DNA from: Arctopsyche grandis
Lineage: Eukaryota > Arthropoda > Insecta > Trichoptera > Hydropsychidae
DNA: 64,000 bases
Direction of reading: 5' to 3'
NCBI RefSeq assembly: GCF_051622035.1
Contig: NC_135359.1
Location: 33,137,501-33,201,500, forward strand
This document shows positions 1 through 64,000 of the stretch, piece after piece. The notes beneath the pieces were generated by a model. It did not search any database. It was not told the DNA's origin and saw nothing but the letters and a program-made list of their open reading frames with translations. The number at the start of each line of letters is the position of its first letter. The first letter of the stretch is position 1. A program made the position numbers and the translations under genes.

Positions 1-10
1 GCGGGAATAG

Positions 11-361
11 CCTTACAGGTGTGAAATCTGTCTAAAATCATATACTCAAAAATCTAGCTTAGAGACACATAAAAAATCGCATACTGGGATAAAACCACAC
101 AAATGTGACATTTGTTTAAAATCATTTGTTCGTAAAGTTCAACTTGTGTCACATTTGAGAACTCACACGGGGGAAAAGCCTTACAGGTGTGAAATCTGTC
201 TAAAATCATTTACTCAAAAATATAGCCTCGAGACACATACAAAATTGCATGCTGGTATAAAACCACACAAATGTGACATTTGTTTAAAATCATTTATCCG
301 AAAACATAAACTTGTGACACATTTAATATCTCACACGGGGGGAAAAGCTTTACAAGTGTGA
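11..361 (+). pseudogene. 3' fragment of a ZAD-type C2H2 zinc-finger gene (tandem paralogue, broken)
   Basis: In frame with the ATG at 146, the reading frame is open from 11 to 359 and encodes four C2H2 fingers of the [16 protein letters not shown] type. A stop (TAG at 8-10) sits where a linker Lys (AAG) is expected, so the fragment is closed upstream. The frame is lost again at a run of six G (337-342) in the HTGEKP linker, where intact copies have five, which leads to a stop at 359-361. A further finger (roughly 360-420) can be read out of frame. Finger order, linkers and 3' flank match the end of the gene at 4,190-6,081, so this is a tandem duplicate. The rest of the gene lies outside the window. 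Confidence 0.8.
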
Positions 362-419
362 AATTTGTTTAAAATCATTTACTCGAAAATCTATCCTCTG
401 GTCACATAATAAATTACAT

Positions 420-805
420 ACTGGAATGAATATAAAAAAATTGTTATTATATACATAAATACTGTTATTATTCTTACATTTTGGTTGCATGCGTGCCATG
501 ATGTTTTTGGTGCCCCCTTCTCATGTCATTTCAGTTTATTTAAATAATTTTAAGATAAATGATAAATGACAATTAAATGCACACTTCTATTATTTGGCTT
601 ACTTGTTTTATTTATTTTAAATGTAATAATTTTTATTTATTGGATGAAATTGTGGTAATTATGGTAAACATACTTCATCATCCTAAGCCAGGCGTCAAAG
701 TGCTCTAAAATTGTGGCAATTTCAACAGACGGGGTGAAACGTATGACTGGCGTAAGAAAAGAGTTTGTTGTTATTTTGAAATAACAACAAACCTATATCT
801 TCATG
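420..805 (+). repeat. 3' flank duplicated with 6,470-6,830
   Basis: The stretch after the broken finger array is nearly the same as that after the array at about 6,470. Shared features include the segment around TTGCATGCGTGCCATGATG, the following T-rich tract, and the ACAGACG...GTATGAC stretch. It marks the unit of a tandem gene duplication, about 6 kb long, that includes 3' UTR and intergenic DNA. Confidence 0.85.
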
Positions 806-1340
806 TTTTGTACATATATAAAACATTGCTAATTGTTGAATATGAGTAAATTGAGTAATTGTTGAATATGAGAAGTGAAAAATATGGAATAGTGCAAGTG
901 ATATTGTTTTGAGTTGCTGACTATCACCGATTTAATTACCAATGTATTGATAAGTAAGTAATACATATGTATATACAATAGAACCACGATTATCCGAATT
1001 GTTAAAAACAAACACAAATTTTACGATTTTGCTGCTTTGAAATGTATAACAAAAATTCTAAAATAAGAAGGAGCTACTAAATTATAATATGATATATCTA
1101 CTTTCAAATAAATTTTAAAATATATACCTTAATCTAAATTACAGGGACAAAATTTAAAAAAAACCTTTTATGCGCAGTAAATACAATGATTTATTATGTT
1201 TTCAACACATTATACATAAACATATTCTTGAATATATATTATAATATATAGATGACATATAGAAAATGTTATACAATGTAACAATGCTAAACAAATAATG
1301 TTACCGACGATTTATTTATGTAGATGAGATGTAACAAGTT
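806..1340. other. AT-rich stretch without a recognisable gene
   Basis: No convincing coding region, RNA gene or complete repeat is visible here. The short open frames are AT-rich and show no family resemblance. Confidence 0.5.
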
Positions 1341-1344
1341 CATA

Positions 1345-1890
1345 GCCAGCAGTTTGGCTTAGTGATAGCGTATATATTTAGCATCACTGAGGTCAAAGGT
1401 TCGAGTCCTCGCCACTGCTGGTTAGATTTGGGGGTTTTGTGACTCCAAATCGATCGTTTCTCTATCAGAGTTTGCCAATTTTATCTGATCATTGCTGAAA
1501 AGGTTCCTGAAAATTGGTATTAGATCTAATCCTGTTGTCACAAAAATCTGCCTGTGTATAATTTGTAATAATTATACACAGTAATCTGAAATCTATAGAT
1601 ATCTCTATCGACATCTCTATAATTTCGTATTTATTGTATGTATAAAAATTGTATACAAAAAAAAATCTAAAAATAATCCATAGAAGTCACTATGATTATT
1701 ATTTCTGATCAATTGTTATATTCTATATATTCTGATTGTATATGTATGTATTACTGTATTTCTGATTTCTGATTGTTTATGTATTTCATTAACGTACACC
1801 CGTCGCATTGGAGCAAATCTGTTATGGCGAGTGTGTATTGATTTGTGACAATAAAAAAAAATAAAAAAAAAAATAATAAAATGACGAATT
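1345..1890 (+). mobile_element. tRNA-derived SINE, family I (full length)
   Basis: The head carries pol III promoter-like boxes: an A box (TTGGCTTAGTG) and a B box (GGTTCGAGTCC). The head is bracketed by CCAGCAGT and ACTGCTGG. The body is shared with a minus-strand copy at 62,648-63,152. Near the 3' end (1,795-1,838) lies a stem-loop with arms TACACCCGTCGC and GGCGAGTGTGTA, followed by a short spacer and an A-rich tail. The loop resembles the 3' hairpins of other retroposons in this window (see findings). Confidence 0.8.
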
Positions 1891-2324
1891 CACTTTTAGA
1901 TACCGTCCATATTAAAGATGATTATTCATAATGTTTCTTAGATCTGTCTGTTACGCGATAGATTTCATAACGACAAGGATTTCTTTAATAGATGATATTA
2001 GAAACTTTTTATTTCAGTAGACGGTGAACGAAATGTTAATGAAATAAATTATTTTAGTCACCGCTTTGTCCATGTTATATACTCGTATATATAATTGGTA
2101 TTAGTTTGTCACCGGACTGATACCAAAATATTCAATACCCTGTAATTCATTTCATTGCATTCTTTCAATACAAACATTTTCATTAAACATCTGAATTATG
2201 TTTTTATTCTAAATCGGCTATTCAGTACATAAGTAAGTATATGAAATGAAGACATACATATGTATGTACTAAAATCTGTTGGTAACGCGATAGATTTAAG
2301 AGGGCTGGACAGCAGCGCCTTGTC

Positions 2325-3240
2325 CATACAAACGTACTATACTTCTCCCTTCCTCAATTATGGCACTAGAGAAAATATTTTTTAATATGCTATGGATATC
2401 CACCATTGGGGTGCATCTATCGTTTTATTTTTTTTGATTTATTATTTTTTATAGGAGCTAGGAGCCGCCAAACATCTATAAAATCGCCTCTTTTTTACAC
2501 CCACGAAAAGAGTCTAGCGTGGTTATTTAACGGTCGATTTTTAAAAAAATACGCCGATAGATGCACAGAAAATATCTTTCTCATACCGATGATGAAATTT
2601 TTTTAAAAATTGGTCCAGTTTTGGAGGAGAAAATAGTAGAATACAAAACCTCGATTTTGTCAATTTAAAACACGTTTTATCTAGTCGAAGCGCAACTGTC
2701 GCATTCACTCAATATATATATTGATATATATTGTCGCATTCACTCAATATATACATACACTCAATATATATATCGAAGAAAGGAACAAAATTAAGGTTTC
2801 GGGTGTACAGCCCTCTTAATAACGACAAGGATTTCTTTAATATGTACAAATGATCGGTATTAGTTTGTCTGTTTATGACTTTCCATCGCAAAGTCAAAAT
2901 TTAAATGAAACGTTATTCCGAATCAAAGCCAGCGATCTCATATACATATTTCACAACAATAGCCAAGTCTTACGATGGCATAATCATCGCTCTTGCACAA
3001 ACATGCAGAATTAATCTCTGGCAACGTCCCATTTGACTATTCCAGAAGAAAGAATTCATCGCTCCGAAGTTGAGAAACGAAAACGAGCTTCTTTGTACAT
3101 ATCATTACTATTGTAACAAGTGAACATAAATAAAGGATCCTCTTACTAACACAATCAGTGTTTTCATAGACCGAGATACTTTGATACACACCTTCCCGCT
3201 GTACATTTACAGAATTAAGATTAAACTGTGATTTGACATT
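2325..3240 (+). mobile_element. Composite LINE 3' end plus LTR-like block, inverted copy of 54,107-55,230
   Basis: It begins with the last codons of a CR1-like reverse transcriptase (ending NYGTREN-IF) and its 3' UTR (to about 2,680). Next come TCACTCAATATATA repeats and a block ending near TTTCATAGACCGAGATAC that resembles an LTR end. The same series with the same junctions lies on the other strand at 54,107-55,230. No intact protein is encoded. Confidence 0.7.
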
Positions 3241-3416
3241 GCAACCTTCTCGAATGCGAGCGTCAGATGAGCTGACTCTGATGAGATGCCCGCGAACTCC
3301 TCGCGAAAACCACAACCAACGACCACGGCCACGAGGGCATTTGGCTCGAACATATGTCTAGTCGATAATAATAAAAATTTCGTAAATAAAAAGTATTTGC
3401 GAATATTTTTGTTTGT

Positions 3417-3600
3417 GTGACCAGTTATCATACGACCAATTTGTAATTTTTGGGTGTGACCAGTTTTCTCGTGACCGATTTTAGGTGACCAGTTTTCTCG
3501 TGACCAGTTTTAGCGTGACGGGTGATCACGAGTGACCGATCTAGAGCGACCGGTTGTCCTGTAACCGGTTCACATTTGACTAGTAGTCCGTTTACCTTCC
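3417..3600 (+). repeat. GTGACC-rich repeat (half of a foldback element)
   Basis: About ten copies of a GTGACC(A/G) word recur every 13-20 bp. The right part (CGACCGGTTGTCCTG and neighbours) matches the right arm of the foldback at 17,590-17,810. The open frames across it, with repeated VT/KTGH words, are products of the repeat and not genes. Confidence 0.7.
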
Positions 3601-3654
3601 AAGAGCTATTCGACTTCTCAATAAAATCGTTGGTGCCGTGCCTGAATGCGATAT

Positions 3655-3689
3655 TTTCCACCTAAGTGATACGCTCACTTAGGTGGAAA
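3655..3689. repeat. Perfect 15-bp hairpin
   Basis: TTTCCACCTAAGTGA (3,655-3,669), a 5-bp spacer, then its exact reverse complement (3,675-3,689). No T-run follows and the role is unknown. Confidence 0.8.
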
Positions 3690-4189
3690 GTATCGGATAT
3701 TATTTTATCATATTCGTCATATTTATATTTATTAAAATGTCTTTGATATGTTTTCGTGTTTGAAAGAATATTCAATATTGGTGTTGGTGTGTGGCTTTTA
3801 ACAATAATCTCTTTTTCATTATATGGTAGAGACGCAAATGTCATTTTTAGTACATTTTTAATTAAACAATTGCAATTGTTATTAACAACGGCGATAAATC
3901 TACTTACATTGTTACTTTGGCTATCTATATTGAGGGTCATAATAAATAGTAATTTAGGACGTAATAAATTACAATTAAATAATAAAAGTGAATAACTTAA
4001 GTTAATAAGTACTGATCAAGTTTATAATTAATTACTGATAAATTTTTCATTTTTTTACTAACCAAATAATTTGTTAGCTAGCATTTCTCTGGTATAACTA
4101 GTACCAAATTTAGACCAAAGAAGTCACTAAAAAAAATAGCAGGGCAAAGGCAAGTCGTCTGGTTGGTGTCAGAGTAAAATACAGGGACG

Positions 4190-6081
4190 ATGGAGTGCAG
4201 GCTTTGTCTTGGATCAGCTCCGGCCGAGTCTTCCGTCTCCATCTTCCAGAGACCAGGTCCTCATCCAGAGCGTCTGGAGCAACGCATTCGGACCGGCTGT
4301 CAGATTTATGTAGGTTACTGGTTACAGGTTACAATACTGTTGTGGACCCAATTGGTTCTCCCAACTCTTCTCACCGCTCAATCCTATTGTTTTTTTCATT
4401 TGATCTGCAGGTTAAAAGAGGCGATGGGTTGCCAGACACGGTGTGTTTTTCGTGTAAGACCAATCTCGAATCGTTGATCAGCTTTCGAAAGGCTTGCTTT
4501 CGAAGCCACGAAACATCTCAACTGAGGTTAGCTGATTGCTTGAACATCAAGACTGAAGAAGTTTTCTTGGAAGATCTAATATGGGACGATGAGCCTTCAC
4601 AATCGACAATTCAACGAAAGGATAGTGAAATTTGTCTAAAACCATTTACTCAAAAATCTAACCATAAGAAACAAAAAAAATTGCATACTGGGATAAATCT
4701 ACACAAGTGTGAAATTTGTCTAAAATCATTTACTAGAAAATCTACCCTCGATACACATAAAAAATCGCATGCTGGGATAAAACCACACAAATGTGACATT
4801 TGTTTAAAATCATTTGTTCGGAAAGGAGAACTTGTGTCACATTTGAGAACTCACACGGGGGAAAAGCCTTACAGGTGTGAAATCTGTCTAAAATCATTTA
4901 CTCAAAAATCTAGCCTCGAGACACATAAAAAATTGCATGCTGGGATAAAACCACACCAATGTGACATTTGTTTAAAATCATTTAATTATAAAAATAAACT
5001 TTTAATACATATAAGAGCTCACACGGGGGAAAAGCCTTACAGGTGTGAAATTTGTCTAAAATCATTTACTCAAAAATCTAGCCTCGATTCACATAAAAAA
5101 TGGCATACTGGGATAAAACCACACAAATGTGACATTTGTTTTAAATCATTTATTCGTAAAGATGAACTTGTGTCACATTTGAGAACTCACACGGGGGAAA
5201 AGCCTTACAGGTGTAAAATCTGTCTAAAATCATTTACTCACAAATGTAGCCTCGAGACACATGAAAAATTGCATGCTGGGATAAAACCACACAAATGTAA
5301 AATTTGTTTAAAATTATTTTCTCAAAAATCTAACCTCGTGTCACATGAAAAATTGCATGCTGGGATAAAACCACACGAATGTAAAATTTGTTTAAAATTA
5401 TTTTCTCATAAATCTTACCTCGTGTCACATGAAAAATCGCATGCTGGGATAAAACCACACAAATGTGACATTTGTTTAAAATCATTTAGTTCTAAAAATA
5501 AGCTCGTGAGACATTTGATATCTCACACGGGGGAAAAGCCATACCATTGTGAAATCTGTCTAAAATCATTTACTCAAAAATCTAACCTCGAGACACATAA
5601 AAAATTGCATGCTGGGATAAAACCACACAAATGTGACATTTGTTTAAAATCATATGTTCGTAAAGATGAACTTGTGTCACATTTGAGAACTCACACGGGG
5701 GAAAAGCCTTACAGGTGCGAAATATGTCTAAAATCATTTACTCAAAAATCTAACCTCGAGACACATAAAAAAATGCATGCTGGGATAAAACCACACCAAT
5801 GTGACATTTGTTTAAAATCATTTATTTATAAAAATAACCTTGTGATACATTTGAGATCTCACACGGGGGAAAAGCCTTACAGGTGCAAAATCTGTCTAAA
5901 ATCATTTACTCAAAAATCTAGCCTCGAGACACATGAAAAATTGCATGCTGGGATAAAACCACACAAATGTAAAATTTGTTTAAAATCATTTTCTCAAAAA
6001 TGTAACCTCAAAAAACATAAAAAATTGCATTTGAAAACTCACACAAAGGGAAAGAACCACACAAATGTAAAATTTGTTTAA
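4190..6081 (+). CDS. ZAD-C2H2 zinc-finger protein with a long finger array
   Basis: Two exons join in phase 0: 4,190-4,309 (donor GTAGGT) and 4,411-6,081 (acceptor CTGCAG), giving 596 residues. The start is the ATG opening MECRLC, the usual ZAD N-terminus. The ZAD has two Cys pairs, CRLC (residues 3-6) and CFSC in exon 2. ZADs are known as protein-interaction, often dimerising, domains of insect nuclear zinc-finger factors. After an acidic linker ([13 protein letters not shown]) come one degenerate and 16 well-formed C2H2 fingers. Linkers alternate strictly between TGEKP and AGIKP through most of the array. A sequence-specific nuclear DNA-binding protein is inferred; the target is unknown. 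The frame ends soon after a disturbed finger-17 linker (HLKTHTKGK), and more fingers lie downstream out of frame, so this allele is C-terminally shortened. A longer open frame from 4,195 only reads through the intron. Confidence 0.85.
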
Positions 6082-6830
<749 letters not shown>

Positions 6831-7129
6831 GGTAGTTGCTTACCATTAAGAAGCGCTTTGTGTGCAGACATTTCCAGAAAAAAATTGCAAAGTATTCGAG
6901 TATTGGTGATTAAGATTATCAACTCCATTATAACTAATGCTCTTAATCCTCGCCAATTTAAGAATTTTTACTTGAAATAGAAAGTGAGTACGCAGATCTT
7001 CTGCTGCATAACGAGGTGCGTTGGTTATAAAGAGGAAACGTTTCGCTTCCTTATTAACAGAAATTAAAACATTTCTCCTTGAGAACACTACCCAGAACTA
7101 ACGGACAATCGTTGGTGGACTGTGCTTTA

Positions 7130-7410
7130 TCATTGTAAAACAAAATACTCCTGTATAACACAATCATTAAACCGATATGGACCTACGGAATACAACTCTG
7201 GGTCTCTGCTAGCGGGTCCAACATTAAATCCTACAACGGTTCCAGAACAAAACCTTGCGAACAATAACTCGAGCCCCGTGGGTCACAAAAAATACTGAGA
7301 TACACGAGTATCTTAATTAATATCCCAACCGTCAAGGAAGTAGCCGCGAAACTCAATTTCGGTTTTAGGAAGCGTCTTGCGTGCCACCCAAATCCTTTGG
7401 AGTATTTGAT
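7130..7410 (+). pseudogene. Jockey-type LINE reverse transcriptase C-terminal fragment
   Basis: A degraded match to the conserved KPIWTYGIQLW segment that is intact at 55,435-56,018, followed by SNIKS...RTKPCEQ, then frame loss. It is a 5'-truncated, mutated LINE. Confidence 0.65.
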
Positions 7411-7673
7411 TTTTGATTTTTAAATGCTTTTTATTATTACGAAATTATGTTCACAATACATCTTATATCTATTTTAATAGCTACTGATCTACTGATCATT
7501 TTCTATTTTACAATTTTAATTTAATTTGGTTAGTAATCACAGTATTATATTATTCTAATGTTAATCTAAAGCATAATAGGAAAAAGAGCTCAAAAACCTA
7601 TTTACAATCCTTATAAATGTTCATAATACATCTAATACATAATATTAATTAAAGACTCTCTAAAGTCGATGAC

Positions 7674-8360
7674 CTAAAGTAGATTGTGTTTAGGTAATCT
7701 GTGTTTATACCTGAAGGGTATAGACATTTTGTTGTAATCACCGAGATTCTTCACAAGTGTGTTAGTATGGTTATTAGTGATTCTTTCATAGAATCTACTG
7801 GTTAGTTTGTTAGTAATGTCTGTAACAAACGGAATATTATATATAGCATGCAGTTTTTTCAGGTTAGTATATATGGGTGTATTATAAATTATTTTAAGGG
7901 ATTTATTTTGTATTACTTGGAGCTTGGAAAGGTTAGTATTCGAGGCGTTATTCCATACAGGTGTAGCATAGGTTAATAATGGTAATATGAGCGCGCGATA
8001 TAATTTTATTTTATTTAGCGTTGATAAAGAACTATGGCGATTAAATATTGGATATATTGAGGATATACCCCGCATCGCCTTGCATTTCGCTGCCTCAATG
8101 TGAGGTGCCCATCTCATTCTTTTATCAAACGTTACTCCTAAATATTTTATTACTGACTGCCATTTCAGACTTTCTCCAGAGGGGATTTTCAGATCTGAAC
8201 TTGGCTTATGTTTTCTAACACTAAAGAATATGGCGTCTGTTTTGGTTTGATTAATTTGAATTTTCCACTTAGTGAAGTGTTCAGTCATTGTTTTAATTGC
8301 AAATTCAAGATTTTTAAGAATATTTGGAGTATGGGTATGGTATGCTAAAGGAGAAATCAA
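7674..8360 (-). pseudogene. Jockey-clade reverse transcriptase C-terminal half
   Basis: 228 open codons carry the region after the catalytic YADD box: FTKWKIQINQTKT, KYLGVTFDKRMRW, YPIFNRHSSLS and LLTYATPVWNN, the usual thumb signatures of jockey-like LINEs. The palm domain and the endonuclease are missing, so the element is 5'-truncated. It lies against the TIR element at 8,397. Confidence 0.8.
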
Positions 8361-8396
8361 TGAAAAGATTTAAAAGAAACGGCCTTTGATAAATAA

Positions 8397-9055
8397 TAAC
8401 ACTAAGCAACAAACAAAAAAAATACCAGAGCGGAGACTAGCCAATCTTTACTAAGTTGCTTTACTAAATCGCGTAATATGTTAGGGCAAGTGAGATGGCA
8501 TGTAGTCCGACCGCTGTACTCTGTGAGGTGGACTACATGCCATCTCGCTTGCCCTAACATATTACGCGATACAACCATATATACAACGAAAGCATTTAAA
8601 TTGCAATTACCGCTTTAGTTAGTACGTTTAGATAAAAAAAAAATATTGAGATAGAAAACCAATCCTTATAAACGTGGTGAAATAAAAAATTTGCCAAATA
8701 AATGAAAAATAGCACGGAAAAAAAATCCGTAAAAAAAAATATATTTTTGACTTTTAAAATTCGCTAGACAATTAATTAGAAGTATTTTAAAGCAATGAAA
8801 TATAACAATTAATAGGAAAAATATCTGACTATTGATTCCAATACTCACTTTGAGCGTAACAATCCTAAATTTTGAGTTAAAGACCGCAAAAGCCAAAAAA
8901 CTGTACAAATCGCGGATTTTTTTAAACGCTCATATCTCGTAAACGATCACCCACAAACAAAAATCAATATCATATTCGAATTCAGTGGGTCAAACTTAGT
9001 AAAGATTGGTTAGTCTCCGCTCTGGTAACTCAAAAACGTGATTTTTTGTTGCTCA
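8397..9055. mobile_element. MITE with CACTRAGCAAC-type inverted ends and TAA target duplication
   Basis: The left end (CACTAAGCAACAAA... with ACCAGAGCGGAGACTAGCC) and the right end (GGTTAGTCTCCGCTCTGGT ... TTGTTGCTCAGTG) are inverted copies. TAA flanks both sides. No transposase is encoded. A second, diverged copy lies in an AP-3 intron at 28,268-29,090. Confidence 0.75.
8468..8570. repeat. Nested 41-bp-arm hairpin
   Basis: Arms at 8,468-8,508 and 8,530-8,570 are almost perfectly complementary (from ATCGCGTAATATGTTAGGGC to the mirrored end) around a 21-bp loop. It lies near the left end of the MITE and may be a small element nested in it. Confidence 0.8.
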
Positions 9056-9060
9056 GTGTA

Positions 9061-9604
9061 ATGAAATCCACACGATGAAGCAACAATTAAACAAACTAAT
9101 AAAAGTCGAAGACTGATCTTAGTTAAAAAAAAAATCAGTGATGAATCCAAAAATTTTATTTCATGGTAGAAGTTAAGTCTCATCTAAATCAGCTTAATCG
9201 TAAACTACAGGGGATGGAAACACAATTTTTTCGATATTGGGAGAAGTTATTTCATTCGAAAACAAATTATCCCTTTTGATGCAAGATTTTGAAAGGGAAA
9301 CTATGATTCACTTTCCAAGCCTGCTGAAACATCAGCAAGAAAATAATTCTGATAATGACATTTGCTATTTCAAAACGATAACTTTAAATATGCGCTGGGT
9401 CAAGAATCTTATTTTGATAAGACGCATTATCTATCACCACAACAGAATTTGGTTCCAAATTTTGAATCAATTTCTCGATTAACCATTTCATATAATTGTC
9501 GAAGTTCACGTCATGATGATAGTCTTCGGTTCTTTGGTGAGCCTTATAGATGAGAAAGGCATTTGGAATAAAGCCTCGTTCTGTACCGGCGTGTACAATT
9601 ATAA
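9061..9604. other. No recognised gene
   Basis: Short overlapping open frames only, with no family resemblance. Probably intergenic or decayed repeat. Confidence 0.4.
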
Positions 9605-11014
9605 GGGCGCGATCACACAGCGAGGGAGCGGTATGCTGTACGCGAGATATATTTTTTTAGATAGTTTTAAACACACAAAAAATAGGGTCATACCCGGTAT
9701 GATACGCCGGATCTTGCGGGATCGGAGCGGTCTCGCTGAAATTCTATAGAATTGTTTATACTAACTTGACGGTGATATATACCAATTCGTCGACCCTCGG
9801 ACGACGCTTGACAGTGATCGATAACGGTGTATCCCATATTATACTAGATAATTAGAAACGGAAAAGTATTCCGTTTTTAGATGACAATGGAGTTTTTTTG
9901 GTAACATATGTGCATTGTTGCACTTGTTGCACGTGCACGTGCAAGAAGAAGTACGAAGAAGCATACAACAGAGATCGCGCGCATTTTTCTCCCCATTCAC
10001 ACGTGAAACATGGCTATGTATAGTAGTGATCAGACGGATCTGACGTCATAGACACATTCGTACTGTCGCACAACTTCTATTAATTTTTCTGACATTATGA
10101 ACTGCGATGTACCGATATTATGAAATGCGATGACCGAGCTCAAAAGACGAACTGTTTGTGATGTTAAACACAAAACTGCAATTGCAGTCACCACTTTCTT
10201 GAGTATAAAAAATACTTTGTTCTTGATATAAAATAAAGTAAAAATGGGCTCTCTTTAAGCGAACATGTTATTGTATCGACATGTACATACATTCATACGG
10301 AAATGCATTCAGTATCAATTAGTTACAGTCCGTATTGAGTGCACTATAGCCCTTTACGTAAAAAACATCTTTGTTCGTTTATCTGTTGATGGTATTAGGG
10401 ATTTAAGTACGTATTTAGTTTTTGTACCAAAAAACTTGAGTCTATAGTCTAGTCATTTCTGTTTATTTAGTAACAATTGGTTCCGGTAAACAATTAGTGT
10501 ACAACATAAAACCCTTTATGCTGAAAACATCTTTGTCCGTGATCGCAGAGTTTGTTTATGAAAGTATCGAATGAGTATTTACATAATTCTTAAACCTACC
10601 CGGAAATATTAGTCAATTTTTGTTATAAACCGGACACTTGTTTGTCTATTTTTGTTAATTGTTTACTAATTAAGTTTAAAACTGAATTATTAAACAATAA
10701 AAGCTTGAAATCCTTAATGTAATTTGTATTTTCTATAATCTTATTATTCCGACAAGTTCTGCTATATTTTTTTGCAAATATGGGATACACCGTTATCGAT
10801 CACTGTCAAGCGTCGTCCGAGGGTCGACGAATTGGTATATATCACCGTCAAGTTAGTATAAACAATTCTATAGAATTTCAACGAGACCGCTCCGATCCCG
10901 CAAGATCCGGCGTATCATACCGGGTATGACCCTATTTTTTGTGTGTGTTTAAAACTATCTAAAAAAAAATATCCCGCCTACAGCATACCGCTCCCTCGCT
11001 GTGTGATCGCGCCC
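9605..11014. mobile_element. Non-autonomous DNA transposon with about 235-bp terminal inverted repeats
   Basis: The ends GGGCGCGATCACACAG and its complement are flanked by TAA (9,602-9,604 and 11,015-11,017). The inverted repeats extend to about 9,840 and from about 10,776, with very few mismatches. The 935-bp core has no transposase. A 3-bp TAA duplication fits PIF/Harbinger-type insertion. Related ends are seen at 42,838, 58,403-59,076 and 61,344. Confidence 0.8.
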
Positions 11015-11300
11015 TAAACCTCGCACCTTTGGATGCCAGATTTTTCATGCCACTTCCCAAAGAATCTCCCCACGCCATTGACTTAACGTGTGCTGAATGT
11101 ATGTATGTCTGTATGTTTCATCGGTATACACGATTGGTCTTCCTTCTGCTCTAAATTGAGCTATCGACCTTAAAATGTAATCCTTTTATAAAAAAATGCA
11201 CATTTTCTCTTGTATCATTTCCTGTTATCGGACATTTTTTTTCAGTGGAATCCAATTTTTTTCAAAGCTTGTGAAGAGTATAGGATGGGTTAAAGGTTTC

Positions 11301-11313
11301 GTCGGCGTCACCA
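11301..11313 (-). promoter_or_regulatory. Primer-binding site, tRNA-Trp type
   Basis: The minus strand reads TGGTGACGCCGAC next to the LTR end, one mismatch from the complement of the tRNA-Trp 3' end (TGGTGACCCCGACGTGA, seen intact at 17,562). tRNA-Trp priming is known for the CsRn1 clade of Ty3/gypsy elements. Confidence 0.65.
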
Positions 11314-11655
11314 GTTATAGGACGGGTTAAAGGTTTCGACCATTTACCGGCCTATGGAAACACAGTTGAGTTTGAAAGATGATCGTTTATTTTTGGTCAA
11401 TTGTTACAATGGTTATTGTATGTACGAAGAGGTTGAGCTTCGGAGAAGTGATCTGGTTGAACTTCAGAGGTTCACTCTGGTGTTGGGAGCTGCTGCGTCG
11501 CTTTATATACGTTCTGGCTTGACGCGTGCCGCGCGCAGATGCTTTGTCTTCGTTTCCAGGACACGTGTGTTAGAGACACGTGTTGACCTATTTTCGAGGC
11601 GCGTGCTCGGTACACGTGTGGTGTATAGGGTAAAAGTACTACTTCCAGTTTAGAT
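11314..11655 (-). mobile_element. LTR relic (Ty3/gypsy-like) on the minus strand
   Basis: Read on the minus strand it carries a TATAAA-like box and ends with CCTATAAC directly before a primer-binding site. It is the same LTR family as at 15,475, 17,097 and 23,815. No internal coding region remains. Confidence 0.65.
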
Positions 11656-11839
11656 AAAAATAATTTTATATATACATATGTACATACATATATAAAATTA
11701 TAAAAATAATAAAAAGACAATCAGAAACACACACTCAGACACACAATTTTCTAGATTATGAAAACGTGATCAGTGATCGATTCTGACTTTGAATTTTTGC
11801 ATGATCTCAAAACTTCATCTATTGTTATTGCGTACATAT

Positions 11840-12045
11840 TATTTTTATTATTTTTATTTTACATATATACCAGGAAGGCCTTACAGGTAAATCCCAATGC
11901 GCCTTCCTGGCCAATTACAAATACAAATGCAGCATTTTTATTATAAGTCGTTGAATTGCGAGACACTGAAAAAACTCGCAAATTAACGAGACATCTATGA
12001 ATTGTACATAATATACATACATAGATTGTACATATGTACATACAT
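11840..12045 (-). mobile_element. SINE family II 3' part with terminal hairpin
   Basis: The minus strand carries the same 3' body as the SINE at 37,272-37,705 (AATTGCGAGACACTG / TCTCGTAATTCAGCGAC region). It ends with the hairpin at 11,870-11,910 (arms CCAGGAAGGC and GCCTTCCTGG) and an A-rich tail. Confidence 0.75.
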
Positions 12046-12189
12046 AGATAAAGTTAAAAGACAGTCGGCAGAAATTAAGTTAATTGATAGTTTTTTAGTG
12101 ACACAGTTTGATGGACGATTTTTGTTGACCATGTGAAGATTTCCGGAAAAAAATTTCCGCCCGCGGCGCTTTTTTCAGTTTTTATACCT

Positions 12190-12285
12190 CAAGTGGTGTA
12201 GCAACGAACCAACACGGCCGAGTTGGTCCCAAGTCGCAGGATGGTGACCGAAACTCGAGCATGTTATAGGGCCGCCACAACATCA
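12190..12285 (-). mobile_element. TRIM-type LTR fragment, minus strand
   Basis: The reverse complement begins TGTGGCGGCC and shares TCGAGTTTCGGTCACC and GGGACCAACTCGGC with the LTR-like copy at 12,700. Confidence 0.7.
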
Positions 12286-12465
12286 AACGCCTACGGTTGG
12301 CCAGTTTCAACCAATGTAAAATCAACGGTGTACGTTACACATCTTTTTAAAACCATGAAAACGTGATAAAGAATCGAAACAGTCAAAATCTCAAAGTTGA
12401 ATTTTCTCAAAATCATAAAACTGATGATACTCGGTAAATGTAGAATCTATTTTATTTTTTTACTT

Positions 12466-12626
12466 TGTGGCGGCTCGCTATACGACATGGTCGAGTTTGG
12501 TCACCTTCCTGCGAGTGGGGACCAACTCGATTGTGTTCGGAGTTAGCTACCTCACTCTGCCTTCAGCTGTCATAAATAAAACACGTGCATTAACATGCCA
12601 GTCGTCTCATTCGTCCATCCCCTATA
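12466..12626 (+). mobile_element. Solo LTR of the TRIM family with ACTT target duplication
   Basis: 161 bp starting TGTGGCGGCTCGC, closely matching both LTRs of the element at 16,014-17,092. ACTT flanks it at 12,462-12,465 and 12,627-12,630, so it is a genuine insertion reduced to a solo LTR. Confidence 0.85.
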
Positions 12627-12699
12627 ACTTTATCTACACCATGTTCACAAATATTGTTTGCGTGTACATATCATTTTAATTCAAGAAACTTAAACTCCT

Positions 12700-12840
12700 T
12701 GTGGCGACTAAACGACATGGTCGAGTTTCGGTCACCATCCTGCGAGTTGGGACCAACTCGGCCAAGTTGTCTGTCGCAACTTTACTTTCTTCCCGCCCAT
12801 CAGATTAAACAGTTGTTTCACTCCATACACCCCATATCAT
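12700..12840 (+). mobile_element. Diverged TRIM-type LTR
   Basis: Starts TGTGGCGACTAAACGACATG and shares the TGCGAGTTGGGACCAACTCG core. The 3' half is diverged. Confidence 0.7.
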
Positions 12841-12990
12841 TATCTATATTTCAACCTTGCAGGATTTTCATTTCCTGGTTCCTGAAAATTGTATGGTATT
12901 ACGGAATTGCGAGCTGTTTCTGACCATTAAGGCTAGAAGAAATATACTCATAAACTCTCCCCTTTCTAGGGCTGATTGACTTCTCAATAC

Positions 12991-13042
12991 GTTGGCTCAC
13001 TATTTAGATCTTTAATTAGAAAAATCTAAATAGTAAGCCAAC
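12991..13042. repeat. 19-bp-arm hairpin
   Basis: GTTGGCTCACTATTTAGAT and its complement, with one mismatch and a 14-bp loop. Isolated in AT-rich DNA. Confidence 0.7.
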
Positions 13043-13789
13043 ATAGCATTAACATTAGCTAATTCTAATGAGGTGGTTGAGCAGATCTTGAGAAATTCAT
13101 AACATTTATTATAGACATATTTTTTATTGTTTTTCTTACTATATTTCATTTGGTGTATGTATTTTATATGCACTTTTGTTTTTTTTTCAATTATTTATGT
13201 CATTTTTTTATTATGGATTTATATTCTTTTAAATGTTTTTTTTTCCCTTTTATTTTTATTATTATTTTTATGTATTTAACCACAACGACTCATTGAGGAA
13301 AGCCGTTATGTCATTGTTGCATTATTTTTTCTATAAATAAACAAATGTTTGTTCGATATGCAAATCCAGTTTTCATTTTAGGGCTACCAAATTTGGTATA
13401 CTATCTCGTGGTACCCTAATTTTGACTTATGATTTTGAAACTCCTGAAGGGTTTATTTTTTCTTATTTCATCCACCCGATTTGTGTATAAAATGCACTAA
13501 AATGCTACGAAGATGTAGATATTCCTATTAATTTGGTTATACAATAATAATACTAACATGTACATACATATACATACATACGTGCGTATAACTTTTTGCA
13601 ATAAAGTTATAGTCCATTTTTGATAAAAATATTTTGGAGTTAAGACTCGAATATTATTTAATTATTTCGAACTCTTGAAAAAAATATTGAAAAGTCCACT
13701 TGATTCTTCCAGTGTGATATTTTAAATGCCTCGACAAGAAATTTTAGAATAAATAATACTAAACCAATATAATAAAAATTAGGCAGCTT
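13043..13789. other. AT-rich intergenic DNA and likely 3' UTR of the minus-strand ZNF gene
   Basis: No coding signal. The part next to 13,790 is the presumed 3' UTR of the ZAD-ZNF gene. Confidence 0.5.
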
Positions 13790-15020
13790 CTATCCGGTAT
13801 GAACTCTTTCATGTCTCACAAGATCATATTTTTTAGAAAATGATTTTAAACAAATATCACATCTGTATGGTTTTATCCCAGCATGAGAATTCGTGTGTGC
13901 AGCAAGATTACTTTTTTCAGCAAATGATTTTAAGCAAATATCACATTTGTATGGCTTTACGCCGGCATGAGATTTTTCGTGTCTTCCAAGGCTAGATTTT
14001 TGAGTAAACGATTTTAAGCAAATCGAACATTTGTACGGTTTTTCCCCAGTATGCGAAGTTTCATGTACCACAAGGAAACATTTTTGAGTGAACGATTTTA
14101 AGCAAACATCACATCTGTACGGTTTTTCCCCAGAATGATATTTCAAATGCGCGGCGAGGTTAGATTTTTCAGCAAACGGTTTTAAACAAATGTTACATTT
14201 GTACGGTTTTTCCCCAGTATGAGACTTTAAGTGTCTCATAAGTTTCGATTTTCGAGGAAACGATTTTGAGCATATTTCACATTTAAATCTTGCACAATTT
14301 TTTCGTTGCAATTGTAATTTAGGTACACGGTTAGACACATCTTGGAAAATAGTTTTATGGGTCGATTCAGAATTTGTGGAACATATTTTATCTGATGCTT
14401 TCAATAGCGGAGGTCCTTCTGGTGAAATTTCACCCTCCATTTTTGGTCTATAATCGCACGAAGTAATTTTTCCACAGCGTATCTATAAGCAAACAAACGT
14501 CATATACTTTTAAATGTATTTAATAACTTCACAGTGTGATCAAGTGATCACTTTACCAGTGGATTTATATTTTCCGACAAGTTGATGTCTTTCTTATAAT
14601 CACTTCGTTCCCATTCATTTACAAAGAAGTTACAAGCAATTGTTGGCGAGTCAACATCCGACTCATCCTCACATATTAAATCTTCAAGGAAAACTTCTTC
14701 CGTCTTGATATCTAATCTCAACTTGGATGTTTCAATACTTTGAAGACAAACGTTTCGAAAGGTGTTAAGCGACTCCAAATTATTTTCACAAGAGAGACAT
14801 ATCATATCTGGCATCCCGTCATCTTTCTTGACCTGCATTAATGAGAAAGGTAGTAATTAGACTGAACAGTGAACACTGATTCAGATGGAAATAGATCTAA
14901 AGTGTAACTGACAAGTAACTGACAGCAGGTCCAAATGCGGTTTGCCAGTGGATGAGGATCATCATGGACGGAGACAGAAGACTCGACTGGGCCAGAACGA
15001 AGACAAAGTCTGCACTCCAT
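13790..15020 (-). CDS. ZAD-C2H2 zinc-finger protein, six fingers
   Basis: Three exons join in phase: 14,913-15,020 (donor GTCAGT), 14,557-14,832 and 13,790-14,482, giving about 358 residues. The ZAD starts MECRLC, chosen over an in-frame upstream ATG that would add a non-ZAD hydrophobic leader. It continues with CLSC in exon 2, followed by the conserved acidic piece [14 protein letters not shown]. Exon 3 carries six complete C2H2 fingers, from CEICSKSFPRKSKLMRH to [17 protein letters not shown], with TGEKP, SGEKP, AGVKP and AGIKP linkers. No frame damage is seen, so a functional nuclear DNA-binding factor is inferred. It is a paralogue of the gene at 4,190, with a shorter, less homogenised array and diverse recognition helices. 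The donor of exon 1 is the least certain splice site. Confidence 0.85.
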
Positions 15021-15460
15021 TGTGGAAAAGCCTATTAAAGTCACAATATGAATTATGATAAGAACTAGTCTTCTTCTTCTTGACATTTGGTATAAATTAC
15101 AAACAGTTTACGGCCATAGGTTAATTTGAACTAAAGAAAACGGTAAACGGATTATTAATAAGATGTTCCGTGATCGAGATTTTAGTGACTTACGTGAGAT
15201 AGCTTTTTGTGAAATAATCACCGAACCATCGAAAACAATAATTTTTACCCAGTGGCGGATTAAGTTGCTTGGGGGCCTTGGGCGATAAAATTGAAATGGG
15301 CCCTTTACTATTATACTAATTTACTTTGATAGATTTATCTATAAACTAGTACGTACATAGCGATATTCATTTTTTAATTATTGATTATAATAATAGCAAT
15401 TATAATATTAATGTGTATTTTTAGTTACGTCAAAACTACTGTAAGATCGCCAATTTAGTA

Positions 15461-15840
15461 GTCGGCGGTCACCAGTGTAAGACAGGGTGGGTATGTTGAC
15501 CGTATCCCGGTCTAACGAAACACATGATGTGTAGTTTGAAAGAGGATCGCTTATTTTCGTTCAATTTGGTACAATGGTTATGGTTTTATGGGTTCATACG
15601 CCTGGACGTAGTTCGTGGTTTTTATGGGTTCAGTGTGTTCTTCCTTTGTTTCCAAGACACGTGTGTAGAAACACGTGTCGACCTTTTTACGAGGCGAGCG
15701 TGTGCCATGCGTTAATGACTTTCCTGGATATGTGTCGCAGTGACCTGATGAGATCATTTAAGTTGTACTATATGCCTACACTACTATTCGTAGTTACATC
15801 AGATATTAGTTATATATTTTCTTCGACATTTTTATTTTGA
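15461..15840 (-). mobile_element. LTR relic with tRNA-Trp primer-binding site, minus strand
   Basis: The minus strand ends TACACTGGTGACCGCCGAC, that is LTR end plus a near-match primer-binding site (15,461-15,474). Internally it matches 24,045-24,250 (CGCCTGGACGTAGTTCGTGG, plus-strand reading). No coding part is attached. Confidence 0.6.
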
Positions 15841-15879
15841 AAATTTATCAATAATGTGTAGGAATACAATACAGCTTGT

Positions 15880-17561
15880 ACGAGCTTTCAGCAAAGCCAA
15901 AGCAATCATCTATTCGCTCCAGATAAACAAACCTTGAGTTCAAGGGAACAACCGAAATAACATAAATCCTATTACCCCATAAAACACAAGGCACGCGACC
16001 ACACAAAGGATACTGTGGCGGCTCGCTTATACGACATGGTCGAGTTTGGTTGCCTTCCTGCGAGTGGGGAGCAACCCGGCTGGGTTCGGAGAGCCACTAC
16101 TCACTCTGTCTTCAGCTGTCATATAATAAACACGTGCATTAACATGCCAGTCGTCTCATTCGTTCATCCTCCATTCTGGTGACCCCCGACATCGAGCCAC
16201 GCAGCCTCGATCAATTTCAACATGCCGCTCATCCCTGCCTCGCCGAGCCAGGCGGGAAAAGCTACCCGCCGCGCCCCCATCGCCATCAACACAGCACGCC
16301 GCGGCCCGCGGGTGACAATAAACGAGCAGACACGGCTACCTACCTACCTACCTGGAGTCCAGCCACAACGTCGATGACAGGTGCTTAAAAAAATGGGGGA
16401 GCGAATGAGACGACGATCTTGACAGCTGGAGGTGGAGTCATGCGCGATCCACTACACATAGAACGGTCATCCAGCACCACAAGACATACACCACCTCAGC
16501 ACCATCATCATCATCATCATCAAGGCCCCGTCCGTCCCCACGAGCGTCGTCACGCCGAGACGGGCGGTAGCGCTACAACACCTCCACGAGCCACAATGAC
16601 TCACAGTCCAGCTCGGAGTATCATCAACCACATCGATGCCCCTGCCGCCCCCGCCGCCCCACCAACCGACATCAGCCTCGGAAGAGCGGCGCCGCCGCAG
16701 CATCGCATCGGCGCGACCATCGGACCACCCACCGTCCTGCTCGCGACGTCACCGCCCTCGAATCTACCGACCATTCAGGGCGGTACACCTATGTACACAG
16801 CGGATGACCCACGTCAACAATTTTTTTCTCCCCACGTAATAATTTTTCTCTTTGTGTAACAATAATTTTTTTCTTTTGTAAAATTTGTTTCTTTGTAATT
16901 TTGGTATCGCTGATGCTGGGGGGGGAGTGATGTGGCGGCTCGCTTATACGACATGGTCGAGTTTGGTTGCCTTCCTGCGAGTGGGAACCAACTCGGCTGG
17001 GTTCGGAGAGCTACTACTCACTCTGTCTTCAGCTGTCATATAATAAACACGTGCATTAACATGCCAGTCGTCTCATTCGTTCATCCTCCATAATACCCTT
17101 GAGCCTGGAAGAATCTTCGAGAACGAGATGTCATCACCTCACCCATATCCAGACCACCGATAAAGGCGATTCGACTCGCTCCAGATAAACAATCATCAAG
17201 CAACCTTGAGGCATAGCCACACAAAGGATACCCTTGAGCCTGGAAGAATCTTCGAGAACGAGGTGACATCTCCTCACCCATATCCAGACCACCGATAAAG
17301 GCGATTCGACTCGCTCCAGATGAATACCCATCAAGCAACCTTGTGGCACACAAACCCTTGAGAACAAGGTGACATCACCGTGCCCATATATAAACCAGTA
17401 CAGCAGTTCAGTCAGGCTTTCCCCTGAAGCAGGCACCTAGCCCACTTCCCCGTGAATTTTCTGTACTGACAATAAACTTAAAAAAAAAAAATTCCTCTGT
17501 TATCCACAACGAGTTTCCATAGGCCGGGTTACGGTCACAACATAACCTCCTGTCCTATAAC
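15880..17561 (+). mobile_element. Ty3/gypsy-like LTR, split by a nested TRIM element
   Basis: The LTR-like sequence before 16,014 resumes at about 17,097. The segment CCCTTGAGCCTGGAAGAATC recurs twice (about 17,096 and 17,231), a tandem duplication with a unit near 135 bp. A TATATAAACC box, an AATAAA signal (about 17,470) and the LTR end CCTATAAC precede a tRNA-Trp primer-binding site. No gag or pol follows. Confidence 0.65.
16014..17092 (+). mobile_element. Complete TRIM-like LTR retroelement, about 1.08 kb
   Basis: Two nearly identical ~161-bp LTRs (16,014-16,175 and 16,931-17,092) begin TGTGGCGGCTCGCTTATACG. ATAC flanks both sides (16,010-16,013; 17,093-17,096). A primer-binding-like site (TGGTGACCCCCGAC, from 16,177) follows the 5' LTR. 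A purine tract, GCTGGGGGGGGGAGTGA, ends exactly at the 3' LTR (16,930). The 755-bp interior is GC-rich. Its open frames (for example 16,419-16,859, His/Pro/Ala-rich) show no protease, RT or integrase motifs, so mobilisation in trans is inferred. It sits inside another LTR. Confidence 0.85.
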
Positions 17562-17578
17562 TGGTGACCCCGACGTGA
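17562..17578 (+). promoter_or_regulatory. Primer-binding site complementary to tRNA-Trp
   Basis: TGGTGACCCCGACGTGA directly follows the LTR end. The tRNA-Trp 3' terminus (TCACGTCGGGGTCACCA) is its complement. Confidence 0.75.
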
Positions 17579-17589
17579 TATTCAACCCG

Positions 17590-17810
17590 GTAAACGGACT
17601 ACTAGTCATATGTGAACTAGTCACAGGACAACCGGTCGCTCTAGATTGGTCACACATGATCATCCGTCACACTAAAATTGGTCACGAGAAAACTGGTCAA
17701 CTGGTCACAAAACTGGTGACCAGTTTTAGGGTGTGACGGGTGATCACGTGTGACCGATCTAGAGCGACCGGTTGTCCTGTGACCGGTTCACATTTGACTA
17801 TTAATCACCG
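17590..17810. repeat. Foldback repeat built from GGTCAC words
   Basis: A left arm (GGACTACTAGTCATATGTGA ... to about 17,712) and a right arm (about 17,714-17,807, ending near TTCACATTTGACTA) are inverted copies. Each contains several GGTCAC/GTGACC words. It follows the primer-binding site and interrupts the LTR leader. The right arm is shared with 3,417-3,600. Confidence 0.75.
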
Positions 17811-18479
17811 AACCCTTCAACCCGCCCTATAAATGTAATCTCAGTTGATTTTATTTAACAGTTCATACTCAACATACAGAATTGTCATCGAATTTAACCG
17901 GCCCTCCTTAATTTTAAACGATTTTTAATTATTTTAAGACTGGAAAAAATCGTTCTGTCGAAGCATTTGATAATTGGGAAATGTTTTATCAAATCTGAAA
18001 GCTACTTTATAAGAGTCAGCAGCTGAATATTCTAATTTTCTTTCTTTCATCTTCATCTTCGAATTGATATTTATTAATATCCATCTCATAAATTTATTTG
18101 AGTTCATGAATGCTTTAGGCGCTAGCTCTGCATGTGGTTGTGTACGTACATACATGCTGATTACAAAGGGACAGCGATTGATTTATATTTGGATAAAAAA
18201 AATGGGTTCACCATCGTCAAACTTTTTTTATTGCTCTCTAGCTTTGTAGGATAATATTCAACCCTCTTCCCTGGGAAATGGAAACGCCACCGCTGATTTC
18301 TACTGATATCCTACAATTTTACCTGTCAATACACTTCTGTGGCAATGCAAAAATACTCTTGTAGAGATATAGCACGACTTGTGATATCACCTATTTCCCT
18401 CATCGAACTTAATCTGTACAAATGACATCATCGTGTCCTCTTCTCGTACACGAAAGTTAGCCGTGGCCGAAATACTTCG

Positions 18480-18865
18480 TCCAGCTTACCCGTAAAGGCG
18501 ATTCGACTCGCTCCAGATACGCAATCACGAGTACACGGGAAATCCCAAGGAGCTACGCAACTACGCATCAAACATCGAACACAAAGGAAGACCTCGACCC
18601 CGTCGGAATCTTCCAGAACGTGATCTCACCAGCCCAGCTACGCGTTGCTCAAGCAACACCTTTATAAACCAGTGCATCGTCCCCAGATGCCAGTGAGCTT
18701 CAGGAACTCGACCTAGGTCGTTCCAGTGAATCCTTTGCCTACTTCGCTGTACATACAAATACACCTGTATTAATCGAGTAATAAAGATCCTCTTCAAAAT
18801 TCAACTGAATTTCCATAGGCTGGGAAACGGTCCAAAACCTTCAACCCCCCTATACTCTTCTGTTG
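18480..18865 (+). mobile_element. Ty3/gypsy-like LTR relic, plus strand
   Basis: Shares TAAAGGCGATTCGACTCGCT with the LTR at 17,175. It has TTTATAAACCAGTGC as a TATA region, an ATAAAGATCC signal and the 3' motif TTCCATAGGCTGGGAAACGG. Confidence 0.65.
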
Positions 18866-19146
18866 CAAATCCCTTATGTTAAAATAAAAAACGGTTCTGT
18901 ACTAATATATTTTTACAAGCCTCTTATTATGTATTTACAAATATTTCAATGTATAGTTAATACAAGAGAATTTCAATATAAACTCTTTTCTAATACCAGG
19001 GTGACACGACAAGAGTGTACTCGGACGTTACTGGTAAGGTGGTAACAACTGATAAGACGCCAACTCGGACGCCGACGTCCGAACCGAGCGGACTTGGATC
19101 GCGCTCGACTCTCACGAGTGCATTCGAATACGAGTGGCGTTTCAAA

Positions 19147-21582
19147 ATGGCGGCAGAGAGCCGACTATCAAATCGATATAAGAAAAAATGGTCAGAATCA
19201 GAAACAGTACGGTTTGTGGAGCAGTATGAAATGCAGGAAGTACTTTGGAACGTGCGATTGTCGCAATATAAAAATAAAGAAGCGCGAGCAGCTGCTGTCA
19301 ATCAAATTATTCAAAATTCAGATATTCCCGGTATGAGCGCAGAGGGCGTTTTAAAAAAAATCAACAACATTCGAAGCACCTACCAGCAGGAAAAATCGAA
19401 AATGCAAAAATCAATCGATAGTGGCGTACCTGCCGAAAATATATACATACCATCACTGCCATGGTTTCACATTGCTGATCGGTTTCTACCCTCTGTTATT
19501 AAAACGAGGAAATCTTTCATAAATCTGGTAAGCATCTAGCTTTGTTAGTTTGTTATCGGTATAAACCTGTATTATACTAATGTGTAAACATTAAACCACG
19601 TCTGTTTGATATTTATTATGAATTCAATATTACGATGTTCATAAAGATAACTCTATATTCTACCGTTTTATCATAGCAGAGCATCATCAGTTTCGGTACT
19701 TTTGTCTTTGTTGTTCCGCAATCTCTGTGTAATGGTTGCTTCTCTATTTTATAATATTTGCAATGTAGGGAGATCTTGGTTCTAATCCATCCACCAGGGC
19801 TATCAACGACATCCAAGATTCGTAAGGAGGCGTATAGTGACCATAGGATGTTTTAATCAACCAATTACGAAGCACACATGACGCTTTCACTATTCAGGAC
19901 GCAAATTAATGGATTCAAGATGTTTTTAGCGTTATATTACTGAATATTGTGGAGTGGTTTCCTCTGAACCCAAATTGGTGTTCTGGGTTTCACCCTTGAC
20001 AGGAGACTGACAGGAACTCACCCAGCGGCTACACAAAATGAACTGGTTGATAGGAAGAAAATCCAGTCTAACATTAGAGAATAAAATTTTAGTATATAAG
20101 TCAATCTTAAAGCCAGTCTCTGGACATATGGTATCCAACTATGGGGAACGAGTAGTAATTCTAACGTGGAAATCTTACACAATTCCAAAATAAAGCTCTT
20201 AGAATAATAACAAATGCCCCATTGTTTGCGAGAAATTTTGAAATTCATCAACATGTATGTGTACCATCAATTAAAACGAAAATAGAAAATTATACAAAGA
20301 ACTATGAACAAGCGTAGACTCGAAACCCACTCAAACGAGCTGGCAAAAGCTCTTATAAAGTCTAGTGCAAAAGACACTAGACTAAAGCGCCGCAGAGTTC
20401 TCGAATAATGCATAAAAAGCTGGCAATTAATGAATTGCCAAATCTTCTGAAATAAATTGTGATAAAATTTGATTACGACCGACGGGTCGATTGCAAATAT
20501 CTTAAAAAAAATATATATTACTGAATATTGAAATGTCATTTACTCTGCCTTAGCTTTGTATCAACGTAGATTTATTAATTTATTCATATACATATGTATA
20601 TGCCAGGAAAGGCTAACAGGTAAACCCCAATGCGCTTTCCTGGCCAATTCCATTACAAACGATGAAATAATACCTACTGTCAACGAGTCCCAGGACAGAA
20701 CTGAAAAAACTTTAATAATAAATTATAAAAGTAACTTCCAATGTGTTCCAAGTCCAGTGGCGGCTCGTCTATATGGGCTGTGGGGCTGCAGCCTCCCAGT
20801 ATAGTAAATATGCATGATATTTTTGGCGTTTATATGGTCTGCGGGCTGCAGCCCTACTAGTTTAGTACACGTAAATGCTATTTTTGTTTGCATTTGATCA
20901 CCAGTACGATCGACGAGCTACCCCATTGGGAATTCTCACGAGCCGCCACTGGTTCCAACGCTAATTAATTCCTTTTCCAATTGAAGCCCATTCCCGAGTT
21001 GTTTTTGGGGTCTAAAACAATACAAAAATGTGTTATATTCTCTTTTTACAGTCGGATATCAAAGAAGAAAGAGCGAATGAAGACACTTCAAGTAACGAAG
21101 CAATCCCTTCTTCCGATTTACCACCAACTCTTTCTCCTTATGTACCACCGCCTTCTCCAGATATACCTCCATACGATGACACCTCGATGCCATCGTCACA
21201 ATATACTATGAAGAGTAAAAGATTTAAAACATCTGCAACACCCCAACACATTGAAGAAGCTATGAACACACTAAAATCGTTGAAAGAAAAAGTAGACACA
21301 CACAGAGAAATAGAAGATGAGTTCACCTACTTTGGAAAAAATGTAGCCTGTCAACTCAGGCAGCTACCAATAATGGATGCGCTCGATTGTCAGTCACAAA
21401 TATTGCTCTTGTTACAACAAAAAAGAAAAATGAACAGCATACGCGAAAACAATCGGGTTTCAGAGAACCTCGTGCAATATGCTGTTTCTCCTGGACCTTC
21501 CGGGACACACTTGTCGTCGTATGCTCAAGAGCAAATTCACTACCAAGAAATTCCGATTATCGTTCAACAGAGCGCCGAGTAG
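19147..21582 (+). CDS. MADF-domain protein with C-terminal BESS-like segment
   Basis: Two exons join in phase 0: 19,147-19,527 (donor GTAAGC) and 21,052-21,582 (acceptor TTTACAG), giving 303 residues. The start ATG has a good context (TCAAAATGGCG). Residues about 12-110 fit a MADF (Myb/SANT-like) domain: KWSESETVRFVEQYEMQEVL with a Trp soon after, then KINNIRSTYQQEKSKM and PSLPWFHIADRFL. A Pro/Ser-rich, acidic linker follows. A segment near residues 215-260 (FTYFGKNVACQLRQLP ... QSQILLLLQQKRK) resembles BESS interaction motifs. MADF-BESS proteins are known as transcription factors, and MADF proteins are also encoded beside PIF/Harbinger transposases; no transposase is seen here. The intron holds a LINE, a SINE tail and a hAT-type MITE. 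Host factor or domesticated transposon protein is undecided. Confidence 0.8.
19950..20513 (+). mobile_element. 5'-truncated jockey LINE with 17-bp target duplication
   Basis: TATATTACTGAATATTG flanks it exactly (19,933-19,949 and 20,514-20,530). The insert includes a decayed reverse transcriptase end (MNWLIGRKSSLTLENKILVY), frameshifts and a short A-rich tail. It lies in the MADF gene intron, in sense orientation. Confidence 0.85.
20603..20643 (-). repeat. SINE family II terminal hairpin
   Basis: Minus-strand hairpin with arms CCAGGAAAGC and CTTTCCTGG. One stem pair differs from the other family II copies but pairing is kept. Confidence 0.75.
20754..20952. mobile_element. Short MITE with CCAGTGGCGGCTCGT inverted ends
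   Basis: Perfect 15-bp terminal inverted repeats. The interior has two GGGCTGCAGCC-type direct words. The end sequence resembles hAT-group MITEs. The flanks share GTTCCAA imperfectly. Confidence 0.75.
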
Positions 21583-21739
21583 GAAATATAAATAAATAGA
21601 ATAAGTATGTACATATGTATATTATAACTACGCCTGAAAATATTGTATTAATTTTGATAGTAAAAAATATACCCGATTGTAAAATACATAGTTATTACAT
21701 ACCTGAATAAATTCCTCCAACGAAAAATTGATTTTCATA

Positions 21740-22635
21740 TAGGGGACATCATATTTGTACATCTTTTCCCCAATATGAGATTTATCATTTTCCAACTAAT
21801 GATTTTGAACATACAACACACTTGTGCAGTTTAAACGTGGTGTGAGATCTTTTATGTTAAGTTGAGATTTTTGGTTGAATGAGTTTGACCAAATATCGCG
21901 TTTATGCGGCTTTTCCCCAGTAAGATTTCTCAAATGTGACACAAGGTCAGATTTTTTAAACAAATACCACACATATACGGCTTTTCTCTAGTATGAAATT
22001 TTAAGTGAATGGTGTACGATTTTTTTTGTTGAATATTGATTTTATAGTTCAATTCAGAATGTGTGGAACGTATTTTATCTGAAGTTTTAAGTAATATAGT
22101 TTCTTCCGGTGGGATTTTAACATCATTTATTATTTCTATTCTGCAATCACAAGGAGTAGCTTTTCCACTGAGGATCTATAAAATTAAACGAACATTACAC
22201 TTTACTGGTGAATTAATATTTTCTGTTAAATATTAAAATGTCATCGTTGTAAGTATTGGACACCCATTTATTTACCTCATCATTGATAATATTTGATTCG
22301 CCTTCCCATACTAAATCCACCAAAAAAACTTCATCCATCTTGATATCAAACGCGCACCCAACCTCATTTTCGACGTTTCTTCACTTTAAAGGCAAGTCTT
22401 TCAAAACTAATCAATGATTCTAGATTGTTGATACATGAAAGACATATCATATCCGGCAATCTGTCACCTTTTTAACCTGTAAATAAAAAATAAGTAACAA
22501 TGAGAAAACAAACGGTTTAAGTAAGTGTAACCAACGCGCAACTGGCACCAGGTCCAGAAACGCTGTTCCAGTGTATGGGGATTATCATAATTGGAAACCG
22601 AAGACGGCTGGAAAAAGGCAAAATCTGCAATCCAT
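21740..22635 (-). pseudogene. Decayed ZAD-C2H2 zinc-finger gene
   Basis: The minus strand holds the full layout of a ZAD-ZNF gene. A first exon starts at 22,635 (MDCRFCLFP...), then shifts frame to SSVSNYDNPHTLEQRFWTWC. A second ZAD exon ends in MDEVFLVDLVWEGESN. Degenerate fingers follow with HTGEKP-like linkers (21,740-22,000). Frameshifts, stops and missing Cys/His residues mark it as dead. Confidence 0.8.
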
Positions 22636-22649
22636 TGAACGAAACGTCA

Positions 22650-23295
22650 AACGTCTCTTGTTTTCTTTCTTGAGATTAGGTCTAAATAACACAGATTACA
22701 TATATCATTTGTTTTTATAATAAAATATCAAAAGTATTGCAAGTAAGTTTTTGAGCTTTTTCTTAAATACTTCAAACATTGAAATTATAATAAAACGATA
22801 TTATAAATACTAACAGGAATTATTGGATGAATAACGATTAAAATAAACAATATATATTATTAATATAATTCATGAATCAAAATTTCAAGGGATGCTTATG
22901 GTGCGTTCTCACGATTCAAGTTTGACCGATTATAGTTGATCGACAAAAGTTGAATGAAATCTGGTGTAAGAACCTTTGTTTCAATAGTTGATCAAGTTTG
23001 TAATGGATCAACAAAAGTTTGACCTGGTCAAACTTTATCGTTCAAGTTATGAGTCAACCGCCATTCCTTTCAAGTTGAAACCTGCCTTGAGATGTGTGAA
23101 CGTGTTTTAATAAATTGATTGTCAACTTGTCATGCCACTCTTGTATGTGAACTGGTGATTTTTTCAATTTCAATTATTCAATTTTTTTTTAACAACTATC
23201 ATCGGTCAATCAAATTTGACTCGTATAGTTTCAATATTTCGCCATAAAGTTTAAATATTTCCTCCCCTCCATGCGCTGTCTGGCCACGTCTATGT
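22650..23295. other. AT-rich DNA, possible unclassified MITE
   Basis: Around 22,905-23,120 there are repeated TTGATCAA/CAAGTTTGACC words in both orientations, which suggests a decayed inverted-repeat element. Boundaries could not be fixed. Confidence 0.4.
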
Positions 23296-23303
23296 GCTGA
23301 ACC

Positions 23304-23520
23304 CAGTGCCGGTTTTAGGGGGGGGGCTGGGTCGGGCGGTGCTCGAGGGCTCCAAATAAGTTTGGGCGCCTCTCGATGCATCAAACGCGCTTTAAATTTT
23401 AAAATTAGAGTGCCAAAAGCCAAACAAAATTTTAAATTAGAGCGCCAAAGACGAAATTTTTTTCTAAGGGTGTTTAAAAAAAAATTCCCGAGGGCGCCAT
23501 TGGGTGTAAGGCCGGCACTG
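23304..23520. mobile_element. hAT-type MITE with perfect 8-bp target duplication
   Basis: Ends CAGTGCCGG and CCGGCACTG, flanked by GCTGAACC on both sides (23,296-23,303 and 23,521-23,528). An 8-bp duplication is the hAT hallmark. 217 bp, non-coding. Confidence 0.9.
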
Positions 23521-23560
23521 GCTGAACCAACAAAATTAAATTTATATTTAGTATATATTC

Positions 23561-23795
23561 CAGCAGTATGGCTCGGTGGTTGTGTTTATGTTTAGCACCG
23601 AGAGGTTACCGGGTTCGATCCCGTGCTAATCTTTAATGCTGCTGGTCAGACTTGGATATTTGTGACTCCAAGGCGATCGTTTCCTATCAGAATTTGCTAA
23701 TTTATCTGATTTCATTGTTGAAACGGTTCCTCCATCAAATTGGCAAAAACCATCCTGCCCGTTATGTCATAAATATCTGAATTCGATTTATGTTA
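23561..23795 (+). mobile_element. SINE family II, tRNA-like head and body
   Basis: A box TGGCTCGGTGG and B box GGTTCGATCCC lie between CAGCAGTATGG and AATGCTGCTGG. The body is shared with 33,041 and 37,272. The 3' tail is missing. Confidence 0.8.
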
Positions 23796-23814
23796 TAGAA
23801 CAGGTGGTCGAGTG

Positions 23815-24252
23815 AAAGGTTTCGACCGTTTCCCGGCCTATGGAAATTCAGTTGAGTTTGAAAGAGGATCGTTTATTTTTGTTCAATTGGTACAATGGTT
23901 ATTGTATGTACGAAGAGGTTTCTTCGGAGATGTGATCTAGTTGAACTCTAGAGGCTCACTCTGCCGGTTGAGGTTGCTGCGTTGCTTTATAAACGTTTTG
24001 GGTTGAAGTGTGTCGTGTGCACATCTTTTGTTCTTGGTACTTGCGAGCGTGGTTTTATGGGTTCATACGCCTGGACGTAGTTCGTGGTTTTTATGGGTTC
24101 AGTGAGTTCTTCCTTTGTTTCCCAGATACGTGTATAGAAACACGTGTCGACCTTTTGACGAGGCGAGCGTGTGCCATGCGTTAATGAATTTCCTGGATAT
24201 GTGTCGCAGTGACCTGATGAGATCATTTCAGTTGTACTACATGCCTACAATG
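23815..24252 (-). mobile_element. Chimeric Ty3/gypsy-like LTR relic, minus strand
   Basis: The first part matches 11,330-11,520 (GATCGTTTATTTTTG...) and the second matches 15,590-15,770 (ATACGCCTGGACGTAGTTCG). It is either a recombinant between LTR subfamilies or an intermediate subfamily. Confidence 0.6.
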
Positions 24253-24279
24253 TACAATATGTAAAAAATTATTTATCGT

Positions 24280-24350
24280 CTAGGAAGGTGCATTGGGGTT
24301 TATCTCTTAGGCCTTCCTGGTATATATCTATGTAAAAATAAAATAAAACA
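24280..24350 (+). repeat. SINE family II 3' hairpin and tail
   Basis: A hairpin (24,280-24,320) with arms CTAGGAAGG and CCTTCCTGG, loop GCATTGGGG...CTCTTAG, then TATATATCTATG and an (AAAATA)n-like tail. Confidence 0.75.
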
Positions 24351-24649
24351 TTAAAAACGAACACCATTTCATATATTAAGAACGGTAATTGGATTATTAG
24401 TCACATTGCGATCGCCCCAAAGACATGAAATTTTTGCCATGAAAATCGCGATTTTGAAATATTTGGCACTCGAATTCTCGTTAAGGTAAAGGCGAAATTC
24501 CACCAGCGTGGTGAACTATGCGGCACAGTGCTACTCAGCGTACGGCACAAATATTTGTTTTGGTCGACTCACTCAAGCGAACAATAACAAATCGTGCGCG
24601 AACATTGTAGCAATGTTTTCGCCTTTAGTATGATAGTTATCGTTAGTAT

Positions 24650-24954
24650 TGTAACGTAGAGATTAGGTGAGTGACGCTCGTGGACCGATGGTTTACTAGC
24701 GCAGATCACCTGATCTCTCGTTCCCGCCAAAATAGCCTCTACGAATGAATGAGCCGTATGCAACGGCCAATGGGATCATCTGATCCATCGACCAATAGTT
24801 GTGGAGCCCAAACGGGTATAAATATGGAGCGCTCTCGGCCTGGAAACCATTCCGACCTGGAGCGCCCACGAGAGCAGACCAATAAACGACTTCTACAACC
24901 CTCCTGCGTCTTTCTCTCCGATCCTTGAAGCCCCCTCTTCACGTCCACACAACA
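24650..24954 (+). mobile_element. Solo LTR with GTAT target duplication
   Basis: Begins TGTAACGTAGAG and ends CCACACAACA. GTAT stands on both sides (24,646-24,649; 24,955-24,958). It has a GGTATAAATATGG TATA box and AATAAACGAC as a poly(A) signal. Confidence 0.8.
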
Positions 24955-25287
24955 GTATAATGGACTTTTCGGCTGCCAGATGTTCCGTTATAGAAATTTT
25001 AGTGACTTTTGGGCGAGCGCTTTGTGAATAATAGACCGAACCATTAAGAACTTGCAAGTTTTACTTCTAGATAAATGAATGTTAAAGTACACTTCAGCGT
25101 GCGTTATTCAACGACAACAATCAATGTTTTTGTAAAAAACATATCGAGTGGTGGCGAAAAGGCAAATCGACGCGCCGTGAACTGTCAAAGTGTCAGGTGA
25201 AGTGTCAACGTGTATTCCTCTCTCTATGCTGAATCTCTGCTTTACTGGAATGCATTTTAGAACGATCTAATCAATCTTCACATCAAA

Positions 25288-28200
25288 ATGATTCACAGCC
25301 TCTTCATAATCAACTCATCGGGGTAATGCACATTTTATTTCCACTGCACGACAAACAATAAAACGCATACCTTATTGTACGTATTTGTAATCGACATCCG
25401 TACGATATTTACATAAACGATTCATTGCTGTATTGCAGGGACGTCTTCTTAGAGAAACATTGGAGGAGTGTCATATCTCGGTCCGTATGCGACTATTTCT
25501 TGGAAGCTCAACGCGCCTCTCCCAATGTAAGCAGTGTTGCTCATTTGCATTGCTTTATGACTTGCATATAATATAACTGTATGATTTCATCCATAGGACG
25601 TACCGCCAGTCATAGCTGCACCGCATCATTATCTGCTGTCCATACAAAGAGGCGGAGTAAGCCTAGTGGCCGTATGCAAGCAAGAAGTTGCACCTCTATT
25701 TGTAATAGAGTTTTTGCATCGCGTCGTCGACACATTCCAGGTTCGTATTCAATCTATATATATATATATATATTTAACAACCTGTTCATATTTATCATAA
25801 TATATGTGTGTGTGCTTTGTTTCAGGACTATTTTTCCGAATGCACTGAAAGTATTATTAAGGAAAATTATGTGATAGTATATGAGGTATGATTTTATACA
25901 TATTCGTATTATGTATAGTTTAATGTTTAATGTAATATTTGATGTAGCTTTTAGATGAGATGCTCGATAATGGTTTTCCGTTGGCCACCGAAAGTAATAT
26001 TCTCAAAGAGCTGATCAAACCTCCTAATATTTTAAGATCTATCACCAATACTCTCACCGGAAAGTCCAAGTACACAATTCGCAAATATTATTAGAATAGT
26101 TGCTTTCGTAACGGAGTAATTAACGTTTATTGCATTTCAGTGTTTCTGGAACGTTGCCTTCCGGTCAGCTATCGAACATTCCATGGCGTCGAACCGGAGT
26201 CAAGTATACAAGCAATGAAGCGTATTTTGATGTCGTCGAGGAGGTTGACGCTATTATTGATAAAAGTGGAGCCACCGTTTTTGCAGAAATACAAGGATAT
26301 GTTAGGATCTTATACTTTTTATTTGAATATATCAATGACGGGACTCCATAGATATAGAATAACCTAGATAAGCCATTACGTACACTTTTGGTCGGAGATG
26401 TCGTCGTCACCAACTGAGAGGTTTAGGTCGGTGTAACTAGCGGGGAAGTGGTGAAAAAAAAAGGTCGACGCAGCGGTCGTAAGTGGTCAGCAAACAGTTT
26501 ATGTACATATGTACATGCACTGAAGTTTTATATTATTTATAACTTTATTTTATTGGACACTCCGCGTGACAGTAAACATACAGACATATTAAAAAAAATA
26601 TATTTAGCTATACACACTATATTAACCCTTTCAGGAGTACGACCATACGGGTACGGGCAAAGTAAAATGGCCCCGCCAGATTATGACCGTACCCGTACGG
26701 TTTGACACGTTCAATCACTCAAAATACTCTACCTCTCTCATTGTTCGACATATTTGCATCTCGTTTTTTTTCAAGTGTTGCTGAGGTTTCTCTTTCACTC
26801 TTGTGTATATATATTTTTGTATTCGAATAAAGAAACCAAATTGAACGAGGCGTGAAAGCCAGTTAAATTTTTATGACAACATGATGACAATTTTTTTTCT
26901 AAAGTAATATTTTCCACATGTAACAACTATAAAATATGTTCCGAACGAATAAAATTGAAACGTCTGACTAAATTTAGTTCATTTGACCCTCATAAAAATA
27001 ATTTAGCGTAAAATTATAGATTTATTTTCGAGAGAATTTGGTCCGGGATGCAAGGCAAAGCCACCGCCGGGCAATAAATCAATCATATAATCGAGCGAAA
27101 TATGTCAACTTTAAAAATTTCCCACAAAATAAGAGTGTTCGCTAGGATTTTTCAAGTCAGTTGATTCCGAAAAAAAAACTCACTCCTGTTTCTGGTGTTC
27201 AAATTAACTCACTACTCAAAAGGTTAAACTACAAATATATGTTACTATAATAAAACCATCATTAACTATTACAATATTTAAACATTAGTAACTTCCACAA
27301 GGATCAATTTTAATGTTGACACTTTAATATTTAGTTCATTGTTTGTAGTTTTAAACGTAATGTCGATTTCTGAATTTCCTTCAGTGCCAACAAGATATAC
27401 GCGTGCGTTTAGAGACATCTGTGGCAGAGTTTGTCGACCGCTGTTCAATCACTGCATACAACACTACATACATCGCGCCGATATTTCATTATATGTTAAA
27501 ATACTACTATAATTGAAGACATTATATATTAATTCTTACTTATGATATGTGATGCCATCCGCCTTTTTATGTTTTCTTGAGTAATTGTAACACAATTTCA
27601 CTGAATACGTTGGCATTTTCGAAAAATATCAATCGACCTTCCGACTTAGAAGCTAACTAGCTACTGAGAGAGAGAGAGTGTGCATGCTCTGTACTTTTTT
27701 TTGTGTGTGCATGCACCAACAGGGTGATCGGCTTAGAGCGTCAGGGCGTATCTATGTATTCTATATCTATGCGGGACTCACTTTAATGTATAAATATAAT
27801 AATTAATTGTAAATGTGTCGTGCAGATTGACTGTTGCATCAAACTGAGCGGCATGCCAGATCTGACGTTATCATTCATGAATCCGAGACTGTTCGACGAT
27901 GTCTCGTTTCATCCGTGCGTCAGATTCAAAAGATGGAAGGTATCAGCGCCGTCTCTAATGCCGTTATGATTATAACAAATGATTCAAACAAAAATTGATT
28001 GCACGTTAACATGTTTCAGTCGGAGAGAATTCTATCGTTCATTCCACCAGACGGAAACTTCAGACTGCTTTCGTATCACATTGCATCGCAGAGTGTTGTC
28101 GCTATACCGATTTATGTACGTCATAGTTTGATTCTGAGAGCGGCCGGAGATCAGGGAAAGTTAGATATCACTGTAGGCCCCAAACAGACTCTGGGCCGGA

Positions 28201-30190
28201 CTTTAGAAGGTACGTTTAGATTTACAGTTTTGGCGAAAATGTGGTATCACAACAAATTGACGATTTGTCTGAGCAATGAAGAAAATTACCGAAGCAAAGA
28301 CTAATCATTCTTTAATAAGTTTGACCTATAGAATTCGAATATAATTTTTATTGATGCCTTCTTGTTTATGAGATATAGTAATGTTTAAAAAATGCGCAAT
28401 TTTAGACGTCTTTAACTCAAAATCTAGTATTGCTGTACCAAAAGTGAGGATTGGAATTAATAGTCTGTTAATAGATGTTTTTTGTAATGATTGTAATTTT
28501 GTATTGCCTTAAAATACCCATAATTAATTATCTAGCGAATTCAAAAATATACTTTTTTTATCATGCATTTATTGGGCCAGTTTTATATTGCACTACGATA
28601 ACACTATAGCGGCCACTGACTCATATTTGTATCATGTTGGTTGCACAACGCTTAGTGGCCGCTGATACATATATGATTCACGACTGCGCGAATATATTTT
28701 TCAGTCTGCTGATATAATTTTGTATCACGTTTTCGTTTATGACGAAAACGTGATACAAAATTATATCATCGGCCACAAACGATTGACGCCAACGTGATAC
28801 AAAAATATATCAGCGGACTGAAACAGTTCGCCATCGTGTTAACAAGGATTGATTTTCAATCACAATATTTTTATATTTCATCTTAACGTACCAATTCGAG
28901 CGGCAAATTACAGCAATACCTTAAAATCTGTAAAATTGCCCATTATATCTCATGTCAACGCTCATATCTTATGAATGAGAGGATACCAACAAAAATTATT
29001 GTCATATTCGAATTCAGTGGGACAAACTTAGTAAAGTTTGATAGCTCACCGCTCCGGTAAGTAAAAAACGTGATATTTTATTGCTCAGTGTAATCTTAGA
29101 TAGGGACCTTCAAAATGCCTCGGAAATCAAAAGGATTAAACTCAGAGCGCAGACACACATAGTGATACACGGCACTTGTTATTTTTAGATAGTTTTGCCT
29201 TACATTACATGTAAAAAAAATGCTAGCACACCTGATCTATGCTATGGCGATCCAGGTCAAAACTCACCTCTAGGAGTGTTATTGGTGCTATTTCATTCTT
29301 GTATTAACATAGGTTTGACAGTGATCGATCTAAGCCCGCTTTAAAGGTCAAGGAATTTGACCCTTAAAGCCCTCAACACGAGGCCACCATCCCCCCAACG
29401 AATACAGTCTAAGAGACCCTTTCGTCGGAGAACGAGACGGTTGTTCATGAATATCGCACAAGAACAACCGCACATCACTGTTCTAATAAAAAAATCACAC
29501 TGTACATAACCGAGTACAAAATAAACAACAACGCATGAACACATAAAGCGCGCATGCGTTAGGAAATAATACCTGAAATGTGCCGTGCGAATGCACGCAC
29601 ACCTCAAGTAAACATGACAGTGATTCCCATATTTGAAGAAATGTAAGAGAAACTTGTCGAAATAACAATATCGTACGAATTAATAATGACATGAGGATAC
29701 GGTCATCACAGCCGCAGTCTATTTAGGTATGCCGTGCCCGACGATTTAATATTCACCACATTTTATATGATTGCAGGCGTTTCATTAGAGGTGTGTATGC
29801 CAAAGTGTGTTCTGAACTGCTCGTTGATAGCTAACCAAGGAAAATATACTTTCGACCCGGTAACGAAAGTGCTTCAATGGGAAATCGGAAGGATAGATGT
29901 AACAAAACTACCAAATATACGTGGATCGGTAAGAATTTGTCGAAATGTGTACATTTCATTTGCTGTTTTCGTTTTAATTTTATCGTATGTGTATAACTTT
30001 GAAGGTGTCTGTGGTGTCCGGTGCCGATACTTCCGGAGCAAATCCAACTATCAACGTCCATTTTAATATTTTGCAATTAGCCGTGAGCGGGCTGCGGGTG
30101 AACAGGCTCGACATGTACGGCGAAAAGTATAAGCCTTTCAAAGGCGTCAAGTATGTAACTAAAGCGGGAAAGTTTCATATTAGAATGTGA
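25288..30190 (+). CDS. AP3M: AP-3 complex subunit mu
   Basis: Ten exons join in phase: 25,288-25,322; 25,439-25,526; 25,597-25,740; 25,826-25,885; 25,948-26,069; 26,141-26,300; 27,826-27,939; 28,020-28,209; 29,777-29,928; 30,005-30,190. They encode 416 residues, the usual length of this subunit (Drosophila carmine, vertebrate AP3M1). It starts MIHSLFIINSSGDVFLEKHW, the longin-like N-terminal domain. A linker with ELIKPPNILRSITNTLTGKS leads to the mu-homology domain, from VKYTSNEAYFDVVEEVDAI through SFIPPDGNFRLLSYH to the C-terminal KYVTKAGKFHIRM. The family is the medium chain of the AP-3 adaptor, which recognises tyrosine-based cargo signals and sorts membrane proteins to lysosome-related organelles. 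Introns 6 and 8 carry MITEs; the exons are clean. The 3' end faces the convergent WD40 gene about 125 bp away. Confidence 0.95.
26636..27223. mobile_element. piggyBac-like MITE in an AP-3 intron
   Basis: TTAA sites at 26,632-26,635 and 27,224-27,227, with ends CCCTTTCAGGAGTACG and ACTACTCAAAAGG. Near the left end it has a palindromic CCATACGGGTACGG/CCGTACCCGTACGG pair. TTAA duplication and CCCTTT ends fit piggyBac-type mobilisation. No transposase. Confidence 0.7.
28268..29090. mobile_element. MITE related to 8,397-9,055, in an AP-3 intron
   Basis: The right end (CACCGCTCCGGTAAGTAAAA ... TTGCTCAGTG) and a left CTGAGCAATGAAG-like end match the first copy. Inside is a perfect 26-bp-arm palindrome (28,711-28,736 / 28,742-28,767, around GATATAATTTTGTATCACG) with flanking diverged copies of the same word. 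Confidence 0.7.
29130..29720. mobile_element. Decayed element of the long-TIR (GGGCG...) family
   Basis: Contains TTGACAGTGATCGATC, TTAGATAGTTTTGCC and AACTTGTCGAAATAA segments typical of the family at 9,605 and 61,344. Ends are not preserved. In AP-3 intron 8. Confidence 0.45.
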
Positions 30191-30314
30191 ACAAATTGAA
30201 TACTGGAAATATATATATTGTAATTTATGTGAAAATCTGTGTGTTATGTTAATGATGACAACTGCATATTATATAAAAAAATATACTGATACATTATTTT
30301 ATATTGTGTTGGAT

Positions 30315-33300
30315 TTATTCTTCGTCGCTTTGTGGTTCCGCTTCATCGCCGGCCAATGTGGTGTAGTTTGACTTCAGAGTGGTCATCGAAAAACAACTGT
30401 AAATAAAACATTTGAGAATAGATTGTTGATGGTAAATGTTAAGTAAAATCATACACACCTGTTGTGTCGGAGAATTTGCTGTGGATTGTCGAAGTATTCC
30501 AAGCCCGATTTCTTTTGCATTCTAATACTTAGGGGTAGACGTGTTGAGAATATGATGTCGGTGTGCTGCTGTAGATCGAGAGCCGTAAAAGGAGCACCTT
30601 GAGATACTGGTAAACGCATCTATAAGAATTAATATTGATGTAAATATATTCATGAACCTATCAGTGTGTTTAAATGTGGTAAAGGAAAACACCTTTTCCT
30701 GTTTGGAGTTGTGAATTATCAATTTTGAACTCAAATTGTGTTTTTGTCCTATCTCGTTGAGAAAATCCTTCTCTAGAATCCCGCTTAAACCTTAAATTAA
30801 ATTAAATGATAATTACAGATACAAATCAAATGAACAAACCGATGTATATATATGTATATATGTGGGAATTGTGTGAGTGTAAGAAACAAATCAAAATTAA
30901 ATATAATTCAGTTAACCCTTTGAGTGCTGACGTCTTTTCTGTTGAAAGCCCGCCACACTGAAAATTTTGCCAACAAATAATAATATTAAGATATATAAAT
31001 TATTATTTTGAATAAAAATACCAATAATTTTATTTTACTACCGCCATCTATGTTTTTTTAATACCGCCATCTATGTATACAACTAAAGACTACATAGACG
31101 TCACCCAGATTTCAAAATTGCAAACTTCAAACGATATTTTGTCTCTACCGTAATGGCGGAGCATCCATTTACTTATATTGATGACCAAAATGAGCAATAT
31201 GGCAATCCCTAGATAATTACCGTCGAGGATTTCGAGTTTTGTAAAGGTGTGTTTAGACTCTCTAATATATCTTGCAACAATATAAAATAAACAAAACAAG
31301 TCTATTAATGATTGTATTTTTCCAAAACTAGTTCCATCTTCTTCATTGTTAAAATGTAATGCTCACAATCTAAATGCCAAGCTACAATCTAAAATACTCA
31401 GTAGTTAGGGATTTCTTTTGGGAAATTCTGCTATGGTTATAAATTCGGAAGTTCCGGTGTAAACCAGTCTTTATAAACGTTGACAAATGAATGACACGGA
31501 TTACACGACCCGTGTTCAATGCATTTTTTTTTCAATGCTACCTGAAAAGGCTTAGCGGGTAGTATTCTTGTTTACTTTGTATATGCTAGTATGTCGAAAT
31601 ATGATTTTTCTAAGTAGAATTTTAATTTTATTCTCATATAAAGACAATTTAATATATGTATTATCCTTATTAATTCAATTCAAATTCGTGTAAATACGAG
31701 TAAATAATAGTAGCGAGTTTTTAGCTCGCAATTTTACCGATTTAAAATTCAGCACACTTCCAATTAACCCTTTTAAACGAAAACAAAAAATAGTGCAGCC
31801 AGAACACTATCTCAATAAACATGTTTCAATAGAAAATACTCGATATAAAATAGTATTAACAGTGGAAAAAAATCCCAAGTGAAAATACACACTTTTGACT
31901 TTTGATTTGAACTGGACGACTACTTAGAGAGATTTGAAAGCTGAAAAGTACTACAAATGAAAGATAAAATACCCGACTATAGATTCCAATATTCATTTTG
32001 AACAGGAAATTGACAGATTTTGAGACATCGACCGAACAACACCAAGATATAGAAAAATCGCACGATTTAAAAAACACATATATCTCCGAATATCGAGCCA
32101 ATCAACATTTTGTATTACCAGATTCGTGTTTACTGGGCATAGATCTAAAAGAAAAATCATATTTCGTGTCGAACAGTTTTATTGGCGTTTTTCAGGCTCA
32201 TGGACTTGTTGGCAAAACGCCGATCGGCGTTGATCAGCACTCAAAGGGTTAAAGTTCATATTTTACATTTGTTTATAAGAACTATACCATTTCTTGCTAA
32301 CAACTCTTCCAACGGTGTCACGTCGAATTTAATGTCAAATTCAACCGCATTTTCTTCTTTGACACTTTCTTCCACTTCATCGGTGATTTCATCCTTAACT
32401 AACACAATATAATGAATATGAATATGAACAACTCAAACATTAAATTGAACAGATCGAATCAAAAGTACCGTCATCTAATTGCTGATCATTCCAAAGCGAC
32501 GGTCTCCGCGGACAGTGATTTCTTTCAGGTGGCGGCAGTAATGCATATTCAACATCGTCGTTATCAGCTTCCCTTTTTATTATATCTACAGCACTCTTCA
32601 GAATCGATTCATTGCTCATGGGAAGAATCGCCATGTGATTGCAACACGTTACGACGATTTCAGGTCGGCTCCACTTAACGTATTCTCTAAATGTATATAT
32701 TGTTTTAGAAATAACGATTTCATTCTTAAATATTTATATATGTGTATAATTACTTATATTCAGGCGGTTCTTGAGTCGAATTTTCGAATTCAAGTTTTTG
32801 GCTTGCGCGTGCCGGACCACAGTATATAGATTCAAATCCGAATTGTATAGGTTTGCCAAGGATGCCAAATGATGGAAATTGTATATTGATAGATTGAATG
32901 CAAACTTGATTGAAAATATTCCACAACTTAAGAACCTTTTATATAAATGTAAATAAAAATTAAAATAAATCTCTCCAAGACAATGCTGAAAGTATTGTAT
33001 TATAGTGAAATGTCTAGATTTGAAGGATCTATTTATCAGCCAGCAATATGTCTCGTTGGTTGCGTTTATGTTTAGCACTGAGAGGTTACCGGGTTCGATC
33101 CCGTGCTAATCTTTAATACTGCTGGTCAGACTTGGATATTTGTGACTCCAAGTCGATCGTTTCTTATTAGAGTTTGCCGATTTATCTGATTTCATTGTTG
33201 AAACGGTTCCTCCATCAAATTGGCAAAAATCATACGATCCGCTGTCACAAATATCTGAATTTGATTTATGTACAACAGCGTTTCCCAACCTGTGGTACGC

Positions 33301-36300
33301 GTACCACTTGGTGGTACGCCGTTGATGGTTGGTGGTACGCGAAAAAAAATCAGTAATGGCGGACATGCAGGAATGAATGATTTACATACAATCATAAAAA
33401 TAGAAATATTTTTTATGTCTAATATACATATAATTTCGAAAGAGGATGAAATCCTCTTTAACGCAGTGCTTCCCCAAACCTTTTAGAAGCAAACAATTTG
33501 ATTTGAAACCCCTTTGATAATGAACATTTTCGGACAGCTACCAAGGAAAAGGAGAACTTGATTGAACTTTCAAATTATAGCATTTAAAAACTGAATTCGA
33601 AATAAATAAGTTTATGAATGTTTGGCTAGGTATTAGTGAAGAATATGAACAGCTTTATGACATAGCGCTTAAATTTCTGTCGCCGTTTACTAGCACTGAA
33701 CTGGTTGAGAGAGCTTTCTCTTCATATATTTTAATAAGACAAATATAGAAATTGATTGAATCCAGCTCCAGACTTAAGGGTAAATCTCACATCATTTGAA
33801 CCAAATTTAAAAAAACTAAGTACAAAGATCTCATTAAATTTATTTTGTAAGGAGATTTAATGAAAAGAAAACATATTATATGTATTTTGTAATTTTGTGT
33901 TTTTGTTAAAACCATCAATAATATTTTTACTATCAATAATAGAAGTATTACAAGATAGTAGATAAATATATTAAACTTTGAGCATATTATAATTGTGACT
34001 CCGCAAATAACTTTTTTTCCACAAAATTTCTTACCAAAACAGATCTACATGTTGCGTGTATCCTGTCTTCACATTCCTTACCATGCAAATACTATATATA
34101 TAAATTACACTTGCAAAAACAAATTTCATGAAATACAATAATTTTTATATGGTGGTACAATTTGTTCAATTGTTCACCGATAACAGACGGTCTGTGAAAG
34201 AGATAGCTGCATACGTAATGGCATAGTAAACGAGATCTTGGTGAACAGACGGGGTGAGAAAGAGATGGCCGTATACGTAATGCCTGGAGCGCATCCTCGG
34301 TTTACGGAAAATCTGTGAACGAGTTGTCAGGTAACCGTATATATGAGAATGTTAGTAAATTACGAAATTCATACGAAGAAATAAAATCAGGAGCGAACAA
34401 ACTGGCCAGGAAGTGGGGAGAAATTTTTGCATCAGGGCCAAAATTTCTAGCTACGCCACTGATTGAGGTCTACCTGTTAGGCCTTCCCGGTATATGTCTA
34501 TGTAAAATAAAAAATAAAATTTCTTACTCCATTTTTATTAAAACTCATGATTGCATGAAGGTGTGCCAGGAAAATAACGTCTATAATTTTAGCACTTTGT
34601 ATTGGAAAAATTGCCGAGGGGCGAATAGTTATCACAGGTTCCCACAGTCGTAGACGTCTGTCTGTGCCTCCAGTGACCAAAAGATTCAGAAATTCCGAAT
34701 AATGAAAGCATGAAACACCCTGAAACAAAACAATATCCATCACATTTACCATAGAAGTGGATAAAAAATCATTGAAAACATAACTTAAATAATTCACCCT
34801 TTGAATTTTGAACGTATATGAATCCATGATGCCTTTGTTGTGACGAATAACAATAGAGGCATCACAATCACTCGAACACGATATGATACAATTGTTTCTG
34901 GCAACGTGTACGATTTTTTTAACAGCCCGAGAGTGAACCCTCCTCTTGAATTTGATTTTACAATACGCTTCGTTGACCGAACCCTGCAGCTCCTGTAAAA
35001 CGATCATATCTTCAAAGCTTAACCCAAAAACTTGTCATACTTGAACGCAATAACTCACAATCCAAAAGTAGCTCGTCAATTTGTCTGGATTTTTCTTATA
35101 AAACATTCCAACTTTGGGCTGTTTAAAGACAATTGTAGTTAAGCCGCCGAGATCGTCTCCCATGACAAGGTGTGACTTTGAGAGTTCTGCATATGGTGGA
35201 TTGTACGATAGGCACTGAAATTTTATCACAATGCATCAATACTTTAATTTATAGTTAATAAATCTTACATAAAAAATATGCGAAAATAACCAACCATTGG
35301 TATATTAGTGATTCCCGTTATTAAAAACGTCGGAACGTGACACAAAGTTGATGCATCATAAATCATCATACTCTTATCAGAAGCTGTTATTACTAGAGCT
35401 TTAATGTCCTGTTTATAATACACGTCTATATATTATTGTATATAATACATTCAAAGATGAATAAATTGAAAATTAACCGACGGAAAGGTAAACGGAAGCT
35501 GTTATCCAAATATCTCTTATTCTTTTGGTGACTCCAGTTCTTATAAAAAATACATCATACTCTTGAAGCAAGTTAAGCTTTCCATCGTAAGTACCCACTT
35601 TTCCATGTTTTGAAATTATAATGTAGCAAAAGGTCGATTCATCTTCCACAGCCAGAATTGCACTAATTGATTCTTTCTATAATTGTATTTAAAATTATTT
35701 TATCTTCAATTTATACCAGGAAGGCCTAACAGGTAGCCCCAATGCGTCTTCCTGGCCAGAAACATTGTACATTTGATACAAATATCATTAGTATTGTTAC
35801 GTACGCCGCGGATTGAGCGAATTGCACTTAGACCAACGGATATCTGTTATCGGATTAACTAAATGCATGCACTTACTTCCAAAGATTATATCTGGACTCT
35901 AAGTGCATTTAGGCTAAACAATGACCGTTATTAGTTAGTTCTCAGAATCGGTACGGGGAGACCCAATGTCGTGGAAACACATATCCGAATACGTGACTAT
36001 ACAACAGGTAAACAGATTAGGCGTCCTGAGAGATCTACCCTTTATAAGGCGGTACGTAGGCGATATCATGTAATTCTGGACTTAGCAGTGACACTGCGTG
36101 TATCTCCTTAATCATCAATAAATGCTGTGAAACGACTGTTGGCCTTTTACTTGGATCCTCCACCCACCCCTACGCAACAGTATTGTTGCGTAGGGGTGGG
36201 TGGAGGATCCAAGTAAAAGGCCAAAGTCGTTTCACAGCATTTATTGGTGATTAAAAGGAGATACACACACTGGCAGTGCTCCGTCCAGAATGTCTTGATA

Positions 36301-38461
36301 TCGCCTAAGTACCGTCTTATAACGGATAGGTCGCTCAGGGCATCTTCGACGTCCGGTTACTTCCCTATTGTTTAGGCATGTACCCGGATATGTATTCCCA
36401 CGACACCCAGTCCCACGCTATCGGTCACTTCTGAGAAGAGACCAATTCGGTGGCCATTGTTTAGCCTACTTGCACTTAGTCTGGAGATAATCCTTGAAAC
36501 CAATATTATAACGGTCACACAGTCTCTGGGATGCTACTCGGCCTAATCCGATTGCACTTACTCGGCGGTGTACGTAACAGTATTATGCAAAGTACATAAA
36601 TACATATCAATTAACATCCACAAAGACATTTATGGTCAAATTTGTAAATTTGCAGCATTTTATACAATTCAGCGAAATTCGAGATTGCTGAAAACTCGAG
36701 ATTTTGCGAGAAAATGGGTAAGATTGCCAATTTGTTGGAACTGTTTCGATGAAAATCAGATAAATTGGCAAACTCTAGTAGGAAACGATCGACCTGGCGT
36801 CACATATCCAAGGTCTGGCCAACAGAAACCAGTGGGATTTTAGCCCGTGACCACTCTGTTCAGAGCATTATATGTTAACCACTACTCTATTCTGTTGGTT
36901 GAGTGAATATTGAGTGCCACAATTTTAAGTAATGAAATATGCATACATAACCAGTACTGACCTATGGAAATTAATTTTGGATCAAGACAAAATGTCAGAA
37001 TGGAAATGAAGGAAAAAGTTACCAAGTAGGAAAACATGGAAGGAAACATTAACATTTTATATATCTTGAGAAATTCAATTAAATTGCTGAGGCATGTTCT
37101 CAAAAGGAGAGACCCAAAAGATTTTGGAGATGAGCTCAATATGTAAAAGACTAGAAGTGGAAGCGCATTCTATTATATAAGCAGTAGACGACTTGTTCTT
37201 CTGAGGTGTCCTGATGCAAACTCTTGAGACTTTGACACAATTATAGATAAGAGGAAAAGGAGATTAAATTAGCCAGCAGCATGGCTCGGTGGTTAGGTTT
37301 TTGCCTAGCACCGAAAGGCGCCGGGTTCGATCCCATGAGTTGACCTCGATTGAAAATAATTTATTCCGAGTATATCTATAATGCTGCTGGTCAGACTTGT
37401 AAATTTTTGTGACTCCAGGTTGATTGTTTCCTACCAGAGTTTGCTAATTTTACTGATTTCATTGTTGAAGCAGTTCCTGCATTAAATTGGCTAAAAGCAT
37501 CCTACCTACTATGTATGTTACCACTATTTGAGTATGATTAATGTACAAAAAAAATTATGCACAGGTTTAAAATTCTTAGATGTCTCGTAATTCAGCGACT
37601 TGTGTAATAAAAATGCTGCATTTTTTGTAATTGGTCAGGAAGGCACATTGGGGTTTACCTGTTAGGCCATCCTAGTATATTCGTACACATATAATAAAAT
37701 AAATCTGAATTAACATAAAAGCCAAACGTGAAAAGTTCTTCCACAAACATTAGTTGAAATGATATATTCAAAACTACAGGCAACTAAAATGATAGCAGGT
37801 AAGAAGACTTTGTACAGACAAACTTTTCAAAATTCATACAATTAAAACATAAGTAATAGACAGAGACGAGTCATACCTTGCAATGTTCAAGATCTTTGAT
37901 AAATATATCAGATTTTTTAATAGTAAAATACTGTCCGGTAGTTGTTTTGTTGTAATCAATCACATACTCTAACAATTGATCCCATTCAACGTATCCAGTA
38001 TCTTCAAAGTCTAGTATTTTGAATAGTTTCAAAGCGTCCAAATTGTAATGCAAATTACCTGTACATACAAAGGAACAGTTACAATACGACAAACAAAAAA
38101 CATGATAGTACGTGTTTGTTAAGTAGAATTACCGAATATTGTGTTAACGGCGTTCACAAAATAGCCCTCATTGATGTTGAACTTTGCGCCGTTGATTTGA
38201 TGATCTGATTTGAATTTTGTAAAATGTAAACGAAGACGAAGCATCGCAGCAGAGTCCAATTTGGATAGCAGTTTACTACATATACCCACAGCATCGTTAT
38301 CATTGTCATTGCTGTATATTTGTTATGTATAAAGTGAATTTGAACGAATATTACATACCTGAATACTTCTAATATACAAAATATGTAAATATTAAAAAAT
38401 ACCTCAAATAGGACGGACTTGGGGATATATCAGAGTCGTTGAAAATATTATTAGAAAACAT
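30315..38461 (-). CDS. EF-hand/WD40 protein of the WDR49/WDR64/WDY family
   Basis: Fourteen exons join in phase (minus strand): 38,403-38,461; 38,133-38,311; 37,877-38,058; 35,494-35,676; 35,295-35,408; 35,059-35,214; 34,798-34,992; 34,528-34,719; 32,754-32,935; 32,469-32,686; 32,267-32,398; 30,693-30,790; 30,459-30,619; 30,315-30,396. Total 710 residues. Residues near 85-120 form an atypical EF-hand (KLFKILDFEDTGYVEWDQLL, Gln at the last loop position). WD40 blades follow: IWITAS/DIKALVITASDKSMMIYD, GVSCFHYSEFLNLLVTGGTD with RRLRLW, and, across an intron, MSFNKNG/VLKLWNIFNQVC. The relatives are EF-hand/WD40 proteins, several of them linked to cilia and flagella; an axonemal or testis role is inference. 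The C-terminus is acidic. The exon 4 donor (GTTTAC) is weak but the only phase-matching choice. Introns hold LTR, SINE, hAT and piggyBac-like insertions. Confidence 0.85.
30916..32248. mobile_element. piggyBac-like non-autonomous element, 1.3 kb, in a WD40-gene intron
   Basis: TTAA at 30,912-30,915 and 32,249-32,252. Ends CCCTTTGAGTGCTGACGTC and CAGCACTCAAAGGG are inverted. The inner CGCCGATCGGCG palindrome lies near the right end. No complete transposase. A truncated copy lies at 49,165-49,714 in the opposite orientation. Confidence 0.8.
33041..33275 (+). mobile_element. SINE family II, interrupted by a hAT element
   Basis: Same tRNA-like head and body as at 23,561 (B box GGTTCGATCCC). It stops exactly where a hAT end begins. 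The 3' hairpin tail at about 34,465 may be its displaced end. Confidence 0.75.
33276..33760 (+). pseudogene. hAT transposon remnant (5' end plus transposase C-terminus)
   Basis: The left end CAGCGTTTCCCAACCTGTGG with repeated GGTACGC words is typical of hAT elements related to ZFBED/Charlie groups. At about 33,650-33,745 the frame reads EEYEQLYDIALKFLSPF then TSTELVERAFSS, the hAT dimerisation domain. Stops and the lack of the catalytic core show decay. Confidence 0.75.
34465..34520 (+). repeat. SINE family II 3' tail abutting a splice donor
   Basis: TCTACCTGTTAGGCCTTCC then CGGTATATGTCTATG and an (AAAATA)-like tail that ends a few bases from the donor of WD40-gene exon 8 (exon edge 34,528). 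Confidence 0.7.
35716..35755 (-). repeat. SINE family II terminal hairpin, minus strand
   Basis: Hairpin with CCAGGAAG arms. It lies in intron 3 of the WD40 gene, with the SINE tail towards 35,700. Confidence 0.7.
35796..36179 (+). mobile_element. Solo LTR, plus orientation, of a head-to-head pair
   Basis: Begins TGTTACGTACGCC, ends CCCTACGCAACA. GTAT stands before it (35,792-35,795) and after it (36,180-36,183). A CCTTTATAAGGCGG TATA region and an AATAAATGC signal are visible. Confidence 0.85.
36184..36579 (-). mobile_element. Solo LTR, minus orientation, of the head-to-head pair
   Basis: Inverted copy of the previous LTR (starts TGTTGCGTAGGGGTGGGTGG on +, ends GTACGTAACA), flanked by GTAT at 36,180-36,183 and 36,580-36,583. 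The two LTRs form a ~780-bp palindrome with a 4-bp centre. Confidence 0.85.
36710..36842 (-). mobile_element. SINE body fragment, minus strand
   Basis: Contains AATTGGCAAACTCTAGTAGG and AACGATCGACCTGG, the complement of the shared SINE body. Confidence 0.6.
37272..37705 (+). mobile_element. SINE family II, complete with head, body and terminal hairpin
   Basis: tRNA-like head (A box TGGCTCGGTGG, B box GGTTCGATCCC), an extra ~40 bp insert (TTGAAAATAATTTATTCCG), body, and the terminal hairpin at 37,634-37,675. The loop reads CATTGGGGTTTACCTGTTAG. An A/T-rich tail follows. It lies in intron 3 of the WD40 gene. Confidence 0.8.
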
Positions 38462-38857
38462 GTTTGTCTACAAACTACAAATGAATGTGAAAATCATCAA
38501 TGTCAAACTTTTCCATGGTTACAGTTTAATCAATAAAATTGGAAGTATGTACATATGTATAAATGATAATAGATTTCAGTTTATTCAGCAATCGTTCTTA
38601 TCTATGTATATGTATATTTAAATGACCAAACCGAGCAAAATGGCAAAGTTTGAAAACGATCGGAAGAACCCAAATTTCGTCAGACGAAAAAATCGAAAGT
38701 GAAGTAAGAAGAGGCTAGTAATAAAAACAGAAAGAGTTCAAAAACCTTTTTTAAGAATAACATGATTTAGACATGACATTTTATTATAGCAAAATATTAG
38801 CCAGCGTTGCTGAGCATTTCCCAACTTTATATGGCGTTACTCAGGCAGAACCTTTAA

Positions 38858-39060
38858 AGGTCTGTTCATACCTATCCAGCACGACCCGTATCCTGCAAGT
38901 GTCATGCAAGTGCGGATAGTATTCTTTGGTACATTATATGGACGTATTCATACTCCATTCGCGCATGCACATTTACGTATTCATGCGCGTCCATATAGAA
39001 TGTACCGAAGAATACTATCCGCACTTGCATGACACCTGCAGGATAGGTATGAACAGACCT
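38858..39060. mobile_element. MITE with AGGTCTGTTCATACCTATCC inverted ends, TAA duplication
   Basis: Ends AGGTCTGTTCATACC and GGTATGAACAGACCT are perfect inverted repeats. Inner arms match over about 80 bp. TAA stands on each side. 203 bp, non-coding. Confidence 0.85.
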
Positions 39061-39129
39061 TAAATGGTTCCAACACTCAATAGATCTTATAAATACTCAA
39101 ATTTGATTTTAAACGAAAAGGATGTATGA

Positions 39130-39590
39130 AATATAGCATAACTTGTACTATCCCGAATCGAGGTCTAACATCTCATCTACTTCTCCAAAACACAAGTCGC
39201 ACGATTACATCATCACCTTCCTGCACAAACATGCAAAGCCAATCTTCGTTCACACAAGGGCAAAGACAATTCGACTTGCTCTACATAAACAGCCTGGAGC
39301 CCAAAAGGAAAGCCCGAGAGCATGATCTATTCATACAGCTACGCACCAAACAACCTCGAGCTTGTAGGAATGTTCGAGAACATGATTTCACCAGGAAGCT
39401 ACGCATTGCACTATCGACTAGGATAAACCAGCGCATCAGCCCCAGACGCCAGTGGGCTTCTGTAGTTCAGCCTGCCCACTCCTCCGAAGTCGAGCAACTA
39501 TCTCCTTCGCCGTACATACACTTTCATCAATAAAAAGCGTGTTTCTATAGTCCGGGACACTGGTCAACACACCTCCCTGTCTAAACAATC
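39130..39590 (+). mobile_element. Ty3/gypsy-like LTR relic
   Basis: Resembles the LTR at 18,480: GATAAACCAGCGCATCAGCC versus TATAAACCAGTGCATCGTCC, an ATCAATAAAAAGC signal, and TTTCTATAGTCCGGGACAC near the end. The open frame across it is not a gene. Confidence 0.6.
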
Positions 39591-40077
39591 ATCAGAAGTT
39601 CATAATAAGGAACATAAAGAACACATACATATATACTCATGCTCATTTGTACGTGAACGGCTGGGCGAGTCGCAGGAGTACATAATAATGGAGATCACAC
39701 CATGGCCACTAAGATACATACACTTGCTCATTCGTACACGGACGGCCGGGTGAGCGTGCGGGGATGTAATAAGGGGCAGCGCAGGGGGTGAAGTGAGGGG
39801 GCAATGCAAATTGACCGAAATGGCTATGCATGCTGAAACCGTCGGCGACAATTACAACAATAGCCTCGAGTGTGGCATATGTATTAATTCCATTCCAAAA
39901 CCACCTTTTAAAATATCAACGGGCACAACAACAGTTAAATAACAAAGATCTATTTATTTTAATTTATATTTGGGAAAGGCGGCATAGCCGATTTTATATT
40001 TTCTCAAGATACCGTTATCGGATTGTCCCTGAACGACGTCTATGGTATGTACTAAAATTGTATTTATATAAATTTTG

Positions 40078-40325
40078 AAATCATATTCAAATAGTGGTGA
40101 CGTTTTGTGGGTAGGATGGTTATTGCCAATTTGATGAAGAACCGTTTCAAAACTGAAATTGGCAAACTCTGATAGAAAACGATCGACTCGGAGTGACAAA
40201 TATCCAAGTCTGAACAGCAGCACTACATATACAACTCGAAGTAAATTATTTTCTATCGATCCAGGGCTTGAAATCGGCAACCTCTCAATGGTAAGCATGA
40301 ACGCAACTACCAAGCTATGATGGCT
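40078..40325 (-). mobile_element. SINE family II variant, minus strand
   Basis: Complement of the head and body, including the extra insert also found at 37,272. Confidence 0.7.
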
Positions 40326-40450
40326 AAATATGTACAATTTAAAAATGAAACGCCATCAATTATGTTATGTAATTGTTTATTAAAATTCAAATTATTTTTA
40401 ATTACATTAATAATTATAATAAATTGTTAATATTTTCCGATATATTATTT

Positions 40451-40455
<5 letters not shown>

Positions 40456-40513
<58 letters not shown>
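40456..40513. repeat. (TA)n microsatellite
   Basis: Almost pure TA dinucleotides. A similar (AT)n tract lies at 41,166-41,226. Confidence 0.95.
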
Positions 40514-40525
<12 letters not shown>

Positions 40526-40882
40526 CATATAATATACATTTGTATACATATATATTTATGTATATGTATAGTATGTACACAATTTCGCATTATAATTATG
40601 TTATTAATCTCTTAAACACATTTCAACTCTTATAAAATTAAAAATTTCAGCAAATTATGTTTATATAAATAAAATAATAATAGTACAAAAAAAAAAAACA
40701 TTCTCACACTTTTTGATTCTTCACAAATATGTAAATATATCATAGAAATGGATGCGCAATCGACAGTAAGAAACTCACATTTGTAATAATGATTTTTATT
40801 TTCAAGTTTCGAAAAGTATATACGCATTGAAAGTGTCAAGTCTTGTAACGCAACGTTTTGCGATCAATTATGCGAAATCGGT

Positions 40883-40899
40883 GTGTCTGTCTGTCTGTC

Positions 40900-40955
<56 letters not shown>

Positions 40956-40957
40956 TA
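40883..40957. repeat. (TCTG)n-(TG)n compound microsatellite
   Basis: Four TCTG-type units followed by about 20 TG units. The Val/Cys-rich open frame here is an artefact. Confidence 0.95.
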
Positions 40958-41162
40958 TTTTATTTACACAATTACCCTAACAATAATAATAAAACATATA
41001 TTCATATAAAATGTCGGCATTGCCTCTCGAGAGAATTCAATGAAACATCAACAAAGTGTACTCATATTAACAATAATAAATATCAATATATAAATAATAA
41101 ACACTTACTGTCGATTAAATCTAAAAAAAAATTCATTCACACGTAAAACAAAAACGTTTTAA

Positions 41163-41230
<68 letters not shown>

Positions 41231-41239
41231 ATATTATAT

Positions 41240-44200
41240 AGAAATTATTTGTACATCTTAGGCGTAACCATCTAAAATTACAATATGCTACAAAATTGTA
41301 TATATCTTAATTAAAAATATATAATATCATATGTATTGTGTTCTGATCCGATTCGGTTGTCATTTTTCTGTTATCATGTTTCGATCCTCGTTTTATATAG
41401 CAAGATGAAGGTTACGCTCCGGCATCAGCAAAATGTCACGAAGACACTCCAGTGTTTTCATCTCACAATGGCGTATTTCAACCTGCGATTCACAATGTAT
41501 AAGATTTTTACACTTCGGTCAAATACAGTTTCAATGTGCGGTCCCTTTCCCGTAAGAGGAGATTCACTCCCCCACCTCTTTCCCCCCCTTATTTGTAAGG
41601 AAACTTCGCTTGTGCCAAGGGAACTCAGTCTTTGTTTAAATATGAATAGCTGGAAGGCTTCCAGCTTCAGGAAGAAGATTCAATCACTCTAGATTGGAAC
41701 CCCCCCAGTCACGAGGGTGGTTTTACTTTCGGGTGTAGAAACTTTTAGGTTTTAGAATTTATTAATACGCCTTCGCGAGATAACGACACTACACTTGCAA
41801 AATTATCATCACGCCGTACCCATTCATAATAATAAATAATAAAAAAACATATAAAATCATTATTGTTAAGAACGTCTTACCGAATACCGATTTATTCCGT
41901 CTAATTTTCAGATTTCGGAACACAGGTAACTGTTTTATACCTTTATTATTTTTCATTTCACATCGTTTGTGAAAATTCAATACGACACAATACAATGCAG
42001 TTACTTATCAAAATTTTTTTTCCCATTTATAACAAAATATATTTCATGTATAATAAATAGGTCTGATTTTTATACGATATTTATGCAAAAAATCTATTGA
42101 GAGACTTACGACTTAATACTTAAACATTATCACAGAGGAAATCAATGTAACTTTAAATGCAATTTAAATAAAAGTAATAAAAAAAAAAACTGTAGAAATA
42201 GTATTAAAGTACACACTAAAATAATGCCGTATATAGAGATGGTTCAGTTTTTTTTAATACAGAGGGGTACAAAAATTCCGTGTCACTTTTATTTTTATGC
42301 ACTTTTAATTGACACATCGATTAATTGACGTTCATCTCTATGAAAGGTTTGTCGATTTTTTTTTTTTAATATACAGTATATTATTAAATGATTTTACCAT
42401 CCCTCTGTACCGATTATGCAAAACTCCATGTTTGTACCAAAATTAATAAATTTAAAGTGATACCTACAAAAGAGAAACGTGTAAAAATAAACGAAAATTC
42501 TTCAAAGTTAATAAAAAAATAAAATAAAAATAAAAACACATCAAATTCTTTACACCGAATGGAATGGATTTGATTTTTGACTTTTGCCTTTCATTTGCAC
42601 AACATCAAATTTGCAAAAGAAGCGAAACAAAATGTTCATTACGATCATTATTAATACGCACACCGATTCGTACACTATTGGCAAATCATCGATATATATC
42701 AATATTAAAATTTAAGAAACTTTGCTAAAACAAATCACCCATAGACTAGTGTTTGAACGCCTATAATGGAATTTAGACAGTTTAAAATTTGGACCCGATT
42801 GAATATTTTTAATAACCAATTGAGAATACAGATAATAGGGCGAAATCACACAGAGAAGAACGGCGCGGCATGTGCTTGGCTCCCCACTGTAGGGGATTCT
42901 CAAATATGGGATACACCGTTATCGATCACCGTCAAGCAAGGATAAAACTTTACCGAAAACACTCAGGGGGGTGACTTTGGGACGGTGTATGCTATCTAAT
43001 TAAAAGTATCTAAAAAAAAACCATGTGCCGCGTTCCTTCCTGTGTGTTTTCCATCCAATTTGACAAAATACCAACAAATACATGGTTCATACGCAATTTG
43101 ATCGGTCTATAAATCACAGTAGAACAACACTAGTAATCAGAGATCAGCTGTTCTGATGGGACTCAAATAGCAGCTGTTGTACTGTGAGAATTGATCATTA
43201 GTTCTCGGCGTACATCGATTACATCTCATCACATCACAGCAGCTGTTATTTGTTTTACACTATAGGTTTGTATATATAAATCTTCGCGACGAACCACATA
43301 TTCAAATATTGTGAACCACTCAAAATAATTGGATCAGCACAGTTGGCAAGCAACTGGAGATCAGCTCAAATAACAGCTGCCGTACTGTAAAAATTTGCCT
43401 AGCATTACCAAGTCTCGTAATGATCATAGTCAATATATTGACATATTTTTATGGTGCGATATTGTTTTATTAACTCGTTAAAAATGTCTCAATTTATCAG
43501 TGCAAAAATTAATTTAATCTTCGGCAGAATATTATCATCAAATACATAGTTGAGTTGCGAGGCCGTTACAATTCAGTTCATATCCAACACCAGGCCTGAT
43601 CCTAGTTGGATATTACAAGCTGAAAAGTCTAAGAGCAGGCCTGGTTTAATTTATAATACAGCGACGGTCTAGTCTTGTATTTCATACATATAATAAATAA
43701 ATGTATTCTTTTTTGTATGGATAAATATTGCAAAAATAAAAATGATCTTCAAAATTTCCTAAAAATTCAACGGTTGTTAAAATTTAAATTCGCATGGAAC
43801 AATTTATGTATTTTAGGATTTATGTAATTATAATAATATAATAATAAAAAAAAATGTATCAGTGCAAGGTAACACATTAAAAATAATAATAGATTAACAG
43901 AGAGAGATTGCTACGTCTGGAATTATTGGAATCGATTGAATAATTTAATACAAATTATTACATTTTTACAGCATTTCTATTATTATAAAATATTTAACAA
44001 TATCAAACATTTAGATATACAAATTAGCAACAAAAACAAATGCAGTGACGCCCGTCGAAAAGTAGTCCGTCCACAGTTGGATGATAGCCGTTTCATTATT
44101 GCATTCGGTATTTATTCTTTATTCTTAAGTACAAAACTCATAGCATCATTCATTTAATGCACACATTATTATTTATATTAATACTTGAAATCTTCTAATT

Positions 44201-44760
44201 GTAAACACATTTCATTAATATTACACTAGACACGTGTAAATGTGAAAATATATGTATATATATATACGATGCCGACGATGTTAAATGATACAACCTTAAA
44301 TAGAAAAACTCAATAAATAATATATGTAAATAAATAATAATAAAAATTTTCATATATAAATATTTTGTACGTTTTAGTCTCGAGCAGAATATATAATAAT
44401 ATATCAAATAATGATGCGGCCATTCATACATACTGCATGTATACACACGTGAACTATTCACACATACAAAAAAGATTTGTTTCAATTCTTAAGAATTGAC
44501 ATTTCGTCGCATCCAATAAAGATAATATAAAATATTTTAATTTAGTTCATTTTTTTCATATATAGTGTTGGTTAAATACATTCAGTATGAATAAATAACT
44601 ACATCCTATAAATAAGAAAAAAACAACATCTAGAAATGCATAAATAATTAAATAAAATATTTATTATTGAGAAATCATTGAAATTCTTCTATTTAAAGCT
44701 GATAAGACTTAAATGTCGTTTTCAATCTTCTATTTACAATACAATACACACATATATGTA
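41240..44760. other. Long AT-rich intergenic stretch, few transposons
   Basis: No coding exon could be supported. It has fewer recognisable insertions than the rest of the window. The right end may be 3' UTR of FBXL6. The open frame at 41,336-41,692 has no family signature. Confidence 0.5.
42838..43056. mobile_element. Short element of the GGGCG...TCACACAG end family
   Basis: Left end GGGCGAAATCACACAG, an internal GATACACCGTTATCGATCAC block shared with 9,605-11,014, and right end CTGTGTGTTTTCCATCC. Confidence 0.65.
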
Positions 44761-45118
44761 TATCTACAAATAAAAATTAAAACGGGTACTATTCGGGGAA
44801 TAATTTTCTGAAGGGTTTACACTGCATATCATAAAGCGCACTTTCACAACATTTCTAATAAAAACTCTAGCTCTTATAAACAAAGGGCTTATACTTATAT
44901 TTCGTTTGTTAAAGTCAGACTTATTAACATACATGTATAAAAAAAATAATATATATATATAGATTGTGATGGACAAAATCGGCACACACAAGTGCATACA
45001 TAACTGCAATGTCTGCGAATTCACCGATAGTCATCGATTGCTCTCCGAATATATTGCTCAGTTGGGGCGGGGTGGGGGGAGTGTAGGAAGGGGTAAAATT
45101 AACGACTTAAGTTTGGTA

Positions 45119-48100
45119 TCATTCGACACTCGACGGTCCGTTCAACGGGTCGGAATAGCCGGTGTACATAACTTGACTGCTTCCGGAGCAATAGGTAGTA
45201 GTAGTCACTTGGTCAATGTTTCCGAAACAACTTCCTGTCCGTTCGGCATCGTTCTTACCACTGACGTCGTGCAACGAGTATTGAGCATTCACCACGTCCC
45301 ACATGTTGGGCGTCGCGTCACTTTGCACAGATCTTTGAGCACCACTCGAACTGTCTACTTTGGACATGGGACTGAACTGGCCGAGGTTCCAGCCGCTGGG
45401 GGCCATCTTGACGGTCGACTGAACGCCGCCGGGACTCGGCTGCTGGCCGACGGGGGAAACCTCTTGTCTGGTCATGGGGCTGAAGTGTCCGATGTTCCAG
45501 TTGGACTTGGGCACTTGGCCGGTCGTCTCGGGGCTCGGTTGAGCTGCTGGGGACATTTCGGGTCTGGCCATCGGACTGAAGTGGCCGATGTTCCAGTGGC
45601 CGGATTTGACATTGGACGTGCCGGTTTCGGGACTCGGAATGGCCGCCGGTGAAGACTCGGCCCTGGCCATGGGGCTGAACCGGTCTAGGTTCCATTGACC
45701 GCACGATTTTCCCGATGATGTGACTTGACTGGTGTCGGGGCTGGGTAGCATTGCGCTGGAAGGCATGGGACTGAATCTCTCTAGATTCCAATTTCCTTGT
45801 CCGGATCGAGATGCAACGTGTCCCGTCTCCGGACTTGGTTGACTGGAGCATGCGGACTCTTGTCTCAGTGCAGGGCTAAATTTTTCTAAATTCCAACCGC
45901 TCTGACCGTGCTGGTTGGTCTTGCTGACAGAGTGGCCCATATCGGGACTCGTTTGTGAAGGATATGGGCTTTGTTGAGATGAGTATGGACTGTTTTCTTG
46001 TCTGGCAACGGATGGACTGAAATTCCAACTGCCGGCTGGTTTTTGAATGTCTTGCTTGACGGAGTTGCCCGTGTCGGGGCTAGGATGAGAAGACGTCGGT
46101 CCATCTTGTTTGGTCATCGGACTGAACTGTCCCAAGTTCCACGGGCCCGAATTCTTCATGGCCTCCTGTCTCGAATCGGAATCGTATTGATTCGAGGCGC
46201 TGACGGCTTCAGAATTCATCGGACGAGGCGCCGGACTGTAGTCCTGCACGTGATTGCTCCTCGGCGTGGATATGGCGCTGGAGCACTGCTGCGGCGAAAA
46301 TTGTTCATGGAAGGAAGTAGATCCTTTGTTCGGGGCGGGGCTGATCTGAGGCGTGATGCACTGGGGAGAATCCTCCTGCTCGACGGACCTGACCGAAGTA
46401 GTCGCTTGCGTCAAGGCAGGGCTGCTCAGAGCCGAAAGAGGACTCTTCATGCTGGCTTCGTCTTTTTCAGATTCTGAAACGATACTGTCGTCCTTTGGAC
46501 TTTTGAGATCGACGTCTTTCAACGGGCTCTTTATAATCGAATTACTATCTTCTTTATTTTTGGCCTCCTGTTTCCTCTTCGACTCCTCTTGAGCCTTCTT
46601 TTTAGCCTCTTTGGCCAACCGTTCCGACTCCTCCTTCAACTTTTTCTTAACAGGATCTAAGCTGTCTCTCAAATCGCCGAGCTCTTTACCGGTGTACAGG
46701 CGTTTCATACCCCTGGGTAAAGCACGACACGACGATAAATTGACAGACTCCAAATGAGGGCACTTGAGTAATATTGTCTTGACAGGGTCGAAAGAAACCG
46801 ACGATCCGCAAAGATTTAGTATCCTAAAAAGTAAATTTAACATATGACCAACTTGTAAAGACGTGTATGGTAAATGGTTCATATCGTATGCGAGTACCTA
46901 AGCATGCTATTTTCTCCTTTTTCAGCTAGAGCCTCCACGGCAGCATCGAGTGGTTGAGTGGCGGTAGACCATGCGAGGTCCACCTCTAGAAGACTATGCG
47001 ACCATTTTTCACAAATCAGCTCCAAGCAAGAGCTCGACTGACGAGTCACACAGCAGCCTGCAAAGAGTACATGTGAGACGAATTCAAAGCGAGACAATCA
47101 CTTTACACGTCAAAACAACAATCTTACCACTGAGGAACAGATGCTGTAGATCCCAAGCAGGCACTTTTATAAGGCCGGAATCAGTAATTCTGATACAACC
47201 GCGCACATCGAGCAACCGCAGACAATTCGAAGTCTTAAGCAACCTACCCAAGACTTCATCGTCTACTAGTTTGTAATCGGTGGAAGGACATGCGACTGAG
47301 AGTTCCTCTAAAAGAGGGAAACCTGGTGATTCAACCTGTTCCTGTGTGGTGGCTGACGCCAGAACAACCTGAGAATTGGTTATTCGTAAGACTCGAAGAC
47401 GCGGACATCCCTTTTGTAGGCGTTCCAGAGGTACTAGTGCGGGATGACTGACGGCCGCCAAATTAGACAAATCCAACAATTCCAAATTTGAACAATGATT
47501 CTAAAAAATTATAAAAAAATAAATTAAACATTGTACAATCAAATTCACACGTTGATTCACAAATATTATGATTAACTCACCGCTATGGCGGCGAGTATAG
47601 ACGGCAAGCCGGTGAGTTTATTGCTGGCCAGGGTGAGATGGGTCAACCGCTGTCCCATAGTCTGAGCCATGTGAGTGAGGCTCGTCACCGACAAGCAGCT
47701 TCCCGACGATCCCGTCTCGGACTAAAATGTAAAAAACGCATTAACGATGATTCGTGACGTGAATTAGAATGATGATAGAAATGATTGCGGTGCAATTACA
47801 GTGCAACTGAGATCGAGACGAGAGAGTTCCGTAAGGCCTAGCGTTATCTCTTTCAACTGATCGCAGGTCAGACGTTTCCATCCCGACAAATTGAGCTCTT
47901 GAATTTTGGGACTAAATTCGACTATACAACTAATCACCCAAGCCAAATTTGAAACTTTCCAATTACCTAAAATTATCAATGACACATGTTACATTTGAAG
48001 AATGCCGCTCGATTTTAACGATCGGTGACGTGGACACAGAGTCTACTGACACATTTCCGAATGCATATTTTGGAAATCTATCATATATGTATGTACAATA

Positions 48101-51100
48101 TCAATTGATAAAAAAACAGTTGAACATTCTTATAAATAGCATTCTGAAATGTGGCAAAGGATTGTGCGCCGCTCGATGAGTTACACAAAAGCTTACTAAG
48201 ATTAAGTTGGTGGCACATAGAAAGCCTATTTTCTAATAACCAAACGAGTCGATGGTCAGTTTTCCATTTGTCTCTAGTGTAATGAGATAACTCTACGGCT
48301 CCCCACAAAGCCGGCGTCATGCTCGCCGAATGCCACAGTTTGCAAACTTCGCCCAATCTAAAACACAAAAAAAAAAACACATCAAACGACCGCCGAACAC
48401 GAACAAATTGACAAAAAGGTGAAAGACGACTTACTTGACGAGGGCCGGAAGAGCACCCTTGGCCGCGACAACGTGCTTGAATACGGTAGTCAACAATTCT
48501 TCAGGTATGTTGCATCCCCAACGGTTCTGCGTGACTGTGCTAGATCTAATTTTTACAGGGGGTACTTCGCTTCTGACTGCGACCAGTGACGGAGCTTCGG
48601 CTTGTGATTTGGCGGCTGCATTCATTTTAAAGCATATTAGTTAGTGGGTTTCGTATTTGTATATAACATATAATAATTTAATCAATGTTGATTTTTTCAA
48701 TCGGGGTTCGAACCCGGGACTTTTCATAATCATCTTCAACGTGTGGGTTTACCTTTGCCGTGTGTATTTTTAGCGTGGTTGTGAGGTCTGATGGGGCGGG
48801 GACGTTGAGCGCGAGGTTTCGCTGTCGGGATCACCGTGGCGGTAGACGGATCGTACTCTTCGCCGGAGCTGCTGCAGCTCACCGGCGATATGTTTCTTTT
48901 CCGTTTTCCGTCGGAGACTACAGCCTTCTTGGTAACGGGCAGGACTTCAGTGACCTAAATTCAGTACATAACCAAAGTTTTCAACAATTTGCAGAGATTC
49001 AAAATCAGTCGAGGCGGAAATGTAAGGATTTCAAATTCAAATTGTAAATTGTACAACTTGTAAAATGATGTAGTTTTGTCCAATGGACCTAACCCACACG
49101 CGTAATGTTTACATGTCTGCAGCTTATTGAATCTTTTATGTTAAATATAAAAGGCAACAGAGTATGATGGGAGTTTTGCCAACAAGTCCTTGGGCCTGAA
49201 AAACGCCGATAGGCGTTGTATTTTGAGCATGTACAAAGTATACAAGAATACTACCCGCCGAGCCTTTCCAGGTAGCATTGAACATGGGTCGTGTAATCCG
49301 TTTCAATGTTTATAAAGACTGGTTTACACCGGAATTTCTGAATTTATAACCATAGCAGAATTTTCCAATGGCAATCCTTAACTGCTGAGTATTCTAGATT
49401 GTGACTTGGCATTTAGATTGCGAGTATTACATTTTAACAACAATGATGAAGATGGAACTAGTTTTGGAAAAATACATTCATGGATTTTTTTTGTTTGTTT
49501 TATATTGTTGCAAGATATATTAGAGAGTCTATCTAAATACACCTTTACAAAACTCGAAATCCTCAACGGTAGTTATATAGGATTTGTTTGGATTAGCTAA
49601 ATATTTATATCTGCTTTCTATTTATTGGATTTCCAAAAAAATTCTAGTTGGAAATGTTGGCGAAATTTTCAGTGTGGTGGGCTTTCAACATAAAAGACGT
49701 CAGCACTCAAAGGGTTAATTAATGTTATGCTGTAAGTTTTTAACAAAATTTTAAGTCGCCTGGAAGTGGTACCTTACTTTCAGTTCATTAAATTTATTCT
49801 TATATTGTACAAAAAAAGCTCTTAAAAAATAAATGAAGTTGCAGAAGTCTCTCGAGGGATGGGTCTGTTGAGCAAAACTACATCCTATCAAGTTGGCAAA
49901 TGTCCGAGGAAAATTCGGCGATAAAGATTCTTTCTATAGTATCAGTAGGAGGTGGGCAGAAGCAGATGACCTCGATATGGAAGAAAATTACTTTGAAGAA
50001 CCTGATTGAGGTATAAACACAAGAAATTATAAAACACATTATTGATTTCATAGAAGAAAACGTCATCACAGCAAAAAGTATAGTACAAACATTTAATCTT
50101 AATGATTTTGATTGTGCAACTTATATATCGAGATGGCTAGAATAGCATTTGTAAAAATGAAGGCGGCGCTTACAAACAAGCATCTCAATCTTTATACGCG
50201 GTTGAGATTCGCGAAGAGCTACGTCTGGACAGTATTACTACACGGATGTGAGACGTGGACTCTGAAAACCAAGATGATCAGCCGCATTGAAGCTTTTGAG
50301 ATGTGGGTCTATAGGCGTATGCTGAAGATTCCGTGGACCAAAAAGATATCAAACGAAGCTGTCCTCGGCATGATGGGGAGAGGCAGGGAACTTGTTTCTG
50401 TCATCAAGCGGAGAAAGATGGAGTACCTCGGACACATGATACGGGGTCCAAAATACGAATTTCTCCGTTTGATAACCATGGGGAAAATAGAAGGAAAAAA
50501 ATGAATTGGCAGGAAAAAGTTATCTTGGCTTCGAAACATGCGCATGTGGACTGATATGAGCGCCGAAGAGCTGTTCCAAGCCGCTGAAGACCGATGCGGA
50601 TATATTCAAATAATCGACGAGGTGGTCGCCAACGTCCGGATGTGGACAAGGCATTAACAAGAAGAAACAAAAAACTTATATATATATATAATATTTTCCA
50701 GACAATAAAGCCCTTCGGATAGAATGTGTTCCGATAGAAGATCAGGAAGAATTCAGATCCGACCATTCCAAGACGGAGGGACAGTGAAGACTCTCGACCG
50801 GCTGAGATGGACTAAATTTGCACAATAAATCAAAACGTAAACAAAATCAATGCAATTGTGTTATTATTGTATAACCGATCAAGTTGACATTTTGCACAAT
50901 CAGTGATTGGATCCATCCGTTTTCTAGGTCACACACACACACACACAACAACAAAAAAAACGGAAGAAAACTTGCCTGAAGCTGTTGACTGCTGGCTTTC
51001 CTAATCTTAATCTTAATGGTATTAGTGTCCTCGGATATCTGACTGTGGTAGGTTTCGACGGCAGCGGCTGCGGCGGCGGCAGCCTTCTTCGCGTTCTGCT

Positions 51101-51656
51101 TCTTCTTGCTGGCAGAGGAACACATGCCCATCATGCTGCGAGGCTTGCCACTCTTGGGTATCTCCAAGACGGTGACCTTGCTGAGGCTGGGCTTGCCGCG
51201 GCGCAGCGGCACCTGACTCATCTGGTGGCTGAACGGCTTGCCGCCCTTGATCTTGCGATGGAGCATGTCCAGGTTCTTGCCCCCCTTCACGTTCACGTTG
51301 ACGTTGACGATGGAGTCGAGGTGGTCGTGGTCGCGGTCCCAGTGCGAAGACTTGGGCTTCTTGCGCTTTGAGGGGTAGCCGTTGGTGGTGGTGGTGTCGG
51401 AGCGCTTGGAGCCGGAGCCGGAGCCGGAGCGGCCAGAGGGGCCGTTGGAGACGATCCTCATGTGGGAGTGTGAGTGGTGGGGGTGAGTGTGCTGCTGCTG
51501 CTGCTTCTGGGTGGCCGCGATCTCGTCGATGCTCTGCTCGAAGTCCGTCTCGAGCTTCACGCAGGAGGGGGGCGCGTGCGGGGGGGGTGCGGGTGTGAAG
51601 GGGGCCGGGGTGGGAGTGGGGGGCGGGGGCGCCCCTTCCCCCTTGGAGTGCGCCAT
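45119..51656 (-). CDS. FBXL6: F-box/leucine-rich repeat protein 6 orthologue with repeat-rich C-terminal tail
   Basis: Nine exons join in phase (minus strand): 50,976-51,656; 48,753-48,954; 48,435-48,615; 48,197-48,357; 47,800-47,966; 47,581-47,721; 47,128-47,500; 46,898-47,057; 45,119-46,823. Total 1256 residues. Exon 1 is basic, Pro- and His-rich, and ends at a GC donor (CAG/GCAAGT). The F-box lies near residue 330 (NIPEELLTTVFKHVV ... CKLWHSASMTPALW). The LRR region matches vertebrate FBXL6 in detail: EALQKGCPQLQVLR versus LERLQKGCPRLRVLR, DDEVLGRLLKTSNCLRLLD, and ALPRGMKRLY. F-box proteins are substrate receptors of SCF ubiquitin ligases; the substrate here is unknown. After the LRRs come a Lys/Glu-rich helix and a Ser/Pro tail with eight W-N-(L/I/F) repeats (about 917-1197). 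The ATG at 48,623-48,625 overlaps the exon 3 acceptor and is not the start. Intron 1 holds a piggyBac-like MITE and a LINE fragment. Confidence 0.9.
49165..49714. mobile_element. Truncated piggyBac-like element in FBXL6 intron 1
   Basis: The right end GACGTCAGCACTCAAAGGG plus TTAA (49,715-49,718) and a long internal match to 30,916-32,248 in inverse orientation. The left terminus is lost, since it begins at the inner TTTTGCCAACAAGTCC word. Confidence 0.75.
50133..50657 (+). pseudogene. RTE-like LINE, C-terminal reverse transcriptase remnant
   Basis: Frame 1 (50,133-50,504) carries NKHLNLYTRLRFAKSYVW, LLHGCETWTL and EYLGHMIRG, the C-terminal signature of RTE/Bov-B-like LINE proteins. A frameshift near 50,490 leads to a second frame with RKKLSWLRNMRMW and VVANVRMWTRH, ending at 50,655-50,657. 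Antisense to FBXL6 in intron 1. Confidence 0.85.
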
Positions 51657-52440
51657 CGGTCAGGCGGAGGCGGAGGCGGCGGAGGCGGCGGGGGCGGAGG
51701 CGCTCCCCCCCCTGTCGGGAGCGGCGCCGCGCATCCTCACCCGTTCTCGAGGCGCATCGCGGGGGGCGCGCCTCACCACCGGCCAGGGGGCGGGGCCTCA
51801 CTGCACCGCCCTGCCGAGGGCGCTCCGCCCCGGGGGGCGACCTCTGCACCTCTGCACCTCTGCACCTCACCTCACCTCACCTCACCTCAGACTACGGACG
51901 ATCGATGCCCGCCACTCCACTCCACTCCACTCCACCTGAAGACGACGACGAAGACTCCTCCTCGGCAGTCGTCGGTGGCAGTGACGAGGTGACCTCGTTC
52001 CGGGTGTCCAGTGTCGTCTAGTCACCAAGTGTCTAGGTGTGTAATGTAATGTGTAATGTGTAATGTGTAATGTGTAGTGTTTGGTGTGGTGTGGTGTGGT
52101 GTGTAATGTTCGGGAGTGTCCGATGTCGGCTCGCCGCTGAACCGTACAGACTGGTTCGTTGCGGAAACCCGCCACTGAGGGGCGCCACTCCCCACCACCA
52201 ACATTGCACCGACGTTCGCTTGCCACGTACTACTACTGCTACTACTACTACTACTACTACCCTGTACTACATATGTACTACGCCTAGCAACTGCACCTGC
52301 ATCTGCCTGGATGCGGATGTAGCTGCCCAGCCTTTTCCTGGAAGCCGATTGATTTTGCGTGCATCCATCCGGGCTCGTCGCGTAGCGGGAGAGGTGACCG
52401 CTTTAAAGGTCGAAGAGTTCTCCACCCTATAACGGTGTGT
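51657..52440 (-). promoter_or_regulatory. GC-rich 5' region of FBXL6 with simple repeats
   Basis: G+C content rises sharply around the FBXL6 start, with tandem CACCT/CTGCACCT (51,840-51,888), TGTAATG/TGGTG units (52,040-52,115) and (CTA)n (about 52,220-52,262). It probably contains the promoter and 5' UTR. Long open frames on both strands here are low-complexity (Gly, Pro, Arg, Ser). Confidence 0.5.
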
Positions 52441-52445
52441 CCCAT

Positions 52446-52560
52446 ATTTATTTATTTATCTATTTATTTATTTATTTATTCAAATAGCAAAACTGCTAAT
52501 ACATACAATACAAAATAACAACAAAAAATTATAAATCGTCTTCCACAAAGGTATCCATTA
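52446..52560 (-). repeat. LINE 3' end with (AAAT)n tail, minus strand
   Basis: The minus strand reads the end of a coding frame (MDTFVEDD-like), then a short 3' UTR with TAGCAGTTTTGCTA and an (AATA)n tail. Nearly the same block recurs at 53,437-53,541. Confidence 0.7.
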
Positions 52561-52587
52561 AGATTTCGCGAAAAACTTCCGTATACG

Positions 52588-53430
52588 CCTGTTTTCTAGA
52601 CTTATCCAAGGCCTTCGATCGAGTGGATCATGATCTGCTTTGGTCCAAACTGTTAAAAAGGGGTGCTCCAAGTCAAATTGTGAGGTTTTTAGCATCCTGG
52701 CACCGGAATCAGTTCAGCCATGTACGCTGGGGGAATTCATACTCTGATCCCGCTTCTTTGAAGTGCGGAGTTAGACAGGGTAGGTCAATGTCTCCTGGCT
52801 TATTCAACCTTTACATGGATGAACTTTCACATCGCCTTCGACAGACTGGAGTTGGTTGCCACATAGGAGGAATATTCAGTAACCACATCAGCTATGCGGA
52901 TGACATGGTGATCTTGGCGCCTTCTCCGTCAGCTCTGAATCGCCTCCTGGAAGTTTGCTCGAGTTATGCTGCAGAACATAATATGCGGTATAATACGAGT
53001 AAATCCATGGTATTGATTTTCCGATACGGTCGAGGTCCTCATTTCGTCCCCAACATTATTTTAGATGGGCGTAATCTTGAAACTGTTAGGGAAGTCAAGT
53101 ATCTGGGACACTTGCTGACGGAGGATCTATCTGATGACCGTGACATCGAAAGACAAAGAAGAGCCATTTGTGTAAGGGCAAATATGCTGGCTAGACGATT
53201 TTTCCACTCCAATGTAGAGGTGAAGAGACAATTATTTATGTCCTTTTGTACTAGCCTCTATACTGGTGAATTATGGACCAGATACAAGCGGGAGACGATG
53301 AGGAAGATAAAAGTACAATACAACAACTGTTACCGTGCTCTTTTCGGGCTACCTAAGAACTGTAGCGCGTCGCAAATGTTTGTAGAAGGGCATGTGCCTC
53401 ACTTTGAAGCCATTCTCAGGATGAGAGCGG
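52588..53430 (+). pseudogene. LINE reverse transcriptase fragment with YADD active site
   Basis: The frame holds FLDLSKAFDRVDHDLLW, GVRQGRSMSPGLFNLYMDEL, ISYADDMVILAPS (catalytic Asp pair) and VKYLGHLLTEDLSDD, that is the palm and thumb of a LINE reverse transcriptase. The frame is open without internal stops for about 280 residues. Endonuclease and 5' half are absent and the 3' end runs into (TTTA)n. A related scrap lies at 62,553-62,635. Confidence 0.85.
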
Positions 53431-53436
53431 CCTCTT

Positions 53437-53541
53437 TATTTATTTATCTATTTATTTATTTATCTATTTATTTATTTATTTATTCAAAAAGCAAAACTGC
53501 TAATACATACAATACAAAATAACAAAATAACAACAAAAAAT
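53437..53541 (-). repeat. Second copy of the LINE 3' end block
   Basis: Matches 52,446-52,535 with a longer tetranucleotide tail. The pair brackets the reverse transcriptase fragment as direct repeats. Confidence 0.8.
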
Positions 53542-53544
53542 TAT

Positions 53545-53945
53545 TTATTTATTTATTTATTTAATAGTTTTGGACCATTGTGGCATTACAGGAAGAAACC
53601 TAATGCGTCACAATGGCCTACATTTGAAAAAGATATAAAAACATGATATAAAAAACAAGTAAACTGTAAATAAAGGAAAAAAGCAAAAGCAGAAAACATG
53701 GTAATATAAAATAATAAAAAAAAAGTAGCATAAGAAAAATAATACATCATTCAAAGAGAAAAAAAAAATAACAAAAGTGTAAAAATTAAAAATAAAATCC
53801 ATAAATCCCATTCTTTGTTTACACTGAACAAAATTAAAATAGTATATAAAAATATACAAAGGAGAAAGAAAAAGTAAAATAAAATAAAACAAAATATGAA
53901 TAAAAAATAAAATCACAGCGAGGCCCAAATGGAAGAGAGTAGATT
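53545..53945 (-). mobile_element. 380-bp retroposon with terminal hairpin B, minus strand
   Basis: The minus strand begins at TAATCTACTCTCTTCCATTT. It is T-rich, with GAATGGGATTTATGGATTTT, and ends with a hairpin (53,575-53,616; arms CCATTGTG and CACAATGG) and an (AAAT)n tail. A nearly identical copy lies at 56,761-57,137. The Phe/Tyr-rich open frame is an artefact of T-richness. Confidence 0.75.
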
Positions 53946-54106
53946 AAGATTCCACTCATTCATCACATTCAAATTAAGAAAGTAATGATGAGCGCAGGTT
54001 ACCAGATAAATATGTTAAGATAATATCCGATAATCTACGCTCCCCAAGGTGGAAATTATAAATCATCTTCCACAAAGGTATCCATTGAGAGGGCTGTACA
54101 CCCGAA

Positions 54107-55230
54107 ACCTTAACAGTTTAATCTTAATTCTGTAAATGTACCGCGGGAAGGTGTGTATCAAAGTATCTCGGTCTATGAAAACACTGATTGTGTTAGTAAG
54201 AGGATCCTTTATTTATGTTCACTTGTTCAAATAGTAATTATATGTACAAAGAAGCTCGTTTTCGTTTCTCAACTTCGGAGCGATGAATTCTTTCTTCTGG
54301 AATAGTCAAATGGGACGTTGCCAGAGATTAATTCTGCATGTTTGTGCAAGAGCGATGATTATGCCATCGTAAGACTTGGCTATTGGTTTGAAATATGTAT
54401 ATGAGATCGCTGGCTTTGATTCGGAATAACGTTTCATTTAAATTTTGACTTTGCGATGGAAAGTCATAAACAGACAAACTAATACCGATCATTTGTACAT
54501 ATTAAAGAAATCCTTGTTGTTATTAATAGGGCTGTACACCCGAAACCTTAATTTTGTTACCATTCCTTTCTTCGATATATATATTGAGTGTATGTATATA
54601 TTGAGTGAATGCGACAATATATATCAATATATATATATATATAGGATCCGGATGTGAAGGATTCCAAGTGAAACGCAGATTAAGTCAGAGCTATGTATTT
54701 ATTAACACATGTCTTCGGGCTCGTTCTCCAACAAGTGACCATAACAACACACATCCGGTCTTTCCCATGCATACCACACACACTTTATCCCAGCTTGACC
54801 AACCATACCTACGGCTCGTTTAAAAATCATTCCTACATATATATTGAGTGACGCTTCGACCAAATAAAACGTGTTTTAAATTGACAAAATCGAGGTTTCG
54901 TATTCTACTATTTTCTCTTCCAAAACTGGACCAATTTTTAAAAAATTTCATCGTCGGTATGAGAAAGCTATTTTCTGTGCATCTATGGGCGTATTTTTTT
55001 TAAAATCGACCGTTAAATAACCACGCTAGACTCTTTTCGTGGGTGTAAAAAAGAGGCGATTTTATAGATGTTTGGCGGCTCCTAGCTCCTATAAAAATAA
55101 ATAAATCAAAAAAATAAAACGATAGATGCACCCCAATGGTGGATATCCATAGCATATTAAAAAATAATTTCTCTAGTGCCATAATTGAGGTAGGTAGAAG
55201 TATAGTACGTTTGTATGGCCCTCTTAACAC
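54107..55230 (-). mobile_element. Inverted copy of the 2,325-3,240 composite
   Basis: The minus strand repeats the LINE 3' end, TATA-rich tract and LTR-like block of 2,325-3,240 in the same order. An extra ~200 bp (54,640-54,838) occurs within the AT tract. Confidence 0.75.
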
Positions 55231-55400
55231 CCTTCAAGAAAGCAGCAATGTTATTAGAACTTCTAATGCCTTCAGGGAGGGCATTATACATTTGAACACC
55301 TCTGTGAAAAACACCTCCTGCAGTTTGAGCTTTCTTAACTCTACCTATAATTAATTTATTCCTATTTCTCGTTTTATAATTATGTATATCTCTATTCCTA
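55157..55400 (-). pseudogene. CR1-like reverse transcriptase C-terminus (3' segment)
   Basis: Minus-strand frame with NYKTRNRNKLIIGRVKK, GGVFHRGVQMYNALPEGIRS and LNYGTREIIF, the C-terminal end of a CR1-like LINE. The upstream part is displaced to 56,168-56,445 by the LINE at 55,401-56,167. Confidence 0.8.
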
Positions 55401-56167
55401 CGCCTGCAGTGTAGGAATAGAGCGTAGACCAAGGACTGGAAAATAAAACTCAACCAGCTAAAATCAATGCAGGTCACATTTGCACTGCGACGAAATAGTG
55501 TCAGCATTCAGACTTTCATAAACGGAATCCAAGTTCCACAAGCTTTGTCAGCCAAATATTTAGGACTGCATCTTGACTCAGGGCTTACGTGGAGGCATCA
55601 AATTAAAAAAAAAATAGAACAGAATCGAATGAAACAAAGAGAAATGCATTGGCTAATAGGAAGACACTCCAAATTAGACCTACAATGCAAAAAACTGATA
55701 TACCAGGCAATCTTGAAGCCAATATGGACATATGGCATACAACTGTGGGGATGTAGTGAGCCATCCAATATCGAAAAAATGCAAAGATGTCAAAACCAGT
55801 TTCTGAGGATTATCACCGATGCATATCGGTTCGTCACAAATGAAGAGACCCCCAAGGACCTTAAAATCCAAAAAGTAAAAGAAGCCATTAGAGAATGCGC
55901 CGGGAGGCACGAGTTGAGACTGCACCGTCACCCTAACATAGAAGCGTTGCAGCTATTGGACACAACTCACCAGCAGAGGCGTTTAAAGCGAAAAAAGCCA
56001 CACGAATTGGTGTTCTGAATGTGAGAGATTCAGAAGCCCAATTCACAATTTTGGGGACGGAGTGATGATTCCGTAGTGCCCGTACATGATCTGAAGAGCA
56101 ACGATATCACTGGTGATGATTTATCGGGAATCGATAAGATGGCTCCAAAAAAGAATATAAAAGAAAT
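55401..56167 (+). mobile_element. Jockey-type LINE inserted into a CR1-like LINE
   Basis: A ~35-bp target duplication (55,366-55,400 and 56,168-56,202; from TTCTCGTTTTATAATTATG) with one mismatch flanks it. It encodes the open C-terminal reverse transcriptase part (55,435-56,018), with SAKYLGLHLDSGLTWRHQI and LKPIWTYGIQLWGCSEPSN, ending LKRKKPHELVF. It is 5'-truncated but uninterrupted, hence fairly recent. Confidence 0.85.
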
Positions 56168-56445
56168 TCTCGTTTTATAATTATGTATAACTCTATTCCT
56201 AACTATATGATTATTAAAATATTTGGGTAATAGATTCTTATCTAGCTTATATATAAACTTTAAAGTGCTTACTTTAACATTATTTCTAATGTCCAACCAT
56301 TTCAATTCATCTAACATACTTCTTACATTCTTACGTTTCCTCACATTCAAAATTGCACGCATTGCTCTATTCTGCACTTTATGCAGTTTATCAATACACA
56401 AACCACTAAATAGATTGAGGACTGTAGCGCAGAATACAATATGAG
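56168..56445 (-). pseudogene. CR1-like reverse transcriptase, upstream segment
   Basis: Minus-strand frame: KLHKVQNRAMRAILNVRKR, RSMLDELKWLDIRNNVKV and LLPKYFNNHIVRNRVIHNYK, continuing into the segment at 55,157-55,400 once the inserted LINE is discounted. Confidence 0.8.
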
Positions 56446-56528
56446 GTATACATATATTTGAAAAAAAATATAGCAGAACTTGTCGAAATAATTATTTATT
56501 TATTTATTTATATATATTGTTACCATTG

Positions 56529-56758
56529 ATGTATAATACACTAGATCCGTCCTCACGTCTTATACTGGTCTCCCTTTTGGCGCATGCAAAATACATGGCG
56601 CATGCACAGTTTCTCTTAGTAGGTAGGTAGGTACCGCTGCGTCGTAGGGAAAAAAACCCAACTTCCCCGCTAGTTAAACCCCCCACACCCCTCAGTTAGT
56701 GAAGACAAGATCTCCGACCAAAATCACACGTCAGGGCCCATCTATGTGTATTATACAT
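56529..56758. mobile_element. Short MITE-like element with ATGTATAATACAC ends
   Basis: Perfect 13-bp inverted repeats bound 230 bp with two GCGCATGCA words and AGGTAGGTAGGTA inside. No coding content. Confidence 0.55.
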
Positions 56759-56760
56759 TT

Positions 56761-57137
56761 ATTTATTTATTTAATAGTTTTGGACCATTGTGGCATTACA
56801 GGAAGAACCTAATGCGCCACAATGGCCTACAATTGAAAAATATATAAAAAGAAGTAAACTGTAAATAAAGGAAAAAAGCAAAAGCAGAAAACATGGTAAA
56901 ATAAAATAATAAAAAAAAGGAACAAAAGGAAAATAATATCATTCAGAGAGGAAAAAAAAATAACAAAAGTGTAAAAATCAAAAATAAAATCCATAAATCC
57001 CATTCTTTGTTTACACTGAAAAAAATTAAAATAGTATATAAAAATGTACAAAGGAGAAAGAAAAAGTAAAATAAAATAAAACAAAATATGAATAAAAAAT
57101 AAAATCACAGCGAGGCCCAAATGGAAGAGAGTAGATT
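56761..57137 (-). mobile_element. 380-bp retroposon with terminal hairpin B, second copy
   Basis: Same 5' boundary and hairpin (56,785-56,825) as the copy at 53,545-53,945. Confidence 0.75.
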
Positions 57138-57167
57138 AATTAGAGAGTAGATTAGTACATCAATGAT

Positions 57168-57527
57168 TGTTACGTATACTAAAAAAGAGCCGCCAAGTAA
57201 TTGAAAACGGATTAGGCCAGGTAGCATCCCAGAGACCGTGCGATCGTAATAATTGGTTTCAAGGATTATATCTAGACTGTAAGTGCATTTAGGCTAAACA
57301 ATGACCGTTATTAGTCATATCCGAATACATATCCGAATACGTGACTATACAATAGGTAAACAGATTAGACGTCCTGAGAGATCTACCCCTTATAAGGCGG
57401 TAAGTAGGCGATGTCATGTCATTCTGGACTGAGCACTGCCAGTGCGTGTATCTCCTTAATCATCAATAAATGCTGTGAGACGACTGTTGGCCTTTTACTT
57501 GGATCCTCCACCCACCCCTACGCAACA
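57168..57527 (+). mobile_element. Solo LTR of the family at 35,796
   Basis: Starts TGTTACGTATAC, ends CCCTACGCAACA, and shares CCTTATAAGGCGG and AATAAATGCTGTGA. The flanks (TGAT / ATAT) do not match, so recombination or decay is likely. Confidence 0.8.
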
Positions 57528-57599
57528 ATATTTTAGCTATCAAGCTAATTTAAAAATACATCTTAATTATTATACTTAACTTTAAAATTTATAATTAAC

Positions 57600-58385
57600 T
57601 TATATGTACTGTCTCTCACAGAGGTGTCTCTTCGCACCTCGCAGGAATGCATCCATGTTCTTAGCAGACCTGATGCACTCAGGGAGGGCATTATACATGA
57701 GCACACCCCTGTGAAAAACACCCCCAGTCGTCTTATTCTTTCTTACTCTACTTACAACTAGTTTATCTCTATTCCTTATTATAAATATAATCATCAAAAT
57801 ACTTAGGTAATAACTTATGATCTAACTTATAAACAAAAGACAATGTACTAATATTTAGACTAATTCTAATACTCATCCATCCTAATTCATCTAACATACT
57901 TCCAATACTCTTAAATCTACTCGCATTCAAAATACCTCTCATAGCTTTATTCTGTCTTTTTTGCATTTTTTCTAAATCTTGGCCACTAAACAAATTAAGC
58001 ACAGTGGCACAATAAACCCCATGTGGCAAGACAATTGAATTAAACACTAAAATTTTACTTTTTTTACTTAAAATATTTCTTAATCTAGATAATATACCAA
58101 CTTTTCTAGCCATTTTTTTTATTATATAGTCAGCGTGCATTTTAAAATTTAGTCCCGAGTCTATGTATACTCCTTAGTATTTTATATTTTCAAATTTTTA
58201 TTATTAATTAACTTATCCTCAATTCTAATTTCATTCAATATATTTTTTATTTTTACCAATCATTTTTGTTTTATTCACATTCAGCTTTAATTTATTTTCA
58301 CACAACCAGTCATTCACATAATTTAATTCTATATTTAAAATCTCAGACATTACATCAACATTCTTTCCAATTATATATAATATAA
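57600..58385 (-). pseudogene. CR1-like reverse transcriptase remnant
   Basis: Minus-strand frames cover YVNDWLCENKLKLNVNKTK (about 58,290), KVGILSRLRNILSKKSKI, VYCATVLNLFSGQDLEKMQ and GGVFHRGVLMYNALPECIRS. There are frameshifts near 58,140 and 57,790. The 3' UTR is cut by the LTR at 57,168-57,527. Confidence 0.85.
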
Positions 58386-58504
58386 TATCATAGAAAATAA
58401 AAATTATCGATCACTGTCAAGCTCCGTCCGAAGGGTTGAATTGGTATATATCACCGTCAAGTTAGTATAAACATTTATATAGAATTTCAACGAGACCGCT
58501 CCAA

Positions 58505-58931
58505 AGGTGCTTCTACGCTAGAGAGCCGAGCACGAGCGGAGCACGAGCCGAGCACAAAAGGCATTTGCATCGCGCTCGCAGTGCGCTCGTGGACGTGTTG
58601 AGTGACAGACGTTTCGCTCGAGCATCATGGAAACGTGGACAGAAGATGTTTGTTTGCAATTAATTGAATTATATCAAAATAATACAACGATATGGGACCC
58701 AAAACATGAGGATTACTATAAAAAAAATAAGAAGATTGATGCATGGTCTCATATATCCCAAGACTTGGGCAAGGATGTCCATATCCGCCACGAGCCGCGA
58801 GCACATTGCGGAAAACTACGTTCTAGGAGAATGATTGTTGTAGGCTCGTTGTATGTCCACACTTGACACCGCGAGTAGAGTGGCTCGGCTTGAGCTCAGC
58901 TCGTGCTCGGCTCTCTAGCGTAGACCCACCT
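58505..58931 (+). mobile_element. TIR element carrying a MADF-like reading frame
   Basis: The ends share TCTACGCTAGAGAGCCGAGC followed by ACGAGC in inverted orientation. CAA flanks both sides (58,502-58,504 and 58,932-58,934). A 3-bp duplication suits PIF/Harbinger-like transposition. Confidence 0.75.
58627..58866 (+). CDS. Truncated MADF-domain reading frame inside a TIR element
   Basis: 79 codons begin METWTEDVCLQLIELYQNNT then TIWDPKHEDYYKKNKKIDAW, the N-terminal half of a MADF domain (Trp near the start, LIELY, W-x-P, then Y-K-K-...-DAW). The later domain part is missing and the frame runs into the right inverted repeat. MADF proteins are known partners of PIF/Harbinger transposases. This looks like a non-autonomous remnant that kept part of that gene. 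Confidence 0.6.
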   Translation: METWTEDVCLQLIELYQNNTTIWDPKHEDYYKKNKKIDAWSHISQDLGKDVHIRHEPRAHCGKLRSRRMIVVGSLYVHT

Positions 58932-59384
58932 CAATGAATAGACTATCCCATGTATATACCGCACGATACCGCGTATACGACCGCCGTCTAAGATGTTTTT
59001 TTTGTATGATTCAAACTATCTAAAAAAATATCCCACGTACAAGATACCGCATCCCTCGCTGTGTGTTCGTGCCCTTATGTAGGGTTGTCAGGCGTCCCGA
59101 TTAATCAGGATTGTCACCAGTTTTAAGTATCGTGTCCCGATGTCCCGAGCAAACCTCTCGGGATGCCCAAATGTCCCGGTTTACTACTTTTTAAATTCTT
59201 ACAGAAGTTTTTAACTCGGAATTAACATGAACATATTCCCAGGCCATGTTAATGTCTTAACACCCAATTCCTGCAAATAAACCCGAACCTAAAAAAAAGT
59301 ATCAAAAATATTTCAGTTTTTTGATCGAAATATTATTAATTACAATCAATATCATTAAATAAAATTAATACTCACTAATTTAGC

Positions 59385-60243
59385 TTGATGACAAGGGGCA
59401 GAGTCATCTTGGAATATGACATCATCAGAATTTGAAAGATTGTTTTCCATTGATGGGATAAAACTTTCTTCTAGAATTTTTACTTTATCTATGTACGTAG
59501 TAACAATAGATGAAGTTTTGTGATCATGCGAAAATTCGAACTCGAGATTTTGACTGATTCGAACTCAGAATCGATTACTGATCACGTTTTCATGATCTAG
59601 TTTTATATGCTATTCCGTTAATGGAACCTCGCACAAACTGTATTCGACCAATTCCATAATAAGAAAAACATCCCCAAACCACGTGGCTTGGGGGATTCTT
59701 CACTGTTTTCAGGGTACATTTTTGGTCGAATCTTTCTCCAACTTTTCTTCGAACATACGGAAAACCATCGTAGCTGAAGAGGTTAAATTTCAACTCATCA
59801 GAAAATATGACTTGTCGCCAATCCGATGTTGTCCAATTTTCGTGATATTTCGACCACTCTCATCGGTTTTTCATCATTTTCTTCGTAAGTAATGGTTTTT
59901 GGCAGTCAATGGCTTTTCTGAGTCGTTTTCTTAAGGTTACATCACTAATTTCAATTGAAAATTGATCTGAGATCTCTTTTCTTATCTCTACAGCCGTTTT
60001 GAACCGTTGCCGAAAGACATATAGAGTTATCAGGCGATCTTGTCTCTCGGATGTGCATCTTTTCGGTCTCGTCCCCTTCTTACGAGCAAATGTTCCAGAT
60101 TCCTTTTTCTTTTTCATTATTCTTGACACAGTAGATAAAGAACGTCCCATTTGTTGAGAAATTGATCGCAATGAATGTTCAGAGTCTGCCAAAGCCGCGA
60201 TTTTTATATTCTCCTCCAATGATAGTTGAGTGTATTGTTGCAT
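59385..60243 (-). pseudogene. Tc1/mariner-type transposase remnant
   Basis: The frame starts near 60,243 (MQQYTQLSLEENIKIAALAD) with paired helix-turn-helix regions (HSLRSISQQMGRSLSTVSRI; KTAVEIRKEISDQFSIEISD). After a stop near 59,860 the catalytic part continues in other frames: VIFSDEMKFNLF (first Asp), HVVWGCFSYYGIGRIQFV and IFQDDSAPCHQAK (second Asp). The final acidic residue and C-terminus are missing. An insertion of about 80 bp lies near 59,530-59,600. Non-functional. Confidence 0.85.
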
Positions 60244-60321
60244 GGTATTTTTATTTTCAACGATTTCGATCCGTACACCTCGAAAACTTACACTAAACTG
60301 AACTAAAATTGTAGAAAACAA

Positions 60322-61343
60322 TCATATTTAAAAGACCCGAGCGTTAAAAACCACACACCTAAAGGGACAATATTTGTATTGCCCAAAAATCGTAAAATCA
60401 CAAGTGTTCCGGTTTCCGAAACCGTGACGGTATATTGTGAAGCCAAATCTCTAACCGACCAATATGTCAATAATTTTGATAAATCATTGTCTAATCAAGT
60501 GTTTTTCGTAATAACTATATGGTTTTCAAAGCTATACACCCTATATTTCTTCTATTCCTAGAACGAACTACAAGAAATTTATTTTAATAGATTTTGTATG
60601 ATTTAGAAAAGGAGTACACCGTAAAAAAATACATTTATACATTTCTACGTTCCAAAGTATGATTTAAAGGCGGTAGCGATAAGTCATGTTTTTGACCGTT
60701 CGCTTGCATATTTTTGTTGATCGATGAATCGATGCGAGAGAAAGAGACAGCTATATTTTCGTAAACTATTGTTTTCGTCGCTTTTGGCGGGTGGCCATTG
60801 AGTCATGCAGTTGCATGTTGGCCTTACCTATGTGCGTTTACGTGTTGATGCTTGTTGTTATTTAATACTATTGAGAATCCGTCTCCGTCCTTGTTGCTCT
60901 TACTTCCTAGAATCTGGGAATCACCCAGGTTGCACCTAGCAATAACAAATGTTTGGCGCATTGAGGCCGTCGACACCAACAATATTACTTACAATATTTT
61001 CCATATCCAGTTCCGGTATTGCAACCTGTGGTTGCTATTTGACTGTGCAGATGTAGGTAACAAAAGGACAACCATTTTGTACGCCACGACAAAAATATTT
61101 TGAATCAATATATCATTTTCAATATATCATTTTCAATATATCAATATATATCAATATAAATGAAATTTAGGAGGGGCGATTTCTCCCATCGCTCCTCCCC
61201 CCCCACCTCTAGATCCGTTCTTGATTGGAGACAAAGTTAATAGAAGATCTGTTTATGTTGTAGCTCGTTTTTTTAGACATATAATACAACGAAAAATATC
61301 TGCATGATGGAAGTGTAAACTTGAGATGGGAAAGTGAGTATAA
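60322..61343. other. No recognised gene
   Basis: AT-rich DNA with short open frames only and TCAATATAT simple repeats near 61,115-61,155. Confidence 0.45.
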
Positions 61344-62118
61344 GGGTGAAATCACACAGAGAGGCACGCAGCAAATGGTTTTTTTTAGATACTTTTAAAC
61401 ATGCGAAAAAAATGCAGCACGCCTAGCACATATTCATAACACACAGTCTCAAAAATCACCCCTTGAGTGTTTTCGGTGATATTTTATCCTTTTATTTATC
61501 CTAGCTTGACAGTGATAGATAACGGTGGATACCATATTTGAAGAAATATAGGAGAACTTGTCGAAATAATAAGATCGTACGAAATAATAATGACATTAAA
61601 GTTTCAAGCTTTTATTGTTTAATAATTCAGTTTTAAACTTAATTAGTAAATAATTAAAAAAATAGATAAACATGTGTCCCGTTTCTAAACAACAATTGAT
61701 TACTATTTCCTGGTAGGTTTCAGAATTAAATACTCACTTGAAACGACATGTGGCATTCATAAAAAAACGGACAAAGATGTTTTCTGCATAAAGGGTTATA
61801 TTTAGTGCACTAATAAATGACCGTAAACAATTGATACATTAGGGAGTCTAAAATAGAATAATTAGAAACGGAAAAGAAGTATCCCGTTTTTAAATGACAA
61901 CTGATGTTTTCTTATAGGATAGTACAAGCTGTCCGTTCTTGAACGTGCAGAATGCATTTGTTTGTTAGCTCGGACTCTGCCTGGGACTTCAGGGGATGAT
62001 TTTTGGGACTGTGTGCCATGAATATGTGTTGGGCGTGCTGAATTTTTTTCGCATGTTTTAAAGTATCTAAAACAACCATGTGCCGCGTCAAGACGTGTGA
62101 CCCTGTGTGAATTCGTCC
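61344..62118. mobile_element. Long-TIR (GGGTG...TCACACAG) element with TAA duplication
   Basis: Ends GGGTGAAATCACACAG and CTGTGTGAATTCGTCC, flanked by TAA. Interior shared with 9,605-11,014 (AGCTTTTATTGTTTAATAAT, complement). No transposase. Confidence 0.75.
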
Positions 62119-62552
62119 TAATATAACATTCGTTCCATATCGAATGAAATTCCTTCATCCCCAACTTCTTCCCTACGCCACACTCTTCTCCCTTCTCCAA
62201 GGAACGTAAGCGCAAGCGAAAGTGAAAGTCCGAATTATAGTGGGGCGGTGGCTATTAAGAGCGATACCCCCGCCATTTTTTTGTCAAATTTACAGAATTT
62301 AGAATTTTTTAATAAAATTTTCGACTGTGGCACATTTTCAGCTTCGGTTGATTTATAATAGAGTTAAATTGTTTTTTTTTCTTCATAACTACCGCTTCTT
62401 ACCAGAGATCGGTGGACAAGTAACTTTTGCCAAAAAAAAAAAAATGGTTCACTATTGTCAATTACTATCGTCCTAAAAAGAAAGAGCAAAAAAAAAAGTT
62501 GATAATAGTATAATTGAAAAAAAAAGTGAACTGTTATAGAACTGTTATATTG

Positions 62553-62635
62553 CAGCGCGTCACAAATGTTTAAGGAGGGGCACGTGCCTCACTCTGAAGC
62601 CATTCTCAGGCTGAGAGCGCCCTCTCTACGTCTTT
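62553..62635 (+). pseudogene. Scrap of the LINE reverse transcriptase at 52,588
   Basis: MFKEGHVPHSEAILRLRAPS matches the end of the earlier frame (MFVEGHVPHFEAILRMRAAS). Confidence 0.75.
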
Positions 62636-62647
62636 GTATATTTTTAT

Positions 62648-63152
62648 CGTTTAATTTTATTTATTTTATTGTTACAAATCAATATACACTCGCCATTATA
62701 GATTTGCTCCAATGCGACGGGTGTACGTTAACGAAATACAGAATACATAAACAATCAGAAATCAGAAATACAGTAATACATACATATACAATCAGAATAT
62801 ATAGCATATAACAATTAATCAGAAATAATAATCAAAGACACATCTATGGATTATTTTTTTTGTATACAATTTTTATACATATAATAAATACGAAATTACA
62901 GATATTTCTATAGAGATATCTATAGATTTCAGATTACTGTGTATAATTATTGCAAATTATACACAGCCAGATTTTGTGACAACAGGATTAGATCTAATAC
63001 CGATTTTCAGGAACCGTTTCAGCAATGATCAGATAAAATTGGCAAACTCTGATAGAGAAACGATCGATTTGGAGTCACAAAACCCCCAAATCTAACCTTT
63101 GACCTCAATGGTGCTAAATATATACGCTACCACTAAGCCAAACTGCTGGCTT
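62648..63152 (-). mobile_element. SINE family I, minus strand
   Basis: Complement of 1,345-1,860, including the tRNA-like head (near 63,100) and the terminal hairpin (62,685-62,725). Confidence 0.8.
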
Positions 63153-63279
63153 TTGTCTCCTTGTCTTCTTGCTGCCGCTTTTTCTCATTATCACTCTTCA
63201 ATATACATATGTTAAATGGATGGAACTACTCCACTGACCGCCTTAAATAGACATTTAATTGATTAATTAATTAATTACT

Positions 63280-63435
63280 CTTCCTATTATTATTATTTAT
63301 TATAATTGTTATTTATAATTATAATTATTTTTATTATTTATTATTATTATCATTTATTATTATTATCATTTATTATTATTAATATTTATTATTATTATTA
63401 TTTATCATTATTATTATTTATTATTATTATTAAAA
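63280..63435. repeat. (TTA)n low-complexity tract
   Basis: Irregular TTA/TTTA repeats. The Ile/Tyr-rich open frame is an artefact. Confidence 0.9.
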
Positions 63436-63535
63436 TTATAAAAAAACACACGCTGGCTGCATCCCGAAAATATAATACTGAAATTTGAACAAAATACATC
63501 AATATATATTAAAAAAGTCTTAAAATAGTTTTTTT

Positions 63536-63980
63536 AAGGTTGTGGCTATTTGCAGGTACTATATTTGCAAATTATTGGCTATTTGCAGGTATTATATCTG
63601 CGAATTATGAGCTATTTGCAGGTACTATATCTGCGACAGGCGCACAGCCTTCTGCGCATGCGCGTGAACTGTCACTGTCAGCGTGTTTACTGATAAAATT
63701 TTGTTTTAAACCTCTTATAATTTAGTTCGAACTCGTAAAGTGACGTAGTATGAACGATTGATTAAACATATAAGATTAAAATAATGAACGATTGATTAGA
63801 CAAGTCTAGCATACATTAAATGTAAGAAATTATAATCGGATTATAAGTTCACGCGCATGCGCAGAAGGCTTGGCGCCTGTCGCAGATATAGTACCTGCAA
63901 ATAGCCAATAAGTTGCAGTTATAGTACCTGCAAATAGCCAACAATTCACAGATATAGTACCTGCAAATAGCCACAACCTT
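63536..63980. mobile_element. MITE with repeat-bearing terminal inverted repeats
   Basis: The ends AAGGTTGTGGCTATTTGCAG and their complement bound 445 bp. Each ~130-bp arm contains three copies of a unit with GGCTATTTGCAGGTA and ATATCTGCGA, then a GCGCATGCGC stretch. The T-run target hides the duplication. Confidence 0.8.
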
Positions 63981-64000
63981 TTTTTAAATCTCGAAAAATA

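Follow-up and report, generated by a model that had tools for sequence, protein, structure and literature searches.

In the L2-clade LINEs UnaL2, ZfL2-1 and ZfL2-2, the accessible text of two reports describes a 3'-terminal stem-loop like that of the caddisfly elements analysed here (PMC4176376, PMC5135761), and in the eel the tail is common to the LINE UnaL2 and the SINE UnaSINE1, again as here (PMC5135761). In zebrafish the loop carries specificity and stems are swappable, ZfL2-1 (at about half rate) and ZfL2-2 retrotransposing with stems exchanged and loops kept; stem changes in UnaL2 are harmful (available parts of PMC4176376). In these L2 systems, as far as those texts extend, the loop differs between two LINEs, whereas in the caddisfly an internal loop and inner helix are kept and the stems differ. 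An L1 lineage of maize and sorghum and its SINEs, including ZmSINE2 and ZmSINE3, likewise combine conserved loop letters with a variable, compensated stem, although these are L1-clade elements with a UCU loop and CGAG flank in place of an internal loop and inner helix (PMC3747384, in part).

Among insects, the silkworm LINE SART1 requires a 3' UTR stem-loop, and internal loops or bulges close to the tip are reported to be common in such elements (available sections of PMC5135761); SART1 differs in being an R1-clade element tied to telomeric repeats. The Helicoverpa SINEs HaSE1 and HaSE2 have head and central domain in common and differ in the 3' region, like the SINEs of families A and C below, and the HaSE1 and HaSE3 tails match a LINE, but the partner is an RTE element and HaSE2 has mariner-like sequence in its 3' region; the main text of that paper contains neither "hairpin" nor "stem" (PMC3272025). 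No such hairpin is reported in the accessible portions of PMC8010984 and PMC1925062. We did not find the motif in the listed titles or abstract openings of the open-licence literature; of 411 papers containing one or more of its short strings, the 20 listed were unrelated by title, and none of the listed papers contained the 15-letter string.

Both a stringent-type LINE/SINE 3' tail and loop-specific, stem-tolerant recognition were already known, the latter in the available accounts of zebrafish L2 and plant L1, and these precedents make the claim of the first-pass annotation that loop-only recognition would be new an overstatement (PMC4176376, PMC3747384). New, as far as searched, are the motif itself, the occurrence of several compensated stems within a single genome, and an A SINE that is abundant and had no LINE with a matching stem among those seen. 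Several LINE and SINE families of one genome keep the internal loop and inner helix while their stems differ. This amounts to a natural compensatory-mutation experiment, which makes the proposed split between general stem and specific loop recognition testable beyond the L2 clade and bears on how many SINE families a single LINE can serve.

A conserved internal loop in nine window hairpins

The window, a 64,000-nucleotide stretch of the Arctopsyche grandis genome, contains nine hairpins that the first-pass annotation had placed correctly in position and strand, all directly before an A/T-rich tail (Table 1). What they conserve is an internal loop (5' GCNTT, 3' GTWA) with a short inner helix, enclosed by a variable 10-bp outer stem; the part first described as the loop consists of this internal loop together with 3-4 bp of inner helix.

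Table 1. Hairpins, SINE parts and LINE fragments in the window.
Feature	Position	Strand	Details
A1, family A hairpin	11870..11910	-	10-bp stem CCAGGAAGGC/GCCTTCCTGG; -22.0 kcal/mol, z -4.4
A2, family A hairpin	20603..20643	-	one two-sided pair change and one C-C mismatch; upstream SINE head not seen
A3, family A hairpin	24280..24320	+	SINE head upstream at 23560-23774
A4, family A hairpin	35716..35755	-	upstream SINE head not seen
A5, family A hairpin	37634..37675	+	belongs to long SINE copy, start ~37272
A SINE tRNA-like head and core	37272..37514	+	A and B boxes by eye; common to C SINE
Degenerate A tail	34462..34519	+	loop 3' half, 3' arm, A-rich tail; 75-86% identity to four A tails
B1, family B hairpin	53575..53616	-	3' end of truncated LINE copy extending to ~54000
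B2, family B hairpin	56785..56825	-	more truncated copy of B1's LINE, to ~57147; -21.4 kcal/mol, z -5.5
C1, family C hairpin	1795..1838	+	C/D-type stem
C SINE head, core, body (C1 copy)	1346..1794	+	
C2, family C hairpin	62685..62725	-	
C SINE head, core, body (C2 copy)	62726..63150	-	
Fragment of L009-like LINE	12821..13012	+	36% aa identity, E 7e-7
Weak decayed hairpin 3' of L009-like fragment	13278..13320	+	CCACAACGAC/GTCATTGTTG, 8/10 pairs

The pattern GCATTRGN{4,10}CTGTWA has six exact matches in the window against 0.03 expected, a count reached in 0 of 100 shuffles, and A3, A5 and C2 are one letter off it. Genome-wide (476 Mb) it matches 15,036 times and the reversed pattern 1,944 times. 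The shuffle counts and the genome excess over the reversed pattern rule out a chance match of the loop. Folding was uneven, with z-scores from -1.2 (C1, where 21 of 200 shuffles folded equally well) to -5.5 (B2). A pattern derived from A and B (at most two mismatches, at least 8/10 stem pairs) recovered C1, with 0.06 matches per shuffle and 12 of 200 shuffles containing one, and found C2 at three mismatches only, where shuffles gave 0.74 matches with 8 stem pairs and 0.115 with 9, the number that C2 has. A model built from A alone detected B2 (E 2e-6) and B1 (E 3e-4) and gave C1 only E 1.7, and the A+B model placed C1 at E 0.37. Membership of family C is weak on the window evidence and is settled by the genome copies.

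The core is not rigid: between hairpin types, the internal loop has a 3' side of 4 nt (C/D LINE), 5 nt (A, B, C and F) or 7 nt (L009), and GCATT varies at its third base. Among the first 100 genome matches, all on contig C1, 50 had A-like loops and the third pair of the inner helix was paired in 98 against 80 expected (GGG/CCT 45, GGA/TCT 25, AGG/CCT 23); in these matches the third pair changes in step. Rfam gave no match at gathering score within the window. Two scans of viral contigs returned three matches and none, and the three were stemless by eye and taken as chance.

LINEs and SINEs ending in the hairpin

By sequence, family B forms the 3' terminus of a young LINE; that B might be a SINE with a fixed 5' end is ruled out by B1, which continues into the LINE and is 86% identical to the L018 copy across ~400 nt. 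The B LINE encodes a predicted reverse transcriptase (RVT_1, 8e-13 in the L018 frame and ~1e-27 in two copies) and a candidate endonuclease (Exo_endo_phos, E 6.7e-5, 23.2 bits, just below the Pfam cut-off of 24.5). A genome search yielded 14,398 candidates, of which 121 places were scored; almost all of these matched the query at 96% identity. LINEs with the hairpin at the 3' end, which the first-pass annotation had proposed seeking, do occur: 28 of the 30 fetched B LINE copies carry it, 387-412 nt past the query end in 27 copies and 363 nt past it at the query's own locus, and in the other two (L036, L037) it was not seen. A second LINE (L024, L021) has the C/D stem, its hairpin ~200 nt beyond the matched ORF part, and a third, L009, has the stem CCACAGTGAC/GTCACTTTGG with 9/10 pairs. 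The three are ~38-51% identical to each other in protein over short stretches and carry three different paired outer stems. Their type also differs from that of the L2 systems, the three being putatively Jockey-like.

None of the 30 A-type hairpins examined belonged to a LINE with an A stem; the L021 hairpin 6501 was tried as an A-type LINE and rejected, its upstream frames being short and not RT-like by eye. The motif was absent, by eye, from the 3' ends of two other LINE families of the genome. Within the window the only candidate partner LINE is the weak one at 13278-13320 (8.6 bits, E 8.2, folding z only -0.5).

The "three unrelated 3' ends" described earlier are in fact two SINE tails and a LINE end, since A and C belong to a single SINE stock that shares head and core and varies in tail. 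Among 55 typed hairpins, this head and core precedes 23 of 30 A, 9 of 13 C/D and 1 of 12 B, the labels being rule-based and dependent on the upstream sequence available, with 16 of 55 labelled neither SINE nor LINE. The C/D stem is found on two LINE copies (L021, L024) and nine SINEs, and the B stem on four LINE copies and one SINE. The head has a GGTTCGATCC-type B box, spotted by eye; ARAGORN called no tRNA in the window. The last ~96 nt ahead of the A1 stem match A SINEs of the genome, with no SINE head within reach, and other repeated sequence (~23806-24249) lies between A3 and its upstream head.

Outer-stem covariation and its interpretation

Differences in stem between tail types are almost all two-sided. 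A and the D SINE differ on both sides at 8/10 stem pairs and A and B at 4/10, the other six being common to both; stems that "differ almost entirely", as first described, are therefore found for A/B against C and not for A against B. When A, B, C/D and L009 were compared at the best of four offsets per hairpin, a choice that favours pairing, two-sided changes affected 2 to 8 of the 10 pairs, against at most one pair with a one-sided change and 0 to 2 positions left unpaired.

In the nine window copies 94.0% of cells were paired and 10/13 pairs showed two-sided changes; none of 500 shuffles equalled either value. In 34 distinct genome and window copies 92.2% of cells were paired and the covariation score was 0.611 against 0.217 in shuffles (0/500), two of the five measures lying within shuffle range (60/500 and 63/500). 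This set came from 35 distinct hairpins, identical rows having been removed beforehand, by dropping one chance match (L019 4691), and leaves out B1, C2, L018 6501 and L020, which the pattern missed. Because the copies were picked by a GCATT pattern, loop conservation among them is circular; this does not apply to the stems. Among the genome hairpins, L020 lacks a proper stem and L026 (-8.8 kcal/mol) and L031 401 (-9.2 kcal/mol) fold poorly. The covariation claimed earlier is supported between families, on few independent tail types, and is not significant within family A, where 206 of 500 shuffles scored as high; the pair change noted in A2 is real (G-C to A-U) but is accompanied by a C-C mismatch that has arisen two pairs off.

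Together our results make it highly probable that a group of stringent-type endonuclease/RT LINEs uses the hairpin as its 3'-terminal recognition element, which SINEs copied in trans have taken over. We class the tail as stringent because its 3' end is common to LINE and SINE, the usual mark of such recognition in the available text of two reports (PMC4176376, PMC5135761). Recognition of the hairpin by a LINE protein is what we infer from the sequences: the specific binding of the protein would be to the internal loop and inner helix, the outer stem being read mainly as a helix, after which target-primed reverse transcription would begin in the downstream A-rich tail. SINEs of one tRNA-like head and core stock would have acquired tails repeatedly (A, C/D and, in one copy, B) and would be copied in trans by the LINE machinery. 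We count against this explanation the unseen A-stem LINE, the chance-level covariation within A, the few independent tail types, the core that is not rigid, the fact that no clear target-site duplication was seen at any of the six copies inspected (which include two LINE copies) and the effect of stem changes published for UnaL2 (PMC4176376, in part).

We think it improbable that the hairpin instead functions in stabilising the RNA, in forming its 3' end or in serving a host protein. It does adjoin AATAAA-like tails, but it is common to SINE and LINE transcripts, which are generally made by different polymerases, and the shared 3' end speaks for stringent recognition. A role as DNA, in a cruciform or as an insertion landmark, is very improbable: complementary changes by themselves cannot separate RNA from DNA, but of the 34 copies 28 have G-U and 6 have A-U as their first inner pair, which fits RNA better, and the element is present at one end only. 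Equally improbable, and already disfavoured, is the absence of selection, with tails copied from few master elements and paired stems as inherited accidents, for although tail types are few, related stems differ little (B vs F one two-sided change, L009 vs F none) and paired changes inside A are at chance level, the differences between A, B, C/D and L009 are nearly all two-sided.

Within the explanation by LINE recognition, we regard it as possible, if rather doubtful, that A SINEs have no stem-matched LINE and rely on the B or C/D LINE for copying in trans. That LINE would read nothing beyond the internal loop and inner helix and accept any ~10 bp stem. On this reading the stems would be free to drift, each step being compensated, and a SINE would remain competent with a foreign stem.

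Beyond the nine hairpins first annotated, the window holds two further degenerate copies, the second of them, at 13278-13320, a weak one; the first, the degenerate A tail, scores 11.3 bits (E 1.3) and E 0.067 with the A-only model.

Anatomy and recurrence of the hairpin

All nine hairpins that the first-pass annotation had attributed to three families of retroposon 3' ends (A, B and C) were present where it had placed them; A and C are SINE families, and B is a LINE 3' end. Folding of the window copies revealed an outer helix of ~10 bp, an internal loop of 5' GCATT and 3' GTWA plus one base, and a short inner helix (GGG/CCT, AGG/CCT or GGA/TCT; 3-4 bp) with a small tip above. Fold z-scores ranged from -1.2 (hairpin C1) to -5.5 (hairpin B2), and folding energy by itself is therefore convincing for only some window copies. 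The loop pattern GCATTRGN{4,10}CTGTWA had six exact matches in the 64-kb window, which spans positions 33137501-33201500 of its contig, compared to 0.03 expected. Searching the genome (475,669,232 bases, 189 contigs) yielded 15,036 matches; the reversed pattern gave 1,944. Among the first 100 matches listed, all from a single contig, 50 loops were A-like, 25 B-like and 25 C/D-like, the last being the stem type of the C SINEs and of a further SINE and LINE, D. The stems recurred together with the loop in 28 fetched loci (L004-L031), a few of which fold poorly.

A model trained on family A only recovered B (E 2e-6 and 3e-4) and did not recover C (E 1.7), and an A + B model placed C1 at E 0.37. 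A pattern and stem scan recovered C1, with 12 of 200 shuffles doing as well, and C2 with a looser pattern only. Because of these weak held-out results, family C needed evidence from outside the window.

Stem compensation and recognition

Across the nine window copies, which represent three tail types, 94.0% of cells were paired (0/500 shuffles as high) and two-sided changes occurred at 10 of 13 pairs (again 0/500). Covariation within family A was not significant. An alignment of 34 distinct hairpin sequences, window copies among them, was 92.2% paired with a covariation score of 0.611 compared to 0.217 when shuffled; the two measures counting pairs and types in this alignment fell within the shuffle range (60/500 and 63/500). 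In a pair-by-pair comparison of stems, 4 of the 10 pairs distinguish A from B and 8 of the 10 distinguish A from the D SINE, every change being two-sided; B and the D LINE are separated by 7 two-sided changes and 1 one-sided change. B and L009, a LINE locus, show 2 two-sided changes and one unpaired position, and L009 has no differences from F, a further stem type, at fully paired positions. One-sided changes numbered 0 or 1 of 10 across tail types and up to 3 within the C/D type.

In stringent elements, the LINE protein reads a 3' hairpin common to LINE and SINE; recognition of ZfL2-1 and ZfL2-2 is described as loop specific with exchangeable stems, and changes to the UnaL2 stem as harmful (PMC4176376). 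We infer that a ZfL2-like division of labor explains the hairpins of this genome, which pair a near-constant internal loop and inner helix with a stem that is free but paired: the loop and inner helix would be the specific part, and the outer stem could vary provided that it remained paired.

LINEs and SINEs carrying the hairpin

L018 contains a reverse transcriptase frame (RVT_1) with a B hairpin ~378 nt downstream. A genome search with this B LINE gave 14,398 candidates; nearly all of the 121 that were scored showed 96% identity to the query, and some copies have open frames of 989 aa. The B LINE is a young family. The hairpin ends 28 of 30 fetched copies, followed by an A/T-rich, mostly AAATAAAT-type tail. 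The region upstream of one copy (L044) contains a 370-aa frame and the beginning of a frame that resembles an endonuclease (L062). A second LINE (L021, L024), 39-51% identical to L018 over separate stretches, has the C/D stem, of GCACACTCGT..ACGAGTGTGC type, at its end, with loop GCTTTGG. The third, L009 (38% identity), ends in stem CCACAGTGAC/GTCACTTTGG with loop GCGTTGG, and a candidate LINE at L031 666 has another, different stem. The hairpin-bearing LINEs are putatively Jockey-like. GCTTT in LINE hairpins L021 2210 -, L021 4048 - and L024 2352 + contrasts with GCATT in the C/D and other SINE hairpins examined, perhaps partly through the choice of copies, as most were picked by the GCATT pattern.

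The A and C SINEs share head and core and differ in their tails. Among 55 typed hairpins, the A type was carried by 23 SINEs, 7 loci of neither kind and no LINE; the B type by 4 LINEs, 1 SINE and 7 neither; and the C/D type by 2 LINEs, 9 SINEs and 2 neither. Based on these counts, three tail types occur on one SINE stock, B on a single copy only. For the A SINEs, either a LINE with their own stem exists unseen or a LINE of another stem serves them.

Other elements in the window

By eye, the motif is missing from the 3' ends of two further LINE families, the 7674 and 56030 types of the window. A LINE family distinct from the GCATT-bearing ones terminates in a short TAGCAGTTTTGCTA hairpin and then a AATAAATA tail, with no GCATT motif. 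Interruptions from the antisense side break two copies of a single LINE ORF at closely similar points; the interrupting element is AATAAATA-tailed (53433) in one copy and SINE C2 in the other. The breakpoints, some 20-30 nt apart by eye, reflect either target preference or coincidence. Long self-complementary (MITE-like) repeats adjoin hairpins A4 and B2. Inverted segments 94-98% alike and ~51-53 kb apart are probably two copies of one transposon. By eye, 84-nt repeat arrays on both strands encode C2H2 zinc fingers. A MADF domain was also detected, which may point to an insect.

Positions of additional features
Feature	Position	Strand	Associated domain
LINE family with short TAGCAGTTTTGCTA hairpin	window 52400-52560 and 53380-53620; L021 1104	- (window), + (L021)	
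Interrupted copies of one LINE ORF	window 53361-53488 and 62551-62678		RVT_1 at 52500-53522
84-nt repeat arrays	window 4114-6081; 13790-14482	+; -	
Self-complementary (MITE-like) repeats	window 35877-36499 and 57190-57532		
Inverted segments	window 2324-3229 and 54113-55218
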